Shown here: positions 1 to 64,000 of the stretch, in pieces
Numbering within the stretch: position 1 is the stretch's first letter
Layout of the letters: each line of letters starts with the position of its first letter
NCBI RefSeq assembly: GCF_025770725.1
Contig: NZ_JANZKZ010000001.1
Location: 1-64,000, forward strand
Length of the DNA stretch: 64,000 bases
Reading direction: 5' to 3'
Source: Sulfurospirillum oryzae
GTDB lineage: Bacteria > Campylobacterota > Campylobacteria > Campylobacterales > Sulfurospirillaceae
The notes under the pieces: model-generated
The model's database searches: none
Told to the model about the DNA's origin: nothing
Seen by the model: only the letters and a program-made list of their open reading frames with translations
Position numbers and translations under genes: made by a program

Positions 1-344
1 AATTGTTTCGTTGCAGGCATCCATGTTGGAATACAGCCTAAATGGGTACAAAGCCCTATCATGACAGCATAGTGTTTATTGCCCGCTACAATGTCACGTT
101 TCTCGTTCTTAGGCATATCTGCACTTTTTCTCAAGATGAAAATAGGCTTGCCCCTCCATTGGATCGTTTGCACTTCTCCTTCTTTCATTGGAGAGAGATC
201 AACGGTGATGAATCCAGCAGACTGTACACTTGGAAGTGGATCCCAAGTCTTTTTCATAGCGCCAAGGGCTATGACCCCACCTGCCGCTGCAAAACCGCTG
301 AATGCCATGCCTATAAAGTCTCTTCTGCTTGTTTCAACAGCCAT
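1..344 (-). CDS. petA: Rieske iron-sulfur protein of cytochrome bc1 complex (5' part, runs off window)
   Basis: The reverse strand from 344 to the window edge reads a protein starting MAVETSRRDFIGMAF, with a twin-arginine type signal (RRDF) followed by a hydrophobic, Gly/Ala-rich segment, as in Rieske subunits of ubiquinol:cytochrome c oxidoreductase. Near the visible end is GLCTHLGC, the first half of the [2Fe-2S] binding motif (CTHLGC). The second Cys/His box lies beyond base 1. The ATG at 344 is preceded by AAAGGAAC. The cytochrome b and c1 genes would be expected next to the left but are outside the window. The complex passes quinol electrons to periplasmic cytochromes, which fits the cytochrome c and nos genes that follow. 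Confidence 0.9.
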   Translation of the reverse strand, partial: MAVETSRRDFIGMAFSGFAAAGGVIALGAMKKTWDPLPSVQSAGFITVDLSPMKEGEVQTIQWRGKPIFILRKSADMPKNEKRDIVAGNKHYAVMIGLCTHLGCIPTWMPATKQ

Positions 345-438
345 TCTTTGTTCCTTTCGTGTAGTATGAAATATTGAGAATTCTAGTTATTGGTAATTCG
401 AAATGCAGAAAGGCTGTGGTGAAATATCACCACAGCCT

Positions 439-735
439 TTATTTATAAGAAGCGATGGTAGTAGCAACTGCTTTTAAGTCATCATCACTTAATGCTGTTG
501 CAATGGGTTTCATAACATTTTTCATAGGCCCACCCTCGCCATTTTTATAGCCATTAATTGAAGCTGTAATTTTTGCAACATCCCATCCCGCAATAATTTG
601 CGATTTGTTCAATGCAGATTTTGAAGCTTTATCGCCATGACATGAAAAGCATTTGCTTTTGTAGATTCCTTCGCCATCAGCCGCCATAAGCGATACTGCT
701 GCCACTGAGATGAGCATACACGCTATCTTCTTCAT
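439..735 (-). CDS. small periplasmic monoheme cytochrome c
   Basis: A 98-residue protein with a cleavable signal peptide (hydrophobic residues 5-18, cleavage after SLMAA) and one heme c attachment site CFSCH around residue 29-33. A downstream Met (GGPMKNVMKP) could supply the distal axial ligand, as in class I cytochromes c553. It probably shuttles electrons between the bc1 complex and periplasmic reductases or an oxidase. It is transcribed in the same direction as the Rieske gene but upstream of it, 94 bases away, with its own run-up; a separate transcript is possible. The exact partner cannot be told from sequence. Confidence 0.85.
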   Translation of the reverse strand: MKKIACMLISVAAVSLMAADGEGIYKSKCFSCHGDKASKSALNKSQIIAGWDVAKITASINGYKNGEGGPMKNVMKPIATALSDDDLKAVATTIASYK

Positions 736-841
736 TCTTAAATCCCTCCATTCATTAATATTTTAATATATTTCTAATAATAGAGTGACATTTTATAACA
801 GAGCGAGTTTCTTTTCAGTCGCTTTGTAAAAATAAACCATT

Positions 842-1531
842 TTAATCTTTAATTGCGTATCCTAAGTTACCAATTGTTTTAATAACATCATTTGTTATTT
901 TTTTACGTAATTTAAAAACAAGATTTTTAAGTGCTGAAGGCGGAGCTTCTTCATAGATATAAAGCTTATCTTCAAGAATTTGCCTTGTAACTAAATTGCC
1001 TTTATGTGCCAATAATATTTCAATAAATTCGATCTCTTTTTGTGTTAATGTAATAGAGATATTGTCTTGTAAAAAAGTTTTATTCGTATAGTCGTAGAAG
1101 CTTGTATTGTTAATTTTGACAATGGTTTTTGACTTTTCCAGTAAAATGCTTGCACTGCTTTCTAAAAGTCTTGTCAAATCTCCTTCTTTAATCGGCTTTA
1201 CAACATAATCAACTAATGAAAGTTTGATAGATTCTAGTAAAAAATCTTTGTCAGTATAAGCACTTGTAACAATAATGGGGATATCATGATTGTCTTTTCT
1301 AATATGCTTAATTAATTCGAGTCCATTTAATTTAGGCATTTTCACATCCGTAATAACAATATCAGGATGATGTTGGTTATAAAGCATTAAAGCCTCTTCA
1401 CCATCAGATGCCGTGTAAACTTTATCGACATACAATAGTAAAACTTTTGCAAAACTATCTCTCAGATTTTTTTCATCTTCAGCAAGCAATAACGAACTAT
1501 TTTTTAAAACAAATGCATATTTATCTAACAA
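842..1531 (-). CDS. OmpR-type response regulator
   Basis: 229 residues. An N-terminal receiver domain (about residues 12-125) has the acidic pocket LLAEDE, the phospho-acceptor in PDIVITDVKMP and the switch residues around IIVTSAY and VVKPI. The C-terminal 90 residues form a winged-helix DNA-binding domain (ITLTQKEIEFIEILLAHKGNLVTRQ, then LRKKI and IKTIGNLGYAI). It is transcribed divergently from the sensor kinase at 1645, with 113 bases between the two starts, so the two very likely form one two-component system. Its target is unknown; the adjacent nos cluster is the obvious candidate, but that is inference from position. Confidence 0.9.
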   Translation of the reverse strand: MLDKYAFVLKNSSLLLAEDEKNLRDSFAKVLLLYVDKVYTASDGEEALMLYNQHHPDIVITDVKMPKLNGLELIKHIRKDNHDIPIIVTSAYTDKDFLLESIKLSLVDYVVKPIKEGDLTRLLESSASILLEKSKTIVKINNTSFYDYTNKTFLQDNISITLTQKEIEFIEILLAHKGNLVTRQILEDKLYIYEEAPPSALKNLVFKLRKKITNDVIKTIGNLGYAIKD

Positions 1532-1644
1532 AAATTTCCTCCATTTTGAATCTTGCCTTGAGAAATTGTAACACTTTTTTCTCTAAAAGAAAGCTATAAT
1601 TCTCATAGTGTACTGTAATATTAGTCGCAAAAGGGAGTTTTTAT

Positions 1645-3291
1645 ATGATCGAAACAATTAACTTTACGAAACGATATATTATTGCACTTTCCATCATAGC
1701 ACTCCTTTCTATTCTAGCCTATTACAATCTAAATCATCTTATCAGTAGCCAATCCAATGATGGAAAAATAATTAATATCAGTAGTAAACAAGGAATGCTT
1801 TCTCAACAAATTGCTCTGTATGCGATCTATTATAAAACGGATAATTTACGTACAAATATTGCGCTTATGGAAGAAGCTCATAATTTATTGATTTCGTTCC
1901 CTATGTCAAATGAATTGAAAAAAATTTATTTTGAAGAGCCGTTTTTCTTAGATAAAAATGTTAGAACCTACTTGTTTCATGCAAAGCGTTTTGAAGAAAA
2001 TCGTGATGGAAGAAGTTTAACGTATATCTTACAAAACTCGCAAAAGCTTTTAGATAATTTAGATCTAGCTACTTCAATCTATGTTGCAACGACAGAATCA
2101 AATACAATAAAACTCAAAAACGTCGAATTTTTTATTTTTATTTTTACACTTGTAACGCTTTTTTTCGAGGCAATTTTCATTTTTAGACCAGCTACAAAGA
2201 AAATTACAGAAGTGACAAAAGAACTTATTAAACAACATGATTATGCCAATACTATTATTGAGTCCAATACAAATGCCATTGTAACACTTGATTCGTCACT
2301 TAGGATTCAAACGTATAATCATATGGCAGAAAAGATATTTGGCTACACAAAACAAGAAATTATTGGAGAACTTTTCTTCCCAAAAATAATCTCAAAAGAG
2401 TCTCTACCCGTAGAACAAGAAGGCATTTTAAATTTTAAAAAAATTCTTGAAATTGAGAATAAAGAAGAAGTACGCGAAATTAAAGCCGTCAATAAGAAAG
2501 GACAAATATTTCCCATTAGAATTTCATTTGGAATTAGTGGAGAAGAAAAAAATATGCTCATTATTAGTATGCAAGATATTTCAAAAGAAATACTCAAAGA
2601 TAAAATTATGATGCAACAAGCTAAATTTGCAGCGCTTGGCGAGATGATTGCTATTATTGCACATCAATGGAGACAACCACTGGCTCAACTTAATTTTAAT
2701 TGTATGTATATTCGAAAAAAACTCACGGATCCAGAGTTAATGGAAGAAACGGCTAAAAATGAAGAAATTATTCAATTTATGTCAGAAACTATCACAAATT
2801 TTGAAAATTTTTATAAACATGTAGATAACACTGTTTTTAACCCTATCATTTCGATTAAACAGACGCTTGTGCTGCTTGAATCTTCTTTAAAACTTTATCA
2901 AATCAAACTTATTCAGAAAATTGACTCAAAAATGAATATTTTTGGTAATTCAAATAGCCTGTCGCAAGTCATTTTGTCGATTATCCAAAATACAATTGAT
3001 ATTATTAAAAGCTCTGACATCAAAGATCCTTTTATTCAAATTACCCTCGAAAACTCAGATAAGTTTGTTGTTCTAACAATCACCGATAATGCAGGAGGAA
3101 TTCAAACTCCTTTAATCAATGATATTTTCAAGCCTTTTCATAGCAATAAAAACAAGCTCTCTACAGGGATTGGTCTTTACATGTCAAAATTAATTATAGA
3201 AAATCAATTTCACGGAATAATAAACGCTAAGAACACTCATTGTGGTGCTCAATTTAATATATTACTGCCTTCTTGCTGCGATAATATGTAA
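1645..3291 (+). CDS. membrane sensor histidine kinase with PilJ/NarX-like sensor and PAS domain
   Basis: 548 residues. Two membrane segments (about 13-32 and 161-180) enclose a periplasmic domain that begins INISSKQGMLSQQIALYA, resembling the first-helix motif of PilJ and NarX-type sensors (N-G-R-Q-R-M-L-S-Q in the family). A PAS domain follows (about 200-325, with IESNTNAIVTLD and IFGYTKQEIIGE). The H box is LGEMIAIIAHQWRQPL (His near 340), typical of epsilonproteobacterial kinases, and the ATPase domain has ITDNAGGI and STGIGLYMSK. RBS AAAAGGGAG. NarX-type sensors bind nitrate or nitrite, but the arginine of the NarX P-box is not conserved here, so the ligand is open. It pairs with the divergent regulator at 842-1531. 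Confidence 0.88.
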   Translation: MIETINFTKRYIIALSIIALLSILAYYNLNHLISSQSNDGKIINISSKQGMLSQQIALYAIYYKTDNLRTNIALMEEAHNLLISFPMSNELKKIYFEEPFFLDKNVRTYLFHAKRFEENRDGRSLTYILQNSQKLLDNLDLATSIYVATTESNTIKLKNVEFFIFIFTLVTLFFEAIFIFRPATKKITEVTKELIKQHDYANTIIESNTNAIVTLDSSLRIQTYNHMAEKIFGYTKQEIIGELFFPKIISKESLPVEQEGILNFKKILEIENKEEVREIKAVNKKGQIFPIRISFGISGEEKNMLIISMQDISKEILKDKIMMQQAKFAALGEMIAIIAHQWRQPLAQLNFNCMYIRKKLTDPELMEETAKNEEIIQFMSETITNFENFYKHVDNTVFNPIISIKQTLVLLESSLKLYQIKLIQKIDSKMNIFGNSNSLSQVILSIIQNTIDIIKSSDIKDPFIQITLENSDKFVVLTITDNAGGIQTPLINDIFKPFHSNKNKLSTGIGLYMSKLIIENQFHGIINAKNTHCGAQFNILLPSCCDNM

Positions 3292-3486
3292 ATATATGCT
3301 TTTTTTACTACCTAATTTTAACTCATAAAATTCTAGCGACTCAAAAGAAACTGACTCTATTATAGAATTCCATAGTCAACTTAAAGTGTTAAATTAATGT
3401 TAAATAAAAAGAATAAAGAAGATACTGGCCATATCGCTCTTTATGACAGTTGTTTAGCATAATCTTATGTTTTTAAAGGAGGATAT

Positions 3487-6090
3487 ATGGAAAGAGGTTT
3501 CAAACTTCTATCATCGCTTGTACTCTCTAGTACTCTCTTAACAACAGTATCTATTGCTGCTGGTGGAGATGGGACTTTAGATAAAGTGATGAAAGAAAGA
3601 GGTCTAAGCGAAGCAGATGTCGTTCGTGCTGCAAAGACCTATAATCCAACGGGCGTACATGACAAATACCTCATCTTTAGTTCAGGTGGGCAATCTGGAC
3701 AGGTATTAGTTTATGGTGTTCCTTCGATGAGGATACTAAAGTATATTGCTGTATTTACGCCAGAACCATGGCAAGGATATGGTTTTGATGAAGAAAGTAA
3801 AAAAGTACTTGACCAAGGTAAGATTAGAGGTAAAGACATTACTTGGGGTGACACACACCACCCAGCGCTTTCTGAAACAGATGCCAAAGTTGATGGTAAA
3901 TGGCTTATTATTAATGATAAAGCCAACCCAAGATTGGCAGTTATTGATTTGAGCGATTTTGAAACAAAACAAATTGTTGTTAACCCTGTATTTAAGTCTG
4001 AACATGGTGGTTCATTCTTTACACAAGACTCTGAATGGATCATCGAAGCAGCACAATATGCGGCGCCATTTGACAATAATTACCATCCGATTGAAGACTA
4101 TAAAGAGAGCTATCGTGGTGGTGTAACCATGTGGAAATTCGATCCTAAAAAAGGTAGAGTTCAAGAAAAAGACTCTTATACCATTGAGCTTCCTCCCTAT
4201 ATGCAAGATTTAAGTGATGCGGGTAAAAAAGTAAGTCACGGTTGGGGCTTTACCAATTCATTTAACTCAGAAATGTACACCGGCGGAATTGAAGTAGGTA
4301 TGCCACCTAATGAAGCGGGTATGAGCAGAAACGATACAGACTACCTTCACGTATACAATTGGCAAAAACTTGCGGAACTTGCAAAAGATCCAAAAAATGT
4401 CAAAGTGATCAATGGTCATAGAGTTGTTCCTATGGAAGTTGCTGTCAAAAATGATGCTCTTTTCCTTATCCCTGAGCCTAAATCTCCACACGGTGTCGAT
4501 GTTGATCCAACAGGTGAATACATTGTAGTCTGTGGAAAATTAGATACACACGCATCGGTGTATAGTTTCTCAAAAATTCAAGCATTGATCAAAAATAAAG
4601 ATTATGCCGGTAAAGACCCATACGGTATTCCTATTCTTGATATGAAAAAAGCTTTACATGGTCAGCTTGAATTAGGCCTTGGACCATTGCATAATCAGTA
4701 TTCACCTGTTGATGGGGAAATTTACACCTCATTGTATGTGGATAGTCAAGTTGTAAAATGGAATTTCAAAACCTTAAAAGTATTAGATCGCGTCAATGTT
4801 CACTATAACATTGGACACTTAGCGGGTATGGAAAGTAATACGGCTGATCCACAAGGTGAGTATATTATTGCACTTAATAAATTATCAATTGATAGATTTA
4901 ATAATGTAGGACCTCTACATCCACAAAATCATCAGTTAATTGATATTCATGGCAATAAAATGGATCTTCTTGTTGATATGCCTATCCCTCTTGGAGAACC
5001 ACATGATGCTGTAGGTATTCGTGCGGATAAACTTCATCCAAAAGTACGTTACGAAATGGGTACAAATTCTCGAACAGAGCAAATCAGTGAAGGAAAAACA
5101 CTGGCTGGACAAGAGAGAATTGAACGTAAAGGTAATGATGTAAAAGTCTATGCAACGCTTGTACGTTCACATATTAACCCAGAGCGAATTACCGTCAATA
5201 AAGGTGATAACGTCACAATCTATATGACAAACCTTGAGCGCGCAGAAGATGAAACACATGGTTTTACAGTGGATAACTACAATGTTCATGCATCCGTAGA
5301 GCCAGGTAAAGTTGCAACTGTTAAGTTCAAAGCTGATTTAGAAGGTGTTTTCCCTTACTACTGTACAGAATTCTGTTCTGCACTTCACTTAGAAATGATG
5401 GGTTATTTAATGGTTAAAGACCCTAACAAAAAATATGAAAGTGCACAAAAACTCAAAATGGCAACGATGAGTAAAGAACAACTCAAAGCTGAATACGACA
5501 AAACGGTTGCAGTCAATAAAGCAACAGATGATGTTATTCAAAGTGTTGTGAAATTCCTCAAAGAGAACCATTATGAGAAACACGATGTTGTCAAAAACCT
5601 TGTAACAGACGCGCTTGATCAGTACGGCAAAATTCCTGAGCAGAAAAAACTCTCAGATGCTGCTGTCAAAGAAGGCGATTTTGAAAAAGCTGTCTTATTT
5701 GAAAATATGATCTGGCAATACATGGTTAAAACAGCAGACGTTGGTATCAGAGCTAAAGACTTACTTGTTAAGTTCGTTGCAACCAAACAGTCTCCAGAAG
5801 CTGCCAAAGGTGAAACTGCCTTTAATGAAGGTGGATGTTCAGGTTGTCACGTTATTGGAAAAGTAAGTTCAGGTCCAGATCTTACTGGTGTATTGGGTCG
5901 TCATGAAAATGGTGAAAAATGGGTAGCTGATTTTATCAAAAACCCAAAAGACAAGTTTGAAGACCCTTATGTCAAAGCGATGATTGACTACTTTAACTTG
6001 AGAATGCCAAACCAAAACATGAAAGATCCTGAAGTAAAAAGCATTATTGAATATCTAAAATGGATTGACAGTAACGCTAATTTATTTTAA
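3487..6090 (+). CDS. nosZ: clade II (atypical) nitrous-oxide reductase with fused cytochrome c domain
   Basis: 867 residues. It reduces N2O to N2 in the periplasm. A Sec-type signal peptide (not Tat) opens the protein (LLSSLVLSSTLLTTVSIAAGG), a hallmark of clade II enzymes. The beta-propeller follows with the His clusters expected for the CuZ site (for example DTHHPAL near 119, HGGSF near 181, SPHGVDVDPTG near 335, PLHNQ, GHLAGM, EPHDA). The cupredoxin domain carries the CuA motif CTEFCSALHLEMM (about 626-638). A C-terminal extension of about 150 residues has one heme site CSGCH (near 785), found in the epsilonproteobacterial form. Strong RBS AAAGGAGG. It heads the nos cluster; a 195-base upstream region separates it from the sensor kinase gene and probably holds its promoter. 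Confidence 0.98.
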   Translation: MERGFKLLSSLVLSSTLLTTVSIAAGGDGTLDKVMKERGLSEADVVRAAKTYNPTGVHDKYLIFSSGGQSGQVLVYGVPSMRILKYIAVFTPEPWQGYGFDEESKKVLDQGKIRGKDITWGDTHHPALSETDAKVDGKWLIINDKANPRLAVIDLSDFETKQIVVNPVFKSEHGGSFFTQDSEWIIEAAQYAAPFDNNYHPIEDYKESYRGGVTMWKFDPKKGRVQEKDSYTIELPPYMQDLSDAGKKVSHGWGFTNSFNSEMYTGGIEVGMPPNEAGMSRNDTDYLHVYNWQKLAELAKDPKNVKVINGHRVVPMEVAVKNDALFLIPEPKSPHGVDVDPTGEYIVVCGKLDTHASVYSFSKIQALIKNKDYAGKDPYGIPILDMKKALHGQLELGLGPLHNQYSPVDGEIYTSLYVDSQVVKWNFKTLKVLDRVNVHYNIGHLAGMESNTADPQGEYIIALNKLSIDRFNNVGPLHPQNHQLIDIHGNKMDLLVDMPIPLGEPHDAVGIRADKLHPKVRYEMGTNSRTEQISEGKTLAGQERIERKGNDVKVYATLVRSHINPERITVNKGDNVTIYMTNLERAEDETHGFTVDNYNVHASVEPGKVATVKFKADLEGVFPYYCTEFCSALHLEMMGYLMVKDPNKKYESAQKLKMATMSKEQLKAEYDKTVAVNKATDDVIQSVVKFLKENHYEKHDVVKNLVTDALDQYGKIPEQKKLSDAAVKEGDFEKAVLFENMIWQYMVKTADVGIRAKDLLVKFVATKQSPEAAKGETAFNEGGCSGCHVIGKVSSGPDLTGVLGRHENGEKWVADFIKNPKDKFEDPYVKAMIDYFNLRMPNQNMKDPEVKSIIEYLKWIDSNANLF

Positions 6091-6102
6091 ATTTCATATC
6101 TT

Positions 6103-6133
6103 CAACCCGCAAAGATTCGATCTTTGCGGGTTG
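6103..6133 (+). terminator. perfect 14-bp hairpin between nosZ and nosB
   Basis: CAACCCGCAAAGAT (6103-6116) and ATCTTTGCGGGTTG (6120-6133) form a perfect stem around a 3-base loop, 12 bases after the nosZ stop. No T run follows, so it may be a partial terminator or an mRNA 3' stabiliser that lets nosZ be made in excess over the maturation genes. Confidence 0.6.
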
Positions 6134-6144
6134 ACATGTGTCAA
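6131..6144. promoter_or_regulatory. FNR/CRP-family-like palindrome upstream of nosB
   Basis: TTGACATGTGTCAA is an inverted repeat TTGAC-N4-GTCAA, one base per half-site away from the FNR consensus TTGAT-N4-ATCAA. It starts on the last three bases of the nosZ hairpin and lies 84 bases before the nosB start. A Crp/Fnr-type regulator could start a second transcript for the accessory genes here. This is inferred from one site only. Confidence 0.4.
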
Positions 6145-6227
6145 TGTTAAAAATAAGAATTCAAGATACACTATTTTTATCTAAAGATTTAACGTTAGTT
6201 TTTAGCTAAGGATATTAAGGAGAAAAA

Positions 6228-7010
6228 ATGAATCAAAGTTTACTAAAATCAAAAATCTTTGCAGGTATTGCATTGGTGATCATGACACTGTCATTTACAT
6301 TCCCAATGATCAGTTTTCATGGTGTGCTGAATAAAATTGATGCCGGTAAAAAAGAAGAAATTTCATCTTTCCAAAAAATCGTTTGGGGAATATATAATCA
6401 AGGTAGATATAAAAGCACTACTACCCCTAAAGATGCCCACAACAACTTGGACAAAATGATTGTAAGCTCTTCAGAAATTGGTGTCGCATCACTTCCTATT
6501 TGGTCATGTTCACTTGAAGCTCCAAACTATCCAAAAGAAGCCTTCCCCGAAGGCATTCCTGTCTTTTTTCACTTTGATGGATTTAGTGGTGAAGTGCATG
6601 AGATGAATACGATCAATCACTACATTGGTATGGATCCTATGTGGAGAGGCGGTATATTAGAGCGTGAAATTGGTATTTATGCCTTATTATTTTTAAGTTT
6701 GATTATGGTCTATTTTATTGCTTATAATCAAAAAGTGATGAGCTACTTTATGCTCATTCCAACTTCATTACCCTTGCTCTTTATAGCAGATTATTCTTAT
6801 TGGCTCTATTGGTTTGGACATAATCTTCATGACTGGGGTGCTTTTAAAATCAAACCATTCATGCCTACCGTTTTTGGTGATGGAAAAGTAGCACAGTTTA
6901 CAACACATTCTTATCCAGCCATCGGGTTTTATGGCTTAGTTCTTATCGGTATCTTTTCGCTGCTTGCTATCTTGGCACGAAGTAAAGCGATGAAAGAAAT
7001 TGGTCAATAA
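6228..7010 (+). CDS. nosB: NosB, membrane protein of clade II nos clusters
   Basis: 260 residues with one N-terminal membrane segment (about 11-30) and three C-terminal ones (about 148-166, 174-195, 226-248), separated by a roughly 115-residue loop probably outside the cytoplasm. The position between nosZ and nosD and the membrane layout match the nosB gene of Wolinella succinogenes and other clade II clusters. Its biochemical role is not established in the family; the loop has Cys and several His (CSLEAP, FFHFDGF, INHYIGMD) that could bind metal or heme, which is inference. RBS AAGGAG, start ATG. The next gene follows after 5 bases. Confidence 0.88.
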   Translation: MNQSLLKSKIFAGIALVIMTLSFTFPMISFHGVLNKIDAGKKEEISSFQKIVWGIYNQGRYKSTTTPKDAHNNLDKMIVSSSEIGVASLPIWSCSLEAPNYPKEAFPEGIPVFFHFDGFSGEVHEMNTINHYIGMDPMWRGGILEREIGIYALLFLSLIMVYFIAYNQKVMSYFMLIPTSLPLLFIADYSYWLYWFGHNLHDWGAFKIKPFMPTVFGDGKVAQFTTHSYPAIGFYGLVLIGIFSLLAILARSKAMKEIGQ

Positions 7011-7015
7011 ATATT

Positions 7016-8314
7016 ATGAAACAACTTCTTTTTCTCGCTTTTTTAACACTGTCAACACTCTATGCCAAGAGTGACTTTATATATGAAACAAGAGAAGAAG
7101 TCGTTCCATATACAGGCCCTATTAAAGAAACGCATAGAAGTTCTATCCAAGATATTATTGATAATGCCAAAGAGGGCTCTATCATAAAACTTAAAGCTGG
7201 TATTTATGAGGGCAATATTGTTATTACTAAACCCCTGAGCATTATTGGAGCCGAAGAAGGTGTCATTATAGATGGATTAGGCGTTGGAAGTGTTATAACG
7301 ATCAAAAGCTCTTATGTAACCTTGAAAAATCTTACGATTCAAAATAGTGGTGAAAGATCTGACGTTCTTGATGCTGCAATAAATATGACAGGCGATACGA
7401 CAACAGGGGCACTTGTTCAAAATGAAGTGAGCCATTGCAAAATCCTAGATTCCCTTTTGGGTATCAATATGGAAATAGTCAATAATTCACTCATTAAAAA
7501 CAATTATATCACGTCAAAAAATTATGAACTTGGACTCCGAGGAGATGGTATAAGACTATGGTATAGCAATGACAATATGATTCAAAAAAACCATCTGTAT
7601 CGATCCCGTGATATGGTCGTTTGGTATTCACATGGCAATACCATTGAAGAAAATTTAGCTGAACATGGAAGGTATTCACTCCATTTTATGTATGCAGGCA
7701 AAAATTTTGTCCACAACAATACCTTTCAATACAATTCTGTCGGTATTTTTTTCATGTATTCTAACGATACGATTGCAACAGGAAACGTCATTACCAATGC
7801 ACTTGGTGCTACGGGTATTGGTATTGGGCTCAAGGACTCTTCTAACTTCACAATTGAAAACAATACCATTGTCTACAATGCACAAGGTATGTACATTGAT
7901 CGCTCTCCTTTTGAGCCAGATTCGCATCTTTGGATTCGAGGTAATCAATTTTTATTTAACTCCGAAGCATTGCATTTTCATTCGCTGTGTGAAAATGGAA
8001 TATTTGAAAGTAACATTGTCAAAGGCAACATTGAAGATGTTGTGAACGACTCACGCAGTAGTGATAATTTTAAAAATGAATTTACGAAAAATTATTGGGA
8101 CAACTATGAAGGTTTTGATACGAATATGGATGGTTATGGGGATAACCCTTATCGTGTTTATCAGTATGCTGATAAGCTATGGGCGTACAACCCCTCTGTA
8201 AAATTCTTTTACGGTTCACCCGTTATGACTTTATTAAACTTTTTGTCGAAATTGGCTCCATTTTCAGAACCAATTTTCTTATTAGAAGACAAAAAACCTA
8301 AGTTTACACATTAA
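7016..8314 (+). CDS. nosD: NosD, periplasmic copper-site maturation protein
   Basis: 432 residues. A signal peptide (MKQLLFLAFLTLSTLYA) precedes a right-handed parallel beta-helix built of CASH/PbH1 repeats, seen as recurrent N-x-I-x-x-N-x-I turns (for example ENLAEHGRYSLHFMYAGKNFVHNNTF). NosD works with the NosF-NosY ABC transporter in assembling the CuZ centre of NosZ. The C-terminal part has the family's YWDNYEGFDTNMDGYGDNPYR region. The spacing to nosB (5 bases) and nosG (11 bases) shows one operon. Confidence 0.95.
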   Translation: MKQLLFLAFLTLSTLYAKSDFIYETREEVVPYTGPIKETHRSSIQDIIDNAKEGSIIKLKAGIYEGNIVITKPLSIIGAEEGVIIDGLGVGSVITIKSSYVTLKNLTIQNSGERSDVLDAAINMTGDTTTGALVQNEVSHCKILDSLLGINMEIVNNSLIKNNYITSKNYELGLRGDGIRLWYSNDNMIQKNHLYRSRDMVVWYSHGNTIEENLAEHGRYSLHFMYAGKNFVHNNTFQYNSVGIFFMYSNDTIATGNVITNALGATGIGIGLKDSSNFTIENNTIVYNAQGMYIDRSPFEPDSHLWIRGNQFLFNSEALHFHSLCENGIFESNIVKGNIEDVVNDSRSSDNFKNEFTKNYWDNYEGFDTNMDGYGDNPYRVYQYADKLWAYNPSVKFFYGSPVMTLLNFLSKLAPFSEPIFLLEDKKPKFTH

Positions 8315-8325
8315 TTGGAGAGAAG

Positions 8326-9060
8326 ATGGCATTACATGTAAAGCAAGAAAGAAGAGAATTTATCCACTATTCTACACTGGGTGTTTTAGGGCTAGTACTT
8401 GGTGGAGGTGTTATTGGAGCACCTTATCTTAAAGGAAGAGAAACCCATTTAAGACCTCCTGGAGCTGTGGAAGAAAATAGGTTTTTATCGCTTTGTATTA
8501 AATGTGGACAATGTTTACAAGTATGCCCATACCATTCGATTAAATTGGCAGATTTTGCAAAGGGATATGGCATGGGAACACCTTATATTGAAGCAAGAGA
8601 GCGAGGCTGCTACCTTTGTGGCGCACTTCCTTGTGTTCTAGCCTGTCCAACAGGTGCATTAGACCATCATGCTGAGAAACCTGAAGACGTTAAGATGGGA
8701 ATAGCTGTTTTCGCATTTCCAGAAACATGTTTAGCCATAACAAGAACCATCGTACCGAAAAATCAAATCGAACGAATTTATAGCCATCCACATACGCGTA
8801 ATTTGGAAGAAAATGTCCTTAAAAAACTCTCAACATACGAGGGCAAAAGCTGCACCATTTGTGCGGATATGTGTCCATTTCCTAATCCTTTGAATGCTAT
8901 CGAAATGATCGTCACAGAAGATGGAATTAAAAAACCGCAAATCAATCAAGGGTGTGTTGGCTGTGGCGTATGTGAAGAGCTTTGTCCAGCATCTTCGCCA
9001 TCCATTGTTATTAAACCACGCGAAACTTACGAAACATTTTACAAAAAGGAGCAAGTATGA
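8326..9060 (+). CDS. nosG: NosG, periplasmic four-cluster ferredoxin (NapG-like)
   Basis: 244 residues. The N-terminus has a twin-arginine-like signal (ERREFIHYSTLGVLGLVLGGG). Four [4Fe-4S] motifs follow: CIKCGQCLQVCP (about 57-68), CYLCGALPCVLACP (about 104-117), CTICADMCPFP (about 178-188) and CVGCGVCEELCP (about 209-220). The family is homologous to NapG and is thought to act with the membrane quinol-side protein NosH to feed electrons towards NosZ. RBS GGAGAGAAG. Its 3' end overlaps nosC1 by 4 bases. The first codons include one copy of the dispersed TTACATGTAA motif (8332-8341). Confidence 0.95.
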   Translation: MALHVKQERREFIHYSTLGVLGLVLGGGVIGAPYLKGRETHLRPPGAVEENRFLSLCIKCGQCLQVCPYHSIKLADFAKGYGMGTPYIEARERGCYLCGALPCVLACPTGALDHHAEKPEDVKMGIAVFAFPETCLAITRTIVPKNQIERIYSHPHTRNLEENVLKKLSTYEGKSCTICADMCPFPNPLNAIEMIVTEDGIKKPQINQGCVGCGVCEELCPASSPSIVIKPRETYETFYKKEQV

Positions 9061-9644
9061 AAAAATATTTCATTCTTAGTTTATTCATTTTATTAACCTT
9101 CAATGCCTGCTCGGACAAGAAAGAAGAAAAAAATGTGCAAGCAGTTGAAAAAAATGTATCGCAACAAGCTGGGAAAATTGAAGTAATTGAAAATGATAAT
9201 TTTAAAGAGGAAAAAGTTCAAGTCAAAAAAGATGACAGCAATGAGAGCAAAAACTTCTATTACGATTATCATCAAGAGGCAAAAGCTCATGCACAAAAAG
9301 AAGAAGAGAGTAACTATACACCGCTAGGTGCAGTGCTTAAAGCAAGAAGTCCTTATGAACATGTTGAAGTTGGTCTGCTTGTGAATCAACTCAGTAAAAA
9401 TTTTATTGTTAAATGTTCTGCGTGCCATAATCATTATGCCAATGGTATCATTGGACCATCACTCCTAAGTAAGGACAGTGCCTATATTTTCAAAACGATC
9501 TCTCAATATAAAACGGGAGAGAAGAAGAACGTTCTCATGAAAGAATTAGTTGAGCAAATGGACGATAAAGAGATCAAAGCATTAGCAGATGAAATTTATA
9601 CATTTAATCAAGAAGTTAAAAAATTAAAAGAGAGACAAAAATGA
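9057..9644 (+). CDS. nosC1: NosC1, monoheme cytochrome c
   Basis: 195 residues. The N-terminus (FILSLFILLTFNACSDKK) looks like a lipoprotein signal although the residues before the Cys do not fit the lipobox exactly. A Lys/Glu-rich linker of about 80 residues precedes a heme domain with CSACH (about 121-125). In Wolinella-type clusters two monoheme cytochromes, C1 and C2, lie between nosG and nosH and are proposed to carry electrons from NosG/NosH to NosZ. It overlaps nosG by 4 bases (ATGA) and nosC2 by 4 bases, so the three are translationally coupled. Confidence 0.93.
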   Translation: MKKYFILSLFILLTFNACSDKKEEKNVQAVEKNVSQQAGKIEVIENDNFKEEKVQVKKDDSNESKNFYYDYHQEAKAHAQKEEESNYTPLGAVLKARSPYEHVEVGLLVNQLSKNFIVKCSACHNHYANGIIGPSLLSKDSAYIFKTISQYKTGEKKNVLMKELVEQMDDKEIKALADEIYTFNQEVKKLKERQK

Positions 9645-10126
9645 AAAATATTATTGTAGGAGTAATCACATTTGTGATTCTTGGAAGTATGGTTTATACA
9701 GTCAGTCAGGGTACTGCATTTCAAGGTGGACAAGCAGCTAAAATTATTGAGAATGTATCAAAAACTCAAACTACGGTATCTCAGCAAAAAACTCAAGTAG
9801 CTACAGAAAAAAGCGATAGAGATATAGAAGCAGAAAAGATCAAATCGCTTAAAGATAAAGCGGGTAATGCTGCCGCATTTAAAGTAAGTGAAAATTATAA
9901 ACGAAAATGCGCTTCTTGCCATGGCGCTACAGGTGAAGGTGCGGTTGGACTTCCTCTTTTTGGCCAAAGTGCAGAACAACTCTATTCCAAATTACTTGAG
10001 TTCAAGAGTGGAAAAAGAGACAACCCTATTATGAAAAATGCCATCATGAATCTCAATGAAAATGACTTTAAAGAACTTTCTGCCGAAATTGGTGACTTTA
10101 AGGCAAGATCCGAAGCATTAAAATAA
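9641..10126 (+). CDS. nosC2: NosC2, monoheme cytochrome c
   Basis: 161 residues. An N-terminal hydrophobic segment (about 4-19) with no clear cleavage site may be a membrane anchor. A charged, helical linker precedes the heme domain with CASCHGATGEG (about 89-99) and a Met-containing stretch (NPIMKNAIMNLNENDF) that can provide the sixth ligand. It is the second of the paired cytochromes of the cluster and probably takes part in quinol-to-NosZ electron flow. Overlap of 4 bases with nosC1; 14 bases before nosH. Confidence 0.93.
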   Translation: MKNIIVGVITFVILGSMVYTVSQGTAFQGGQAAKIIENVSKTQTTVSQQKTQVATEKSDRDIEAEKIKSLKDKAGNAAAFKVSENYKRKCASCHGATGEGAVGLPLFGQSAEQLYSKLLEFKSGKRDNPIMKNAIMNLNENDFKELSAEIGDFKARSEALK

Positions 10127-10140
10127 CCAAAGGACATCAC

Positions 10141-11049
10141 GTGAGTAGTAAATACGAAGAGCGAAAAACGATTGCTAAAACATCATTTTTTTCTACATTT
10201 GTTGATGAGTCAAGAGATGGGAAAAAGATGTTAAGTATAAGAGCTATAAGGTGGATTGTTATTATTAGTATTCATCTATTGTTCTTTTTGTCATTTAAAA
10301 TTGATATACAAATACTTGAAGGAACACTCAATGGATCGCGATTTTTAGGATTTCATCTTATTGATGTTTTTACAACATTAGAAGTTTTTGCAGCCACATA
10401 CCACATGCCGATCAATATGATTATTGGAACGGTAAGTATTTTAATCGTCTATTTACTCGTTGGTGGAAGAACGTATTGCTCATGGGTATGCCCTTATGGG
10501 TTACTCAGCGAAATTGGTGAGAAACTGCATAGTATCTTAGTCCAAAAAAAGGTTATTAAGGAAAGAGTTTTTGATTATCGTATAAAGTATATTTTCTGGG
10601 GGATTTTTCTAACCCTTGCCTTTACAAGTGGTTACTTAGTCTTTGAACTCTTTAATGTTGTTGGTATTTTAAGTCGTTTTATAACCTATGGGTGGAGTGC
10701 TGCTCTGGCTTGGGTCATAACTGTTTTTTTAATTGAAGTTTTTTTTGCAAGACGTGCATGGTGTAAGTATATCTGTCCTATTGGAACAACGTATGGCTTT
10801 GTTGGTGTTGTGAGTGCCTCAAGAATAGAATGGAATGATAACTGCGATCATTGTATGGTGTGCCATGATGTTTGCTTTGAAAATCACATTTTGGAACTAA
10901 CAAAACCACAGTACGATAAGCAACATAAAGAACTTGGCATTAAAAAAGAAATTGTGACAAGTGGCGATTGTACACTATGCGGACGTTGTATTGATGTATG
11001 TCATTCTGATGCATTGAATTATACTTTTAGATTAAAGAGTCTCCTATGA
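10141..11049 (+). CDS. nosH: NosH, membrane quinol-side iron-sulfur protein (NapH-like)
   Basis: 302 residues starting at a GTG (10141) preceded by AAAGGAC. Four membrane helices (about 37-57, 90-110, 152-172, 180-200) are combined with two CxxxCP motifs (CSWVCPYG, CKYICPIG), characteristic of the NapH/NosR-C-terminal family, and two [4Fe-4S] motifs near the C-terminus (CDHCMVCHDVC, CTLCGRCIDVC). The family passes electrons from menaquinol across the membrane. It overlaps nosF by 4 bases. NosR is absent from clade II clusters, so NosG/NosH is the likely replacement. Confidence 0.95.
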   Translation: MSSKYEERKTIAKTSFFSTFVDESRDGKKMLSIRAIRWIVIISIHLLFFLSFKIDIQILEGTLNGSRFLGFHLIDVFTTLEVFAATYHMPINMIIGTVSILIVYLLVGGRTYCSWVCPYGLLSEIGEKLHSILVQKKVIKERVFDYRIKYIFWGIFLTLAFTSGYLVFELFNVVGILSRFITYGWSAALAWVITVFLIEVFFARRAWCKYICPIGTTYGFVGVVSASRIEWNDNCDHCMVCHDVCFENHILELTKPQYDKQHKELGIKKEIVTSGDCTLCGRCIDVCHSDALNYTFRLKSLL

Positions 11050-11684
11050 TAGAAATTCACAATGTCAGTAAAAAATTTGGCAATGTCCTCTCGTTAGATG
11101 ATCTAACATTGACATTAAATAAAGATGATTGCGTTGCGCTTATGGGGCCTAATGGAGCGGGAAAAACTACTTTAATCAGGTTAATACTAGGCTATTACCA
11201 TCCTAATAGTGGCACGGTTCTGGTTAATGGACTTGATCCGATTAAAGAGAGGATACAGGTATTACAAAACATTAGTTTTGTTCCACAATTACCTCCTCCG
11301 ATTAAATTAAATTTGGATGAACTTATCAGTTATGCTTGTAAAAGTACCAAAATAGAAAGAGATGCTATCATCCATTTTGCGAAGGAAATGGAGCTTGATA
11401 TTGAACCAAATTTAAGTAAATCATTTTTTAAATTAAGCGGTGGCATGAAACAAAAAATGCTAATAGCGATCAGTCTAGCACGTCAAAGCGACATTATTAT
11501 TTATGATGAACCAACAGCCAATCTCGATCCAAAAGCACGAGATAATTTTCATCGCCTCTTAAAAAAAGAGACACGTTCTAAAATTGCATTGTTCGTTACC
11601 CATCGCCTTGATGAGATGAAAGAACTGGTCAATCGACAAATCTATATGGATTTAGGAAAGGTGTTGAGCGATGAAAAGATTTAA
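11046..11684 (+). CDS. nosF: NosF, ABC transporter ATPase for NosZ maturation
   Basis: 212 residues with a complete ABC ATPase set: Walker A GPNGAGKTT (about 35-43), Q-loop VPQLPPP, signature LSGGMKQK, Walker B IIIYDEP and H-loop VTHR. It pairs with the permease NosY and the periplasmic NosD; the complex is required to assemble the copper-sulfur site of NosZ. The family usually runs about 210-310 residues, so this is a short form. It overlaps nosH by 4 bases and the first nosL by 14 bases. Confidence 0.94.
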   Translation: MIEIHNVSKKFGNVLSLDDLTLTLNKDDCVALMGPNGAGKTTLIRLILGYYHPNSGTVLVNGLDPIKERIQVLQNISFVPQLPPPIKLNLDELISYACKSTKIERDAIIHFAKEMELDIEPNLSKSFFKLSGGMKQKMLIAISLARQSDIIIYDEPTANLDPKARDNFHRLLKKETRSKIALFVTHRLDEMKELVNRQIYMDLGKVLSDEKI

Positions 11685-12114
11685 TGCACTCTTCCTTTTT
11701 TTACTGATGATTTTAATTTCAGGATGCGACACAAAGATAGACTTGAGTCCAAAGAAAGTTCATTGGGATCGCGATATGTGTGAGCGCTGTAAAATGGTTC
11801 TAAGCGATCGTAATTTCTCAGCACAAGTCATTAATCCAACCAATGGTAAAAGCTATGTTTTTGATGATATTGGCTGTGCTATTTTATGGTTTGAAGAAAA
11901 CAACATAAAATGGAAAGACAAAGCTGTAATATGGGTTAATGATGCAAAAACAGGTGCATGGATAGACGCGCGAAAAGCATTTTATGATGTTGCCAACATA
12001 ACGCCCATGGCATACGGATTTGGTGCGCATGCCATGAAATCAGCCATTAAAGAAGGTCAAGAAATGATTGATTTTGAAGAAGTCTCTAGAAGAGTTATTA
12101 AAATAGGCAAATGA
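11671..12114 (+). CDS. nosL: NosL, copper-binding lipoprotein (first of three copies)
   Basis: 147 residues. It is a lipoprotein (lipobox ISGC near residue 18) with the NosL copper-binding motif MCERCKM (about 35-41). The rest shows the NosL landmarks: FSAQVINPTNGKSYVFDDIGCAILWF, AWIDARKAFY and TPMAYGFGA. NosL hands Cu(I) to apo-NosZ or NosD in the periplasm. It starts inside nosF (14-base overlap). Two further NosL-family genes flank nosY; this one keeps all expected Cu ligands and is the best candidate for the standard NosL. Confidence 0.95.
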   Translation: MKRFNALFLFLLMILISGCDTKIDLSPKKVHWDRDMCERCKMVLSDRNFSAQVINPTNGKSYVFDDIGCAILWFEENNIKWKDKAVIWVNDAKTGAWIDARKAFYDVANITPMAYGFGAHAMKSAIKEGQEMIDFEEVSRRVIKIGK

Positions 12115-12176
12115 TGATGCAAACAAATTATCTCAATTTATTCTATGATTTATTGAATCAATAATGGAGCTTTTTT

Positions 12177-12683
12177 GTGAAAAATAAAGTTTTAATTTGG
12201 GTACTTATTTTATTTCCCATCATCGTTCTTAGTGGATTCTTTTGGACGTTACATGTAAAACAGCAATTGCCAACAGACATCAGCAACAGTGACAAAAAAG
12301 CATTGGAATTTAAAGACAATACCATCCAATGTCCACAATGCCACATGTATCTTGCGAGCGCAAAATATACGGCGCAAATTATTACTCAAGATTCAAAAAC
12401 ACATTTTTTTGATGATGTGGGTTGTGCTATTTTATGGCTTAAAGAACAAAAGACAGAACCACAGTCTATCACTTTTTGGATATTCAGTAATGATACACAT
12501 CACTATATAGACGCTTTTAAAGCATTTTATTCTATCAATGATATTACACCAATGCATTATGGATTTGGTGCATACGAACAGGAAAAAGAAGGCTTTATCG
12601 ACTTTACTGAAATGCGCCTTCGTATGCTTCGAGGTGAAAATATGAGTGATCTTAAAATTCGAAAAAAACTAATAGGACATTAA
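12177..12683 (+). CDS. nosL: second NosL-family protein, membrane-anchored
   Basis: 168 residues. It has an uncleaved-looking membrane anchor (about residues 5-23, VLIWVLILFPIIVLSGFFW) in place of a lipobox, then the copper motif as CPQCHM, where the first NosL has CERCKM. The downstream blocks FDDVGCAILWL, HYIDAFKAFY and TPMHYGFGA are clear matches to the first copy, so it arose by duplication and has diverged. The gain of His in the motif may alter copper affinity. It has its own RBS (GGAG, 12168-12171) and start GTG at 12177, 62 bases after the first copy and 1 base before nosY. Confidence 0.9.
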   Translation: MKNKVLIWVLILFPIIVLSGFFWTLHVKQQLPTDISNSDKKALEFKDNTIQCPQCHMYLASAKYTAQIITQDSKTHFFDDVGCAILWLKEQKTEPQSITFWIFSNDTHHYIDAFKAFYSINDITPMHYGFGAYEQEKEGFIDFTEMRLRMLRGENMSDLKIRKKLIGH

Positions 12684-12684
12684 G

Positions 12685-13512
12685 ATGAAAAATTTATTGC
12701 TAATTGCTTTTCTCGATATCAAAGAGTCTGTAAGAGCACGTTGGTTTATTGTTTATACATTGGTTTTTGGAGGTCTTATTGCCCTCTTTTTTATTGCAGG
12801 CGTGACAGAATCGCAAGTTATGGGATTTAGTGGACTTAGTAGATTATTGCTGATGTATATACAAGTTACGATTGTTATTCTGCCTATTTTTATTCTTATC
12901 ACTACTGTACGTTCCATTTCAGGCGATAGAGACAATCATATATTAGAGTACATGCTTTCATTCCCTATCTCTTTGCCACAATACTATTGGGGGAAAATTA
13001 TTGGAAGATTTACAACTGTTTTTTTACCTGTCTTCTTTGCAATGATTCTTGCATTAATTATTGGAACTATAAAAGGTGCCAATATTCCTTGGAATATTTT
13101 TCTACTCTATTCTGGTCTACTTTTTGCCCTTAGTGCGGCTTTTTTAGGAATATCATTTTTAATATCTTCTGTTGTCAAATCTTCAGAAGTTGCGTTGGGA
13201 CTTTCATTTTTTGTTTGGATTGTTTTGCTTGCTTTTATCGATATTGCCTTAATTAGCCTTATGATGCAACACCGTTTGAGCGAAGAAATTATCATTGCTA
13301 TCTCACTTGTCAATCCAATGGAGATTTTTAGAGTTGCCGCGATCAGCCTTTTTGACCCAGAACTAACGGTTATGGGACCTGTCGCCTTTTATATTTTAGA
13401 TAACATCCATCTTTCTGTCTTTATTTTATTTTCTATTCTATACCCTATCCTTTTAGGCTTGGGATTTGCATTCTTTGGGTTTAACATATTTAAAAAAACA
13501 GATTTAGTGTAG
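12685..13512 (+). CDS. nosY: NosY, ABC transporter permease for NosZ maturation
   Basis: 275 residues with six predicted membrane helices (about 20-40, 55-75, 105-125, 135-158, 168-190, 248-270), the ABC-2 type fold of NosY. The first cytoplasmic stretch has RSISGDRDNHILEYMLSFPIS, the family's conserved loop after TM2. It forms the membrane part of NosFY, acting with periplasmic NosD on CuZ assembly. It lies between the second and third NosL-family genes; in related clusters nosF and nosY are adjacent, so two nosL copies appear to have been inserted between them. Confidence 0.94.
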   Translation: MKNLLLIAFLDIKESVRARWFIVYTLVFGGLIALFFIAGVTESQVMGFSGLSRLLLMYIQVTIVILPIFILITTVRSISGDRDNHILEYMLSFPISLPQYYWGKIIGRFTTVFLPVFFAMILALIIGTIKGANIPWNIFLLYSGLLFALSAAFLGISFLISSVVKSSEVALGLSFFVWIVLLAFIDIALISLMMQHRLSEEIIIAISLVNPMEIFRVAAISLFDPELTVMGPVAFYILDNIHLSVFILFSILYPILLGLGFAFFGFNIFKKTDLV

Positions 13513-13520
13513 GAGAAAAA

Positions 13521-13991
13521 ATGATTAAAAAAATATTGATTGTTGCTTTAGCAGTAGGTGCTCTCTTTGGAGCTAAAATGGAAATTACAAAAGATACAAC
13601 ATGTCTTATACGAAAAATCAAAGTCTATCAGGCACCAGAATGGGCTGCAACAATTCAAGTAAGAAGTGGTGAAGTCATCTATTTTTCAAGCCCAAAATCC
13701 ATGTTTGAATTCTATTTTGAACCATCACGTTGGCCAGAATACCAAGTAAAACAAAATGACGATATGCGCATCAATGTAACGGATTATGAAACACTAGAAA
13801 AAATTCCTGCACGCGAAGCATTTTATGTCTATGGAAGCCAAAAAACAAGTCCAGCAGGAGACGATTTACCCGCTTTTGCAAGCAAAGAGAAAGCAGAAAA
13901 ATTTGCAAAACAATATGAAGGAAGAAGAGTTCTTGATTTTTCCCAAGTTTCCAATGGGCTAATCAATCTTTTGAACAACAAACTGCGCTAG
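13521..13991 (+). CDS. third NosL-family protein, copper motif degraded
   Basis: 156 residues with a cleavable signal peptide (IVALAVGALFGA). The C-terminal two thirds match NosL blocks (VIYFSSPKSMFEFYF, DYETLEKIPAREAFYVYGSQ, FASKEKAEKFAKQYEGRRVLDFSQV). Where NosL has CxxCxM, this protein has only one Cys (TTCLIRKIKVYQ), so the usual Cu(I) site is missing. This C-terminal-type NosL is the last gene of nos clusters in several Campylobacterota and may be a chaperone rather than a copper carrier; that is inference. RBS AGGAG, 8 bases after nosY. Confidence 0.85.
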   Translation: MIKKILIVALAVGALFGAKMEITKDTTCLIRKIKVYQAPEWAATIQVRSGEVIYFSSPKSMFEFYFEPSRWPEYQVKQNDDMRINVTDYETLEKIPAREAFYVYGSQKTSPAGDDLPAFASKEKAEKFAKQYEGRRVLDFSQVSNGLINLLNNKLR

Positions 13992-13995
13992 AACA

Positions 13996-14026
13996 TGCAA
14001 TGAGAGACGACCCATCTCTCATTGCA
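13996..14026 (+). terminator. rho-independent terminator of the nos cluster
   Basis: TGCAATGAGAGA (13996-14007) and TCTCTCATTGCA (14015-14026) form a perfect 12-bp stem with a 7-base loop, 5 bases after the last nos stop, followed by a T-rich stretch (TAATTTATTTTT). Confidence 0.85.
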
Positions 14027-14080
14027 TAATTTATTTTTAAAAGACAATGAGAAATTTTATATTTGATAGGAAATTTTCCT

Positions 14081-14203
14081 TTAACACCCACTCAAAATTC
14101 GATTGCGGTGATCAATCCTCGGTCTTTGCAATGCTTCAATAGTTTGACTATCAATTTCCCATTCAAGTTTAACGGTTTCATCGGGAATGCGCCTAATTTT
14201 CAC
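14081..14203 (-). other. possible small coding fragment
   Basis: The 428-base gap between the nos terminator and creA holds one reading frame with normal codon and amino-acid make-up on the reverse strand: GTG at 14203 to TAA at 14081, 40 codons (VKIRRIPDETVKLEWEID...). No clear RBS is present. It could be the remnant of a decayed gene. I do not recognise it, and nothing else in 14027-14419 looks like a gene. Confidence 0.2.
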
Positions 14204-14419
14204 ATTGGGCTTTTAAAAGAATTTTATATGGCGAAAATTATACTTCACCAACAAAATAAAATAGGTATTAACGTTATTTATCAGTGCTAAAGTTTGCAGA
14301 AATACGATATTGTTAGTTTTTAAGCTTTCTTTATAAGGTGAAAAGCAAAAGTTAAAATTCCCATTTACTTTTGTTCAATAATGCTATTAATATCTTTTAT
14401 AATCTTGACGTGCAAATTA

Positions 14420-14908
14420 CTATTCGAAGAGTCTATTAGTAATTTGCACTGTTGAAATTGCATTTTTAGGTGAGCCATCAATGAGTTTATCTGAATATGT
14501 TAAATAAACAAGAGTATTACGTTTTGGATCATAAAAGCGGACAACTTGAATATGCTTGAATAAGAAAGAAGTTGATTCTTTGAAAACGCGCTCGCCATCA
14601 TTTTTTTTAGATTGAACATCTTGAGGCAAATTAATCACCCCTGTTTGCCTGCAAGCAATAGATGCATCAGAGGTATCTTCTGCAACACCAAACGTACCTT
14701 TCACGCCTCCTGTCTTTGCGCGCGATAAATGGCATGAAACTCCTGGTATTTTAGGATCGTCGAACGCTTCAACTAAAATTTTGTGATTAGCGCCAACCAG
14801 TACAAAAGCTGTATCGACAGATCCAATTTCTTCTGCATTCATTGATATCGTAGAAATCAACAATATGATACTAAAGCCTTTAACTAAGTTTGTTATGTTT
14901 AAAGCCAT
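14420..14908 (-). CDS. creA: CreA family protein
   Basis: 162 residues from ATG at 14908, chosen because GAGGAA lies just upstream; an earlier in-frame ATG at 14977 lacks an RBS and would put charged residues ahead of the signal peptide. A signal sequence ([20 protein letters not shown]) is followed by the CreA signature: [38 protein letters not shown] and the [19 protein letters not shown] block. CreA is a periplasmic protein of unknown function, widespread in proteobacteria. It is the last core gene before the integrated region. Confidence 0.9.
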
Positions 14909-15118
14909 TTTGTATTCCTCTATAATGTTCTCATTAATGAAATTATACATAGCATTAGTAAACATAAGATTCAACAAACTAAGTTTAGCTCAATGTGTCT
15001 AACCTTTGTGTCTAAAACTTATTATTATGACAGTATAGTGCAAAAGAAAACCACTATTAATGATGTTGAATAAAATACTAAAAGCTCTATTTTATGGGAT
15101 TTTTTGAAGTTTTAGGAG

Positions 15119-15290
15119 TGGTGTCAAGAGGGGGACTCGAACCCTCGACCTCCGGCTTATGAGTTTGATAATACGAAATACAGAGCCTATCGAAAGTCCT
15201 ACCCAGTCGTGCATTAGGCATTTTTATTGGGTCTTTTTTTGAGCCAAATTTTAAAGGCACTGCACCCGTTCCTAGTATAAAATTAAGCTG
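15119..15290. repeat. left end of element 1 with tRNA-Met 3' att repeat
   Basis: 15119-15163 repeats the 3' half of the tRNA-Met at 39789 (CCA end to the anticodon loop) with one mismatch, and the following ~125 bases match the segment after 22972 with scattered changes. The shared part holds GAGCCAAA (15241-15248), a motif also clustered in the right ends. This is the left boundary (attachment site) of the integrated region. Confidence 0.85.
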
Positions 15291-15349
15291 GATATGGATG
15301 AGTCTTTGAAGGAAAAAACTGCCTTATTGGGAAACTATTCAGTCAATTT

Positions 15350-16498
15350 TCATGAAATAATAATTTCATAACGTGTATTTTTGCCTTTTGTTTCAGGATC
15401 CACTCGAATACATCCAAAATCAACTAACTCTTTTAAATCTCTAACTGCCGTTCTTGGACTTGCTTTTGTAATAGCAATGTATTTTCGTTTTGTAATGCCA
15501 CCTTCAAAATTTTCCATTCCTATATCCAGAACCTTATTAAGCACTTTAATTTCTCTTGCATTAAGTCCAGTATTGCGATGATTATCCCAAAATTTTGTCT
15601 TATCAATGATGTAGCCCAAACTCTTTTTCGCATCTTCCAAAGCGTGAAGGAGCGTTTTTAAAAACCACTCAATCCATACGGTAATATCAATACCTTCATC
15701 ACTTTCTTTGATCGGTTTTAAGCCCGTAGTAGCATCAAGAACTTCATAATATCCTCTTCTATCTTTGAGAATGGAGGTTGACATCGAATAGAGTTTAGAG
15801 AAATTTGAACGTTCAATTTTAGATAAAACCAAATCTGTAATAGCCCTTGTTATTCTTCCATTACCATCATCGAAAGGATGAATAACCACAAACCATAAAT
15901 GCGCAATAGCCGCTTTAATAAGAGTCGAATCTTGCTTATTAAACCAATTTAAAAATGCGTTCATTTCATCTTTCAGTGTATCGCTTGGCGGTGCTTCATA
16001 GTGTACTTTTTCTCTACCGATGGCACCAGAGACTACTTCCATTTTGGAAGAACCTCTAAAATCTGCCACAATAATCTTTTCAAATCCACTGTATCCTCTT
16101 GGAAAAAGTGCATTGTGCCATCCAAAGAGACGTTTTAAGGTAAGATCTCCTTCATAATGAGTATTTGCATCTATTAAAATATCAATGATGCCATCTGTGT
16201 GTGTATCAGCAACTCTGCTGTGTTCCATATTAGCGAGCCCTAGTTTTCTACCAACCGAAGCTCTAACACTCTCTCGATTGAGAATTTCTCCTTCAATAGC
16301 AGAACTGTTCAAGACTTCACTCGATAAAGATTCCCACTGCCTCATACGAAGTGTTTCATCATTTAAAAATCGTGTAAATGCAATGAGATAGCCCTGCTCC
16401 CTACTAATACTCTGCACAAGTGGTTCTATGCTTTTGGCATCATACGTAAAATGAGGATAGTTCGTTTTTTGCCAAATCCAGCGTGCTGATTGTTTCAC
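15350..16498 (-). CDS. Fic family AMP-transferase with winged-helix C-terminus
   Basis: 382 residues. The Fic catalytic motif HPFDDGNGRITRA (near residue 206) is intact. The N-terminal domain carries the autoinhibitory motif SSAIEG (near 67, S/T-x3-E-G/N), so this is a class II Fic with internal inhibition. The last ~70 residues (NAREIKVLNKVLDIG..., KRKYIAITKASPRTAVRDLKEL) form a winged helix that could bind DNA or self-regulate. Fic proteins transfer AMP to a hydroxyl side chain of a target protein; here the target is unknown. It is the first gene inside the left element and has no partner gene beside it. Confidence 0.9.
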   Translation of the reverse strand: MKQSARWIWQKTNYPHFTYDAKSIEPLVQSISREQGYLIAFTRFLNDETLRMRQWESLSSEVLNSSAIEGEILNRESVRASVGRKLGLANMEHSRVADTHTDGIIDILIDANTHYEGDLTLKRLFGWHNALFPRGYSGFEKIIVADFRGSSKMEVVSGAIGREKVHYEAPPSDTLKDEMNAFLNWFNKQDSTLIKAAIAHLWFVVIHPFDDGNGRITRAITDLVLSKIERSNFSKLYSMSTSILKDRRGYYEVLDATTGLKPIKESDEGIDITVWIEWFLKTLLHALEDAKKSLGYIIDKTKFWDNHRNTGLNAREIKVLNKVLDIGMENFEGGITKRKYIAITKASPRTAVRDLKELVDFGCIRVDPETKGKNTRYEIIIS

Positions 16499-16622
16499 TA
16501 GGACTCCTCTGTAGGTTATTTTAACGCTATTATATCCATTTTGGCACGAATATATATAAAATAAGAGCCATATTTGGCTTTAATATAACAATTATACGTG
16601 CCATTCTTTTATTTTAAATATA

Positions 16623-17168
16623 GTACAACGTATTCTCAAAAGTGCTACAGGGTGGTTTAAAGCATTTTTCACTTTCTCATTCAATACAGGGCTTAGAACG
16701 GGTGAAGCTTTGGCTTTACAGTGGGGTGATATTGATTTCGAGAACAACACCATCACTCTTCAAAGAAGTCAAAGGCACGGTGTCTTGAAGTCAACTAAGA
16801 CAAACATTGTCAATACCGTTTATATGCCCTCACCTGTTAAAGAAGCGTTAGAACTTCACAAGCAAACTGCAAAGAGTGATTTGTGGGTCTTTCCTAACGA
16901 AAATACGCTGCAACCCTACTTCGAGTCACGTCCTATCGTTAAAACGTATTTAAAGCCCCTTTTAGAGCGTTTAAACATCACTTACAAAACGCTCTATGCT
17001 ACTCGCCACAGTTTTGCGAGTTCAGTTGTTGAGAATAATATGCCAATTACTCTTGCTCAAAAGTATTTAGGGCATACAAAACTCTCTACTACTATGGATT
17101 ATTACGTGAAAAATGGCTTGATGGATGTTGCGAATATTGATAAGGGAATTGATAGGTTGTTTGCGTAA
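16623..17168 (+). pseudogene. tyrosine integrase 3' fragment (copy 1)
   Basis: This stretch is nearly identical, over its whole length, to the last ~545 bases of the intact integrase at 30874-32079. It keeps the catalytic half (GLRTGEALALQWGD, TRHSFAS, GHTKLSTTMDYY) but the N-terminal arm-binding and core-binding parts are missing: the frame is closed by a TAA at 16614 and similarity begins at about 16623. A TTG at 16710 could be misread as a start. It is followed by the same AACCCGTT repeat as the intact gene. Confidence 0.9.
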
Positions 17169-17197
17169 GTGAGGTAGGGAGTTTTTAGGAGAGAGTT

Positions 17198-17234
17198 AAC
17201 CCGTTAACCCGTTGGATATGCGGCCTAACGGGTT
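17198..17234. repeat. AACCCGTT tandem/inverted repeat after integrase copy 1
   Basis: AACCCGTTAACCCGTT (17198-17213) is followed by the inverted half AACGGGTT (17227-17234), so it can fold into a hairpin. The same arrangement follows the other two integrase 3' ends (19080, 32110), with related copies at 22691, 27534 and 39559, all inside the integrated elements. Confidence 0.7.
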
Positions 17235-17328
17235 AATATAGAGAATCTATAAAAATGAAATACTTTTTCCTTTTAAATTATAATTTCTATATAATAGCTT
17301 TAGTAAAATATAAAAAGGAAAATACTTA

Positions 17329-18234
17329 ATGAAAGATTATAGTAGACCTTTGCATGAAATTCCTCTTGCATATGATTTTTTAACTAGAGTTCTAAAATTA
17401 GCAGAATCTGAGAAAACTGGAGATAAAGCTCTAAAAATAACAACTGCAGAACAGTTATTAAAAAATGCAAAAACAAAATCAACTTTAAACGATGATAGCG
17501 TTAGACATCCTTCTTATATGGCTAAAAAAGACCGCCAAAAATTAAGAACAACAATTTTCGAAGAATTAATTACACAAAAAAGATTAGATAATGATGATAA
17601 TATTAAACTTGGCGATGGTGGTGCCTTACCCAAAAGTGATTTAAAATTTGAATCCCAAGCCTTTATAATAATAGGTCTTCCTGCAGCAGGGAAATCTACA
17701 ATTGCAGAAAAGATAGCAGATACTTATGGTGCCTGTATACTAGACTCCGATTATGCAAAAAGAAAATTTCCTGAATTTACGTGTCCTCATGGAGCATCAA
17801 TAGTTCATGAAGAATCATCACTAGTTATATTAGGAGATGATAAAATGCCTGACGAGCTTTCGGTTAAGGAATACATGATATTGCAAAAAGCCAATATTAT
17901 TATTCCAAAAATTGGATATAATGTGGACTCAATAAAGACTATGAGAGATTATCTAATATCTAAAAAATATAAAGTTCATTTAATTCTTGTCAGTGTAGAT
18001 AAAGAAACTTCTACTAAAAGAGCCTTAGATAGATTTGTAAGAACTGATAGGTATGTACCTTTAGCTTTAATATTTGATACATACTCAAATGATCCAATGC
18101 TGACTTACTATAGACTAAAAGATTGTGAGAACTGGGGATCAATTGGAAAAATATCTACAGAAGGAGAACATCCTGAAGTAATATACAATAAAAATAATAG
18201 TCCTGTAGAAATATGGAGTATAAAAGATGAATAA
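17329..18234 (+). CDS. zeta-toxin-like P-loop kinase
   Basis: 301 residues. The kinase part has Walker A GLPAAGKST (about 116-124), then ILDSDYAKRKFPE and a HEESS-type block (GASIVHEESS, about 158-167), which match zeta/PezT kinases (Asp for substrate, H-x-S-S region). Such kinases phosphorylate UDP-N-acetylglucosamine or a related nucleotide and are toxins. There is no epsilon-type antitoxin gene before it. The first ~110 residues have no recognised domain and could hold a built-in inhibitor. A short basic protein overlaps its end by 8 bases. The gene is AT-rich compared with the core genes, fitting recent transfer. Confidence 0.75.
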   Translation: MKDYSRPLHEIPLAYDFLTRVLKLAESEKTGDKALKITTAEQLLKNAKTKSTLNDDSVRHPSYMAKKDRQKLRTTIFEELITQKRLDNDDNIKLGDGGALPKSDLKFESQAFIIIGLPAAGKSTIAEKIADTYGACILDSDYAKRKFPEFTCPHGASIVHEESSLVILGDDKMPDELSVKEYMILQKANIIIPKIGYNVDSIKTMRDYLISKKYKVHLILVSVDKETSTKRALDRFVRTDRYVPLALIFDTYSNDPMLTYYRLKDCENWGSIGKISTEGEHPEVIYNKNNSPVEIWSIKDE

Positions 18235-18466
18235 AATGAGAAAAAAAAATTTATTTAAAACTAAAACTGGGGGGAGAAATAAAAATTTTATAAAAGCCTT
18301 TGCTTCTACTCCTAGAATAGAAAGAATGGCAGTTTATATAGAGAACCTTAACATGATTTACAAACAAGATATACTTGAAGCTAAATTATTTTCAAAAGAA
18401 TCATCTAAAGATAGAGAAGAAATACTCAGAGTCAAATATGCTAAATATAATGTAAAAAGAATGTAG
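18227..18466 (+). CDS. small basic protein coupled to the zeta-like kinase
   Basis: 79 residues, Lys/Arg-rich at the start (MNKMRKKNLFKTKTGGRNKN) and helical later. It overlaps the kinase gene by 8 bases, so it is translated together with it. I do not recognise the family. Its position fits an antitoxin or modulator of the kinase, although zeta antitoxins are normally upstream and acidic to neutral. Confidence 0.5.
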   Translation: MNKMRKKNLFKTKTGGRNKNFIKAFASTPRIERMAVYIENLNMIYKQDILEAKLFSKESSKDREEILRVKYAKYNVKRM

Positions 18467-18521
18467 AGATAATTTGAAAAATAGGTTGTCTAATTAAACC
18501 GAATTTTATATTAAGTATATC

Positions 18522-18726
18522 TTATACATATTCTTCAAGCCATTCTATATCTTCAAAACTAAAACCGTGTCTAAGTAGCAACATTTCTTTTTCAGTATTT
18601 GTACCATATTTTATATAATTTTTTATTATTAGAACCCTATCATCATCACAGTTTTTTTTCATAATAAATTTGTAATGCAACGCAAATTGGATCAGCTAAA
18701 GATAAAAATATAACTTTGTCTAAATT
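18522..18726 (-). pseudogene. 3' remnant of a HamB-like helicase gene
   Basis: Read on the reverse strand, 18726-18657 gives LDKVIFLSLADPICVALQIYYEKK and, after a one-step frame change, 18657-18522 gives IIKNYIKYGTNTEKEMLLLRHGFSFEDIEW to a TAA. Both parts align with the C-terminus of the helicase at 19170 (FDKVISFSLSDVFMATFKIY and LLRFGTNNTAHMLLMRYGIPPENV). It is the frameshifted tail of a second, diverged helicase gene, cut at the junction with the next integrase fragment. No start or ATPase part remains. Confidence 0.75.
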
Positions 18727-19056
18727 AAAGAAGCGCTACAATTTCACAAGTAAACTGCCAAAAGTGAATTATGGGTCTTTCCTAATGAACAAACGCTTCA
18801 ACCATACTTCGAGTCACGTCCAATCGTGAAAACGTATTTAAAGCCCCTTTTAGAGCGTTTAAACATCACTTACAAAACTCTCTATGCCACTCGCCACAGC
18901 TTTGCAAGTTCAGTTGTTGAGAATAATATGCCTATTACGCTTGCTCAGAAGTATTTAGGACATACTAAGCTCTCTACTACTATGGATTACTACGTTAAAA
19001 ATGGCTTGATGGATGTGGCGAATATTGATAAAGGGATTGATAGGTTGTTTGCGTAG
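18727..19056 (+). pseudogene. tyrosine integrase 3' fragment (copy 2)
   Basis: It matches the last 110 codons of the intact integrase (30874-32079). The copy joins abruptly to the helicase remnant at about 18727 and carries an in-frame TAA where the intact gene has CAA (at 18751), so even the fragment is broken. It keeps TRHSFAS and GHTKLSTTMDYY. Behind it the AACCCGTT-type repeat appears again (19080). Confidence 0.9.
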
Positions 19057-19079
19057 TTAAGAGTTTTTAGGTGAGTACT

Positions 19080-19109
19080 GACCCGTTGGATGTTGAGTTC
19101 TGACGGGTT
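19080..19109. repeat. AACCCGTT-type repeat after integrase copy 2
   Basis: GACCCGTTGGATGTTGAG and the inverted half GACGGGTT match the repeat after the intact integrase at 32118-32155, here with only one of the two tandem units. Confidence 0.6.
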
Positions 19110-19169
19110 CGCAATGGTTTTTGTTCTTTGTTAATAATTGCATCAACGCAGAGTCTCATTGTAATTAAA

Positions 19170-21452
19170 TCATGGTAAATACCAATCAACTAAATGTCGA
19201 ATATAGGCAGGTGCTTGCTCAACTTCTTTTTTGAATATTATATTTTCTTCATTGATAGACTGAATATATGGACTGATTTCAGTAACATTTTCAGGAGGAA
19301 TTCCGTATCTCATTAGAAGCATATGCGCTGTATTATTCGTGCCAAATCGTAAGAGCTCAATCATTTTTTTTGCTCGCTCATCTTGCGTATCTTCTTGATA
19401 AATCTTAAATGTAGCCATAAAAACATCAGATAACGAGAAAGATATCACTTTATCAAAATAATCATAGGTATCAAAGATAACAGCATCATAACTTACATTT
19501 TTTGCTGGAATATCTTTAAATAACGAATACTCTTTTTTAAGAGTACTTTTAGGTAAAGATTCTGCAGGTTGCGAAAATCCAGCCATTCCCTTATGTTTTT
19601 CATCACGTTTTGAAAGATTACTATATATAATGCCCACAATTTCACGGAATGATCGACCTTGGATCATTTGTAAAAATATTGAAATTGCCTTACGAAATAC
19701 TGCATTTTCTCCATCATATAATTGTCGATTTATTGAAGCTTCAAATATAATACGAAAGGATTTTTGTATTTGTTCTTTATATTGTTGATTCCAAACACCA
19801 GTAGTATTTTCTTTAATGGTATGACCTTCTCTATAAAGGATATCTAAAATAATTTTCGCATGATTTAGGACATTTGGACTGGATAATCTTTCCACTGTTG
19901 AGATTGGAATATGCTTCTCATCATCAAAAGTTTCAGAACGTATGGCTTCTATTAATTCCTTAGAATCTGAATTCAAATCATCAATTGGAGTGTCAATAAC
20001 TGATTTTTCATCTAATACAAAATCATCATTTATACGTTCCATAAAAATTTTAGGACGTTTTGTAAAAACATAGCCATAATCAAACTTGTTTTCCATAGAT
20101 GATCGCCCTGCTCTGCCTATCAAATTCTTAAATGCAAGTGATCTATCCTGCTCATTTTCACCGATAAGACGATTGGATTCTAGCCACACAATATCAAATG
20201 GCATATTTACACCTTGAGCTAAGGTGCTTGTTGCAAAACAAATTTTTGCATATCCATTTCTAATAAAATCTTCAACAAGAAATCTCACTTCAAGAGGTAC
20301 TGAACCATGATGAATCACAACTCCTCTTTGTAAAAGTGAAACTAGTTTCGAATTATGACCATTTTCATCAGCTCCTAATAAATGTGCTATGGTATTAATT
20401 ATTTCTACAGCATGCTCATTTATAATTTCAGGGAAAGTATTGATATATTTTTCAAAATTTTCGAGATACGTTCCATTATATATTGAGGCTTTGGAAACAA
20501 AAACTAAAACTGTATGATCTCCATTAAATGCAAAATCTTCAAATTTCCCTTGGAATTCAATACAATTTTTTTGCATGTGCCCATTTTCATGAAATGGAGA
20601 AAAGAAATAATCTTTACCATTACTATGCTCATATAAACATAATTTCCCTACAGAGCCATATGGATATGATCGTGCATAGCTACTTTCTTTTTGAAAAGCA
20701 TGCTTACTAATTTGAGCATTAGGATTTTCTACAAAGGGATGTGCAAATATAAGTTTAGCCTCTTTAAAATGCTTTTTGATTCTTCTAATAAGTACATCAA
20801 AGATGATACCTCGTTCTTTTTCTTCAGAAACTTGTGCTTCATCAAAGAAAAATACTTGAATATTTAATTTCAAACTAGAAGAAAAAATATCTCTCGCTCT
20901 TTCAGGGGTAAGAATAAATATTCTACGCAATTCTCTACTTGTAAAAATATTATCGACAAAAGAAGATATCATAACTCTTTTGTCACCTTTAAATTTTCGT
21001 TTCATGGTATTTACATATTCTGCAATTAATGCTCTTGATGGAACAATTACAACTGCATCACCATCTTGCGCTGCAATAAAATCACGAATTGAATAAGATT
21101 TCCCAGCACTTGTTGGTGCTGAGATAGAAATAACATTATAATCATCAAGTGCTCGTCTAATGCTTGCCTGAACTGGTGTCAAATAGGCACCATAATCTTT
21201 TTTATATTGCTCACCAATTCCAGAAAGCAAAAAAGAATAAATATCCTTTGGTTCTTTTATTTTATAAAATAACCCTAGTGCAAAAATTATTTTTTCTTCA
21301 AATTCTAAAAAGATCTCTGGATGAAATCTTTTATAATAACTGATACTTTCTAGTATTGAAGATTGTGCAGGTCCCTCTTTATGCAACAAATCAAGTAATT
21401 CAGAAAGATCTTGAAAAGGGTTTTTACTTTCTATAATATCTTTAATGCTCAA
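19170..21452 (-). CDS. HamB-like superfamily 2 helicase (Hachiman-type defence)
   Basis: 760 residues. Helicase motifs are in order: I SAPTSAGKS (about 111-119), Ia VIVPSRALIAEY, II FFFDEAQVSEE (about 200-210), III-like FAHPFVENP, IV-V HHGSVPLEVR and CFATSTLAQGVNMP, VI IGRAGRSS. The C-terminal ~200 residues are a separate helical region ending GTNNTAHMLLMRYGIPPENV. The upstream partner overlaps it by 4 bases and is a nuclease-like protein resembling HamA (DUF1837). In Hachiman, HamB senses damaged or foreign DNA and restrains HamA until triggered. AbpB of Escherichia coli is a close analogue. Which of the two names fits better needs a profile search. Confidence 0.8.
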   Translation of the reverse strand: MSIKDIIESKNPFQDLSELLDLLHKEGPAQSSILESISYYKRFHPEIFLEFEEKIIFALGLFYKIKEPKDIYSFLLSGIGEQYKKDYGAYLTPVQASIRRALDDYNVISISAPTSAGKSYSIRDFIAAQDGDAVVIVPSRALIAEYVNTMKRKFKGDKRVMISSFVDNIFTSRELRRIFILTPERARDIFSSSLKLNIQVFFFDEAQVSEEKERGIIFDVLIRRIKKHFKEAKLIFAHPFVENPNAQISKHAFQKESSYARSYPYGSVGKLCLYEHSNGKDYFFSPFHENGHMQKNCIEFQGKFEDFAFNGDHTVLVFVSKASIYNGTYLENFEKYINTFPEIINEHAVEIINTIAHLLGADENGHNSKLVSLLQRGVVIHHGSVPLEVRFLVEDFIRNGYAKICFATSTLAQGVNMPFDIVWLESNRLIGENEQDRSLAFKNLIGRAGRSSMENKFDYGYVFTKRPKIFMERINDDFVLDEKSVIDTPIDDLNSDSKELIEAIRSETFDDEKHIPISTVERLSSPNVLNHAKIILDILYREGHTIKENTTGVWNQQYKEQIQKSFRIIFEASINRQLYDGENAVFRKAISIFLQMIQGRSFREIVGIIYSNLSKRDEKHKGMAGFSQPAESLPKSTLKKEYSLFKDIPAKNVSYDAVIFDTYDYFDKVISFSLSDVFMATFKIYQEDTQDERAKKMIELLRFGTNNTAHMLLMRYGIPPENVTEISPYIQSINEENIIFKKEVEQAPAYIRHLVDWYLP

Positions 21453-22183
21453 TGTATAACTCCAACTAAATAAACATATTTAGCATTACTTGATGGAAAT
21501 GTCTTTCGCACACTCTCTAAAGCATTATTAAGAACTGTGAGAGGATTAACGGCATGTATGGAAAAAGCTGCAACAATACCAAAATCATCATTATCAAGAT
21601 TTTGAATTGCATTAGGGCTTGTTAGATTGATGAGATGTACTCTGTCTCTGAAATGTTTTTCTTCACAGATAAACCGATGAGCTTGTGATATAGCATTACC
21701 ATGTGGGCTGTCTGTGGAAGAAAATTTTGCTTCTCCAAAATTAATCATCTCGCTAGAGCATACAGTATGAAAATCGAAACCTTCATTTTGCTTTAGTTGT
21801 GGCTTCCAAAGTTCCGCAATTGGGAGTACATGATGAGCGAATAATACTTCTAATGCTCTTGCCGAGCCTATAGAGACCATTAATTCACCAAATTCACCAC
21901 CTAAACTACCAGATACACTAGTATGATTGAAAATTTCTACTAATTTGTTTGCTGTAGCTTCGACTGTCTTTTCATAAGAACGTTTAGTACCTTTATCAAG
22001 ACTCATCATCCAAGAACTATCTTGAACCTTTTTTGTCAGTTCAGATGCAATTTTTAAAATATCTGAGATATTAACAAGACATAATTTGACTGCTTCAATA
22101 TGAGGATTAGTGCCAACTTTCAGATAACTGCAACCCCAGTCTAAATCATATGTCGGAGTTTCATGTTTAAGTTCAATACTCAT
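21449..22183 (-). CDS. HamA-like PD-(D/E)XK nuclease (DUF1837 type)
   Basis: 244 residues, with no membrane segment. The middle shows GGEFGELMVSIGSARALE, then EGFDFH (about 153-158) and INFGEAKFSS (about 166-175); the Glu, Asp and E-x-K spacing fits the PD-(D/E)XK nuclease core of the DUF1837 proteins called HamA. HamA degrades DNA non-specifically when released by its helicase partner. The gene precedes the helicase and overlaps it by 4 bases (ATGA), the usual order in Hachiman pairs. It is divergent from the small gene at 22353. Confidence 0.72.
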   Translation of the reverse strand: MSIELKHETPTYDLDWGCSYLKVGTNPHIEAVKLCLVNISDILKIASELTKKVQDSSWMMSLDKGTKRSYEKTVEATANKLVEIFNHTSVSGSLGGEFGELMVSIGSARALEVLFAHHVLPIAELWKPQLKQNEGFDFHTVCSSEMINFGEAKFSSTDSPHGNAISQAHRFICEEKHFRDRVHLINLTSPNAIQNLDNDDFGIVAAFSIHAVNPLTVLNNALESVRKTFPSSNAKYVYLVGVIH

Positions 22184-22352
22184 GCAGACATATTTCCTTT
22201 GATTTTATTCTATCGATCAGGAACAAGGCGTATGCTAAAAGCTGCTTTACATTTTATGAAAATAAATCTAAATATTTCATTTTATCAAATATATGATATA
22301 AATTAATATTTTACAGCATATAGTGAATATAAAATAAATTAAAAGGACTTAT

Positions 22353-22661
22353 ATGGATTTATATGAAGAATATTTTAATAGTTTTGATGATCATGATTTT
22401 AGAAGATTAGTAAACCTTTTAGAGACTAAGGGGTATGTAATTGACACGAAAGATGGATTTAGCTCTGTGCAAATTAAACATATGACAGAAGATATGTTTG
22501 ATCAGTTATGTAAGAAATTTGAAATTAAAGCTGATATAACGTATTCAAAAACTGGTGGCTATTATCCAACAGAAGGAGGATATTCAATGCTCTTTAATAG
22601 CAATATTGTAGATTATGCCGAAGCTAAGAAGATTTTAGACCATAAAGTCATGGAGGAATAG
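22353..22661 (+). CDS. uncharacterised 102-residue protein
   Basis: An acidic, soluble protein (MDLYEEYFNSFDDHDFRRLVNLLETKGY...) with a helix-strand pattern and a Gly/Tyr-rich stretch (SKTGGYYPTEGGYSM). I do not recognise it. It has a good RBS (AAAAGGAC), is divergent from hamA with 169 bases between, and is the last gene before the right end of the left element. It may be cargo linked to the Hachiman pair or an independent passenger. Confidence 0.65.
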   Translation: MDLYEEYFNSFDDHDFRRLVNLLETKGYVIDTKDGFSSVQIKHMTEDMFDQLCKKFEIKADITYSKTGGYYPTEGGYSMLFNSNIVDYAEAKKILDHKVMEE

Positions 22662-22690
22662 AGATAGTTTAACTTAGAACACTCTATATT

Positions 22691-22927
22691 AACGGGTCAA
22701 CGGGTTAAAAACCCTTAAAAAAGTTTTTCCATTTCATACATCAGTGATATGAGGTAAAAAGTGAAGATAAAAGCAGAGTATTTTTCCGAGCCAAAAGTGA
22801 GCCAAATTGTGCCAAATTGTGCCAAAAATGGGTCAAAATTTAAGACCTCCGACGCCAGAGACAATAATTAAAAGTTATGATTGAGTTGTTGAAAAGTTCG
22901 ACAGGATAAGGATTTTTGAAGTTTAAG
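22691..22927. repeat. right end of element 1
   Basis: These ~237 bases match 39559-39788 almost base for base apart from scattered changes. They start with AACGGGTCAACGGGTT and hold a run of short direct repeats GAGCCAAA/GTGCCAAA with a 10-11-base period at 22788-22840. Such evenly spaced repeats close to an att core look like integrase arm-binding sites. The 22691-22716 part can also fold into a hairpin (GGGTT-AAAA-ACCC). No gene is seen in 22662-23091. Confidence 0.75.
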
Positions 22928-23100
22928 TGGTGTCAAGAGAGGGACTCGAACCCTCGACCTCCGGCTTATGAGTTTGATAATACAAAACACAGAGCCTATC
23001 GTAAGTCCTATGGAGTAAGTCTTTTGGCATGTTTATTGAGTCTTTTTTTGAGCCAAATCTTAAAGGCACTGCACTCGTGCCTAGTATAAAATCAAGCTAG
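22928..23100. repeat. internal att site and left end of element 2
   Basis: 22928-22972 is identical to the 3' half of tRNA-Met (39789-39833) and the next ~128 bases match the left end at 15164-15290. It is therefore both the right att of element 1 and the left att of element 2. GAGCCAAA recurs at 23050-23057. Confidence 0.88.
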
Positions 23101-23169
23101 AAAGGAATGAGCCTTCAATATATCTTGTTCACTTTCTGGCATCACAATATAATAATCATCTAGAATCAT
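23092..23169 (-). CDS. possible 25-codon ORF coupled to the Septu pair
   Basis: An ATG at 23169 overlaps the stop of the HNH gene (ATGA) and opens a 25-residue frame MILDDYYIVMPESEQDILKA... ending at a TGA inside the element's left end. The overlap suggests coupled translation, but the peptide may equally be the tail of a gene lost when the element end was formed. Confidence 0.3.
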   Translation of the reverse strand: MILDDYYIVMPESEQDILKAHSFLA

Positions 23170-23945
23170 CCATCATAATTAGTACGTTGTAAATAAGCTT
23201 CTGCGTCAACGCCGAAAAAACTTCGAATAGTGCTAAAAAAGCTGAAATAATTACCTGTCTCATCTTTTGAGAGTTGTACATCGACTAAGATACTTACAGA
23301 CTCTGCCATATCATTGTTAACTTGATATAATGCATCTAGCTGCAATCGCAAAATATTTATTACTTGTTCTCTCCATTTTACGAGTTTTGGAGAATTAAGG
23401 TTTAATCTATCTTCCTTTAGTGAATTTTCTGCTTTTCTTTTTATATCCCCTGTAATTGAAGCAGCTACCGACATGACACCCTCATTAGAGACTTCGAATA
23501 TCGGAGGATAAGCAGGTATTTCCAAAGGATTAAGAATTTCCTCATCCCAAATAAAATTATTCTTTAATATATCACTGTGTCTATGTCTAACGTTTTGAAT
23601 AAATCTATCTTCTCCTGAGATTGTTCTATGTTCACTACCACCATGGCAACAACCCAAAAGGTTTGTCCACTCCAAATTCCAGTTTTTTCCTTCATTAGGG
23701 TCATCACTTTTAGGATGAAAATGTTCTACTCTAAAATCAGGACGAATAGTGACATTATCACTAAATGATAGTTCACAGTAGCAACAAATATTGCCTTGAT
23801 CTTTTTTAATTTGTTCTATAACTATTTTATATCCATCCTGGCAATCATTCTTAAAGTCATCTTCCCAATCTTTTGTTAAATCACAATCAAGATCAATATA
23901 TTTTTTTAATTCTATTGGTATTGTCGATTTTTTTATTCTTTTCAT
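23166..23945 (-). CDS. PtuB-like HNH endonuclease (Septu-type defence)
   Basis: 259 residues. It has paired Cys (CCYCELSF, about 54-61), the HNH core RVEHFHPKS (about 72-80) and TNLLGCCHGGSEHRT (about 93-107). This layout is that of the retron/Septu HNH family (TIGR02646). It follows an AAA ATPase gene and overlaps it by 4 bases, the standard PtuA-PtuB order. PtuB is the DNA-cutting effector held by PtuA. No reverse transcriptase or retron RNA gene is nearby, so this is a plain Septu pair rather than a retron-linked one. Confidence 0.82.
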   Translation of the reverse strand: MKRIKKSTIPIELKKYIDLDCDLTKDWEDDFKNDCQDGYKIVIEQIKKDQGNICCYCELSFSDNVTIRPDFRVEHFHPKSDDPNEGKNWNLEWTNLLGCCHGGSEHRTISGEDRFIQNVRHRHSDILKNNFIWDEEILNPLEIPAYPPIFEVSNEGVMSVAASITGDIKRKAENSLKEDRLNLNSPKLVKWREQVINILRLQLDALYQVNNDMAESVSILVDVQLSKDETGNYFSFFSTIRSFFGVDAEAYLQRTNYDG

Positions 23946-25264
23946 CTGTTTTTTTGATACTCTTTTAATCTAATATCCATATCTGCTTTAAGAAGCTCTT
24001 TTTCTCTACCATATCCCCAATTATTTAATTCGCTCCTTAAAGCTTTTGCATCCGAACTATTATATTCATTTTGATCTACCATTTTTAAATATCTATTCAG
24101 TTTTTGTACTATTTCTAGATTTTGGGGTCGTTCATCTACTCCTAATATTTCTTTTAGAAGCTCATGACTTTTTGCACCATAAGAAAAATCAAAGATTTCT
24201 TTTTTAGGCTCCCCATTCTCTAATACTATCGCTTGTATATTTTTTGCTTCTACAGTAGTCAGAACTTGCGGACTATGAGTGGTAACTATAAATTGTACAT
24301 TTGGAAAAGTTCTTTGTAAATCTATCAAAATATTTTGTTGCCACCTTGGATGTAAGTGTAAGTCAACCTCATCGATCATAATAATTGCTTCGCTCTCAAG
24401 AGGATTACTCAAATGAGGATTTGCTTCTGACATTCTTGCCGCTATATCCATTACCATAGCTAAGACTGTTTTATAACCATCACTAAGCTGGTCTATTCGA
24501 TAAGATAACGTTTGTCCATTCATATTTTTATCTATCATGAACCTTAAAGGACGAGTTTCGATATGAGGATTTGAAAACTCTGGCAACATTGTTGTTATAG
24601 CATTACGCACTGCAGTAAGTTCTGGTAAAACAAAATCAAAATCTCTTTTTTCTTTTATCAGCCTACGCTCCTTATCCTCCATAGCGTCAAACCATTGAAA
24701 GAGTCTATGAAAATCTGCATCAGCATTAAGAGCACCATTTAATGCTTCAAAGCGCGAAAAATTCTTTTGAAAATTTCTTTTTCTAAGAGGCGAACGAAGC
24801 ACTGCTCTACTTGTACCATAATAAATAATTAGAGGAACATCAATATTATTATTTTGCTCATTAAGTTCATAAATTATTTCATCTACATAAGCGTAAAGAA
24901 GACCTAGTTCTTTAGCTGGTGGAATATTCTTTTTTGTTCCTTTTGCATTATCCCTTGATTGGGTTCTATCCCATACTATATTTTGGTAAGTATCTATTTG
25001 AATTCTCATATAAGGAGCTTTTTTTGTACTATCAGCATTTTCCAATCTCAAATCTTTTTCTTCAAAACTTTTACCAGAAACTTTTGGCATACGAGTAACC
25101 ATCGCTCCAAATCCTATGGCTATCGCATCCAATATAGTTGTTTTACCTATACCATTTTCAGCAACTATAACATTAAGTTTTTTGTCAAAATCTATATCAA
25201 AATATTTGTAATTCCTGAAGTTCGTAAGTTTAAGGGTTTTGATTTTCATATTTTGGATTCTCAC
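23942..25264 (-). CDS. PtuA-like SMC/OLD-type ATPase (Septu-type defence)
   Basis: 440 residues. Walker A is VAENGIGKTTILDA (about 34-47), the signature-like motif is QLSDGYKTV (about 258-266), Walker B is AIIMIDEVDLHLHPRWQ (about 296-312) and the H-switch is VTTHSPQVL. The proximal lobe starts with KTLKLTNFRNYKYFDI, the usual opening of RecF/OLD-like ATPases. In Septu, PtuA forms a ring that controls the HNH nuclease PtuB, whose gene overlaps it by 4 bases. The start used (25264) lies in MRIQNMKIKTLKL; the inner ATG at 25246 is also possible. Confidence 0.82.
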   Translation of the reverse strand: MRIQNMKIKTLKLTNFRNYKYFDIDFDKKLNVIVAENGIGKTTILDAIAIGFGAMVTRMPKVSGKSFEEKDLRLENADSTKKAPYMRIQIDTYQNIVWDRTQSRDNAKGTKKNIPPAKELGLLYAYVDEIIYELNEQNNNIDVPLIIYYGTSRAVLRSPLRKRNFQKNFSRFEALNGALNADADFHRLFQWFDAMEDKERRLIKEKRDFDFVLPELTAVRNAITTMLPEFSNPHIETRPLRFMIDKNMNGQTLSYRIDQLSDGYKTVLAMVMDIAARMSEANPHLSNPLESEAIIMIDEVDLHLHPRWQQNILIDLQRTFPNVQFIVTTHSPQVLTTVEAKNIQAIVLENGEPKKEIFDFSYGAKSHELLKEILGVDERPQNLEIVQKLNRYLKMVDQNEYNSSDAKALRSELNNWGYGREKELLKADMDIRLKEYQKNR

Positions 25265-25368
25265 ACTTTTATTTTAATTTTACGATCTATTTTATCTAAA
25301 TTGTTACTTTTCTGTACTTAGTGTTTATTTGATTTAATATTTTTTTACATCTAGTCTACAATAAATTC

Positions 25369-25439
25369 TCAAATGAAGTGTAATTGTCAGATAAAATATT
25401 CGAAACAGCTATATTTTTTTATATCTACACTTCATTTGA
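25369..25439. repeat. 71-base segment bounded by 14-bp perfect inverted repeats
   Basis: TCAAATGAAGTGTA (25369-25382) and TACACTTCATTTGA (25426-25439) flank a 43-base AT-rich core, between the gene at 25452 and ptuA. It could be a long-loop hairpin in the mRNA, an operator pair, or a tiny MITE-like insertion; no target duplication is visible. Confidence 0.6.
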
Positions 25440-25451
25440 CATTATTATCTT

Positions 25452-25775
25452 TTAACTTGCGGCGAAAACTCTCATAATCACAATATAGATAAGGAAAAAA
25501 CCTGACAATTGTGGTCCGTGGTTCCAAAAGAATCTTGTTTTAAAAGCTCCCCAAAGTGTACCATCAGTAAAGTATATATCAGGCATTGCATACAAACGTA
25601 TAGCATTACCAATAACAGCACCAACATAACCAATACCTAAAAAGGCAAATACGCCACCAGAAACTTTCAGGGTTTCAAGAATAGATGTTCCATGACTTAA
25701 CGCACCATAAAAAGTGTAACCTAAGACTGCGATCATCATCGCAAAAACAATCCACCCAACATTTAAAATCCTCAT
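25452..25775 (-). CDS. small inner-membrane protein
   Basis: 107 residues with three predicted membrane helices (about 7-25, 37-58, 88-105). I do not recognise the family. The RBS TAGGAG is clear. It is divergent from the XRE regulator at 25890, and the 114-base gap holds two copies of what looks like that regulator's operator, so the membrane protein is probably under its control. A holin-like, immunity or membrane-effector role in the element is possible but not shown. Confidence 0.7.
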   Translation of the reverse strand: MRILNVGWIVFAMMIAVLGYTFYGALSHGTSILETLKVSGGVFAFLGIGYVGAVIGNAIRLYAMPDIYFTDGTLWGAFKTRFFWNHGPQLSGFFLIYIVIMRVFAAS

Positions 25776-25811
25776 TTTAAACTCCTACATTGAATTAGAA
25801 TACTCCACCTA

Positions 25812-25829
25812 AACCCACTACAGTGGGTT
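25812..25829. promoter_or_regulatory. operator 1 for the XRE regulator (distal)
   Basis: AACCCACTACAGTGGGTT is an inverted repeat (7-bp arms, 4-base centre) 61 bases before the regulator start and 37 bases before the divergent gene's start. The same pattern recurs at 25868-25883. Confidence 0.6.
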
Positions 25830-25867
25830 GATGGAAAAACGTATTATAACTAAACTTAGTCAAAAAA

Positions 25868-25883
25868 TTTACTATAGTAGGTT
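25868..25883. promoter_or_regulatory. operator 2 for the XRE regulator (proximal)
   Basis: TTTACTATAGTAGGTT, read on the reverse strand as AACCTACTATAGTAAA, is a weaker copy of the distal operator and sits 7 bases before the regulator's ATG, where bound protein would block its own translation start region. This suggests autoregulation. Confidence 0.6.
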
Positions 25884-25889
25884 AAAAAA

Positions 25890-26147
25890 ATGACTAAGCA
25901 CTCCCTTCTTGATGAAGAGACTATTAACCTTTATAAGACGATTGGGAAAAATGTGAAGTTCTTTAGAATGCAAAAAGGATTAACGCAGTTAGAGTTATCA
26001 CTTGCAATGGGTTACAAGTCTGTTAGCTTAGTATCTGCCGCTGAACTTTACACCAACAATAAGCACTTCAATATAGAACACTTACAGAAAATCAGTAAAA
26101 TTCTCAATGTGCCTATTGCAGCTTTCTTTGAAGAAAACACTAAATAG
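25890..26147 (+). CDS. XRE-family regulator of the right element
   Basis: 85 residues forming one helix-turn-helix domain (KFFRMQKGLTQLELSLAMGYKSVSLVSAAEL, then HFNIEHLQKISKILNVPIAAFF). It is clearly homologous to the regulator at 50635 in the core genome, sharing the KHFN-EH pattern and the length. Two palindromic operators lie immediately upstream. A single-domain regulator of this kind commonly keeps element genes silent or controls a divergent partner; its target here is most likely the membrane protein at 25452 and itself. Confidence 0.85.
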   Translation: MTKHSLLDEETINLYKTIGKNVKFFRMQKGLTQLELSLAMGYKSVSLVSAAELYTNNKHFNIEHLQKISKILNVPIAAFFEENTK

Positions 26148-26151
26148 CAAC

Positions 26152-26772
26152 CTATCTTTTAATTAAGAATACTACAGGACAATAAGCATTTTGATCATCT
26201 TCACAAAAAATAAAATCTTGACCATATTGTTCTATTTTAAAGATATCACCAACCATTGCTTTTGCTTGCATGAATATATTATTAATTTGCTTTTGCAATT
26301 TATCTTTGGCAGTGTTCTTATATTGTTGTGAAATATAAAAAGCAATAACCCCAAATTGTATTTTTGAATTTGTAGTCTTTCTCTTTAAAACTTCTTTAAT
26401 ACGCTTTAAATCTTCTTCAATTTTTTTAAAAATATGAACTCCATTTTTTACTTCAATTACAGCTCTTGGTGTCAGACCATCTGCCCACCATAAGACAACA
26501 TCAAATCTACCTTTTGTTCTAATATCCGAATGTATTCTTCCACTTCCTTTTGCATGAGCATGATCCAAAATGTAGCTAACATTGTCTTCCATGGTTACAA
26601 ACTTCTTTTTCTCTAAATTTGCAATACTCTCTGCAATTCTTACAGTTATGAAATATTCAGGAGCATTCCAAAGCCACTCACCATCAGTCCATTTTAAATA
26701 CTCATTATGGGCGTTAATTATTGCTCCTAAAGCACAGTTAACAACTTCATCCATACTCACACATCGGCTCAT
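26152..26772 (-). CDS. PD-(D/E)XK-like nuclease domain protein
   Basis: 206 residues, soluble. The centre reads GRFDVVLWW...PRAVIEVKNG (about 88-110), a strand-D-(x)n-strand-E-x-K pattern typical of the PD-(D/E)XK fold, and is followed by a helix rich in Lys (KKIEEDLKRIKEVLKRK). I cannot name the family. It lies convergent with the XRE gene, 4 bases away, and alone, so it may be a single-gene defence effector or a remnant of a restriction system. Confidence 0.55.
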   Translation of the reverse strand: MSRCVSMDEVVNCALGAIINAHNEYLKWTDGEWLWNAPEYFITVRIAESIANLEKKKFVTMEDNVSYILDHAHAKGSGRIHSDIRTKGRFDVVLWWADGLTPRAVIEVKNGVHIFKKIEEDLKRIKEVLKRKTTNSKIQFGVIAFYISQQYKNTAKDKLQKQINNIFMQAKAMVGDIFKIEQYGQDFIFCEDDQNAYCPVVFLIKR

Positions 26773-26887
26773 TGTGTATCCTCAAGAAAATCTTACTATC
26801 CCTTTATTATACACCCAATTATTTCGTATCTTTGAAAATTGAAAGCATATATTCTAAATTGGAATTCAATTCTTAGGAGAATTACAA

Positions 26888-27001
26888 ATGAAGAATCAAA
26901 CAACAATGTGCATTATTATCCGATGCACTGCTTTAGCCATTATTGCCATCATGTCTGCTCGCCAAACCTTGAGCCATCAGTCTAAAAAGCTCGAACCATG
27001 A
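26888..27001 (+). CDS. 37-residue membrane peptide, coupled to the next gene
   Basis: ATG at 26888, seven bases after the RBS TAGGAGA, opens a 37-codon frame (MKNQTTMCIIIRCTALAIIAIMSARQ...) with a single hydrophobic helix (about 7-23). Its TGA overlaps the ATG of the 117-residue protein by 4 bases, so the two are coupled. The short amphiphilic/hydrophobic make-up resembles type I toxins or small membrane regulators. No homologue is recognised. Confidence 0.55.
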   Translation: MKNQTTMCIIIRCTALAIIAIMSARQTLSHQSKKLEP

Positions 27002-27351
27002 TAGAGCTTTTAAATAAAGGCGATGTAAGCCTAATACACAACCCTGCGTTAAAAGAATATGCCATCTACTCATTGGAAAGACTGCCTAGTGATTTTGTCT
27101 ATCTTGAGTATGGCTACTTCATCATCATTGAACACTTCGATGAACTCCTTCAAAACCCTCTACCCTTTTCAAAATGCAAACTGCCCTCTTTCAATGATGG
27201 CTTGTTTGAGTACATAGAATTGGTAGAGCAAAAGGGAGATATCTTGGAGATCGTTATTTTGGTTAATAATGATTTTGGGGTGAGCTTGATACTTGAATCT
27301 AAGATCGTTCCAAAAGAGATTTTAGACAAGCTACTGCAATATCAACTTTAG
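26998..27351 (+). CDS. uncharacterised 117-residue protein
   Basis: A soluble, acidic protein (MIELLNKGDVSLIHNPALKEYAIYSLERLPSDF...) that I do not recognise. It has no RBS of its own; the ATG sits on the stop codon of the 37-residue peptide gene, so translation depends on the upstream frame. Such peptide-plus-acidic-partner pairs are often toxin/antitoxin-like, but here the order and function are unknown. Confidence 0.65.
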   Translation: MIELLNKGDVSLIHNPALKEYAIYSLERLPSDFVYLEYGYFIIIEHFDELLQNPLPFSKCKLPSFNDGLFEYIELVEQKGDILEIVILVNNDFGVSLILESKIVPKEILDKLLQYQL

Positions 27352-27533
27352 TCAAAAAGTGGCTTGTTTGGCACATAAAAGGCTCAAGATTTGACACGGG
27401 CAAAGGTTGAAAGCGTTGCAAAGTCCTATATAGTAGGCGTTTTAGAGAAGTGAACCGTCGGCTATTAAAGTCGATAGTTCACTTCTTGTCATTATAGTTA
27501 TTAGCATTCATATAATTTTTTTTATCTATTCAT

Positions 27534-27576
27534 AACCCGTTCAACCCGTCATTCTACGGGTACAATGGGTTGATAT
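27534..27576. repeat. AACCCGTT repeat between the 117- and 253-residue genes
   Basis: AACCCGTTCAACCCGTC (27534-27550) is followed by ACGGGTACAATGGGTT (27556-27571), the same tandem/inverted layout as behind the integrase ends, but without an integrase fragment beside it. It may mark an older cargo junction. The rest of 27352-27578 holds no gene that I can see. Confidence 0.5.
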
Positions 27577-27578
27577 TT

Positions 27579-28301
27579 TCATATATTTTTACTTTCGTTT
27601 GCAATTGATAATCTTTTTTCTAAAGAAAGTCCTTTTTTATAAATAAGATCTAATTTGATTGCTTTCTTAAGAACAATTATTTTGACTTCCTTGATATCTT
27701 TAATATGATAAATCTGAAATCTTCTATTCAAGATATTTTTCTCAACCATTGCATTAAAATCTTTTTGATTGTAGCCGTTATTAACATATTCATTTACATC
27801 TTTTTCGATTCTCTTTTTTATACAATTTCCTTCAAAAGCGATCTCAATCATTTTTGAAAAATCATACGGATGAGTAGCGAAAAATCTACTATAAATATTA
27901 TCACTCATGTGCATGTTAAAATTTTCATCAGAACTTTTTTGTTTTAATTTATATTTGGAAATAGTGCTTGCAATAGTTTTATCAGAAAATTGATATAAGA
28001 ACAAAGAGTCAATTTGTCCTTTATATTGAAAATTATAAATACTTAAAGTAAAAAGAATTTTTTTGAAATACTCATAAGTTTCTGTTTTTTCAAATCTACC
28101 TTTCACATGACGAATGTCATTTTTTTTTTGAATTAATTCTTTTAATATACTCTTATATAATTCATAATCCAAACCAACTTCGTAAAAAAATTCATCAACT
28201 TTAATACTATATTTTTTTTGTTCAGGAGACATGTCATATAGAATATTCTTTTTCATATGACGACATTTAAATTTATTTTGATCGACTCCATTAATTTCCA
28301 T
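27579..28301 (-). CDS. uncharacterised 240-residue basic protein
   Basis: The start at 28301 is preferred because AAAGGAG lies nine bases upstream; ATGs at 28322 and 28340 in the same frame have no good RBS. The protein is Lys-rich, mainly helical and soluble (for example KRIEKDVNEYVNNGYNQKDF, KKAIKLDLIYKKGLSLEKRL). No family is recognised. It is divergent from the primase gene, with 228 bases between, and very AT-rich. It could be an accessory replication or excision factor of the element. Confidence 0.6.
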   Translation of the reverse strand: MEINGVDQNKFKCRHMKKNILYDMSPEQKKYSIKVDEFFYEVGLDYELYKSILKELIQKKNDIRHVKGRFEKTETYEYFKKILFTLSIYNFQYKGQIDSLFLYQFSDKTIASTISKYKLKQKSSDENFNMHMSDNIYSRFFATHPYDFSKMIEIAFEGNCIKKRIEKDVNEYVNNGYNQKDFNAMVEKNILNRRFQIYHIKDIKEVKIIVLKKAIKLDLIYKKGLSLEKRLSIANESKNI

Positions 28302-28529
28302 AAATTTTAACTCCTTTTTCATTTTATATCGAACATTCACCTAGTATGATATGCTATAAGGCTTATGTTCGACCAACTCAAGAAAGCCTATTTTTAGGGC
28401 TTTTTCCTTATTTTTCTACTCTTCACTTTTTGGTTCAGAAAAGAATACTATGCCACTTTGAATTCAAACATCTAAATGGTGAGTACGCATGCAATGCTCA
28501 CCATAAAATAAAAATCATAGGAGTTTATC

Positions 28530-30794
28530 ATGCAATATGATAACAAAATATCACTGTCATATACAGTGAAAAATAATAGCAAAGCAATTAAGTTTGAAGT
28601 TCAAGAGCTGTTATTTAAGGATATTCCTTCTTTGACAAAAAAACATCATTACTCAAATTTGATTTTTAACGGTGGTGAACGAAAAGGAGTCAATTTCTTA
28701 TCAGCAAATTTGCTCACATTAGATGTTGATGGAGGGTTGGCAATTGATCAAGCCAAAGTAATGCTTGATGGTTATAGAAGTCTCATTGTGACAACAAAGA
28801 GCCACCAAAAAACAGAAAAAAATGGTAACCCCATTGAAGCACAAGACCGATTTCGCATTTTTATTGACCTAGAAGAGCCAATCAGTGATCCAATCATCTA
28901 TCAACAGGTCATTCAAGGATTGATTAATACCTTTCATGCAGACCAAGCCTGCAAGGATCTTGCTCGATTCTACTACTGTAACCCTAATCAAGAGGTAATT
29001 ACAATAGGTGGCGATAAGTATTGGGATATTTCCCAATACTTAAAAAAAGAGGTTGGAAATAGCCAGCCTCCTTTAGCTCCACAAAAAAAAGCTAAAGGCA
29101 AGGGAGGAAAAATAAAATTTGAAGATACTCAAATTGTAAAAACGAGTTCGTACGGTGAATTGAATGTCGAGAAGTTATTTGAAACACTCGAAGATGGTTC
29201 AAGTGAAACCATTCATTGTTGTATTCATCCAGAAAATCATGCCCACAATGACGCTACACCATCATGTGTTGTGAGCCGTAATGGAGAATATTTAAACTTC
29301 AAGTGCTATGTCTGCGAAGATACTGCCTACTATCATAAGAAAGAAAAGAAAATTCCTTTTCTATTTCTTCCTCAGAAAGTTGTTATTCAAGAGGGATTAA
29401 CTCTTCTTGAAGACATAATGAAAGAAGCTATCAATTCGCTTCCAATGCAATATGAAAAAAATGAAAAAAAGCTTGTAAAGGTTGTTGTAGAAAATATCTT
29501 GTATAACTGCGCACTTCCTATATGCGCTTATGCAAACACATTACATATTTACTACCATGGAAAATGGCATGCCATTGATAATCCAGAGGCAGAAAAATAT
29601 ATACTCGTTAAAGGAATGGTAGAGAAAACGCTTGGGTTCATAAATCCTATAGCAACAGTTATTCATCAAGTTCTGGCAGAATTAAAAACTATATATCAAT
29701 CTTTAAATGGCTACATTAATAGAAAAGATGTTTATATCAACATGGCAAATGGCGTTGTACGTATTTCCAAAGAAGGAAGCATAAACCTACTCCCTCATGA
29801 CCCATCTTATGGGTTTAAATGGCAACTGCCCTATAACTACAACCCTGAGGCAAACTGCCCACAGACTTTGCAATTCTTACAAGATGTTGTTGAAGATGAA
29901 AATGCAATAAAAGTCCTACAAGAATTTTTTGGGTACATTTTTTTACCACACAAATTCATGAACCACGAAAAGTGTCTGTGGTTGTATGGATCAACAGGGG
30001 CTAACGGGAAATCAGTGCTATTATCACTCGTACACCAGCTCATAGACGAGACCAATATCTCGCATATGAACCTATCGGAACTAGCAGATCCAATAAAACG
30101 GACAATGCTACTCGGTAAGGTGTTGAATATAACGAATGATGCCACTACAAAAGGCATAGATGCAGGAACCTATAAGGCTCTAATTTCTGGAGAAACTACG
30201 ACCATTCGTCAATTGTACAAAGGAGCTGCAGAATTAAAAGCACCTCCTAAGTTCATTATTGCAACGAATGAGTTGCCCTTAATGGAGCAAGGAGCAGAAG
30301 CGTTTGTAAGAAGAATGATACTCGTCCCCTTCAACAAGCAGATACCTGAGGCACAAAGAGATATCCATCTCTCATCAAAGCTTACAAGCGAAGTGGAAGG
30401 TTTCTTTAACTTCGCTCTTGTTGGACTTCAAAGATTGATTGAAAACCAACAATTCACAAAATCAAACCTTATCGCATCAGCAACATCTGATTATCTATGT
30501 GAGCTTGATGTTTTAAGCGATTTTTTACAGGATCACCCTATTGAAGCATTGCATGGTAAAAATGTACCGTATCTAGATCAAAGTGAAATCTTCACAAAAA
30601 TAGGAGAATGGTGTAAGCAAAACCATAGAAAAAATCCGTACAACACCCCAAGACAACTAAGGGATAAACTTATTTCTCAAAAAGATCATAGCTTTGATCT
30701 GTACAAAAACAACAAGATTTATGGTATCAAAGGTAGATGGCAATTAACAAAAGTGGAAGTAAAAGTTCCATCAGATGTAAGTGACTATGAATAA
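28530..30794 (+). CDS. P4-type primase/SF3 helicase of the element
   Basis: 754 residues. The N-terminal part (about 50-150: LLTLDVDGGLAIDQ, RFRIFIDLEEPI, ARFYYCNP) resembles an archaeo-eukaryotic-type primase. A zinc-binding block follows (CCIHPENH, PSC, CYVCE, about 229-265). The helicase has a D5-N-like region and Walker A LYGSTGANGKS (about 486-496), Walker B/C stretch VLNITNDAT and PPKFIIATNELP, and an Arg-finger region AEAFVRRMILVPF. This is the replication protein of P4-like satellites and integrative plasmids, so the element probably replicates autonomously after excision. RBS TAGGAG, ATG at 28530. Confidence 0.88.
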   Translation: MQYDNKISLSYTVKNNSKAIKFEVQELLFKDIPSLTKKHHYSNLIFNGGERKGVNFLSANLLTLDVDGGLAIDQAKVMLDGYRSLIVTTKSHQKTEKNGNPIEAQDRFRIFIDLEEPISDPIIYQQVIQGLINTFHADQACKDLARFYYCNPNQEVITIGGDKYWDISQYLKKEVGNSQPPLAPQKKAKGKGGKIKFEDTQIVKTSSYGELNVEKLFETLEDGSSETIHCCIHPENHAHNDATPSCVVSRNGEYLNFKCYVCEDTAYYHKKEKKIPFLFLPQKVVIQEGLTLLEDIMKEAINSLPMQYEKNEKKLVKVVVENILYNCALPICAYANTLHIYYHGKWHAIDNPEAEKYILVKGMVEKTLGFINPIATVIHQVLAELKTIYQSLNGYINRKDVYINMANGVVRISKEGSINLLPHDPSYGFKWQLPYNYNPEANCPQTLQFLQDVVEDENAIKVLQEFFGYIFLPHKFMNHEKCLWLYGSTGANGKSVLLSLVHQLIDETNISHMNLSELADPIKRTMLLGKVLNITNDATTKGIDAGTYKALISGETTTIRQLYKGAAELKAPPKFIIATNELPLMEQGAEAFVRRMILVPFNKQIPEAQRDIHLSSKLTSEVEGFFNFALVGLQRLIENQQFTKSNLIASATSDYLCELDVLSDFLQDHPIEALHGKNVPYLDQSEIFTKIGEWCKQNHRKNPYNTPRQLRDKLISQKDHSFDLYKNNKIYGIKGRWQLTKVEVKVPSDVSDYE

Positions 30795-30815
30795 AGTCAC
30801 AAAAATATATTAAAA

Positions 30816-30848
30816 ATATGAGTAAGTGGGGATACTACTTACTCATAT
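30816..30848 (+). terminator. 12-bp perfect hairpin between primase and integrase
   Basis: ATATGAGTAAGT (30816-30827) and ACTTACTCATAT (30837-30848) pair around a 9-base loop, 26 bases before the integrase start. No T run follows. A smaller hairpin (GTGACT/AGTCAC, 30781-30800) covers the primase stop. They may limit read-through into int or bind a regulator. Confidence 0.6.
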
Positions 30849-30873
30849 CTCACAACTAAACAAAGGAAATACA

Positions 30874-32079
30874 ATGAAAGTTAAACAACCAAAAGCAGCG
30901 CAAGCCCTTGCTCCTTCAAAGCCTGTTCTTACTGTACCACAAGGCTTTAATGAGCATGAAGACTTGTTAAAAAGTGTTCGAGTATATAGTAAAGGTGGCA
31001 AGATTTGCTTGGATTATCGGCTTGTCGATGAGTACCGAAAAAATGGTCAAGATCGTATTCGTTTTAGCCTAAAGCTTGATGATACGCCCTTAAACCTACA
31101 ACGCACTGAGCGAGACAAATATGCCCTTGCATTGGAGCATTTTCTCTTAAATAATGAAGTGAATGATGATAACTATACCATTGATGATATTGCTTTAAAA
31201 GCATTGAATGAGGATAGACACAATCGTGCAGAAGATACGCACAACGATTATATTCAAATCTATACAAAGTACATTAAACCTTACTTTGGAAATAAGCACT
31301 TGGTGGATATTAAAGTAACGGACTTGAAGGCTTGGAAGAACAACTTAATTGAATCCCATCAGTTAAGTAAGTCACGCTTTAACAAATACTATCGAACCTT
31401 TAACTTCATTTGGAACTATGCTCTTGTCAATGAGATGATCGATAAAAACCCTTTAGCTCTCGTGGATAAGAAGTCTAAGCAGTTCAGCAAGAGCAAAAGC
31501 GATTCTTCGCAGAAATATTACAGTAAAGAGGAGGTGCAACGTATTCTCGAAAATGCTACTGGGTGGTTCAAAGCGTTTCTCACTTTGTCATTCAATACAG
31601 GGCTTAGAACGGGTGAAGCTTTGGCTTTACAATGGGGTGATATTGACTTTGAGAACAATACGATCACCATACAACGCAGTCAAAGACATGGCAAGTTAAA
31701 ATCAACTAAGACGAACATTGTCAATACCGTTTATATGCCTGCTCCTGTTAAAGAAGCGTTAGAACTTCACAAGCAAACTGCAAAAAGCGACTTGTGGGTC
31801 TTTCCTAATGAAAATACGCTGCAACCCTACTTCGAGTCACGTCCAATCGTGAAAACGTATTTAAAGCCCCTTTTAGAGCGTTTAAACATTACTTACAAAA
31901 CCCTCTATGCCACTCGTCACAGCTTTGCAAGTTCTGTTGTTGAGAATAATATGCCTATCACTCTTGCTCAGAAGTATTTAGGACATACGAAGCTTTCTAC
32001 TACGATGGATTATTACGTTAAAAATGGCTTGATGGATGTTGCTAATATTGACAAGGGAATTGATAGATTGTTTGCGTAG
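30874..32079 (+). CDS. tyrosine-type site-specific integrase
   Basis: 401 residues from ATG at 30874, preceded by AAAGGAAAT; an earlier in-frame ATG (30826) lies within the hairpin region and has no RBS. The N-terminal ~110 residues are an arm-binding/DUF4102-like region, followed by the core-binding SAM-like domain (DTHNDYIQIYTKYIKPYFG) and the catalytic domain with Arg in TGLRTGEALAL, TRHSFASSVV and the final GHTKLSTTMDYY with the nucleophilic Tyr. It is the only intact integrase here and presumably acts at the tRNA-Met att sites 7.7 kb away. Its last ~545 bases recur at 16623 and its last 330 at 18727. Confidence 0.95.
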   Translation: MKVKQPKAAQALAPSKPVLTVPQGFNEHEDLLKSVRVYSKGGKICLDYRLVDEYRKNGQDRIRFSLKLDDTPLNLQRTERDKYALALEHFLLNNEVNDDNYTIDDIALKALNEDRHNRAEDTHNDYIQIYTKYIKPYFGNKHLVDIKVTDLKAWKNNLIESHQLSKSRFNKYYRTFNFIWNYALVNEMIDKNPLALVDKKSKQFSKSKSDSSQKYYSKEEVQRILENATGWFKAFLTLSFNTGLRTGEALALQWGDIDFENNTITIQRSQRHGKLKSTKTNIVNTVYMPAPVKEALELHKQTAKSDLWVFPNENTLQPYFESRPIVKTYLKPLLERLNITYKTLYATRHSFASSVVENNMPITLAQKYLGHTKLSTTMDYYVKNGLMDVANIDKGIDRLFA

Positions 32080-32109
32080 GTGAGGTAGGGAGTTTTTTAG
32101 GAAAGTGTT

Positions 32110-32155
32110 AACCCGTTGACCCGTTGGATGTTGAGTTCTATCGAGTTAACGGGTT
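32110..32155. repeat. AACCCGTT tandem/inverted repeat after the intact integrase
   Basis: AACCCGTTGACCCGTT (32110-32125) and AACGGGTT (32148-32155) can pair into a hairpin. It lies 30 bases after the int stop and may be its terminator as well as a recombination or binding site. The other 117 bases up to 32272 hold no gene. Confidence 0.7.
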
Positions 32156-32272
32156 TTGATGGAAACAAAAGTGCTAATTTAGAAGTGAAAAGTTTAGTTC
32201 CGCCCTCCTATTATTTCATAAATTGCCTGCAGGTTTATTTATTGGCTCCACTGCTTTGTTATGTATTTTATT

Positions 32273-32929
32273 TTATAAACTGTTGCTATATTTCTCTAAC
32301 CATTTAATTGATTCTTTATAGTCTGGATAATAGGATTTTAACAAAGTCCAAAATTTATTCGTATGATTCATCACAACCGTATGTAGTAATTCGTGAATAA
32401 TAATATAATCAATCACATATTCAGGCGCCTTAATAAGCTTCCAGTTCAAAGAAATATTTTTTTCAGCAGAACAGTTTCCCCATTTATTTCTCTCGTCTCT
32501 GATGTATAGTTTGTTATAGGGAAAGTTCAGTTTTGTTGATAATTGTTCTATCCGTTTTGTTAAATATTTTTTTGACTCATTACGATACCATTTTTCTTGA
32601 ACTTGCGGGTCAGTTAAATCTCTTTTGGAAGTTATCGTCTTATGTTCGGCATTAATGATTACTTTTTGCGAAAAACTGGTGTCATAAAAATAATTGTATC
32701 TATTACCAAAAAGCAAAAGCTGATTTCTTTGCAATTCAATTTTTGACATTGATTCAAAATATTTTACATTCTTAGCAATCCATTTTGCTTTTTTGCTAAG
32801 TAATGAAGAAATATCGTCTTCGGAAAACGAAGGTGGGGCAATAATACGCACCTTTCCATCTTCGCTTACTCGAAGTCGGGCATGTTTTACTTCTTTTCGG
32901 ATTAATATGTAATTCTCTGGTAATTGCAT
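32273..32929 (-). CDS. YgjP-like zinc metallopeptidase (DUF45) of the type I RM operon
   Basis: 218 residues. The zinc site is IIIHELLHTVVMNHTNKFW (about 173-191), H-E-x-x-H plus a third His, and RDERNKWGNCS is the other conserved block of the DUF45/YgjP family. Genes of this family are often the last gene of type I restriction operons, as here: the start overlaps the end of hsdR at a single base. Whether it processes HsdR or another protein is not known. Confidence 0.88.
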   Translation of the reverse strand: MQLPENYILIRKEVKHARLRVSEDGKVRIIAPPSFSEDDISSLLSKKAKWIAKNVKYFESMSKIELQRNQLLLFGNRYNYFYDTSFSQKVIINAEHKTITSKRDLTDPQVQEKWYRNESKKYLTKRIEQLSTKLNFPYNKLYIRDERNKWGNCSAEKNISLNWKLIKAPEYVIDYIIIHELLHTVVMNHTNKFWTLLKSYYPDYKESIKWLEKYSNSL

Positions 32930-35900
32930 TAGTCCAACTTGTAGTTTTGTAAAACAGCTTTCATGATTTGCTCCATCAATTCTTCATTTGAATCAATTTT
33001 CAATTTTTCAAATTTTGGATTAACAGACAAGAGCAAAATCTCGTATTTCAAGCGGTCAAACTCTCTGGGCACTTCTTGCCAACCGTTGTAAATCTTAGCT
33101 TTGATTTTTTCGGCTGCTTCAAATGAAAATTCTCTTACCAATTCTTCATTGAATGATTCACCCGAAGCATTTTTGATAATGCTATAAAACTCAAAACTGC
33201 CTTTGTCCGGAAAACCCATTCTAGCAGGTAATGAAGCCACTTCATCCAATTCAGTATAAAGTAAACCCAACTGATTTAATATTTCTTCAATTGCCAAACT
33301 TTCTTCTTTTTTCTGTTTTATCAATTCATCCAAACGATTTTGGAACTCTACATATATGGCACTGTTTACTTCGTTTTGTCGGATTACCGTCTCAATGTCT
33401 CTTATGATTTTCTCGGCTTTGTCTGAAGGGTCAAGTTTGATTTCTTTTAGCTTGTTTAGATAATTTGAATCAATAGAAATTTCTGGTAAATGTCCTTTAA
33501 AATTGAGTAATTTGGTACTTTCTTGAATCAGCTTTCTTGTTTTGGTAGCATAAATTTCTGCATCAAAATCCAAACGTTTAAACTCTTCTAAATAAATTTC
33601 ATAAATCTCATTCAGCCACATGTATTTTGTTTTGGATTCTCGAAGAGCGGGGTGTGGTGAAATAGATTCCCACAATTGAACCGCTTCTCTAAAATCGTTT
33701 TCAAATTTTCCATGGTCTATTTCTGATAGCTTCCTTACGATTGCCATTGTGCATTCGTAGCTATCTTCTAATTCTATTTCCACAAAAGGCTTGAATGCTT
33801 CTTCCAAAACCTTGGGGAATGTTTTTACCAAACTTTCTACATCTTCAAACTCGCCAATATCTTCGGGGTCGTAATTCAATGCTTCTTTATAGTTTTGGAA
33901 TACACCCACATAATCCACAATTCGCCCAAACTCTTTAGAAAGATTGGTTACTTTATCATCATAAGGTCGGTTGGTACGTGCTACAGCCTGCAAAAGATTG
34001 TGGTCTCTCAAAGGACTGTCTAAATACATTGTTTGCTCAATAGGAGCATCAAACCCAGTTAAAAGCATATTGCAGACAATGAACACTTTTAGGTTGTTGC
34101 CCATTTTCTGTTCTTCTTCTGTAATTCTTCGTTTAAACTGTTTTATCAGCTTTTTACGCTCAGCATCTTCTTTATAATGGTCTTTGTAAAGTTCATATTT
34201 TTCGCCTTCTTCGTAATTGCCTGTTGAAAAAATGATAGCCATTTCAGAGCGGTCAAAATATTTTAATAGCTCATTGTAATACAACACACAAGCTTCTTTA
34301 TCGCAAGTCACTATTTGCGCTTTGTATCCTTGTGGTTCGAGCATTTCTCGAAAATCGTTGGCAATATCTTTGGCAAGTGTTTCTATTCGCTGAGGGTGTT
34401 TTAAAAATACTTTCCAAGCCGAGACGCGTCTTTCTACGGCTTTTTTTTCGTCTTCGGTAAGTTCAGCTGTGATTTCTTCATAGCCTTGTTTTAGTTTTTC
34501 TTTATCAAGGAACCACTCCATGGGTCCAAAAGTGTAACGAATGGATTTGGTTGCTCCATCATCGATGGCATCTTTAATGCTGTAACGATCTAAATAATAC
34601 TCGTGCCTGCCTTTTTCTTGGTCAACGATGCCAAATTCCTGATGTGTTTTAGGTATGGGCGTGCCTGTAAAGGCAAAACGTTTGGCATTGGGCAATACGG
34701 CTTGTAATTCCATTTGATAATTGCCGTATTGGGTACGGTGGGCTTCATCGATTAACACAATGATATTATCCCGCAAATCTTGGCGGTCGCCTAATTCATC
34801 AAATTTCTGAACAGTGGTAATGAAAACGCCTGAAGGTGCAGTCTTGATAATGTGTTTTAAATCGCCAATATTATTAATGGCTCTTGCATTAGGAAATTCG
34901 CAATCGTCAAATGTGCCACCAATTTGCTCTCGCAAATCTTTGCGGTCAACCACTATGTAAATGGTAGGGTCTTTCAGTTCCTTGCTTTGACGCAATTTGT
35001 AAGCCGTGTAAAGCATTGTCAAACTTTTACCAGAACCTTGGGTATGCCAAATGACGCCTTGATTTAAATCGCTATTGATTACTCGGTCGGCAATTTTATT
35101 GGCAGCTCTTAGTTGTTGATACCGAGCCACTTTTTTAATGATTTTACCTTCTGCTCGTTCAAAGACAATGAAGTGCTGCAGTATGTCCAACACTCGTGCA
35201 GGTTGCAATAATCCAATGATTCCAAGTTTCATTCGCTCTAGCACTTCGCCATTGGGTAAACGATCCACATCAAAATTCCAAAGTCCGTCTTTTTTGTCTT
35301 GATGAGTGAGGCAAAGGTCGTTGGTGGGTTCAAGAATTGGATTTTTACTGCTTACATCTAATATGGTGTCTTTCCATTCATTAAAATAAGAAGAAGAAGC
35401 CCCTGGGATTCCGTATTTGGTGATTCTGCCATTACAAGCCACCCCAAAGCAATGACACATAAAGAGTTTATCGGCTCGTTGGTCATAAGTAGAAAACTGG
35501 CGAACGCCTTCCATCCAATTGGTGCCTTTTCTGGCTCTTTGCTTTGCTTCTATGGGAACTAATGGAATGCCATTAACCAATAGCACAATATCGGTTTTTA
35601 CCATTTTGTAGCCCTGCACCCAATATTGATTGGTGACGATAAAATCATTTACCCAAATATTTTCAAAGTCTATGAAATGAACATCAATGTCTTTGTCTTT
35701 GACAGCAAGAGTAACACCTGAAACCAATTTATCTAAAAACGCTTCATTGCCAAGAATGGGCACGGGATTGTTTAGGTTTTGCAGTAATAATTCAACTGCA
35801 TGGCGGGCAATGTTTTCACTTATACCGTTTATGGCAGTTGTTTTTTCTATGAGTATTTGCTCAATAATGGGTTTAGAAAAAGGGCGTTCATAAATTTTTA

Positions 35901-35991
35901 AATCTTCGTGACTTTTAAACGACCAACCCATTTTACTCAACCATTCAGTTACCGGCTGCTCTACACCTCTTAGTTCTGATAAATTCCCCAT
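32929..35991 (-). CDS. hsdR: type I restriction enzyme motor/endonuclease subunit
   Basis: 1020 residues. The N-terminal nuclease domain shows TDIVLLVNGIPLVPIEAKQ (about 131-149), the D...E-x-K site. The translocase has Walker A TQGSGKSLTM (about 313-322), IIVLIDEAHRTQYG (about 408-421), AFTGTPI and the motif VI region VARTNRPYDD. HsdR cuts unmodified DNA after translocation by the HsdMS-bound complex. It follows hsdS by one base. Wording and codon use look unlike the core genes here and closer to Bacteroidota-type enzymes, which suggests long-distance transfer; a composition test was not done. Confidence 0.95.
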   Translation of the reverse strand: MGNLSELRGVEQPVTEWLSKMGWSFKSHEDLKIYERPFSKPIIEQILIEKTTAINGISENIARHAVELLLQNLNNPVPILGNEAFLDKLVSGVTLAVKDKDIDVHFIDFENIWVNDFIVTNQYWVQGYKMVKTDIVLLVNGIPLVPIEAKQRARKGTNWMEGVRQFSTYDQRADKLFMCHCFGVACNGRITKYGIPGASSSYFNEWKDTILDVSSKNPILEPTNDLCLTHQDKKDGLWNFDVDRLPNGEVLERMKLGIIGLLQPARVLDILQHFIVFERAEGKIIKKVARYQQLRAANKIADRVINSDLNQGVIWHTQGSGKSLTMLYTAYKLRQSKELKDPTIYIVVDRKDLREQIGGTFDDCEFPNARAINNIGDLKHIIKTAPSGVFITTVQKFDELGDRQDLRDNIIVLIDEAHRTQYGNYQMELQAVLPNAKRFAFTGTPIPKTHQEFGIVDQEKGRHEYYLDRYSIKDAIDDGATKSIRYTFGPMEWFLDKEKLKQGYEEITAELTEDEKKAVERRVSAWKVFLKHPQRIETLAKDIANDFREMLEPQGYKAQIVTCDKEACVLYYNELLKYFDRSEMAIIFSTGNYEEGEKYELYKDHYKEDAERKKLIKQFKRRITEEEQKMGNNLKVFIVCNMLLTGFDAPIEQTMYLDSPLRDHNLLQAVARTNRPYDDKVTNLSKEFGRIVDYVGVFQNYKEALNYDPEDIGEFEDVESLVKTFPKVLEEAFKPFVEIELEDSYECTMAIVRKLSEIDHGKFENDFREAVQLWESISPHPALRESKTKYMWLNEIYEIYLEEFKRLDFDAEIYATKTRKLIQESTKLLNFKGHLPEISIDSNYLNKLKEIKLDPSDKAEKIIRDIETVIRQNEVNSAIYVEFQNRLDELIKQKKEESLAIEEILNQLGLLYTELDEVASLPARMGFPDKGSFEFYSIIKNASGESFNEELVREFSFEAAEKIKAKIYNGWQEVPREFDRLKYEILLLSVNPKFEKLKIDSNEELMEQIMKAVLQNYKLD

Positions 35992-35992
35992 A

Positions 35993-37381
35993 TTATTCTG
36001 CCTTTCCTGTATTACTCATTTTTTTAAGGCTGTTTTCAAACTGGGCGATAAACTCAGCTGGCAGCCGCATTTTGCCTGTAAGCAAGTTTTGCATTAAGGA
36101 TTTTTTTAAGCGTTGAAACGTTTGGATTTTGGATTGTTTACCAATTATTTCATTTGAAACTTCATCTAATTTTTCTTTTATGGCTTGTTGCTCTGATTCA
36201 GACGGGATTGGAAGTAAAATCTTGGATAAGCTTGATTTATTTACCCCATAAACTTTAGCTCCTGTTGCCATTCTTTTGATTGAAACGGAAACATTATACA
36301 GATTCATCAAATAACCTTTTATTCCTAAAATTAAATCGTTCGATTTAGGTCTAAGGTGCAAAGTATGAAGCCCTGCAATTACTTTTTTATTTTTAGAATT
36401 AATTATTTCAATAGATTTCCCCACACCATCCCAATCTTCAGAAGCATCTGCAACGACCAAATCACCATCCTGTAATTTTTCATATTTCTTTTCAAGTTCT
36501 GTTGGGATAAATGGAACTGATTCAATTGAAAGGTCAAGAATTCTATCAAATTTTGTATGTATATCACCGTAATGAATATTTCCAACTTCTCCTTCATCAA
36601 TTAAAATTGACCTTGAATATGAAGAAGTAGGATAAAAGTCGAAAAGTTGCTTAATGGTTTTTACTTCCCACCCCATCGGCACTTTCCCAAATTTTTCGTA
36701 TTCATAAAACTCATCTTCTGTACGCCACGAGCCATCTGGTTTTAGTTTGCCGGTGAGCAAGTCTTGCATTAGGGCTTTTTTGAGCTTTTCGGCTGCCTTT
36801 ATGCTGTTTTGCGTAGCAGCTATGGTTTCATCTACCATGGAAAGAATAGTAGCTATGGCAGTTTGTTCAGGGGTAGGTGGTTTTGGTAGGATTGTTTTTG
36901 TGTAGAGTTTCCAATCCAAGTTTCTTATACCTGTTGTCTGATACTGCATACTTGCTGTAATCCCCATTTCGTACATCTGTTGTAAGCAATAGTATAGGTA
37001 AGTAGGATCGATTTCTGAGTCAAGTGAAATTCGCTGTATAAAATTAGCAAAAGCCCAATCCGTTTTGGCTATTTCATTTGTGATTAAGCCAACTCTGCCA
37101 ACTGGTTGAGAATCACTTCCACCACTTCGCTCTATCAATATGTCGCCTGAAGATAATAGTTTCTCAATTCTCTTAATCGGCTTTAAGGTTCGAAATGCGA
37201 CATCTGATAAATCAAGTTTACCATCATTCGAAAAATTTGTACTTCTGATTACGCCAATTTCGTTTTTATCAGGTTCTGTTCCCCAATCTCCTGCATCATT
37301 TTTAACAAGGGCATTTTTGAGTTTAAAAGTTGAGAACCCATTGCTAACTTTCCCAAGTTTAGAAATTTGCTCTTCTATCAA
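35993..37381 (-). CDS. hsdS: type I restriction-modification specificity subunit
   Basis: 462 residues with two target-recognition domains (about 20-165 and 230-390), each followed by a conserved helical spacer: TAIATILSMVDETIAATQNS...ALMQDLLTGKL (about 183-230) and QQAIKEKLDEVSNEII...SLMQNLLTGKM (about 400-445). The repeat of LMQ(D/N)LLTGK is the HsdS central/C-terminal repeat. The two recognition domains set the bipartite target; the target cannot be read from sequence. It overlaps hsdM by 4 bases and precedes hsdR by 1. Confidence 0.94.
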   Translation of the reverse strand: MIEEQISKLGKVSNGFSTFKLKNALVKNDAGDWGTEPDKNEIGVIRSTNFSNDGKLDLSDVAFRTLKPIKRIEKLLSSGDILIERSGGSDSQPVGRVGLITNEIAKTDWAFANFIQRISLDSEIDPTYLYYCLQQMYEMGITASMQYQTTGIRNLDWKLYTKTILPKPPTPEQTAIATILSMVDETIAATQNSIKAAEKLKKALMQDLLTGKLKPDGSWRTEDEFYEYEKFGKVPMGWEVKTIKQLFDFYPTSSYSRSILIDEGEVGNIHYGDIHTKFDRILDLSIESVPFIPTELEKKYEKLQDGDLVVADASEDWDGVGKSIEIINSKNKKVIAGLHTLHLRPKSNDLILGIKGYLMNLYNVSVSIKRMATGAKVYGVNKSSLSKILLPIPSESEQQAIKEKLDEVSNEIIGKQSKIQTFQRLKKSLMQNLLTGKMRLPAEFIAQFENSLKKMSNTGKAE

Positions 37382-39456
37382 TTCAACACCTTTAAAAGTT
37401 CATCAATCATATTACCCAAAGTATTCTCTTGGTTGATTGTGGCTTTAAATTCAGTAATGGCTTGTTTTAAGTCAATTTCTTCTTCGGGTTCAAAAGTGTC
37501 CACATAGCGAGGTATGTTTAGATTAAACTCATTTTCTTCCAACTCTTCCATATCGGCAATGGCAAAGTAGCGTTTGCGCAGCTCTGGGTCTTGCAACATT
37601 GTAATGAGTTCCTGCTCCACGGCATCAATGGCTTGGCGTTCTTTTTCGGCTTGCTCGTGAGCAGCTGCTATTTTGTTGTCTTTTTCGTTGGTGAGTTTAT
37701 CCAAAGTATTTTTGGCAGTTTCTACAGCTTTCAAATGAGTTTTGGTAGGTTTTTCTTTTTTAGCTTCTTTATCGATAATAGCTTTTTGGGCTTTTGTCAA
37801 TTTTTCGGTTTGCATTGCTATGTCTTCTGCATAATATTCCTCAATTTCCAAAAGCTTAAAATCAAGGTCTTCTTGTATCAAGTTTTTTAGTCTTGGTTTT
37901 TCAGAGCCAATCCAAGTTTTGGCAGCATCTATATCGCCCCAACTTTCTAAAATGGTGGAAATACGCAATATGTCGTGTGGTAGTAAAGTATTCATATTGG
38001 CTGCTTCTTTATACCAACCTTCTCTGGCGGCATACACCATCAATACTTTGTCTTTACGGTGCTCGGGTTTGTTTTTGTTGATAAACAAAATGGCACCCGG
38101 GATGGTAGTGCCATAAAACAAATTACCAGGCAATACCACTATAGCATCTATAATATTGTGCATTTCAGTAAACTCGCCATTGTGGTCAATCTTGCCTTGC
38201 AAAAATCCCCTGCGGATTAGATACTCATCATCTGCTTTGCGGTTTTGTCCGTCTTCTTCCTCGGTTTTTTCGGGTTGACCACGGAACAAAACACCTTGAG
38301 GACAAACCACGCCCGCTTTGCCGTCATCTTTTATGGAAGCAATAATGTGTTGCAAAAAAGCAAAATCTCCGTTGGAATAAGGCGGTGTGCCATAGACTAG
38401 ACGTTCATAAGGGTCGCAATAGCCTTCTTTTGGGTATTCCAATTGTGGTGAGCCATCTTTTTTGTTGATTGTTTTACCTTTGCTGTCTTTTTTGGGCTGT
38501 CCTGTTTTTGTCCAATTCTCTTGTGAGAAAGGAAAATTAGCCATACACAAATCAAATTGCTTAATCGCCAATTCGTTATCTTCTTCAATAAATTTTGGAT
38601 CGAGTAAAGTGTCGCCTTTTTCAATGCGGGCATCCAAGCCGTGCAAAATCATATTGATATTAGCAATCGCCCAAGTATTCCAAACATCTTCTTGTCCAAA
38701 AAGTCGAATGGCTTTAGCATTGTTGTAATTGACTTTGCAGTATTTGGCAGCATTAATCAAGAAGCCCCCCGAGCCACAAGTAGGGTCATAAATGGTATTG
38801 CCTTTTTGAGGTTTGAGATAACGCACAATAATATCCACAACTTCCTGTGGTGTATAAAATTGTCCTGCGGTAGTACCGCCTTTGTTTTCATCTGCAAATC
38901 GCTTGATTAAATATTCATAAGCATCACCCAACACATCTACTGAAGCATTTTTGTTGCTCAAATCCACTGCATCTAAGTAGCTCACTAAGGCTGTCAAAAC
39001 CTGTGGACTTAACTTTTTACTTCCTGAACCATCTGGTGCAGGCTCATTCCAACGTACGGTATTGATAACACCTTTAAGAACGGCTTTGCCGTTTCTGTCT
39101 ACATTGGCATCTGCGATTTCGTTTACGGCTTTGTTTAATTTTTCATTTTTCTTGTCGGGCGAGGCATCACGCACATCTTTCCAAAAACAACCTTCAGGAA
39201 TTTTGAAGTCGTGCTTTTGAGTTACAATGATTTTTTTCTCGGCTTCTGTAGGTTGTCTACCTTCTCGCTTTACAAATTCTTTGATTTCGTTTTCCGTTTC
39301 CCATTCGTAATTGTCGGAAAGTCGTTTGAAAAAGAGTAGCGAAAGAATGTAAGCTTTGTAATCTTCAACCTTGTCACGAAGAATGTCAGCCATTCCAAAA
39401 AGTGTACTGCCTAATGCTTGTTTTGTTATCATATATTTTCTATCCCTTATAGTCAT
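37378..39456 (-). CDS. hsdM: type I restriction-modification N6-adenine methyltransferase
   Basis: 692 residues. The N-terminal HsdM helical domain is followed by the AdoMet site TIYDPTCGSGGFLINA (about 219-234). The catalytic motif IV reads DLCMANFPFSQENW, where most HsdM have NPPF, so the first Pro is replaced by Phe. A long charged coiled coil near the C-terminus (AQKAIIDKEAKKEKPTKTHLKAVETAKN...) probably contacts HsdS. A good RBS (AAGGGAT) stands before the inner ATG at 39432, which may be the real start. It is the first gene of the RM operon, read leftwards from the right end of the element. Confidence 0.94.
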   Translation of the reverse strand: MTIRDRKYMITKQALGSTLFGMADILRDKVEDYKAYILSLLFFKRLSDNYEWETENEIKEFVKREGRQPTEAEKKIIVTQKHDFKIPEGCFWKDVRDASPDKKNEKLNKAVNEIADANVDRNGKAVLKGVINTVRWNEPAPDGSGSKKLSPQVLTALVSYLDAVDLSNKNASVDVLGDAYEYLIKRFADENKGGTTAGQFYTPQEVVDIIVRYLKPQKGNTIYDPTCGSGGFLINAAKYCKVNYNNAKAIRLFGQEDVWNTWAIANINMILHGLDARIEKGDTLLDPKFIEEDNELAIKQFDLCMANFPFSQENWTKTGQPKKDSKGKTINKKDGSPQLEYPKEGYCDPYERLVYGTPPYSNGDFAFLQHIIASIKDDGKAGVVCPQGVLFRGQPEKTEEEDGQNRKADDEYLIRRGFLQGKIDHNGEFTEMHNIIDAIVVLPGNLFYGTTIPGAILFINKNKPEHRKDKVLMVYAAREGWYKEAANMNTLLPHDILRISTILESWGDIDAAKTWIGSEKPRLKNLIQEDLDFKLLEIEEYYAEDIAMQTEKLTKAQKAIIDKEAKKEKPTKTHLKAVETAKNTLDKLTNEKDNKIAAAHEQAEKERQAIDAVEQELITMLQDPELRKRYFAIADMEELEENEFNLNIPRYVDTFEPEEEIDLKQAITEFKATINQENTLGNMIDELLKVLN

Positions 39457-39558
39457 TTTCTAATTTTAATATTAAGTGCATAACCATTGTTAAACATAAT
39501 ATTATATGCAAGATAGCCTGAAAATCAACAGATAAGATACAGAAAAGATGTTGTAAAC

Positions 39559-39788
39559 AACGGGGTCAACGGGTTAAAAAAATCTGATAAAAGTTTTTCT
39601 ATTCCATATTTCAATGATATGAGGCAAAAAGTAAAGATAAAAGGCTGAGTATTTTTCTGAGCCAAAAGTGAGCCAAATTGTGCCAAAAATGGGTCAAAAT
39701 TTAAGACCTCCGACTCCAGAGACAATAATTAAAAGTTATAGATGAGTTGTTGGAAAGTTCGATAATATAAGGATTTGTGAAGAGTAAG
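39559..39788. repeat. right end of element 2
   Basis: It matches 22691-22927 and shares AACGGGGTCAACGGGTT at its inner edge and the GAGCCAAA/GTGCCAAA direct repeats at 39659-39700. One unit fewer is present than in element 1. The region abuts the CCA end of the tRNA. 39457-39788 has no gene. Confidence 0.75.
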
Positions 39789-39865
39789 TGGTGTCAAGAG
39801 AGGGACTCGAACCCTCGACCTCCGGCTTATGAGACCAGCGCTCTAACCAGCTGAGCTACCTTGAC
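39789..39865 (-). tRNA. tRNA-Met (CAT anticodon), integration target
   Basis: A full 77-base cloverleaf including an encoded CCA: acceptor GTCAAGG/TCTTGAC (one G-T pair), D-arm GCTC/GAGC with AGCTGGTTA, anticodon loop CTCATAA, T-arm GAGGG-TTCGAGT-CCCTC. The anticodon is CAT, so elongator Met, or Ile if the C is lysidine-modified; the non-initiator acceptor pairing excludes an initiator. Its 3' half is repeated at 22928 and 15119 as att sites. Confidence 0.95.
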
Positions 39866-40024
39866 ATGGTTAAAAGAGGTTGGCATTATATAGTCATAAA
39901 ACTTATACTTAGGTTAATTAAGACGTCTTTCTCAAAAGATGAAAAAAAACTGAAAACATTGAGTATAACAGACTAAACTTTTACTGCTTTTTTCTTGACT
40001 TTTGAGCCATATTTGTGTAAAATT

Positions 40025-40051
40025 TTGTCACTCGAAATAAGCGAGTGCTAA
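40025..40051. promoter_or_regulatory. imperfect CIRCE element (HrcA operator) before groES
   Basis: TTGTCACTC-N9-GAGTGCTAA; the right half matches the CIRCE consensus GAGTGCTAA exactly, and the left half differs from TTAGCACTC at two positions. It lies 26 bases before the groES ATG, the usual place for HrcA repression of groESL. Confidence 0.8.
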
Positions 40052-40076
40052 AAATTTTAGTCAAAAGGACATTCAA

Positions 40077-40343
40077 ATGACTTTCAAACCATTAGGAAAA
40101 AGAGTACTTCTTGAGAGAATCGAAGAAGCGACTACCACTGCTTCAGGTATTATCATCCCTGACAATGCTAAGGAAAAACCTCTTAGCGGTATTGTGAGAG
40201 CAGTAAGTCCAAAAGTTGCAGAAAAAGGTCTTGTTTCAGTTGGTGACAAAGTTGTGTTTGCAAAATATGCAGGTACAGAGATCACTTTAGAAGGTAAAAC
40301 TTACCTTGTAATGAACGTTGACGACCTCTTAGGCGTTTTATAA
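40077..40343 (+). CDS. groES: GroES co-chaperonin
   Basis: 88 residues of the Cpn10 fold: [21 protein letters not shown] opens the chain, a mobile loop ([18 protein letters not shown]) contacts GroEL, and the C-terminus reads [12 protein letters not shown]. It caps GroEL during protein folding. Expression is expected to be heat-inducible via the CIRCE element upstream. groEL follows after 27 bases in the same operon. Confidence 0.98.
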
Positions 40344-40355
40344 TCAATCAAATAG

Positions 40356-42011
<1,656 letters not shown>

Positions 42012-42032
42012 TTCATTCCCCCTGCTTTACAT

Positions 42033-42056
42033 GTAAAGCCATTTCGGTGGCTTTAC
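42033..42056 (+). terminator. groEL terminator
   Basis: GTAAAGCCA (42033-42041) and TGGCTTTAC (42048-42056) form a 9-bp stem. The left arm overlaps the TTTACATGTAAA palindrome at 42026-42037, which could form a competing hairpin. The T run after it is weak. Confidence 0.65.
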
Positions 42057-42071
42057 GCTTTCATAAACATC

Positions 42072-42857
42072 ATGAAAAAATTAACTCTTAGCTTCATCCT
42101 TCTCATCCATTCACTTTTCGCTGCTGACTCACTCATCGATGCCTTGCTCGATGGCAACCTCACGCATAAGATCAATGCCAATTACAATGAAGGCAACGAA
42201 GATGAGACGGCGGCGTATACAAGTACAAAAACCCAAAAGATACTGTTTCACTATCAGACAGCTCCCATAGGAGGTCTTAAACTTGAAGTGGCGACACAAT
42301 CTTTTGCAACGGAAACACACCAAAGTAGCATGGACAATACCATCTATTACACCGAAGCGCTTTATCGTGGTAATGCAGATGACCTTAGTTACAAACTAAG
42401 TGCAAACTACTACGCTGATACCTATCGTCAAAATATCTCCCAAAATGGACTTTCAACCACCAATGCTGTGGGACTTAAAGCTCAGGTGAATTATGAAAAT
42501 TTTGGAAGCTACATCGCCTACTCAAAAGTGGGAGAAGGCAGTCACAGTGTGAGTGGAAATTTAGAGGGAAAAGATCATCTTTTGCCAACCTCTTCTGTGA
42601 TCAGCTCCAACAATTACACGCCTAATACCGCCGCGTATGCCATTGATCTAAACTACTCGCCTCGCCAAGATATTACACTAGGATCGCGTTATGTCATTGC
42701 CAATGAGATGCAAACCAACCTTTCCTACACGGGTGTGTATAGCAATTTTCAGCTCAATGAAATCGCCAAAGGACTCAACCTTGGTCTTACTTTCGACAAA
42801 ACAGGCATCGCGAAACAAAACGATCAGTTTGGGATTAACATCAAAAGTAAGTTTTAA
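42072..42857 (+). CDS. outer-membrane beta-barrel-like protein
   Basis: 261 residues with a signal peptide (MKKLTLSFILLIHSLFAADS). The rest shows alternating polar/apolar strands with Tyr, Thr and Asn (for example YKLSANYYADTYRQNI, INYENFGSYIAYSKVG-like repeats) and ends in a Phe (GINIKSKF), as outer-membrane barrels do. It looks like a small porin or the N-terminal-shortened relative of OprD-type porins. Function is not known. It ends 4 bases inside the convergent YitT gene. Confidence 0.7.
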   Translation: MKKLTLSFILLIHSLFAADSLIDALLDGNLTHKINANYNEGNEDETAAYTSTKTQKILFHYQTAPIGGLKLEVATQSFATETHQSSMDNTIYYTEALYRGNADDLSYKLSANYYADTYRQNISQNGLSTTNAVGLKAQVNYENFGSYIAYSKVGEGSHSVSGNLEGKDHLLPTSSVISSNNYTPNTAAYAIDLNYSPRQDITLGSRYVIANEMQTNLSYTGVYSNFQLNEIAKGLNLGLTFDKTGIAKQNDQFGINIKSKF

Positions 42858-43687
42858 TGCCCACGCCCTAAGAGTTCTGAGGCTTCCATAACCACCATAA
42901 ACGCTTCACTATCAATTTTTTGAATCAACTCTTTCAGTAAAGGCACTTTACGATTTTCAACCACTAAAAAAATCATACGTTTGTTTTCATGCGCATAGAT
43001 ACCATCACCTTGAACAATAGTGCCGTTTTTGCCCAGATGAAGGACAATCTGAGAGCAAAGTTCTTCGATCTTAGAAGAGACGATATGCACTACTTTTTTA
43101 GCAGGTCCGCGGGTTAAGAACATATCGACACTCTTAGCAGTGATGTAAATGCTCACCAAACTCCACAATGCCAAGTCCACATTTTTAGAGATAAATGCAA
43201 TCGCAATGATAATGAGCATATCGATGAAAAGCATCACCGAAGAGGCTTTAATGCTCGTCTTAGAAGCGACGATTTTAGCAATGATGGTTGAGCCTCCAGC
43301 GGATGCGTGACCACTTAAAATAAACCCCAAACCGATGCCAATAGCTATTCCTCCGAAGATGGAGGCCAAGATAACATCGTGGCTGAGTGCCTTTACATGT
43401 AAAAACTCAACCATCACGTCTATACACAATGAGGTAAAGCCAATCGCAATGATACTTCGAATTGTAAAGTGACGCCCAAAGTATTTCGTACCTAAAAGCA
43501 GAAGCGGTGCGTTAATGAGCATCATCAAAACACCCACAGGGAGTTTAAAAATATAATGCCCCAAGAGCGCCATACCCGATGTTCCTCCCGTAACCAACGC
43601 ATTGGGGATAAACAAGGCAACAACACCGAAGCTCAAAGAGAGTGAGCCTAAAAAGATATAACTGTAATTTTTGAGTTCTGATTTCAC
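42854..43687 (-). CDS. YitT family membrane protein (DUF2179 C-terminus)
   Basis: 277 residues. The N-terminal ~200 form five membrane helices of the YitT family (GGTSGMALLGHYIFKLPVGVLMMLINAPLL is a typical block) and the cytoplasmic C-terminus is a DUF2179 domain (ALVEN-like VFLVVENRKVPLLKELIQKIDSEAFMVV). The family is of unknown function; a transporter or regulator role is proposed for some. It carries TTACATGTAA at 43393-43402 inside the gene and another just upstream (43696). It is convergent with the porin-like gene. Confidence 0.88.
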   Translation of the reverse strand: MKSELKNYSYIFLGSLSLSFGVVALFIPNALVTGGTSGMALLGHYIFKLPVGVLMMLINAPLLLLGTKYFGRHFTIRSIIAIGFTSLCIDVMVEFLHVKALSHDVILASIFGGIAIGIGLGFILSGHASAGGSTIIAKIVASKTSIKASSVMLFIDMLIIIAIAFISKNVDLALWSLVSIYITAKSVDMFLTRGPAKKVVHIVSSKIEELCSQIVLHLGKNGTIVQGDGIYAHENKRMIFLVVENRKVPLLKELIQKIDSEAFMVVMEASELLGRGH

Positions 43688-43720
43688 AAGAAGCCTTACA
43701 TGTAAGAAATTGGCGGTATT

Positions 43721-44098
43721 CTAGCGTTCGCAGGCTTCAAGAACAATAGTGTCGATTTGAGGAAGCGAAGTAAAAAAGTCACTAAGCGGTGTGCATCTGC
43801 CATCAAAACAGAGTTCATACTCTTTGGTGAAAGGCGAATGTGTAAGACGGAGTTCTTGAAGCGGTGGAACATGTGGCGTGTAGTGCCAAGCACCCTCTTT
43901 AAACACGGCATCCTCTGGAGGCTCCATCCCTGCCCCACTTCCACGCACACTGGCAGAAGTTACATGTAAAGAGTTTTCTTCAATTTTCCACTGCTCTTCC
44001 CAGCGTATTTTTTCAACCGAATGCATCCATGCGAGGGTAAAAGAGTTCAGAAACAGTGTCACAGACATTGCTCCTGAACTTAGACATAATGCCATCAT
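43721..44098 (-). CDS. DUF1850 protein, partner of the TRAP transporter
   Basis: 125 residues with an N-terminal membrane anchor or signal (LSSGAMSVTLFLNSFTLAW) followed by the DUF1850 domain (WMHSVEKIRWEEQW, RGSGAGMEPPEDA, LTHSPFTKEYELCFDGRC). The protein is nearly always encoded beside TAXI-type TRAP transporter genes and may help assemble or regulate the transporter. It overlaps the permease gene by 4 bases, so translation is coupled. It contains one TTACATGTAA (43960). Confidence 0.88.
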   Translation of the reverse strand: MMALCLSSGAMSVTLFLNSFTLAWMHSVEKIRWEEQWKIEENSLHVTSASVRGSGAGMEPPEDAVFKEGAWHYTPHVPPLQELRLTHSPFTKEYELCFDGRCTPLSDFFTSLPQIDTIVLEACER

Positions 44099-46161
44099 TG
44101 TTTATGGCTTTTCCACCAATTCCAAGCAATAAACAGAGCTCCAAGTACAAACCCTGCTTCATCGGTTAACGGAATGGCGGCTACCAAAAGTGCCGCAGTT
44201 GACGCTGCGATGACACGCTCAAACATATTCAGTGGTGACCACAAATACCCAATCGCCGCACAACCCCAGAGGTAAATTGCTAGTAATGCTTTGATCACCA
44301 CATAAACCACTGCCATAACCGTCGGGTCACCTTGAAGCATCAACGCGGGGTCATAAACCGCCATAAACGGTACAACGAAGCCTGCCACGGCTATTTGCGT
44401 GGCTTTAAAGCCTATCTTCATCGCAGAAGCTTTGGCAATCGAAGCGGCAGCAAAAGCAGCCAGCGCAACGGGAGGTGTAAGATCTGCCATAATGCCAAAG
44501 TAAAAGACAAACATGTGACTGACGATAAGAGGAACACCCAGTTTTAAAAGTGCGGGTGCCGCGATAGAGCTTGTGATGATGTAGTTAGGAATGGTAGGAA
44601 TCCCCATACCCAAGATCAAACACGCCACCATCGTCAAAAGCAATGAAAGAAAGAGGCTTTTTTCTCCAATTTCAAGAATAAACCCTGCAAAGTTTGATGC
44701 CGCACCCGTAAGGGTTAAAACACCAATGATGACACCGACAATCGCACAAGCGATTCCCACGCCCAATGCTTGTTTTGCGCCATCAACCAGTGCTGTTTTC
44801 ATGGTACGAAGTGTGTCACGCCCACCTTGAACCACAAAGTTAAGGACAACCAAAAGAGCAATGACACCTAGAACTGGAACAATGCCCCATTGTAAAAAGG
44901 TTGATGCTCCAAGGGCAATGGCAACCCAAAAGACATAACGCAACGCGACTTGAGAAATGCGCGCTGCAAGAGCCGCTCCTAAGATTAACACCGAAGTGAG
45001 TGTTAATCCCATCATACCTGCAAACATCGGTGTAAAGCCATGAAAAAGCATATAGACCAAGGCCGCTAATGGAAGCGCTAAATACCAACTCGCTTTGAGC
45101 TCTTTCCAAGGATTAGGACATTGATCGGCAGGAATTCCTAAGAGTTTCAAACGCCCTGCTTCAAGATGCACCATCCAAAAGGCGGTAAAGTAGTACAACA
45201 TTGCAGGAATAATCGCCGCCATAACGATGTCAGAGTATGGCACATTCAGCGTCTCAGCCATAATGAACGCTACCGCACCCATAACAGGAGGCATAATTTG
45301 CCCGCCCATAGAAGAAGTCGCTTCAACAGCGCCCGCAAAAACAGAGCTATAGCCAAAGCGTTTCATCAATGGAATCGTAAATTGTCCAACGGTTAAAACA
45401 TTGGCAACACCTGAGCCCGAAATAGTTCCCATAAGCCCAGAAGAGATAACCGCAACCTTAGCAGGTCCACCTTGTGCGCGTCCAACAAGCCCAAGAGCAA
45501 GCGCATTAAAGAGGCGAATCATTCCTGCATGTTCTAAGAATGTTCCAAAAAGGATGAACAAAAAGATATACGTAGCAGAAACCAATGTAGGTGTGCCTAA
45601 AATGCCATCGCTTCCAAGGTAGAGTTGGCTCACAATTTGATCAAAACCAAATCCTCGGTGTGCGATGGAAAGAGGCAAATACTGCCCAAAAAATCCATAC
45701 GCCAAAAAGAGTCCACACACCAGCGTTAAAGCAAACCCCACCACACGGCGTGCCGCTTCAAACACTAAGAGTGAAGCGAGTGTTGCAACGACGAGATCGG
45801 CGGTTGTTGGATCGCCTGAACGCTCAATAAGATCTGCTTCAAACACCAGATGGTAAAAACCAAGCCCAAGCCCAAGAAGGGAAAGCAAAAGGTCATACCA
45901 AGGAATACTCTGCTGTGAACGTCCTTTGGAACTAGCAGGATAAAGCATAAAGATAAGGAACATCAAAAAGCTTACATGTAAAGCTCGAATAATCAAACTC
46001 GAAAATGGATGAAACGCCGCAACAGAAATCTGATAGGCAGAAAATGCAAGCGCACCAAACATCACCAAACGTGACGCCCAGCCTATAAGCTGCCGCTGGT
46101 GCCCGTGCTCTTCAAAATCAGAAGTATCTTCGTGAACTTCCTCGGTTAATAAGGCAGACAT
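44095..46161 (-). CDS. fused TRAP transporter permease (4TM/12TM)
   Basis: 688 residues. About 16 membrane helices combine the small (DctQ-like) and large (DctM-like) TRAP subunits, as in the TAXI branch. Conserved blocks include GFALTLVCGLFLAYGFFGQ, SSGLMGTISGSGVANVLTVGQFTIPLM and MACLILGMGIPTIPNY-type (CLILGMGIPTIPNY). It uses a sodium or proton gradient to import an organic acid captured by the TAXI binding protein encoded upstream (46182). Substrate unknown; TAXI systems elsewhere handle glutamate, or dicarboxylates. Confidence 0.95.
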   Translation of the reverse strand: MSALLTEEVHEDTSDFEEHGHQRQLIGWASRLVMFGALAFSAYQISVAAFHPFSSLIIRALHVSFLMFLIFMLYPASSKGRSQQSIPWYDLLLSLLGLGLGFYHLVFEADLIERSGDPTTADLVVATLASLLVFEAARRVVGFALTLVCGLFLAYGFFGQYLPLSIAHRGFGFDQIVSQLYLGSDGILGTPTLVSATYIFLFILFGTFLEHAGMIRLFNALALGLVGRAQGGPAKVAVISSGLMGTISGSGVANVLTVGQFTIPLMKRFGYSSVFAGAVEATSSMGGQIMPPVMGAVAFIMAETLNVPYSDIVMAAIIPAMLYYFTAFWMVHLEAGRLKLLGIPADQCPNPWKELKASWYLALPLAALVYMLFHGFTPMFAGMMGLTLTSVLILGAALAARISQVALRYVFWVAIALGASTFLQWGIVPVLGVIALLVVLNFVVQGGRDTLRTMKTALVDGAKQALGVGIACAIVGVIIGVLTLTGAASNFAGFILEIGEKSLFLSLLLTMVACLILGMGIPTIPNYIITSSIAAPALLKLGVPLIVSHMFVFYFGIMADLTPPVALAAFAAASIAKASAMKIGFKATQIAVAGFVVPFMAVYDPALMLQGDPTVMAVVYVVIKALLAIYLWGCAAIGYLWSPLNMFERVIAASTAALLVAAIPLTDEAGFVLGALFIAWNWWKSHKQ

Positions 46162-46181
46162 ACTCTTTCCTTCAACATTTT

Positions 46182-47123
46182 TTATTTAATCAAACCCATC
46201 TCTTTGTAGTATTTTTCAGCGCCTGGGTGCAATGGAGCCGGAGGATTTTTCGCAGCATTTTCTAAGCTAATGCCTTTTGCTGCAGCGTGTGCTGCGACCA
46301 TTTGGTCTAAGTTTTCAAACATTGTTTTAGTCATGGTATAGACGGTTTTTTCTGAAACACCCGAATGGGTTACAAGGAAATTTTGAACAGAAACGGTTTT
46401 AACATCAGCCGTTTGACCTTCGTATGTGTTCGCAGGGATGATGCCTACTTGGTATGCAGGATCGTCAATTTTTTTAACAATCTCTTCTGAAATGTTCAAG
46501 AAAACTACTTTTTGTGATGTCGCAAGATCGCGAAGTGCTGCAACACCTGCACCTGAAGAGAGCAATGTAACATCAAGTTGTCTGTTTTTCATGAGCTCAA
46601 CAGACTCAGCGTAAGAGAGGTACTCAACTTTTGCAAAATCTTTATAACTAAGCCCTGCTGCTGCAAGGATGGCTCTTGAGTTAAGTTCTGTTCCTGATTT
46701 TGGAGCACCGACAGAGATGCGTTTGCCTTTGATGTCAGCAAATGACGTGATGCCAGAGTCTGCCGCGGCAACAAAATGGATATAGTTTGGATAAAGTGCT
46801 GCGATAGTACGAAGTTTAGAAAGGGGTGCTTTAAAGCCAGCTTCCGCATTGCCTTTGTACGCATCGGAGAGTGAGTCACCTAAAGAGATCGCCGCTTCAC
46901 CACGTCCTGCTTGAAGGAGATTGAGGTTTTCAACGCTCGCTTTAGTTGCTTGAACCGCGGTTTTAGAATCGGGGATGGCTTTGGCGTACATCTGGGAAAG
47001 TGCAACACCTAAAGGGTAGTAGATACCACTCGTTCCACCCGTGAGAACATTGATAAACTCTGCCGCATAAAGTGAAGTCCCAAGACTCACTGCCATAACG
47101 CCTAGTAAAAGTGATTTTTTCAT
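46182..47123 (-). CDS. TAXI-family TRAP substrate-binding protein
   Basis: 313 residues with a signal peptide (MKKSLLLGVMAVSLGTSLYA). TAXI-family landmarks are INVLTGGTSGIYYPLGVALSQMYAK, KTAVQATKASVENLNLL, and RISVGAPKSGTELNSRAIL. It binds the substrate in the periplasm and delivers it to the permease 20 bases downstream. It is the first gene of the operon TAXI-permease-DUF1850. Upstream, 47124-47302 holds TTTACATGTTTACATGTAAA-type palindromes and presumably the promoter. Confidence 0.95.
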   Translation of the reverse strand: MKKSLLLGVMAVSLGTSLYAAEFINVLTGGTSGIYYPLGVALSQMYAKAIPDSKTAVQATKASVENLNLLQAGRGEAAISLGDSLSDAYKGNAEAGFKAPLSKLRTIAALYPNYIHFVAAADSGITSFADIKGKRISVGAPKSGTELNSRAILAAAGLSYKDFAKVEYLSYAESVELMKNRQLDVTLLSSGAGVAALRDLATSQKVVFLNISEEIVKKIDDPAYQVGIIPANTYEGQTADVKTVSVQNFLVTHSGVSEKTVYTMTKTMFENLDQMVAAHAAAKGISLENAAKNPPAPLHPGAEKYYKEMGLIK

Positions 47124-47302
47124 AGATCGCTCCTTATTAAGTAATTTGCTTATTAAACTAAAGGCTTATTGTTCTATTTTATTTTACTGTTCACTTCACA
47201 ACAAGCTTCTTATAGTTCCACTTTAATGCAAATTTCCTTGGAAAATCTAAAAATGTCACACCTTTACATGTTTACATGTAAAATGCTTCGTATAGAAACA
47301 TA

Positions 47303-47902
47303 TTAATACCCAAGCTCCTCATCGACTAAAATAATGGTTGTACGCCCTTCTTCATCACCATTAATATAGGCAAATTTTTTACCAATATTATGTATGTTAT
47401 AACGAGGTTCTTTCCCCAAACTGATAGCGACATTGTTTAAACGCTCAATGTTTTTAGGGCTTGCCACGTCATGTATGCGCTTAAAGCCCTCTTCCACATT
47501 CTCAACAAGTTTGTTAATGCCAGCAATAATCAGCACTTTTTTAGGACCAAAGATCTGTGCAGCAACCCTATTTCCACTGCCATCGGCATTGACCAGTTCT
47601 CCATTTTTTGTGAGTGCATTGGTGCCAGAGATGAAAAGATCACAGGTCAAACCTTGTCGTCTTCTAGCAACATTTTCTTCCATGCTAATCCCTGCTTCAT
47701 ACTGATTATAAAGGGTGATGTCTTTACGAGAAGTAATATAATCGTAAAGCCCTATTTCTTTTACCGTCACTGAGCCACCCATACCAATGCTTACATGTGG
47801 CTTGATGAAACTCATGGCAACACTAAGTGCCTCTTCTTTATTGGGAACACAAATAAGCTCAAATCCATGCTTTTTATAAATTTTTTTAAGTGCTTCCATC
47901 AT
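47303..47902 (-). CDS. LUD-domain protein (lactate-utilisation LutC-like)
   Basis: 199 residues from ATG at 47902, chosen because GAAAGGG precedes it; a more upstream ATG (47932) has a weak RBS. The LUD (DUF162) domain is seen in ISMGGSVT-like SIGMGGSVTVKE, ARRRQGLTCDLFISGTNALTKNGELVNADGSGNR and VLIIAGINKLV. LutC with LutA and LutB oxidises L-lactate; those partners are not next to this gene, so it may be an orphan member (YkgG-like). Function not proven. Confidence 0.85.
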   Translation of the reverse strand: MMEALKKIYKKHGFELICVPNKEEALSVAMSFIKPHVSIGMGGSVTVKEIGLYDYITSRKDITLYNQYEAGISMEENVARRRQGLTCDLFISGTNALTKNGELVNADGSGNRVAAQIFGPKKVLIIAGINKLVENVEEGFKRIHDVASPKNIERLNNVAISLGKEPRYNIHNIGKKFAYINGDEEGRTTIILVDEELGY

Positions 47903-47996
47903 CTCAACCCTTTCAATTTTTGCCAAAATCATACTCTTATTTTCAAAAAGGTATAATAAGGAAAATTTTACAACACATTAGAAGGAATGTACCCCT

Positions 47997-48707
47997 ATGG
48001 GAAGAGCGTTTGAATACCGAAAAGCAGCAAAAATGAAACGATGGGGAAATATGTCACGCGTATTTCCAAGACTTGGACGAACCATCATGATGGCAGCAAA
48101 AGATGGTGGTGGAGACCCTGATATGAACCCAAAACTAAGAGCCGCTATCTTAAATGCTAAAGCGGAAAATATGCCCAAAGACAACATCGATGCGGCGATT
48201 AAGCGAGCACTTGGCAAAGATGCACAAACTCTTAGTGAGGTTACTTTTGAAGGCAAAGGACCGCATGGTTCACTTTTCTTTGTTGAGTGCGCAACTGACA
48301 ACAACACCCGTACCGTTGCCAACATCAAAAGTGCGTTCAAAAAAGCGGGCGGGGAGATGGTCAACAATGGCTCACTCGACTTTATGTTCTCTCGCAAAGC
48401 CGTTTTTGAATTTGCTAAAACCGCAGATATGGACATCGAAGAGTTAGAACTTGAACTCATTGATGCTGGACTTGAAGAGATCGAGGAAGAAGAAGGCGTA
48501 GTCCTAGTCTATGCAGACTACACCAACTTTGGAAGCTTGAGTGCCGCATTTGAACGCTTAGGCATCGCTTTAACCAAAGCGACCTTAGAGCGCATCGCCA
48601 ACACACCTATCACCCCAACCGAAGAGCAAATGCCCGACATCGAAAAAATCATCGAAAAAATCGAAGATGATGACGATGTTCAGGCTGTTTATACCAACCT
48701 CGGTTAA
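47997..48707 (+). CDS. yebC: YebC/PmpR family protein
   Basis: 236 residues of usual length. The family signature is complete: [62 protein letters not shown]-like [26 protein letters not shown], and [11 protein letters not shown]. YebC proteins act in translation of difficult sequences and in regulation. The terminator that follows is built on TTTACATGTAAA. Confidence 0.97.
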
Positions 48708-48715
48708 TACACTTT

Positions 48716-48745
48716 AGGGCTTTACATGTAAAGCCCTTTTTCCCC
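48716..48745. terminator. bidirectional terminator built on the ACATGT palindrome
   Basis: A 22-base perfect palindrome (48716-48737; AGGGCTTTACA then its inverse) lies between the convergent yebC and chemoreceptor genes and is followed by TTTTTCCCCC. Its centre is TTTACATGTAAA. Confidence 0.85.
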
Positions 48746-48746
48746 C

Positions 48747-50414
48747 TTATACCGTTTTAAATTGAGCGAGTGTATTGTTCAGTGATCCAGAGAGTTTTGC
48801 GAGATGTTCAGCAGCACTTGCTATCTCTTCAACACTTCTAGCATTTGAGCTCGAAAGAGAATTAATGATGGTAATTTTCTCAATGATCACACTATGAACG
48901 AGTTTCGCGTTGTGCTCTGTTTTAATCACAACTTCATTGCTTGCTACAACACTTTGCTGCAGCATCTTAACAGCTTCTTCTGTTTGCGTTTCAACTTCAT
49001 TGGCAAGAAGCCCAAGTTTTTGAACACGCGTTGCATTCATATTCATTTCGCCACTAATGTCGCCAATGGATTGAACGATGACATTGATCGTTGAATTGGT
49101 TTCGATAAGACTTTTTTGAGTTCGTTCAGCTAACTTTCTTACTTCGTCTGCCACGACAGCAAATCCACGTCCATGCTCTCCAGCTCTTGCTGCTTCAATG
49201 GCGGCGTTGAGCGCTAAGAGATTGGTTTGATCGGCTATGTCGCCAATCACCTCAAGCACGACTCTCACTTGATTGGCTTCACTTGCTAGATGATTAAGAC
49301 GGTCATTTATCATGGCTTCTGCTTCTACTGTTTGGTTGAGCTGATCTATGGTTTCGTTGAGAATCTCTTGTGCTTTTTCAAGGCTGCTTTGTGCAACAAG
49401 CGTAACATTTTTACTTTTATTGGCTTGCTCACTCGCTTCACTAATATCTTGTGCCACCTCTTTCGTATCACGTACCGTTTGTGCTACTATAGCGGACTCT
49501 TCTTCGGCTCTTTTGCCAATTTGCAAGCTTGTGTTGGAAAGTTCCTCTGCTATCGAGGCATTTTCCATAGCGTTGCTTTTTGCTCCTGAAATCGCATGGG
49601 ATATCTCTTCTAGAAGTGCATTGACGCTTTGCATGGTGTCGTTTATTTCATCTTTTGTATTGGTTTGTATCGCGCTCGATAAATCTTTGTTGGTAGCCAT
49701 AGAGTGACAACCAACTGCTGCCAATTTTACCGACCTGCCTACACTGCGTGAAATAAGTAATGAAATCAAAATAGATATAGCTATGGCTATAAGTGCCACA
49801 ATTAACATTGTTGATTTAGAAAAAGATATGGTTATTTTTCCTTGATTATTTGCCTCAGCTGCAACTTTCTCATTGAGGTCTATGATTTTGCCAAGCGTGG
49901 TTTCAGCGGCACCAAAAGTGACTTTATTGGTGGCATATAAATCATAAAATTCTATAAATAATTTTTTTTGCATCTCTTCTGATTTATTATCGGCAAGCTT
50001 ACGTGTAACTGCTTTTAGCTTTTCGACATCAACTCGCCAAAGTGCCCACTCTTTTTCAAATTGCTTCCAGAGGATTTCTTCTTCTGCTGTTTGAGGCAAC
50101 GGCTCATAAATTTTCCAGCCTTTGTCTATGCGTTCCCAAATTGCTTTATCTTGATCTAGAATTTTTGCAAATTCCTTTTGGGAGCTATAGTCATTTTCAT
50201 AGATAGGAACTTCAAGAATATTGGCTTTGATAGCCGTTTGTCCCTCATTGATGATTTCTAACCCTAAGATTGATGGCAATCGAACTTCACTTACCTCGCT
50301 TAAAGCATTACCACACGATGTTATTCCATGCCCACCAGTAAAACTTGTCAACAACAGCCCCGCTAAAGATACACCTAAAAGCAATGCTAGCTTTGACTTT
50401 ATTGTTTCAAACAT
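48747..50414 (-). CDS. methyl-accepting chemotaxis protein
   Basis: 555 residues from ATG at 50414, where GAGGAG sits eight bases upstream; the in-frame ATG at 50441 lacks an RBS. Two membrane helices (about 9-26 and 202-225) enclose a ~170-residue periplasmic 4-helix sensor, followed by a HAMP region and the signalling domain with [46 protein letters not shown]. The receptor relays a signal to CheA. The ligand is unknown. It is convergent with yebC. Confidence 0.95.
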
Positions 50415-50557
50415 ATTTTTACTCCTCATTTTTGGTGACATATATCTCTATTCTTAAATTATTATTATTAGTTCTGAAACCTTAGCATACATTCAGTCAC
50501 CCAGTAGTTGTATTTAAGGAAACAATATATGACCAATTTATGACTAATGATTAAAAT

Positions 50558-50573
50558 TTATCCTATAGGATAA
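50558..50573. promoter_or_regulatory. operator 1 of the core XRE regulator
   Basis: TTATCCTATAGGATAA is a perfect 16-base palindrome, 62 bases before the regulator start. A related copy sits at 50613. Confidence 0.7.
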
Positions 50574-50612
50574 TGATTTCAGCATTATATATCACTAAAG
50601 TTATATTAATAC

Positions 50613-50628
50613 TTAACCTATAGGATAA
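50613..50628. promoter_or_regulatory. operator 2 of the core XRE regulator
   Basis: TTAACCTATAGGATAA differs from operator 1 only by AC for TC near its 5' end and lies 6 bases before the ATG at 50635, where it would overlap the start region. Two sites with this spacing (55 bases) suggest autoregulation, as at 25812/25868 (56 bases). Confidence 0.7.
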
Positions 50629-50634
50629 ATTAAG

Positions 50635-50895
50635 ATGAAAGAAAATTTTAGTAATACTACAGATCAAGAAGTAATGAAGTTTTATGCAGATGTTTCAAAC
50701 AAAATCAAACAGTTACGTACAGAAGCAAATATGACGCAGTTGGATTTATCGCTTGAAATTGGTATAAAATCAGTAGCTTTTTACTCGAATTGTGAGAACA
50801 ATCGCTATGGGAAACATTTCAATTTAGAGCATATTTATAAAATTACAAAAGTCTTTAATATGCCGTTATCTTTCTTTTTTAACACTATTTCATAA
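50635..50895 (+). CDS. XRE-family regulator (core copy)
   Basis: 86 residues, one helix-turn-helix domain (NKIKQLRTEANMTQLDLSLEIGIKSVAFYSNCEN, then HFNLEHIYKITKVFNMPLSFFF). It is homologous to the island regulator at 25890 over its whole length. It has two near-identical palindromic operators upstream. No divergent partner gene is present: the chemoreceptor gene begins 221 bases away. Its regulon is unknown. Confidence 0.85.
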   Translation: MKENFSNTTDQEVMKFYADVSNKIKQLRTEANMTQLDLSLEIGIKSVAFYSNCENNRYGKHFNLEHIYKITKVFNMPLSFFFNTIS

Positions 50896-50910
50896 TAAAA
50901 TATCTTCTAT

Positions 50911-51528
50911 TTACTTCTGTGTCGAAGAAGCCAGTTGAACTCCAAGCCCTGCAAAGGTCAGCGCAAAACCTCGTTTTAACCATGCTTGCACGCGGTGTGA
51001 TTCCATCACGCTTTGACGAAAACTATGTGCTAAAAGACCATAAATAACAAAAACAACAAATGTCATAAGCATAAAAACCGCACTTAAAACCAACATGTCC
51101 CCCAATGGCGATGTTGTTTCAGGTGCAACAAATTGTGGTAAAAAAGCCAAAAAAAAGATGGTCAATTTTGGATTGAGGATGTTGAGTAAAAATGCTTTGG
51201 TCGCTAAGGAGATGGCACTTGAGCGTGTTGGCAAAGACTGAGCTTCAAAACTACTTTTATCTCTCCACGTTATTACCGCAAGATAGAACAGATATAAAAC
51301 ACCTGCAAACTTCAGCAGCTCAAAGGCAAGTGCGCTCGTGTGCATAATGGCAGCAAGTCCAAAAATCGTTGCTAAAAGGTGTGGTACAATCCCTGCAGTG
51401 CATCCAAGTGCAGCATAAACACTGGCTTTTCGACCTTGTACTAAGCCCGTTGAGATGGTAAAAATGACACCCGTGCCAGGGATGAGCACAACAATCAATG
51501 AGGTGATGAGAAATTCGATGCCAATCAT
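50911..51528 (-). CDS. LysE/RhtB family amino-acid exporter
   Basis: 205 residues with six predicted membrane helices. The first helix has the family stretch FLITSLIVVLIPGTGVIFTISTGLVQGRKASVYAALGCTAGIVPH, and helix 4 carries FLLNILNPKLTIFFLAFLPQFV. Members export amino acids such as threonine, homoserine or leucine. The substrate cannot be told. It is convergent with the XRE gene (15 bases). Confidence 0.9.
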   Translation of the reverse strand: MIGIEFLITSLIVVLIPGTGVIFTISTGLVQGRKASVYAALGCTAGIVPHLLATIFGLAAIMHTSALAFELLKFAGVLYLFYLAVITWRDKSSFEAQSLPTRSSAISLATKAFLLNILNPKLTIFFLAFLPQFVAPETTSPLGDMLVLSAVFMLMTFVVFVIYGLLAHSFRQSVMESHRVQAWLKRGFALTFAGLGVQLASSTQK

Positions 51529-51586
51529 AACAAAAGCTCCAGCATAAAATGATAGAACTATTTTATCATAGAGTGCCTTATAGGGC

Positions 51587-52279
51587 TTACTCCGTTTTCA
51601 TATATCCAAGGTCACTCTCATTATTGAGCCGCTTTACAATACTTTCTTGATAAGAACTTGCAAGAGAAGGTATGTTTAAAATCGTTTCAAGAATTTGCCT
51701 GTATCTTTCAGGCTCTCTAAAAGCGTTATTTGCCTCCAAAATGGAAATTTGAGGTGTCTTTTTTTGCTTGATTACCCGCACGTCATTGTTAGATCCTATG
51801 ATGCCTTCTTGCAGCACTTTATAGTACCATCCCGTCAGTCCGCTGGTAAAAATCTCATTGGTAAAGGCTTTATGATTCCATCTTCGTGAAATTTTCCAAC
51901 ACGGTTTTCGCGGCTGTGAGACTTGCAAAATAGCTGTACCTATCTGATGAATTTCTCCTAACGTAACATTGCTTTCATGCAAGCCTTTTATCGTTAGATT
52001 TTCCGCTAAAGCACCATAAGGTAAAGACTCGACTTCTAAAAATGAAGCCCAATGCGCATAGTTTTCATAGCTATTAGCAAAAATGGCTTTATCGATACCA
52101 CCATGGTGCATTTTATCGGCGACCTCATCGCCCGATAAACCACTGAAACTTGCAAAAAGAGGGGTTTGGCTAACTTCTTTAAACGATGCACTAAACCACT
52201 CTTTTTCTAAAAAATCCTTTGCTTGTGCATCACCATACGCTTTGGCACGCCCAACTTGTACCGAGAGTACTTTTGCCAT
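51587..52279 (-). CDS. MOSC-domain protein (YiiM-like)
   Basis: 230 residues from ATG at 52279, with AAGGAG eight bases upstream; a GTG at 52288 is closer to the RBS than normal. The MOSC domain shows DKAIFANSYENYAHWA, GALAENLTIKGLHE and the conserved Cys in SQPRKPCWKISRRW, which binds the molybdenum cofactor sulfur. YiiM-type proteins act in reduction of N-hydroxylated compounds; the exact role here is not known. Confidence 0.9.
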   Translation of the reverse strand: MAKVLSVQVGRAKAYGDAQAKDFLEKEWFSASFKEVSQTPLFASFSGLSGDEVADKMHHGGIDKAIFANSYENYAHWASFLEVESLPYGALAENLTIKGLHESNVTLGEIHQIGTAILQVSQPRKPCWKISRRWNHKAFTNEIFTSGLTGWYYKVLQEGIIGSNNDVRVIKQKKTPQISILEANNAFREPERYRQILETILNIPSLASSYQESIVKRLNNESDLGYMKTE

Positions 52280-52371
52280 TATGCTCACTCCTTAATCTTC
52301 TTCGCATATTTTAGTACAACATGCTCGAATTTGTTTTGATGCACATCAAAACTCTTTACATGTAAAAGGTT

Positions 52372-53136
52372 TTACTTGATCAATTCCACTTGAAGGCGCA
52401 TCATAGCAACATGCACTCTTCCTTCATGATCAACTGGACAAAGCGCCAAATAAGCCTCTATCCACTCCTTAATAAATGCTGCCTTTTTCTCACGTGGAAT
52501 AGGATTGATAAAAGGAAACCATGTTGTCTCGATCCAGCCTTGGAACGCCTTAACATCCTCATGCACCATATCTTTAAACACTAAGCTAGTCGTATGTGAG
52601 CTAAAGTCCATATCTGAGAGCAAGACCTCATAAGTTTTGTCCGAATGAAAGGTATAAGGCATCTCAAACGCTTCAAAATACGTCGCATAGTGTGGAAAAA
52701 TTTGCCCCAATGCTTCAAACACTTTTTCGCCATTTCCCGCTCCTCCCATCTGTAAAATCGCTCTGCCTTTTGGTTTTAGCGCTTTATAGATTCCTTCTAA
52801 GACTGCTTTATGGTCTTTCACCCAGTGCAATGCCGCATTGGAAAAAACAACATCAAAACGCTCACCAAAACTCAAAGCTTGTGCGTCCATCTGCAGAAAA
52901 GTTGGCTTCGAAAAAGCAGCTTTTGCATACGTAATCATTTCGCTACTAAAGTCGATGCCGACCACTTCACCGCAGGTGTGACGACTCAGCACATCAGTGA
53001 TCTTTCCATCGCCACACCCAATATCCAAGATGGACTCATCGCCTTTTAGCTCCATCTTTTCGATCAACTCATTCGCCCAAACAGCCTGCCCTTTTGAATT
53101 TGACGCATAATCGCTTGCTTTCCATTGTTCACTCAT
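52372..53136 (-). CDS. class I SAM-dependent methyltransferase (Tam-like)
   Basis: 254 residues. The AdoMet site is SILDIGCGDGKITDVL (about 34-49), then GVIGIDFS-like VVGIDFSSEMITYAK and FDVVFSNAALHWVKDHKAVL. The overall layout resembles trans-aconitate 2-methyltransferase, but substrate specificity cannot be assigned. It lies 26 bases after the leuA stop, with one TTTACATGTAAA between them, so it could be co-transcribed or separate. Confidence 0.85.
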   Translation of the reverse strand: MSEQWKASDYASNSKGQAVWANELIEKMELKGDESILDIGCGDGKITDVLSRHTCGEVVGIDFSSEMITYAKAAFSKPTFLQMDAQALSFGERFDVVFSNAALHWVKDHKAVLEGIYKALKPKGRAILQMGGAGNGEKVFEALGQIFPHYATYFEAFEMPYTFHSDKTYEVLLSDMDFSSHTTSLVFKDMVHEDVKAFQGWIETTWFPFINPIPREKKAAFIKEWIEAYLALCPVDHEGRVHVAMMRLQVELIK

Positions 53137-53162
53137 CGTTTTTCCTCTTTACATGTAAAAGA

Positions 53163-54479
53163 TCAAAGCTTACAAATTTGTCTAAAAACTTTAAAAATCT
53201 CTTCGGCATTGACTTCGATGCCTTTTTCATCGCAAAGCCTTTGTACCTCTGTGGCGATTTCAATCTGCATATTTTTCGTCGTCTCAATGCCGTAAAACTC
53301 TTTGAGAACATACGCCACACCACTTTTGCCTGACTGCGAGTTGATGCGCACCACATCACGGTAATCCCGCTTGATATCCTTCGGGTCGATCACAAGGTAC
53401 GGTACGTGCCAATAGCCATCTAACGCCACCTTTTGAAACTCCATACCCTTCTTTATTGCATCCTGATGGGTACCCGAAAAAGCCGTGTAAATCATAGAAC
53501 CTACATAAGGGTGACGGGGAGGAATCGTGCTGTGCGTCAAAGTGATGATCTCCTGCAAAATTGTATCAATGTTATAAATATCCAACATCGGGTCAATCCC
53601 TTGCGAATAAAGGTTGAACGCCATCGTGATTAAGTCAACATTGCCCGCTCTCTCGCCATTGCCCATCAATGTCCCCTCAACTCTTTGCGCACCTGCTAAG
53701 ATCGCCATCTCCGCGCTCGCAACCGCCGTGCCTCTATCATTGTGCGGGTGAACACTTAAAATAACGCTGTCTCTCTCCAACATTTGTTTGCTCATCCACT
53801 CGATTCTATCGGCATAAATGTTGGGTGTGCATGCCTCTAAGGTGTTCGGTAAGTTGATAACCATCGGTGCATTTTTCGTTGGCATCCACTCGCTAATAAC
53901 CGCATTCACCACATCGCGCGCAAACTCCAACTCCGTTTGCGAAAAGCTCTCAGGTGAATACTGAAACATCACGTCACCTTTGAATTTTGCCGCCTCTTCT
54001 TTGATGATGCGTGTGCCCTCAACCGCTAAAGCAATAATCTCCGCTTTGCTTTTGTCAAACACAATTTTGCGCTGATTGTCCGCGGTTGGATTGTAAAGGT
54101 GCATCGTTACTTTTTTAGCCCCGCTCATCGCTTCAAAGGTTCTTTTGATGTGTTTTTCAATGGAAGGCATCAAAACCGCAACCCTAACATCATCAGGGAT
54201 CAAGTTCTGCTCGATCAACGTTCTGCAAAAGTCAAAGTCCGTTTGTGAAGCACTCGGGTACGCGATCTCGATCTCTTTAAATCCCATCTCAACCAATTTT
54301 TGAAAATACGCCAATTTTTTGGTCGCATTCATCGGCTCTACAAGGGCTTGATTGCCATCGCGTAAGTCCGTACTAACCCAAATGGGAGCACCTGTTATAA
54401 CGTTACTTGCCCACTCTCTGTGAGCTAAATGTACCAATGGGTACGGTTTGTATTTTTTAAATGTTTGTGTACTTTGCAT
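53163..54479 (-). CDS. leuA: 2-isopropylmalate synthase, type 2, lacking the regulatory domain
   Basis: 438 residues. The catalytic TIM barrel is clear: WVSTDLRDGNQALVEPMNATKKLAYF, VHPHNDRGTAVASAEMAILAGAQRVEGTLMGNGERAGNVDL and SGTHQDAIKKG. It adds acetyl-CoA to 2-oxoisovalerate, the first step of leucine synthesis. Type 2 enzymes usually run about 550 residues with a C-terminal leucine-binding LeuA_dimer domain; here the protein ends after EEIFKVFRQICKL, where that domain would begin, and no downstream frame continues it. So feedback inhibition by leucine may be missing and control would rest on the leader at 54502-54774. Confidence 0.92.
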   Translation of the reverse strand: MQSTQTFKKYKPYPLVHLAHREWASNVITGAPIWVSTDLRDGNQALVEPMNATKKLAYFQKLVEMGFKEIEIAYPSASQTDFDFCRTLIEQNLIPDDVRVAVLMPSIEKHIKRTFEAMSGAKKVTMHLYNPTADNQRKIVFDKSKAEIIALAVEGTRIIKEEAAKFKGDVMFQYSPESFSQTELEFARDVVNAVISEWMPTKNAPMVINLPNTLEACTPNIYADRIEWMSKQMLERDSVILSVHPHNDRGTAVASAEMAILAGAQRVEGTLMGNGERAGNVDLITMAFNLYSQGIDPMLDIYNIDTILQEIITLTHSTIPPRHPYVGSMIYTAFSGTHQDAIKKGMEFQKVALDGYWHVPYLVIDPKDIKRDYRDVVRINSQSGKSGVAYVLKEFYGIETTKNMQIEIATEVQRLCDEKGIEVNAEEIFKVFRQICKL

Positions 54480-54501
54480 AGAAATATCCTTAAGTTATAA
54501 A

Positions 54502-54560
54502 ATGAGCCAAAAGCTCATATATGCCTAAAATCAGGCAGAAAAATCTTGCGTTATGGCAAG
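54502..54560 (-). promoter_or_regulatory. leader hairpins before leuA (attenuator)
   Basis: Reading towards leuA, three stem-loops follow the leader peptide gene: CTTGC/GCAAG (54560-54545, then ATTTTTCT), TGCCT/AGGCA (54537-54522) and ATGAGC/GCTCAT (54518-54502, then TTTTAT). Two have T-rich tails. With a Leu/Val-rich peptide ahead this fits transcription attenuation. Confidence 0.65.
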
Positions 54561-54672
54561 AAAAACAACAATGAAAATGATGAAAATTGTGCAATTTAGA
54601 TAGAGGTATCCTCAGGGCTAAAAAGCCAATTTAAAAATCAACAGTGAAAAAAAATGGGGTGAGTGTGAAGGT

Positions 54673-54774
54673 TTAACGGAGCTTCAGAAGGAGGACGACG
54701 ACGAGTGATGCGTTAGAAAATTGCGCAATGCTCTGAGGTTGATGTATGGTTTGATGGTTGATAAAAGTTTCCAT
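54673..54774 (-). CDS. leuL: leucine operon leader peptide
   Basis: 33 codons from ATG at 54774, with AAAGGAGAACAG directly upstream, ending at 54673. The C-terminus reads SLVVVLLLKLR, holding three Val and four Leu near the end. Stalling of ribosomes on these codons when branched-chain amino acids are scarce would favour antitermination. The leuA start is 193 bases downstream, with the hairpins in between. This is the standard layout of a leu attenuator, inferred from sequence. Confidence 0.8.
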   Translation of the reverse strand: METFINHQTIHQPQSIAQFSNASLVVVLLLKLR

Positions 54775-54871
54775 CTGTTCTCCTTTAAGAAAATTTGTAA
54801 CGTGAAGTATAGCACAGCTTTTTCTAAAATGTAAAGAGTGGGCGTTTAAAATCTCAAACGCCCATAAAGTG

Positions 54872-55723
54872 TTACGCTTTGAAAAGCTGATAAATAGAAC
54901 TAAAGTCCTCATCACCTTTTCCCATCATTTTCATTTTGGAAAAAAGCTCTTTGGTGACACTCGCCGTATAAAGCGGACGGTTCAAACTGTATGCCAAGTC
55001 TTGCAGACAATGCAAATCTTTGGTAATCGCTGAAGTGCTAAAATGCGGGCTAAAGTCTTCATCGATAAGCTTTTGTGTTTTAGCCGCAAGAACAAGAGAC
55101 TTTCCTCCCCCCGCACCCAAAATGTCCAACAACTCTTTTTTATCGATGCCACACGCTTCACCAAGAGCCGTACACTCGGCAATGGTCGCCATAAATGAAC
55201 CCAAACAGAGGTTATTGATGAGCTTCATTTTCGCCGCAAAGCCAGCCTCTTTCAGATGAAAAATCGTCGAAGCAAATTTCTCAAGCAGTGGTTTACATGT
55301 AAGAAAAACACTCTCACGCCCCGCACAAACAGCGGTCAACTCACCCTTGCTCGCTGGCACAACACTTCCAAGCACTGGGCATTCAAGGTAATTGCCACCT
55401 TGTTTTTCAACCATCGCATGAAATTCAATAACATCGTTGAAATGGTTGGTACTAAGATCGATGATGGTTTTGCCTTTTAAAGCACCGCTTAAAAGTCCGT
55501 TTTCCATTGTTAAAACATCACGAACACCTGCGGAGTCAAACAGACACAAAAGCACTGTGTCGCATTTTTCCAAGAGTACTTTGGGAGAACTCTCACAAAC
55601 AAAGCCTTTCGCTTCTGCCTTGCTTTTGGTGCGATTCCAAACGATAACCTCTTCATTCATGCTCATTAAACGCTTTGCGATGGCTGTACCTAAATTGCCT
55701 AAACCTATAAAACCGATTGCCAT
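54872..55723 (-). CDS. 3-hydroxyisobutyrate dehydrogenase-like NAD(P)-dependent reductase
   Basis: 283 residues. The nucleotide site is GFIGLGNLGTAIAKRLM (about 4-20), then VIVWNRTKSKA. The family signature region is DLSTNHFNDVIE and ECPVLGSVVPASKGELTAVC with the catalytic Lys in FAAKMKLINNLCLG. Members oxidise 3-hydroxy acids or reduce semialdehydes (for example 3-hydroxyisobutyrate or glyoxylate/succinic semialdehyde). The substrate is unknown. It is divergent from the YheO-like regulator (93 bases) and has one TTACATGTAA inside (55293). Confidence 0.9.
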   Translation of the reverse strand: MAIGFIGLGNLGTAIAKRLMSMNEEVIVWNRTKSKAEAKGFVCESSPKVLLEKCDTVLLCLFDSAGVRDVLTMENGLLSGALKGKTIIDLSTNHFNDVIEFHAMVEKQGGNYLECPVLGSVVPASKGELTAVCAGRESVFLTCKPLLEKFASTIFHLKEAGFAAKMKLINNLCLGSFMATIAECTALGEACGIDKKELLDILGAGGGKSLVLAAKTQKLIDEDFSPHFSTSAITKDLHCLQDLAYSLNRPLYTASVTKELFSKMKMMGKGDEDFSSIYQLFKA

Positions 55724-55758
55724 TTTAAAACTCCTTTGACCTATTTTTTAGAATTATA

Positions 55759-55771
55759 GTCTAAATTAGAC
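55759..55771. promoter_or_regulatory. palindromic operator between divergent genes
   Basis: GTCTAA-A-TTAGAC is a perfect inverted repeat with a one-base centre, midway between the dehydrogenase start (55723) and the YheO-like regulator start (55817). A likely binding site for that regulator. Confidence 0.55.
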
Positions 55772-55816
55772 AATTTATCAATATAATTTTTCAAAAAGTT
55801 GTGTTATGATTTCCGT

Positions 55817-56428
55817 ATGAAAAAAGAACTCAAACCTTATGTCGCACTATGCGATGCTGTTGCTAAACTATTTTACCCAAATGTTGAAGTTGTGATGCAC
55901 GACTTGGAAGCTAAAAAACTCGTTCACATCGTCAATGCTTTCTCAAAACGTCGCGTCGGCGATGCGATGATTAGCGAGCTAAAAGACTTAAACAGTATCA
56001 AAGAGAACTGGGTTGGACCTTATGATAAAACCAGCAGTGAGGGCAAACGCCTCAAAGCGGTGAGTATCATCGTGCGAGACGTAGATGAAAAACCCATTGG
56101 AATGATCTGCATCAACTACAACACTGAGCCTATTGCATCGCTGTTTGAATCACTCAAAGGCTTTTTACATGTAAACGACTCTGAGCCAAAACCACCGGTA
56201 CTTTTTTCACAAAGTTGGAGAGAGCATACGGATGAAACGATAGAAAAATATTTGAGCAGTAAAAACATCGCCCTTTCAGGTCTTTCAAGCGACGATAAAA
56301 AAGAGTTGGTCATTTTCTTAGAGAGTGAAGGCATCTTCGCCATTCGCAATGTCGTGGGGTACATCTGCTCAGTTTTAAATGTCTCGAAGGCTACGATTTA
56401 TAACTGGTTGAAAGTGGTGAGAGGTTAG
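55817..56428 (+). CDS. YheO-like PAS/helix-turn-helix transcriptional regulator
   Basis: 203 residues from ATG at 55817. The YheO-type N-terminal PAS-like domain (YVALCDAVAKLFYPNVEVVMHDLEAKKLVHIVN, RDVDEKPIGMICINYN) is followed by a HTH (DDKKELVIFLESEGIFAIRNVV, VLNVSKATIYNWLKVV). A TTG at 55799 extends the frame by six residues, but has no better RBS. A -10-like TATGAT at 55805-55810 would put the transcription start on the ATG, so the mRNA may be leaderless. It probably controls the divergent dehydrogenase gene. Confidence 0.85.
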   Translation: MKKELKPYVALCDAVAKLFYPNVEVVMHDLEAKKLVHIVNAFSKRRVGDAMISELKDLNSIKENWVGPYDKTSSEGKRLKAVSIIVRDVDEKPIGMICINYNTEPIASLFESLKGFLHVNDSEPKPPVLFSQSWREHTDETIEKYLSSKNIALSGLSSDDKKELVIFLESEGIFAIRNVVGYICSVLNVSKATIYNWLKVVRG

Positions 56429-56454
56429 GCTCTCACCACTTTACATGTAAATCT

Positions 56455-57846
56455 TTACCCCAACTTCCATATCTTAAACCGCCTATTTTTAATGGTCGTA
56501 GCACACAGCCCATTAAAGGCTTTATCGGCGTATTCACGCGCTATAGCAACATAAGAGAATTTATCTAAGATGTCGATTTTACCGATGACGCCAGCTTCGA
56601 GTCCTATGTCTTTGGTGAGTGTGCCTAAGATGTCGCCTGCGCGCATTTTGTGTTTTTTGCCACCATCGATGCAAAGTGTGATGTACAAAGCTTTTTTAGG
56701 TTTTGTTAGGGTCGGATTTAGATCGCCAATGCTTTTACATGTAAAGGCAAAATTGGACTCTTTGAGTTCTTCAAAAAAGCTCTCTTCTCTTGGCGTGACA
56801 AAGCTCACCGCCATGCCCTCTTTTCCCATACGCCCTGTTCGTCCGATGCGATGGGTGTAGATTTCCATTGTTTGAGGAAGCTCGTAGTTGATGACCATCT
56901 CGACATCTTTGACATCAAGCCCACGGGAAGCAAGATCGGTGGCAACGAGAATTTGCGCACTGCCATTGGCAAAGAGAAGCAGGTGCTCGTCACGGTCGAT
57001 TTGCTCTAAATCACCGTGCAAAGAGAGCGCATCAAACCCCTCATCGTAAAGGTAGCCTTGAAGCTCGGCAACCCCTACTTTGGTTTTGCAAAAGATGATG
57101 ACAGACTTAGCGTCGCTCTCCAGTAAAACACCTTTAAGTGCCGCTTCTTTTTCGCGTGCTTCAACACTGTAACAAATTTGCGTAATGTTGGGTGAAGTAT
57201 GTGCCTCTTCTTCGATGCTGACGCGAATGGCATTGCTTTGCACTTCGTTGCACATCTGCTCTATCTCTTTAGGAAAGGTGGCAGAAAAAAGCAGCGTTTG
57301 GCGTTTGCTTGGCATCTTAGCGATGATCTTTTCGATGTCCTCGTAAAAACCCATGTCGAGCATGCGGTCTGCTTCATCAAGCACCAATGTTTTGATGTGC
57401 TCAAAAGTGATCGTTTTTTCTTGCAAATGTTGCAATATACGCCCCGGCGTTCCCACGACGATATGAGCTCCATGCTCTAGGTTGATGCACTGAGGCACAA
57501 AACGCGTTCCGCCACACAGTGTCACGATCTTGATGTTATGAGCAAATCTGGCGAGCCGTCTTAGCTCCGCACTTACTTGTTCGGCAAGTTCACGCGTTGG
57601 GCAAAGCACGACCGATTGGATGCGCATGGAGTTTACATGTAAAGCTAAAAGAAGCGGAAGCCCAAACGCAGCGGTCTTTCCACTGCCTGTTTTGGCTTTG
57701 GCAATGATGTCGCGTCCTGCTAATGTGTGCGGTAATGTTGCCTCTTGAACAGGCGTCATTGTGTTGTAACCTAGATGGGAAAGGTTGGCTAACATATCGG
57801 TATGGGTGATCATTTGATCAAAAGATTGGGGGTGTGTTGTTTTCAT
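56455..57846 (-). CDS. dbpA: DbpA-type DEAD-box RNA helicase
   Basis: 463 residues. All helicase motifs are present: Q motif, AKTGSGKTAAF, PTRELAEQ, VGTPGR, VLDEADRML, SATFP, and HRIGRTGR. The last ~75 residues (KHKMRAGDILGTLTKDIGLEAGVIGKIDILDKFSYVAI) are the DbpA RNA-binding domain that recognises 23S rRNA, so it acts in large-subunit assembly. Two copies of TTACATGTAA (56735, 57633) lie inside the gene. It is convergent with the YheO-like gene. Confidence 0.95.
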   Translation of the reverse strand: MKTTHPQSFDQMITHTDMLANLSHLGYNTMTPVQEATLPHTLAGRDIIAKAKTGSGKTAAFGLPLLLALHVNSMRIQSVVLCPTRELAEQVSAELRRLARFAHNIKIVTLCGGTRFVPQCINLEHGAHIVVGTPGRILQHLQEKTITFEHIKTLVLDEADRMLDMGFYEDIEKIIAKMPSKRQTLLFSATFPKEIEQMCNEVQSNAIRVSIEEEAHTSPNITQICYSVEAREKEAALKGVLLESDAKSVIIFCKTKVGVAELQGYLYDEGFDALSLHGDLEQIDRDEHLLLFANGSAQILVATDLASRGLDVKDVEMVINYELPQTMEIYTHRIGRTGRMGKEGMAVSFVTPREESFFEELKESNFAFTCKSIGDLNPTLTKPKKALYITLCIDGGKKHKMRAGDILGTLTKDIGLEAGVIGKIDILDKFSYVAIAREYADKAFNGLCATTIKNRRFKIWKLG

Positions 57847-57945
57847 ATCGCAAATATATCACATTTTTTGCTAAAAATCGTCCGTTGATTTGGTATAATC
57901 AAAACCTCAAAGAAATCTTATGAAAATAAATATCGAAAGAGTCCT

Positions 57946-58836
57946 ATGCAACGTTACCCTAACTTTAAGAGTTCTATTGCGTCTCGCCTTTTTGGTGCCT
58001 TTGCGTCCAAAGAGTTCCCAAGTCCAATACAACGAACCATCAACAAAACCTACGCTTCTATGATGAAGGTTGATTTGATGGAATTTGAAGAAGCACACTT
58101 ATACAAAAGCCTTAATGCGCTTTTTACCAGACGTTTTAAAATGCGTCGTCTTTTTAATATCAATGAAAAAACGCTTATTTCGCCGTGCGATAGCATTGTG
58201 AGTGCTTTTGGAAAGATCGAAAACAACCTTGCTTTACAGATTAAAGGCTTTAGCTACAATGTGCAGGGCTTGCTAGGCGACTACATCGCTAAACGTGAAA
58301 AAGAGCGTTTAGAGGGTGGCGAGTTTGTCAATTTTTACCTCTCTCCAAGCGATTACCATCGCTACCATGCGCCTATAGATATGCGCATCGCTAAAGCCGT
58401 ACATATACCCGGTCATCTTTACCCCGTTAACTTCACTTGGTTAAAAAAAATTCAGGGACTTTTTGTCGAAAATGAACGTGTTGTGTTAGAATGCTATACC
58501 AAAGAGAACAAACTGTTTTATATGGTTTTTGTAGGCGCACTCAACGTCGGAAAAATGGCATTTACATTCGATAAAAACATCCAAACCAATGCAAAAGCCA
58601 GTATTCAACAGTGTTACATGTACGATGATCTTTTTGTTACAAAAGGAGACGAACTCGGACATTTTGAGATGGGTTCAACCATCGTTATGCTTTTTGAAAA
58701 AGAGTCCGTCAATCTCGAACTTGAAGGAATCTCTCGTGTCAAATTTGGACAACCTATAGGGGGAATACGCGATGGAGAGCACAAAGACAGCATCACTCAA
58801 ACAAATGAGTCGGGGGATGACGCTTCTTTACATTGA
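57946..58836 (+). CDS. psd: phosphatidylserine decarboxylase
   Basis: 296 residues. The catalytic blocks are SPSDYHRYHAPID (about 128-140), PGHLYPVN and the pyruvoyl-forming GST in HFEMGSTIVMLFE (about 240-252), where the protein is cleaved at the Ser. It turns phosphatidylserine into phosphatidylethanolamine in the inner membrane. Its last 65 bases overlap the start of the next gene in a different frame. Confidence 0.95.
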   Translation: MQRYPNFKSSIASRLFGAFASKEFPSPIQRTINKTYASMMKVDLMEFEEAHLYKSLNALFTRRFKMRRLFNINEKTLISPCDSIVSAFGKIENNLALQIKGFSYNVQGLLGDYIAKREKERLEGGEFVNFYLSPSDYHRYHAPIDMRIAKAVHIPGHLYPVNFTWLKKIQGLFVENERVVLECYTKENKLFYMVFVGALNVGKMAFTFDKNIQTNAKASIQQCYMYDDLFVTKGDELGHFEMGSTIVMLFEKESVNLELEGISRVKFGQPIGGIRDGEHKDSITQTNESGDDASLH

Positions 58837-60760
58837 AGATGACACCCAAGCGAGGGATGCTGCAACCAGCCTTTTTTCAGAATTGTTCAATGATGTTATC
58901 GTAGGGGTTGATGGGAAGGATGGTGCACGCTTGTATGCCGCCCATCACGCCAACATCGATCTGGTCATCACTGACATAACAATGCCACACATGAATGGCA
59001 TAGAGCTGATCCATAGCATACGCCACATCAATCCCGATGTTGCCATTATTGTTTTATCTGCACATAACGAAGCAAACTATCTTGCACAGACCATTGAAGC
59101 GGGTGTCGATGGCTATTTGCTAAAGCCTCTTAGCATTGCACCTATGATCTCGACACTGGGTAAAGTCCTCGAAAAGATTCATCTAAAACGAGAAAATACC
59201 AAAAGTGCTCTTTTGCTCAAACAGTATGAAAATATTACCAACACCAGCTCTATTATCTCCAAAACTGACCCTAAGGGTGTTATCACTTTTGTCAACGACA
59301 AATTCTGCCAAATTTCAGGCTATAAAAGAGATGAGCTTATTGGTAAAGCTCACAACATTATCCGCCATCCCGATATGCCAAAAGCTGCTTTTAGAGATCT
59401 TTGGAGAACCATCAAAGATGAAAAAAAAACATGGCAAGGCATTGTCAAGAACCGCGCTAAAAACGGTGACACCTACTACGTTAAAACGACCGTTCAACCT
59501 ATCTTAAATCCCAAAGGAGAAGTCGAAGAGTTCATCTCTTTACGCCATGACATCACGGCTATCATGAGCGATAAAAAACAGCTTTTTGACTTTTTGGAAG
59601 CCAACCGTCTTTCGGTACTTATCTTGGTGCAGATTGAAGACTATCCTATTTTAGAAAAATTTTACGATAAAGCCAGTGTCGAGAAAATCGAAGATGCTTT
59701 TGGTAAAAACATGCTCTATCTTATGCCTAATAGGTGGGGATTTCAGCGTGTTTACCATCTTGGAAACGGGCTTTATGCTTTTGCGATTGACAGGCGTAAT
59801 TGCAAAGCGACAAAAGAGGAAATTTATGCCGTTTTAGAGCAGTTTTTAGCCAACGTCAAAGAATACATCGTCAAAATAGACTCTATAGAATATGATATTT
59901 CCGCCATTTGTAGCTTTACTTATGGCATATTTAGAATCTTTGAAGATGCCAAGATTGGTATCGAAAATGCTATTCAAAGCAAACAACCCATCGTTTATGC
60001 CGATGGACTCTCTGGCATTGAGTATGACAATGCACTCAAAAATATTGAGACCATTCACATGATCAAAACAGCGATTGATAACCGCAAAATCATCTCTTAT
60101 TTTCAGCCTATCGTCAATAATACAACGCAAAAAATTGAAAAATACGAATCGCTCGTGCGTCTTGTGACGGAAGATGGACAGCTTTTAACGCCTTTTTATT
60201 TTCTTGAAACTGCCAAAAAAGGACGTTATTACTCTAAAATCACCCGAATCGTTTTAGAGAACTCTTTTGCAGCTCTTTATAAAATTCCTGAGGTTTCTAT
60301 TTCCATCAATCTTTCGGTTCATGACATCGAACGTGACGAGATCACAAGCTATATCGAAGCCTTACTTACCCAACACAGTGATGAGGCGCATCGCATCATT
60401 TTTGAACTGTTGGAGAGTGAAGATATAAAAGATTTTTTTGTGATTAAGAAATTTATACAAACCGTTAAAGCCAAAGGTGTCAAAATTGCCATTGACGACT
60501 TTGGAACAGGATACTCAAACTTTGAGCGACTGCTCTCGTATGAACCTGACATTCTTAAGATCGATGGTAGCCTTATTAAAAATATTCACAACAATCAGGT
60601 AAATCAGCATATCGTAGAGACAATGATCCTTTTCGCTAAAAAACAACGCCTCACAACTGTCGCGGAATTTGTAGAGAATGAAGCAATCTATGAAATTGTA
60701 CGTGATATGGGAATTGACTACTCGCAAGGATACCATTTCGGGAAACCCAAGTTGTTTTAG
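58772..60760 (+). CDS. REC-PAS-(degenerate GGDEF)-EAL protein
   Basis: 662 residues. Receiver domain (LLYIEDDTQAR; phospho-Asp in IDLVITDITMPHMNG), PAS domain (FCQISGYKRDELIGKAHNIIRHPDMP, about 170-280), a region of ~130 residues where a GGDEF domain would lie but no GGDEF motif is seen, and an EAL domain with YESLVRLV, NLSVHDI, FELLESED, IDDFGTGYSNF and KIDGSLI. ESL in place of EAL and the conserved acidic set suggest an active cyclic di-GMP phosphodiesterase. The start at 58772 overlaps psd by 65 bases and follows GGGGGAA; an inner ATG at 58817 is a less likely start. Confidence 0.9.
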   Translation: MESTKTASLKQMSRGMTLLYIEDDTQARDAATSLFSELFNDVIVGVDGKDGARLYAAHHANIDLVITDITMPHMNGIELIHSIRHINPDVAIIVLSAHNEANYLAQTIEAGVDGYLLKPLSIAPMISTLGKVLEKIHLKRENTKSALLLKQYENITNTSSIISKTDPKGVITFVNDKFCQISGYKRDELIGKAHNIIRHPDMPKAAFRDLWRTIKDEKKTWQGIVKNRAKNGDTYYVKTTVQPILNPKGEVEEFISLRHDITAIMSDKKQLFDFLEANRLSVLILVQIEDYPILEKFYDKASVEKIEDAFGKNMLYLMPNRWGFQRVYHLGNGLYAFAIDRRNCKATKEEIYAVLEQFLANVKEYIVKIDSIEYDISAICSFTYGIFRIFEDAKIGIENAIQSKQPIVYADGLSGIEYDNALKNIETIHMIKTAIDNRKIISYFQPIVNNTTQKIEKYESLVRLVTEDGQLLTPFYFLETAKKGRYYSKITRIVLENSFAALYKIPEVSISINLSVHDIERDEITSYIEALLTQHSDEAHRIIFELLESEDIKDFFVIKKFIQTVKAKGVKIAIDDFGTGYSNFERLLSYEPDILKIDGSLIKNIHNNQVNQHIVETMILFAKKQRLTTVAEFVENEAIYEIVRDMGIDYSQGYHFGKPKLF

Positions 60761-60767
60761 AACCCTC

Positions 60768-60819
60768 TTTTACATGTAAAGCACAAACTCCTCTTTTTCT
60801 TGAGGCTTTACATGTAAAA
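60768..60819 (+). terminator. hairpin built from two ACATGT palindromes
   Basis: TTTTACATGTAAAG (60768-60781) and CTTTACATGTAAAA (60806-60819) are exact reverse complements, able to pair as a 14-bp stem, each also able to fold on itself. They lie just after the EAL gene stop and precede a T-rich run, so they may end its transcript. Confidence 0.7.
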
Positions 60820-60888
60820 CCTTTATTTAATTTTCTTCCAATACAAACTTTCTATAATGGTGCATAAAAATAAATAAAAGGAATGTGT

Positions 60889-61632
60889 TTGATAACAAAA
60901 ATAGATATGAATTCCCCCGAATTTATAGCAGAATTTGAAAAAACGGAACTCTTTACCGACAAAGTATGTGCGCAATTTGGCTTTGCTTACACGCCATTAG
61001 AAGAAGTAAAAGAGTCCATTCAACAAGGTTTAACACGCAATAAGCTCATTTATGGCAAACGCTACTGCCCTTGTTTTATGGTTATAGGAAATACCCTTGA
61101 AGAGCAAGCGAAGGCTGACAACCGTTTGTGCCCTTGCACGCCAGCTCTTAGCGTAGAAATCCCCCAACATGGTAAATGTCACTGTACGATCTTTTGTACC
61201 CCCGAGCATGCGCATGAACTCGCCCAAGCCGAAAACATGGAAGAAGTCGCCCATACCCATTCAAGAGGTCTCAGCAAAGAAGAGTGCGAAGCCTTGATGA
61301 AAAAAGAGCAGGTTGATGGCAATGAGCTTGAAGCGTTACTCGAAGCGAGAGAGCAAGGCTGTGTGAAATTCAATCTTGTGGATACGAGAGAGTGGATGGA
61401 GTGGATGAGTGAGCGCATCAAGGGAACAGACTTTTTGATCCCAACAACGAGTTTTCACAACGCTCTCTCCCAACTCAATGGCAAAGAGAACACACCTGTC
61501 ATCGTTTACTGTTACAGTGGAAGCCGAAGTGCGTATTGCCAACGTATCTTAAAACACATGGGCTATAAAACGGTGATAAATCTCGAATACGGCATTATGG
61601 CGTATGATGGGGAAACTGAAAGCGGAGAATAA
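60889..61632 (+). CDS. ferredoxin:thioredoxin reductase catalytic domain fused to rhodanese
   Basis: 247 residues from TTG at 60889 (AAAGGA six bases upstream); an ATG at 60883 is too close to the RBS, and the ATG at 60907 is a further option. The N-terminal ~105 residues have the FTR-beta signature YCPCFMV, LCPCTPA, GKCHCTIFC (Cys/His set about 58-100), which holds a [4Fe-4S] cluster and a redox disulfide. The C-terminal ~110 residues are a rhodanese domain with active Cys in IVYCYSGSRSA. FTR reduces thioredoxin-like proteins with ferredoxin electrons; the fusion suggests a persulfide- or disulfide-linked role. Confidence 0.88.
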   Translation: MITKIDMNSPEFIAEFEKTELFTDKVCAQFGFAYTPLEEVKESIQQGLTRNKLIYGKRYCPCFMVIGNTLEEQAKADNRLCPCTPALSVEIPQHGKCHCTIFCTPEHAHELAQAENMEEVAHTHSRGLSKEECEALMKKEQVDGNELEALLEAREQGCVKFNLVDTREWMEWMSERIKGTDFLIPTTSFHNALSQLNGKENTPVIVYCYSGSRSAYCQRILKHMGYKTVINLEYGIMAYDGETESGE

Positions 61633-61641
61633 AAAGAAAAG

Positions 61642-61674
61642 TCCTTTTACATGTAAGGCTTACATGTAAAAGGA
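61642..61674. terminator. bidirectional terminator from two ACATGT palindromes
   Basis: TCCTTTTACATGTAAG (61642-61657) and CTTACATGTAAAAGGA (61659-61674) are exact reverse complements around one base, between the convergent FTR/rhodanese and ychF genes, flanked by A- and T-runs. Confidence 0.85.
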
Positions 61675-61682
61675 TTTAAAAG

Positions 61683-62783
61683 TTATACGTTAAATCTAAA
61701 GTGCATGACATCGCCATCTTGAACGATGTATTCTTTACCTTCTAGGCGCATTTTACCCGCCTCTTTTGAGCCAGCTTCACCTTTGTATGCGATAAAATCA
61801 TTGTAGCCAATGACTTCTGCACGGATGAATCCTTTTTCAAAATCGTTATGGATAACCGCCGCAGCCTTAGGAGCTTTCCAGCCCTTTTCAATCGTCCAAG
61901 CGCGAACTTCTTTCACACCTGCGGTGAAGTAAGATGCAAGACCGAGTTTGTCAAACGCTAGGCGAATGATCTGTTTAAGACCTGATTCTTCGATGCCAAG
62001 CTCTTTTAAAAACTCTTCGGCTTCTTCCTCTTCAAGGGCGATCATCTCTTCTTCAACTTTGGCACATAAAACAACGACGTCCGCACCGACCTCTTTAGCG
62101 TGTGCTTTTACCGCTTTGACATGCTCGTTTTCTTCGAGTAAGCCTGCTTCATCGACATTGGCACCGTAAATGATGGTTTTGTTAGAGAGGAAACGTAGTT
62201 CTTTATCGAGTGCTTGGAAGTTTTCATCGTCTTTGCGAGCAAACGTACTGACAGGTTTGATGTCATCAAGATGTGCTCGAAGTTCTGTGGCAATCTCTGC
62301 CATCGCTTGCGCACCCTTTTCGAGTTTGGCTTGACGTTTGAGACGGTCTAGCTTTTTGTCGAGTTGTTGAACATCGGCAAAGATAAGCTCACTCTCGATG
62401 ATCTCAATATCACGAAGGGGATTGATGCTGTTTTCAACATGCGTGATGTTCTCATCTTCAAAACAACGTACCATGTGTAAAATGACTTCGACTTCACGAA
62501 TGTTTGATAAAAACTGATTGCCAAGTCCTTCGCCCGCACTTGCACCTTTAACCAAACCAGCGATGTCAACAAAATCCACCGTGGAGTGCTGAATGCGCTC
62601 AGGATTGACGATCTTTGCAAGCTCTTCAAGTCTTGGATCTGGAACAGGTACGACAGCTTTATTTGGCTCTATTGTACAAAAAGGATAGTTTGCAGATTCT
62701 GCATTTTGCGCTTTGGTAAGTGCATTAAAAGTGGTTGATTTTCCAACATTGGGGAGTCCTACGATACCGACACCTAAGCCCAT
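61683..62783 (-). CDS. ychF: YchF/OLA1 family P-loop NTPase
   Basis: 366 residues, the usual length. It has GLPNVGKSTTFNAL (about 9-22, near the N-terminus), YPFCTIEPN, DIAGLVKGASAGEGLGNQFL, and a C-terminal TGS domain (RAWTIEKGWKAPKAAAVIHNDFEKGFIRAEVI). YchF prefers ATP and binds ribosomes; it modulates stress responses. It ends 9 bases from the bidirectional terminator. Confidence 0.97.
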   Translation of the reverse strand: MGLGVGIVGLPNVGKSTTFNALTKAQNAESANYPFCTIEPNKAVVPVPDPRLEELAKIVNPERIQHSTVDFVDIAGLVKGASAGEGLGNQFLSNIREVEVILHMVRCFEDENITHVENSINPLRDIEIIESELIFADVQQLDKKLDRLKRQAKLEKGAQAMAEIATELRAHLDDIKPVSTFARKDDENFQALDKELRFLSNKTIIYGANVDEAGLLEENEHVKAVKAHAKEVGADVVVLCAKVEEEMIALEEEEAEEFLKELGIEESGLKQIIRLAFDKLGLASYFTAGVKEVRAWTIEKGWKAPKAAAVIHNDFEKGFIRAEVIGYNDFIAYKGEAGSKEAGKMRLEGKEYIVQDGDVMHFRFNV

Positions 62784-62844
62784 ATATTACCTCGTATTTA
62801 GTATATTTTAAGGATAGTATAGCGAGAAAGGGCTTAAGACTCCT

Positions 62845-63381
62845 CTAAAAGAGCGTGTCGCTTAATATCTCATTAATAATCTCATCGGCTGGACGATTTT
62901 TCTCGCGTGCTAATTTTTCGATTTTTTCCACCAAAGAGCTTTGCAAGTAAATCACTGCTCTACTCGTGTTTTCTTCGTCTTTTTTACATTCATCGTACTC
63001 GCGTTGCATCTTAATTTTTGTCTCTTCATCCATGGGTGCTCGAAGAGATTTGTACTCAACCAGTACGCCGTCTTTATAGACACCCGAAACTTCAGCATAG
63101 ACCCAGTAGTAGCCTCCATCTTTGCGAAGATTTTTGACATACCCTTTCCACATTTCACCTCGTCCAAGCGTTTCCCAGAGTGTTTTAAAAACAGAGTGAG
63201 GCATATCGGGATGACGAACAATGTTATGAGGCTTTCCAATGAGCTCATCAATCGCATAACCAGAAATGCGAGCAAATGTTTCGTTGGCATACGTTATTTT
63301 TCCACTTAAATCCGTACGTGAGATAATGAGTTCATCACTTGGAACCGACGTTTCAACAAACATCTGATAGGTCGTTTGCAT
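62845..63381 (-). CDS. PAS-domain sensor protein (Aer-like)
   Basis: 178 residues. The PAS domain (LSGKITYANETFARISGYAIDELIGKPHNIVRHPDMPHSVFKTLW) closely resembles the flavin-type PAS of Aer redox receptors, with the RHPDMP block. The ~45-residue C-terminus (SSLVEKIEKLAREKNRPADEIINEIL) is a short helical tail, reminiscent of a ribbon-helix-helix motif, rather than a signalling domain. It starts 9 bases after the napD stop, in the same direction, so it may belong to the nap operon and sense redox state or nitrate respiration. Confidence 0.85.
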   Translation of the reverse strand: MQTTYQMFVETSVPSDELIISRTDLSGKITYANETFARISGYAIDELIGKPHNIVRHPDMPHSVFKTLWETLGRGEMWKGYVKNLRKDGGYYWVYAEVSGVYKDGVLVEYKSLRAPMDEETKIKMQREYDECKKDEENTSRAVIYLQSSLVEKIEKLAREKNRPADEIINEILSDTLF

Positions 63382-63390
63382 AAGATGCCT

Positions 63391-63744
63391 TTAGTGTATT
63401 TTTTTCTTCAAATCACCCTTATAGACAATGTCTTTTAGGGCAACATTTTCATCATTGAGTATGGGTGGAACACTGGGTGATTGCTCTAGCTTTTCTCTCT
63501 CCGCGTCTAGTTCATCTTCACTGTATGCCATCATCATATCGGCACAGATAACATGAGGGATTTTTTCAATCTTTTTCATTTTTGACATCTCTTCATCGAG
63601 ATTTTCGCCCTCGATGGTCACAACAATTTTTCCTTTTTCAATATCGTGAAAATGGTAGTCGCAAAAATCATTCGCTTCGCATGTTGCAATAATTTCTTCA
63701 ACATACTCAGGCTTTGTTTGTATCACAATACTTGAAATATTCAT
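63391..63744 (-). CDS. napD: NapD, chaperone for periplasmic nitrate reductase
   Basis: 117 residues from ATG at 63744 (GGAG upstream; a TTG at 63756 lies on that RBS). The NapD fold is seen in NISSIVIQTKPEYVEEIIATCEANDFCDYHFHD, KIVVTIEGEN and IPHVICADMMMAY. NapD binds the Tat signal of NapA during assembly. The long acidic tail (about 30 residues) is beyond the usual family length. It overlaps napL by 4 bases. Confidence 0.9.
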   Translation of the reverse strand: MNISSIVIQTKPEYVEEIIATCEANDFCDYHFHDIEKGKIVVTIEGENLDEEMSKMKKIEKIPHVICADMMMAYSEDELDAEREKLEQSPSVPPILNDENVALKDIVYKGDLKKKIH

Positions 63745-64000
63745 GGCAGTCTCCAAATCATAATAAATTGATCATCGCTTGCACTGACGAGTTCTTTGTC
63801 GCTGGCAAAAATGATGGTATTAAGCGTACTTTTTTGCCCTTTTAACGTATGGACTTTACGTTTAGAAATAAGATCAAACAACACAATATCGTTTTGTTCA
63901 TTAAAGGCAAATGCACCTAAATTGAGGTTTGGGCTAAGGGCACCCGCATAAATGAGAAATGAGCCATCAAACCGCTCAAAGCCACCACTTCCAATATCGT
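63741..64000 (-). CDS. napL: NapL-like WD40/beta-propeller protein (3' part, runs off window)
   Basis: Reading leftwards from the window edge, the frame ends LISKRKVHTLKGQKSTLNTIIF, ...LVSASDDQFIMIWRLP and TGA at 63741. The S-A-S-D-D-x-F-I-M-I-W pattern is a WD40 blade. In Campylobacterota nap operons (napAGHBFLD) the gene before napD is napL, a beta-propeller protein; this fits in order and content. The start lies outside the window. Confidence 0.85.
   Translation of the reverse strand, partial: DIGSGGFERFDGSFLIYAGALSPNLNLGAFAFNEQNDIVLFDLISKRKVHTLKGQKSTLNTIIFASDKELVSASDDQFIMIWRLP

Follow-up and report, generated by a model that had tools for sequence, protein, structure and literature searches.

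The genome of Sulfurospirillum oryzae (2,632,398 bases) exhibits 1,056 copies of a perfect 10-bp palindrome, TTACATGTAA, against 3 copies of the same pattern read backwards as a control. This motif is best read as one of the highly iterated palindromes (HIPs), found here outside cyanobacteria. Its best explanation, which we offer tentatively, is a methylation-linked mark of self DNA, perhaps read in natural transformation.

Abundance and core of the motif

The window, by which we mean the whole stretch of 64,000 nucleotides analysed (contig NZ_JANZKZ010000001.1, positions 1 to 64,000), contains exactly 20 copies of TTACATGTAA, located at 8332, at 12249 and at 18 positions between 42027 and 61669 (Table 1). 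This recount gives the same split as the original prediction, which was made by eye (2 copies in 1-15 kb and 18 in 40-62 kb), and 100 dinucleotide shuffles of the window yield a mean of 0.12 copies (maximum 2), in agreement with its expectation of well under one. For TTTACATGTAAA, the window count is 12. Among all 10-mers of a 464-kb genome sample, TTACATGTAA ranks first with 170 copies, where an order-2 Markov model predicts 1.03, and the runner-up palindromic 10-mer has 15 copies. The genome-wide count lies far from background, as the definition of HIPs asks; the original observation is confirmed, and was understated.

Table 1. Copies of TTACATGTAA in the window, and the contrast region
Feature	Position	Context
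motif copy	8332..8341	coding phase 0 (LHV) in ORF 8326-9060 +
motif copy	12249..12258	coding phase 0 in ORF 12177-12683 +
integrated defence island, contrast region	15350..40000	zero motif copies
motif copy	42027..42036	intergenic, 15 bp past ORF 40371-42011 + (GroEL-like by eye)
motif copy	43393..43402	coding phase 0 in ORF 42854-43687 -
motif copy	43696..43705	intergenic
motif copy	43960..43969	coding phase 0 in ORF 43721-44098 -
motif copy	45972..45981	coding phase 0 in TRAP permease ORF 44095-46161 -
motif copy	47272..47281	intergenic
motif copy	48722..48731	convergent ORFs either side; in terminator-like hairpin (9-bp stem, then T run)
motif copy	52356..52365	intergenic
motif copy	53149..53158	intergenic
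motif copy	55293..55302	coding phase 1 (nTT-ACA-TGT-AAn) in ORF 54872-55723 -
motif copy	56165..56174	coding phase 0 in ORF 55799-56428 +
motif copy	56441..56450	convergent ORFs either side; no RNA hairpin predicted
motif copy	56735..56744	coding phase 1 in ORF 56455-57846 - (judged by eye a DEAD-box helicase)
motif copy	57633..57642	coding phase 0, again in ORF 56455-57846 -
motif copy	60770..60779	intergenic; predicted hairpin with 60808-60817, -18.9 kcal/mol
motif copy	60808..60817	intergenic; predicted pairing with 60770-60779
motif copy	61647..61656	convergent ORFs either side; pairs with 61660-61669, 18-bp stem, -21.2 kcal/mol
motif copy	61660..61669	convergent ORFs either side; pairs with 61647-61656

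The motif is palindromic as first described, and its suggested length of 10-12 bp is amended to a rigid core of 8 bp, TACATGTA, with a consensus of about 14 bp, CTTTACATGTAAAG. Deviations are concentrated at the outermost positions, as in cyanobacterial HIPs. When the outermost base of TTACATGTAA is relaxed to C or G, the 464-kb sample contains 15 and 9 such one-base variants, where about 1 each is expected. The variants at the other eight positions sum to 30 against 25 expected, 7 of them being TGACATGTAA (1.4 expected). Altogether there are 55 one-off variants per 170 perfect copies in this sample, about 29 of the 55 being expected by chance, and 25 of the 55 fall at the outermost of the five positions (about 4 expected there). 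The outer flanks of the motif differ between genera. Among the relatives searched, the motif is limited to the family Sulfurospirillaceae: 23 genomes from 21 other families of the same order exhibit 0-6 copies of TTACATGTAA.

A search of the literature for TTACATGTAA and TTTACATGTAAA as word starts, which was not exhaustive, returned no mention, and neither TACATGTA nor ACATGTAA was among the matches listed. The motif is likewise not mentioned in the available part of the text of a Sulfurospirillum genome paper (PMC8865925).

Placement relative to genes

In the 464-kb sample, 108 of the 170 sites lie within called ORFs. The phase TTA-CAT-GTA accounts for 68 of these, bearing out the remark that the motif is often read as LHV, followed by nTT-ACA-TGT-AAn (39) and TAC-ATG-TAA (1). 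Though the majority is coding, sites cluster directly 3' of stop codons and between convergent genes. The intergenic density is 5.63 per kb in convergent, 1.94 in co-directional and 1.09 in divergent regions, and a stop codon is found within 16 bp of 35 of the 53 intergenic sites having an adjacent stop. These two features, together with the predicted hairpins holding motif copies at 61633-61682, 48708-48746 and 60761-60830, are what a regulatory or terminator element would exhibit, acting on transcription as a binding site or an RNA hairpin. We consider this reading quite unlikely, given the coding location of most sites. A regulator site of the promoter kind, one of the roles first proposed, is disfavoured because the sites are not concentrated upstream of genes, divergent regions having the lowest intergenic density. 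The hairpins between convergent genes that had been noticed hold at some loci (61633-61682, 48708-48746) and fail as a general intergenic trait. None is predicted at 56429-56454, and base-pairing at intergenic sites generally does not reach past the motif; an extended RNA hairpin was accordingly rejected as a general property of the sites.

Islands, plasmids and chromosomal distribution

The 24.7-kb integrated region, from which the motif had been reported missing, is indeed empty (0 copies in 15350-40000; Poisson P 5e-5, given the density of the whole genome). Accessory 1-kb bins have 0.24 copies per kb and other bins 0.43, a difference that is not significant (P 0.12). Two related plasmids carry 14 and 13 copies of TACATGTA, against 0.75 and 0.69 expected. 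This enrichment is not plainly predicted by uptake and recombination. On one complete chromosome (G008), 16 stretches of 20 kb contain 4-14 sites each, with a variance/mean ratio of 0.87.

Such a wide spread, the enrichment of the core on plasmids too, a palindrome sized for dimer binding and the conservation of sites in place (see below) are all consistent with sites for a chromosome-organising protein of the nucleoid, segregation or nucleoid-occlusion type, which would favour, or be gated by, methylated TACATGTA, with selection acting site by site. Nucleoid-occlusion sites of the SlmA/Noc type are depleted around the terminus. The 16 stretches exhibit no clear ori-ter pattern (the mean is 9.25 sites per 20 kb, and the stretches close to the skew switch have 6, 7 and 6), and do not support the originally suggested nucleoid site in its ori-ter-patterned version, which is still conceivable. 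About 1,000 sites each under selection would also be a heavy demand, and the link to a methyltransferase would be unexplained unless binding is methyl-gated. We regard this explanation as rather doubtful.

Conservation in place and decay

The sites are strongly conserved where the motif is retained. In a relative at 83% identity, 50 of 54 sites are kept in place, against 28-33% of GC- and phase-matched 10-mers, which served as controls. In two further motif-keeping relatives the figures are 19 of 26 (matched 10-mers 0.12-0.15) and 10 of 12 (0.12-0.19). Sulfurospirillum cavolei, which is without the enzyme of the G000 type described below, conserves 5 of 6 aligned sites. Conservation of such strictness could equally result if the sites bind a protein and are under ordinary selection.

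G020 and G009, both about as close as the relative at 83% identity, keep only 10 of 69 and 6 of 80 sites. At their former coding sites the per-base identity is 0.70-0.76 versus 0.84-0.85 in controls (0.82 in the phase of one site). The constraint on the sites is gone in these two species.

An orphan adenine methyltransferase

The candidate writer gene lies away from the window, elsewhere in the same genome (contig C3:196220-197194, locus L098:4221-5198). It encodes a methyltransferase of the D12 family, matched by the PADLOC models 'MTase_II' and 'oMTase', with no restriction gene among its scanned neighbours. A sequence search of the PDB returned no match at E up to 1. The gene is present at this locus in G000 and in a further 12 members of the genus. 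In the site-poor G020, G009, G010 and G011, both flanks of the locus are present and the methyltransferase gene is absent. A gene tree separates the pair G010 and G011 from G020 and G009, and the four species amount to about two events only; that these empty loci are losses would depend on the rooting of this one tree. Among genus genomes at least 92% complete, the density of TACATGTA is 478-573 per Mb where the G000-type enzyme is present (12 genomes) and 42-500 per Mb where it is absent (7 genomes), with a one-sided Mann-Whitney P of 2e-4 that is uncorrected for kinship. Outside the motif, the frequency of CATG or ACATGT exhibits no clear difference with enzyme presence. A swap of methyltransferases at the same locus in G009 was rejected, its 362-aa neighbours being unrelated and the true locus empty. 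None of the PF01555 methyltransferases of 12 genomes tracks the motif.

The correlation breaks in several genomes, mainly outside the genus. Within it, G017 (99% complete) has 1,201 copies of TACATGTA and no enzyme; the flanking transglutaminase and kinase orthologues are absent as well, so that either the loss is genuine or the assembly has a gap here. G001 (86% complete) and G018 (77%) have sites and no enzyme homologue. Outside the genus, G027 (1,124 copies of TACATGTA) and G025 (887) are without a full homologue. G026, G034 and G035 carry a homologue (51-56% identical) yet few copies (28, 104 and 165), and G024, G028, G031 and G033 a homologue (49-57%) with many (1,019-1,297). In three genomes from other families, a homologue (53-54%) goes with only 3-15 copies. 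An apparent joint loss of palindrome and methyltransferase is seen in about two groups of the genus, plus one partial replacement. Of the methylation or repair role first suggested, the link to methylation is supported in this form, with G017 as the one clear exception within the genus; repair based on MutL is disfavoured.

Comparison with known systems

The palindromes HIP1, known since 1995, and alternate HIPs of cyanobacteria (GCGATCGC) are associated with GATC and CGATCG orphan methyltransferases, a relation that 'remains a mystery' (Elhai 2015, PMC4390886). The comparison with HIP1 made at the outset is apt. In both cases a single palindrome occurs in very many copies with an associated orphan methyltransferase, the two are lost, or here apparently lost, together in some lineages, and a tetranucleotide core lies inside a longer palindrome whose deviations are mainly at the outermost bases. 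The present motif is not HIP1 proper: it is an A+T-rich palindrome of 8-14 bp built on CATG (core TACATGTA), found in Sulfurospirillaceae of the Campylobacterota with one D12 adenine methyltransferase, and its conservation and decay have been measured position by position. The mechanism proposed for HIP1 is a ratchet, in which methylation-directed mismatch repair creates and protects functionless sites through its bias. The outermost deviations and the orphan methyltransferase agree with it. A search for MutL (PF01119), positive in 11 of 14 control genomes, gave no hit in G000 or in any of 60 relatives; the HIP1 repair model therefore does not fit as written, and does not transfer. Protection would moreover have to span just about 10 bp yet preserve 50 of 54 sites. 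We judge such a by-product very unlikely. A palindrome of the HIP kind is now known from a phylum distant from cyanobacteria, in bacteria where MutL was not found.

The copy number, the preference for intergenic regions and gene ends, the differing forms among relatives and the empty integrated island recall the DNA uptake sequences of Neisseriaceae and Pasteurellaceae (PMC1939737), and outer-flank differences between genera resemble uptake-sequence dialects. Competence genes are present on the two families searched: ComEC occurs in 57 and T2SSF in 58 of the 60 relatives, and both in G000. Neither family tracks the motif among the relatives, and both were rejected as candidates for such a gene; the site-poor species also retain ComEC and T2SSF proteins. 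An unmethylated uptake sequence of this kind, with a chance correlation to the methyltransferase, is nevertheless unlikely. The sequences of Haemophilus influenzae and Neisseria gonorrhoeae are not palindromes, that of H. influenzae has 764 one-off variants for 1,471 perfect copies, more than the motif here, and a methyltransferase link is not mentioned in the available part of that source (PMC1939737). Two site-poor species groups being without the same methyltransferase also speaks against it.

Campylobacter jejuni belongs to the same order as Sulfurospirillum. Its DNA uptake is restricted to DNA methylated by CtsM (PMC8468864, PMC10046745). CtsM, acting on RA(m6A)TTY, is an adenine methyltransferase marking self DNA, as the candidate here may be; RAATTY is short and degenerate, in contrast to the rigid, highly iterated palindrome of Sulfurospirillum. 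The site loss in relatives without the methyltransferase suggests a chemically marked 'self' tag across the genome, and we judge kin-DNA recognition in natural transformation to be its most likely function. According to this methylated self-mark explanation, some 1,000 copies of TACATGTA, as a rule within CTTTACATGTAAAG, are kept in place by strong constraint. The orphan D12-class N6-adenine DNA methyltransferase, which we infer to act on this site, would place its methyl groups on both strands of the CATG-centred core. Sites so methylated would then serve as a self-DNA mark, perhaps read at DNA uptake and recognised as kin DNA in natural transformation, with the CtsM-methylated RAATTY as a model. 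Bias in uptake and recombination would bring sites back and put their loss at a selective disadvantage. Once the methyltransferase is lost, the mark would be lost and the sites would decay; the absence of the enzyme in site-poor species would be such a loss, and the decay its result.

The relatives at about equal distance constitute a natural experiment, one having the methyltransferase and near-frozen sites, and two having no enzyme and decayed sites; how methylation and an iterated palindrome are linked is therefore directly testable, in a free-living, culturable genus. The finding may also tie HIPs to the methylation-dependent DNA uptake of Campylobacter. A broader proposal, conceivable but doubtful, is that the orphan adenine methyltransferase and the roughly 1,000 extended palindromes form a species-recognition code read by the DNA-uptake machine, with flank dialects by genus. 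If true, it would unite the Neisseria/Haemophilus uptake sequence with the Campylobacter CtsM mark, and HIP-type palindromes would gain a function.

M.HpyI, a CATG methyltransferase of Helicobacter pylori that at times occurs without its endonuclease, is a Campylobacterota enzyme for the CATG core; a long iterated palindrome is not reported in the available part of that source (PMC10423294). The likeness to the Sulfurospirillum enzyme is by annotation: phage proteins homologous to the G000 enzyme bear the label 'ulcer associated adenine specific DNA methyltransferase'. We take this to be the name of the HpyI family. In viral contigs, the 14-mer occurs mostly as single hits among the matches listed.

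Abundance, form and placement of the motif

The window contains 20 copies of the 10-bp palindrome TTACATGTAA against 0.12 in shuffled sequences, an expectation far below one copy as originally predicted. The earlier count by eye also holds: 18 copies lie from 42027 to 61669, two within the first 15 kb and none in 15350-40000, across the integrated region. The Sulfurospirillum oryzae genome (G000; 2,632,398 bases, 11 contigs) has 1,056 copies against 3 for the reversed pattern. The proposed comparison with a Markov background and with other palindromes was run on a 464-kb sample (400 kb drawn from contigs 1-5, together with the window). Under an order-2 model TTACATGTAA should occur 1.03 times but has 170 copies, more than any other 10-mer; the runner-up palindrome has 15. 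A limited literature search found no prior report of this word.

From the centre outwards, the sample has 1,882 copies of CATG, 274 of ACATGT, 198 of the 8-bp core TACATGTA, 170 of TTACATGTAA, 90 of TTTACATGTAAA and 17 of CTTTACATGTAAAG; CATG overall is under-represented (0.78 of expectation). Beyond the 10-mer the half-site favours T (0.74) followed by C (0.48), with A disfavoured at three positions. Variants with the outermost base relaxed to C, G or A number 15, 9 and 1 (about 1, 1 and 2 expected). Those at the other eight positions total 30 against about 25 expected, TGACATGTAA being the sole outlier (7 versus 1.4). For the uptake sequences of Haemophilus influenzae, PMC1939737 gives 764 singly mismatched copies per 1,471 perfect ones, whereas here 55 one-base variants accompany 170 perfect sites, about 29 of the 55 being expected by chance.

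Of the 170 sites, 108 are within called ORFs, 61 are intergenic and one is at an edge, figures that are approximate because ORFs were called simply as the longest ones. Intergenic DNA makes up about 6% of the sample, and density per kb is 0.25 in coding sequence and 1.09, 1.94 and 5.63 in divergent, co-directional and convergent spacers. A stop codon lies at most 16 bp away in 35 of the 53 intergenic sites having a neighbouring stop. Given this placement, promoter regulation, one sense of the regulator-binding site suggested earlier, is unlikely. Hairpins are predicted from paired sites at 61633-61682 (-21.2 kcal/mol) and through a longer arm at 48708-48746; none is predicted at 56429-56454, and intergenic sites on average show no pairing past the motif. 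In a relative assembled as a single contig (G008, 3.18 Mb), site number ranges from 4 to 14 across 16 stretches of 20 kb (variance/mean 0.87).

Conservation in place and its loss

Orthologous stretches of relatives were aligned to the sample, with 10-mers matched in G+C and codon phase as controls. The check for conservation in related genomes was positive: sites are exactly kept at 50 of 54 positions in G012 (83% identity; controls 0.28-0.33), 19 of 26 in G017 (UBA2217; 74%; 0.12-0.15) and 10 of 12 in G015 (75%; 0.12-0.19). The figures are 10 of 69 in G020 (MAG CTSoil_042; 82%; 0.25-0.27) and 6 of 80 in G009 (80%; 0.22-0.24, or 0.17 for one site's phase). Among 13 named loci related to the helicase at 56455-57846, eight of which carry the name Sulfurospirillum, ten were aligned: nine keep 36 of 41 sites and CTSoil_042 keeps 4 of 10. 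S. cavolei, of intermediate site number and without the G000-type enzyme described below, keeps 5 of 6 among these loci.

At former coding sites, G020 and G009 show less conservation than at matched coding 10-mers, which may mean that the word had been maintained there against other pressures. These two genomes group together (3,966 columns versus 2,376 and 1,808), thus their site decay is probably a single event. The strict core, the conservation in place and the simultaneous relaxation at all kinds of site speak for one reader that would require the exact word.

An orphan methyltransferase

The candidate writer of the proposed motif methylation is an adenine methyltransferase on contig C3 (see the table). 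Among its scanned neighbours are genes for a sensor kinase, for transglutaminase-like and MerT-like proteins and, in G015, for an EF-hand protein; none is a restriction gene. Thirteen other genomes of the genus (G003, G004, G005, G007, G008, G012-G016, G019, G022, G023) carry a gene of this type at 62-74% identity, and G006 has one split in two pieces. The gene adjoins the transglutaminase gene in 12 of 12 genomes where this was sought (the 13 minus G023). The site-poor genomes G009, G010, G011 and G020 have both flanking genes, for the transglutaminase-like protein and, on the opposite side, for a 118-aa protein, with the methyltransferase gene missing between them. A midpoint-rooted tree of 13 genes of one family, its bootstrap not settled, places the G010 and G011 clade apart from the group with G000, G009 and G020; the absences are probably losses, since G007 has the gene. 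G002 and G021 (S. cavolei UCH003), both intermediate in site number, encode an enzyme of 55-56% identity at a distance of 18-25 kb from the transglutaminase gene. G009 also encodes a 678-aa fusion of C5-cytosine and D12 adenine DNA methyltransferases (L112:2479-4515).

In genomes of the genus with a completeness of 92% or more (which drops G001, G003, G006, G018 and G022), TACATGTA density is 478-573 per Mb in 12 with the G000-type enzyme and 42-500 in seven without (one-sided P 2e-4, uncorrected for kinship, some genome sizes rounded). Exceptions exist. G017 retains 1,201 TACATGTA without the enzyme, and orthologues of the transglutaminase and the kinase are absent as well, so that either the region was lost or the assembly has a gap. 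G001 (86% complete) and G018 (77%; transglutaminase gene at a contig edge) have 975 and 897 TACATGTA without the enzyme.

The correlation does not hold cleanly beyond the genus. Sites are present without a full homologue in G025 and G027; homologues accompany few sites in G026, G034 and G035 (51-56% identical) and many in G024, G028, G031 and G033 (49-57%). In other families, three genomes (G040, G056, G058) combine homologues of 53-54% identity with 3-15 TACATGTA. With an identity of about 50-57%, such homologues may have another target. Phage homologues of the G000 enzyme are annotated as ulcer-associated adenine methyltransferases, a name also used for the CATG enzyme M.HpyI.

The empty methyltransferase loci suggest that the reader would depend on methylation too, in keeping with the methylation half of the suggested methylation/repair role. 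The repair half is disfavoured. The MutL-dependent ratchet proposed in PMC4390886 for HIP1, the highly iterated palindrome of cyanobacteria, cannot operate in that form if MutL is absent; MutL (PF01119) was detected neither in any of 60 relatives of the order nor in G000, with 11 of 14 control genomes positive. HIP1, to which the motif was originally likened, is the closest known kind, with the same architecture; the present case differs in its phylum, its word, the lack of a detected MutL and a comparative record of loss.

Distribution among relatives

TTACATGTAA numbers 49-1,496 copies in 23 other genomes of the genus, 7-733 in 13 of other genera of the family and 0-6 in 23 of other families of the order (21 families). 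The ranges for TACATGTA are 109-1,727, 28-1,297 and 1-23, against 0-74 for its reversed control across all genomes. The outer flank varies by genus: T..A flanks 170 of 198 TACATGTA in G000; in G025 it does so for 3 of 37, and C or G borders 32 of the 37 on one side or both.

G026 has only 28 TACATGTA. In its stretches (L042-L045, L062-L070) TCATGA is doubled (250 versus 124) and ATCATGAT reaches 68 versus 18.5, possibly another CATG-centred palindrome and a weak relative of the motif. In G020, which lacks the G000-type enzyme, GCATGC is strongly avoided (9 versus 82 expected; L118-L127, L039-L041). ACGT observed/expected is 0.04 in G024 (L061, L110), 0.07 in G030 (L046-L048, L114) and 0.00 in G035 (L057-L060, L113), in 26-42 kb each, and GATC is low (0.37-0.43), as under restriction avoidance.

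Mobile DNA and a possible role in uptake

The reading we favour is a methylated mark of self DNA that the uptake machinery would read, modelled on the CtsM/RAATTY system described for Campylobacter jejuni in PMC8468864 and PMC10046745. The methyltransferase would mark sites as self, the mark would be read during uptake, and biased uptake could preserve sites even if selection on any one of them were not strong. This reading is favoured by that capacity, by the presence of both competence families that were searched, and by the site-free island. It is weakened because site-poor species retain those competence genes, and because, in the suggested comparison of core and accessory DNA, accessory bins are not clearly poorer in sites (P 0.12). 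Plasmids weaken it as well: the related pSDCE1 (L185) and pSDIE1 (L186) of S. diekertiae, classed within Sulfurospirillaceae, should have about 0.7 TACATGTA but carry 14 and 13, only four each in T..A context. Four of those in L185 lie within the plasmid's own methyltransferase gene, a homologue of the methyltransferase (52% identity across 91% of the query), and another five are inside a LexA-family gene or no more than about 100 bp from it. The strongest rival to the uptake mark is a chromosome-organising protein reading the sites.

Features of the window and of contig C3
Feature	Position	Remark
Sec-type nitrous-oxide reductase gene	3487-6090	
Integrated island	15350-39456	free of motif; adjoins tRNA-Met gene
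Tyrosine recombinase, second copy	16710-17168	truncated
HamB-like helicase	19170-21452	
Partner of HamB-like helicase	21449-22183	244 aa, unmatched
Septu-like PtuB	23166-23945	
Septu-like PtuA	23942-25264	
P4-type primase	28530-30794	
Tyrosine recombinase	30826-32079	
Type I restriction-modification genes	32929-39456	
tRNA-Met gene	39789-39865	next to island
D12-class methyltransferase (PF02086)	C3:196220-197194	325 aa; single in G000

An apparent accessory cluster, judged by eye, lies 3' of the nitrous-oxide reductase gene, and 3487-13991 holds two motif copies.

What the first reader, a model, noticed from the sequence alone, without database searches (positions are those of the whole stretch)
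60889..61632. Fusion of ferredoxin:thioredoxin reductase with rhodanese
The FTR-beta Cys set (CPC, CPC, CHC, C) and a rhodanese active site (CYSGSRSA) are in one chain. FTR normally reduces thioredoxin with ferredoxin; joined to a sulfur-transfer domain it could reduce persulfides or sulfane sulfur, fitting a sulfur-respiring organism.
Basis: partly seen in the sequence, partly recalled or inferred. Interest (0 to 1): 0.6.

Follow-up and report, generated by a model that had tools for sequence, protein, structure and literature searches.

The report
Ferredoxin-reductase and rhodanese fusion enzyme
In a Sulfurospirillum-like bacterium one gene encodes an iron-sulfur thiol reductase joined to a sulfur-transfer enzyme, an arrangement that turns out to be conserved across many sulfur-metabolising Campylobacterota and probably lets ferredoxin reduce protein-bound sulfur to sulfide, though this has not been tested.

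Summary
The gene at 60889-61632 (+, TTG start, 247 aa) carries a full ferredoxin:thioredoxin/disulfide reductase catalytic domain (PF02943, E 1.9e-34) and a rhodanese domain (PF00581, E 2.9e-14) in one chain; predicted structures place each half in its family. It is not peculiar to this genome: full-length fusions occur in 46 of 200 sampled species of the phylum, in seven family groups, with all active-site cysteines invariant in 28 aligned fusions. Label changes on an FTR-domain tree are few (5 against 32 in shuffles), so the fusion is inherited, not repeatedly reassembled.

Best reading: a cytoplasmic ferredoxin-dependent persulfide reductase, in which rhodanese Cys208 carries the persulfide and the FTR [4Fe-4S]/disulfide centre reduces it to sulfide, paralleling NADH-dependent CoADR-rhodanese persulfide reductases. 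The genome lacks an FTR variable chain, so it belongs with ferredoxin:disulfide reductases, for which glutaredoxin and rubredoxin fusions are known. I found no paper describing the rhodanese fusion, but searched only an open-access library, and did not survey other phyla. Verdict: a real, conserved, apparently undescribed variant of a known kind.

The parts
60889..61632 (+). FTR-rhodanese fusion gene, 247 aa, TTG start
   Evidence: start codon conserved as TTG/GTG in relatives
60878..60882 (+). AAGGA ribosome-binding site, 6 nt before the TTG start
   Evidence: sequence; AGGA-type motif kept in Sulfurospirillum relatives
60934..61254 (+). ferredoxin:thioredoxin/disulfide reductase catalytic domain (PF02943)
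   Evidence: E 1.9e-34, genome search; predicted fold matches only FTR/FDR catalytic chains
61066..61197 (+). Cys codons of CPC (61066-61074), CPC (61129-61137), CHC (61177-61185) and the lineage's extra Cys (61195-61197)
   Evidence: invariant in 28 aligned fusions
61255..61329 (+). linker between the domains, with conserved HSRGL motif, predicted helical
61330..61605 (+). rhodanese-like domain (PF00581)
   Evidence: E 2.9e-14; fold match to rhodanese domains, VIA Z up to 16.9 over 98 residues
61510..61530 (+). rhodanese active loop CYSGSRS, catalytic Cys208
   Evidence: YCxxGSRS invariant in 28 of 28 aligned fusions
61639..61677 (.). inverted repeat between the convergent fusion and ychF genes, terminator-like; contains TTACATGTAA twice

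Best explanation
A soluble cytoplasmic ferredoxin-dependent persulfide (sulfane-sulfur) reductase. The rhodanese half takes sulfane sulfur from a donor (thiosulfate, polysulfide or a small-molecule persulfide) onto Cys208 as a persulfide. Reduced ferredoxin feeds single electrons into the [4Fe-4S] cluster of the FTR half (ligands C60, C81, C83, C97 by alignment), whose neighbouring C62/C99 pair reduces the persulfide, releasing sulfide and freeing Cys208. Shown here: both domains, all predicted catalytic residues, their conservation, and long-standing inheritance as one chain. Inferred: cluster, electron donor, sulfur donor, electron transfer between the domains, and product.
For: Both families are well over the curated cut-offs. 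FTR Cys, the extra Cys and rhodanese YCxxGSRS are invariant in 28 fusions. The FTR model matches only FTR/FDR catalytic chains. The rhodanese half matches rhodanese domains in general, among them those of CoADR-RHD, CoA-persulfide reductase, NADH-dependent persulfide reductase and the persulfide dioxygenase-rhodanese fusion, which are redox modules joined to a rhodanese for persulfide chemistry. Full-length fusion in 46 of 200 sampled species, seven family groups, with few label changes on a tree. In Sulfurovum mangrovi the same two domains are adjacent genes 65 bp apart on one strand. A second FTR-like family in the phylum is joined to a degenerate TusA-like (sulfur-carrier) domain (weak).
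Against: No conserved neighbour ties the gene to sulfur respiration: it sits beside housekeeping genes (ychF here; rplI and argG in other families). The two domains are not packed confidently in the model (pTM 0.59), so direct electron transfer between the sites is unproven. Nine thioredoxin-family hits exist in the genome, so ordinary thiol targets are available. The TusA-like match is below cut-off.
Confidence: 0.45

Rival explanations
1. An ordinary ferredoxin:disulfide reductase for thioredoxin- or glutaredoxin-like proteins. The rhodanese half is a built-in client, sensor or docking part, as glutaredoxin or rubredoxin is in known FDR fusions.
For: Closest solved relatives of the FTR half are FTR/FDR chains, including glutaredoxin/FDR and rubredoxin-type fusions; 9 thioredoxin-family hits in the genome.
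Against: The rhodanese catalytic Cys and loop are invariant, which a mere docking part would not need; a TrxB-like thioredoxin reductase (342.4 bits, 1 below cut-off) is already present next to a thioredoxin.
Confidence: 0.22
2. A sulfur-delivery enzyme: the rhodanese hands sulfur to a carrier or to iron-sulfur, molybdopterin or thionucleotide synthesis, and the FTR half supplies the reductive step that frees the product or resolves mixed disulfides.
For: The rhodanese half scores against MoeZ/MoeB-type adenylyltransferase-rhodanese models (3e-11, far below their cut-offs).
Against: No such partner gene was recognised beside it in the loci examined (neighbours only partly annotated); the weak MoeZ score reflects the shared rhodanese fold.
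Confidence: 0.2
3. Two unrelated activities tethered by chance, kept because the fusion is harmless.
For: Both domains also exist as separate genes in the phylum.
Against: Fusion is kept across seven family groups with invariant active sites and few gains or losses; split forms can lie side by side.
Confidence: 0.08

Closest known systems
Ferredoxin:disulfide reductase (FDR) branch of FTR, e.g. Methanosarcina acetivorans FDR (4tpu) and the Desulfotalea psychrophila glutaredoxin/FDR fusion (7pwe)
   Same: Same catalytic fold (VIA Z 9.7, rmsd 2.7, 93 residues; Z 10.7, rmsd 1.8, 92 residues), same six-Cys plan, no variable chain found in the genome, fused to a second thiol-active domain.
   Different: Partner is a rhodanese rather than glutaredoxin or rubredoxin, and sits C-terminal; extra invariant Cys four residues after CHC.
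CoADR-rhodanese / NADH-dependent persulfide reductases (3icr, 3nta, 6pfz, 8a56)
   Same: A thiol reductase module fused to a C-terminal rhodanese with an intact persulfide Cys.
   Different: The reductase is a flavoprotein using NAD(P)H; here it is an iron-sulfur FTR domain presumably using ferredoxin. No homology seen outside the rhodanese.
Persulfide dioxygenase-rhodanese fusion (5ve3)
   Same: Redox enzyme plus rhodanese in one chain acting on persulfide.
   Different: Oxygen-dependent oxidation, unrelated catalytic domain.
FtrB family double-selenoprotein (NF041072)
   Same: Related FTR domain, nearest NCBIfam model.
   Different: 56 bits against a cut-off of 160; this protein has Cys, not selenocysteine, and a rhodanese tail.

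Membership tests
FTR/FDR catalytic chain (PF02943) | profile match over the curated cut-off | tested here: met
   118.3 bits against 22
FTR/FDR catalytic chain (PF02943) | four cluster Cys plus redox-active Cys pair in CPC/CPC/CHC | tested here: met
   all six invariant in 28 fusions; roles assigned by alignment to known FTRs and established knowledge
FTR/FDR catalytic chain (PF02943) | FTR fold | tested here: met
   domain model pLDDT 91.5; all Foldseek matches under E 0.01 are FTR/FDR chains
FTR/FDR catalytic chain (PF02943) | [4Fe-4S] cluster and ferredoxin-dependent disulfide reduction | not testable with these tools
   needs purified protein
Plant-type heterodimeric FTR | variable (A) chain, PF02941 | tested here: not met
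   none in the genome; control genome Synechococcus is positive
Rhodanese (PF00581) | profile match and fold | tested here: met
   53.8 bits against 22.2; VIA Z up to 16.9, rmsd 1.1, 98 residues
Rhodanese (PF00581) | catalytic Cys in a six-residue CxxGxR-type loop | tested here: met
   C208-Y-S-G-S-R; Cys, Gly, Ser, Arg invariant in 28 fusions
Rhodanese (PF00581) | sulfurtransferase activity | not testable with these tools
   needs an assay
CoADR-rhodanese persulfide reductase | FAD/NAD(P)H disulfide-reductase domain | tested here: not met
   only FeThRed_B and Rhodanese found in the protein
FtrB double-selenoprotein (NF041072) | score over cut-off and in-frame selenocysteine codons | tested here: not met
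   56.2 bits against 160; no in-frame TGA

The most novel reading that the evidence does not exclude
A widespread but undescribed class of ferredoxin-dependent persulfide reductases in Campylobacterota, in which an FTR iron-sulfur site reduces a rhodanese-bound persulfide in the same chain; the FTR/sulfur link would extend to the split-gene form and perhaps to the TusA-like fusions seen in relatives.
Probability: 0.35. Interest if true: 0.65.

Novelty: new variant of a known kind. Interest (0 to 1): 0.42.

Why it matters
Known reductase-rhodanese fusions for persulfides use flavin and NAD(P)H. A ferredoxin-driven iron-sulfur version would give anaerobic sulfur-metabolising Campylobacterota a direct low-potential route from sulfane sulfur to sulfide in the cytoplasm. 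It would also widen the substrate range of the FTR family beyond disulfides, and it is directly testable on one small soluble protein.

Tried and rejected
(1) ATG start at 60883: rejected, not conserved. (2) Selenocysteine form: no in-frame TGA here; the stand-alone FTRs read have Cys at all six positions. (3) Phage-borne gene: no match in the phage collection. (4) Plant-type FTR with variable chain: none. (5) Pathway from gene neighbours: neighbours differ by family and are mostly housekeeping. The Nautiliaceae-like operon genes include DUF7897 and small proteins without a Pfam match. (6) Functional Cys pair C133/C217 (135/219 in the 249-aa reading): alike in 125 of 139 fusions, but on the tree there are too few independent changes to test (p 0.5). 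(7) Conservation counts from the 139-sequence set are biased because that set was picked by Cys motifs; I rely on the 28-row alignment from profile hits. (8) Whole-chain fold search listed only rhodaneses, so the FTR half was folded alone. (9) Origin from the argG-slot rhodanese: that rhodanese sits outside the fused set on a long branch, so not established. (10) Survey outside the phylum: the genome scan found 463 relatives but kept only the best 80, essentially all Campylobacterota; a locus could not be used as search centre.

Full report
What was checked. The ORF at 60883-61632 (+) is a single open frame. Two Pfam families match in tandem: FeThRed_B, residues 18-124 of the 249-aa reading, E 1.9e-34; Rhodanese, 150-241, E 2.9e-14. 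In nine Sulfurospirillum-group relatives (L114-L122) the same codon is TTG or GTG behind an AGGA-type ribosome site, while the upstream ATG at 60883 is not kept. The protein is then 247 aa, with C60/C62, C81/C83, C97/C99, C103 in the FTR half and C208 in the rhodanese half. It begins MITKIDMNSPEF, with no hydrophobic N-terminal stretch, so it is presumably cytoplasmic.

Domain identity by structure. The FTR half, folded alone from a 19-sequence alignment, has pLDDT 91.5 and pTM 0.81. Its only PDB matches under E 0.01 are FTR and FDR catalytic chains; VIA Z is 10.7 (rmsd 1.8, 92 residues) to the Desulfotalea glutaredoxin/FDR fusion and 10.2 (2.7, 93 residues) to FTR 1dj7. A sequence profile finds the same set. 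The rhodanese half of the full model matches many rhodanese domains, Z up to 16.9 over 98 residues, including those of CoADR-RHD, NADH-dependent persulfide reductases, CoA-persulfide reductase and the persulfide dioxygenase-rhodanese fusion. The full model has pTM 0.59, so the mutual placement of the domains is not settled.

How common it is. PF02943 occurs in 164 of 397 sampled species of the phylum. With the full-length profile, 46 of 200 sampled species have a complete fusion, in groups f1, f4, f5, f7, f8, f9 and f11 (my count); an f10 member carries it too. Named relatives include Sulfurospirillum, Arcobacter, Malaciobacter, Poseidonibacter, Sulfurovum and Sulfuricurvum; 463 stretches in the GTDB-based collection encode relatives. 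Many species lack any FTR (233 of 397). Stand-alone FTRs of 103-130 aa also occur, and carry the same extra Cys.

One inherited architecture. On a tree of FTR domains the labels fused / stand-alone / TusA-type need 5 changes, against 31.9 in shuffles. On a rhodanese-domain tree fused and stand-alone need 2, against 4.9 in shuffles. The trees rest on about 120 columns and many forks are open, so I claim few events, not exactly one. In f5 (Nautiliaceae-like) and in f10-type genomes a stand-alone FTR lies directly before the fusion. In Sulfurovum mangrovi the two domains are separate genes 65 bp apart; its rhodanese is a divergent one, so this may be separate recruitment rather than a split. In f8 and f9 the fusion sits between rplI and argG; in the window's own genome that slot holds a stand-alone rhodanese instead, and the fusion lies beside ychF.

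Residues. In the 28-row alignment of fusions taken from profile hits, all six FTR Cys, the extra Cys, and rhodanese Cys-Gly-Ser-Arg-Ser are invariant; the His of CHC is nearly so. By established knowledge of FTR, the first Cys of CPC-1, both of CPC-2 and the first of CHC hold the cluster, and the second Cys of CPC-1 and of CHC form the redox-active disulfide. The rhodanese loop (six residues, CxxGxR) is of the sulfurtransferase type.

Mechanism. Two complete active sites kept together for long favour joint work. The simplest chemistry is persulfide on Cys208 reduced by the ferredoxin-fed FTR centre, giving sulfide. The genome has no variable chain and many Fer4 proteins (47 hits), so a ferredoxin donor is plausible, but which one is unknown. 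It has a TrxB-like protein next to a thioredoxin, so it does not seem to need this protein for basic thioredoxin reduction. A second FTR-like family with a degenerate TusA-like tail (PF01206 E 0.0096 and 0.079, both below cut-off) is a weak further hint that FTR modules serve sulfur handling here. None of this shows catalysis.

Known or new. Open-access searches for FTR with rhodanese gave no description of this fusion, only selenoprotein papers and unrelated ones; PMC2398784 and PMC13188914 list a selenocysteine FTR. PMC7278568 describes FTR/FDR as using an active-site [4Fe-4S] cluster. Subscription papers on FTR evolution could not be read, so prior mention cannot be excluded. I file it as a new variant of FDR-type fusions that works, most likely, like a CoADR-rhodanese persulfide reductase without being one.

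Noticed in passing
window 8332-61669, 20 places, among them 60770, 60808, 61647, 61660: The palindrome TTACATGTAA occurs 20 times (0.12 expected), in genes and between them, 18 of the 20 between 42027 and 61669. The longer TTTTACATGTAAAA is in all 13 sampled genomes of this genus (2-55 copies) and in none of 8 from other families: a genus-specific, highly iterated palindrome.
   Followed up: partly
L224, L228, L229, L230: A second FTR-like family (204-219 aa) with a C-terminal degenerate TusA-like domain lacking the CPxP cysteine.
   Followed up: partly
L083-L086, L135, L147, L153, L159, L194: Stand-alone FTR gene directly upstream of the FTR-rhodanese gene, overlapping or close by, in several lineages; suggests the two work together.
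   Followed up: no
L113:4833-5255 (own genome, contig 2): A stand-alone rhodanese of related type sits between rplI and argG, the slot that holds the fusion in other families.
   Followed up: partly
L214 (G326:C51:73709-74766): Two FTR-rhodanese genes in tandem in one f8 genome.
   Followed up: no
L143, L149: Bins titled Desulfosporosinus and Helicobacter pylori carry Campylobacterota-type fusions at 61% identity; probably mislabelled or mixed bins.
   Followed up: no
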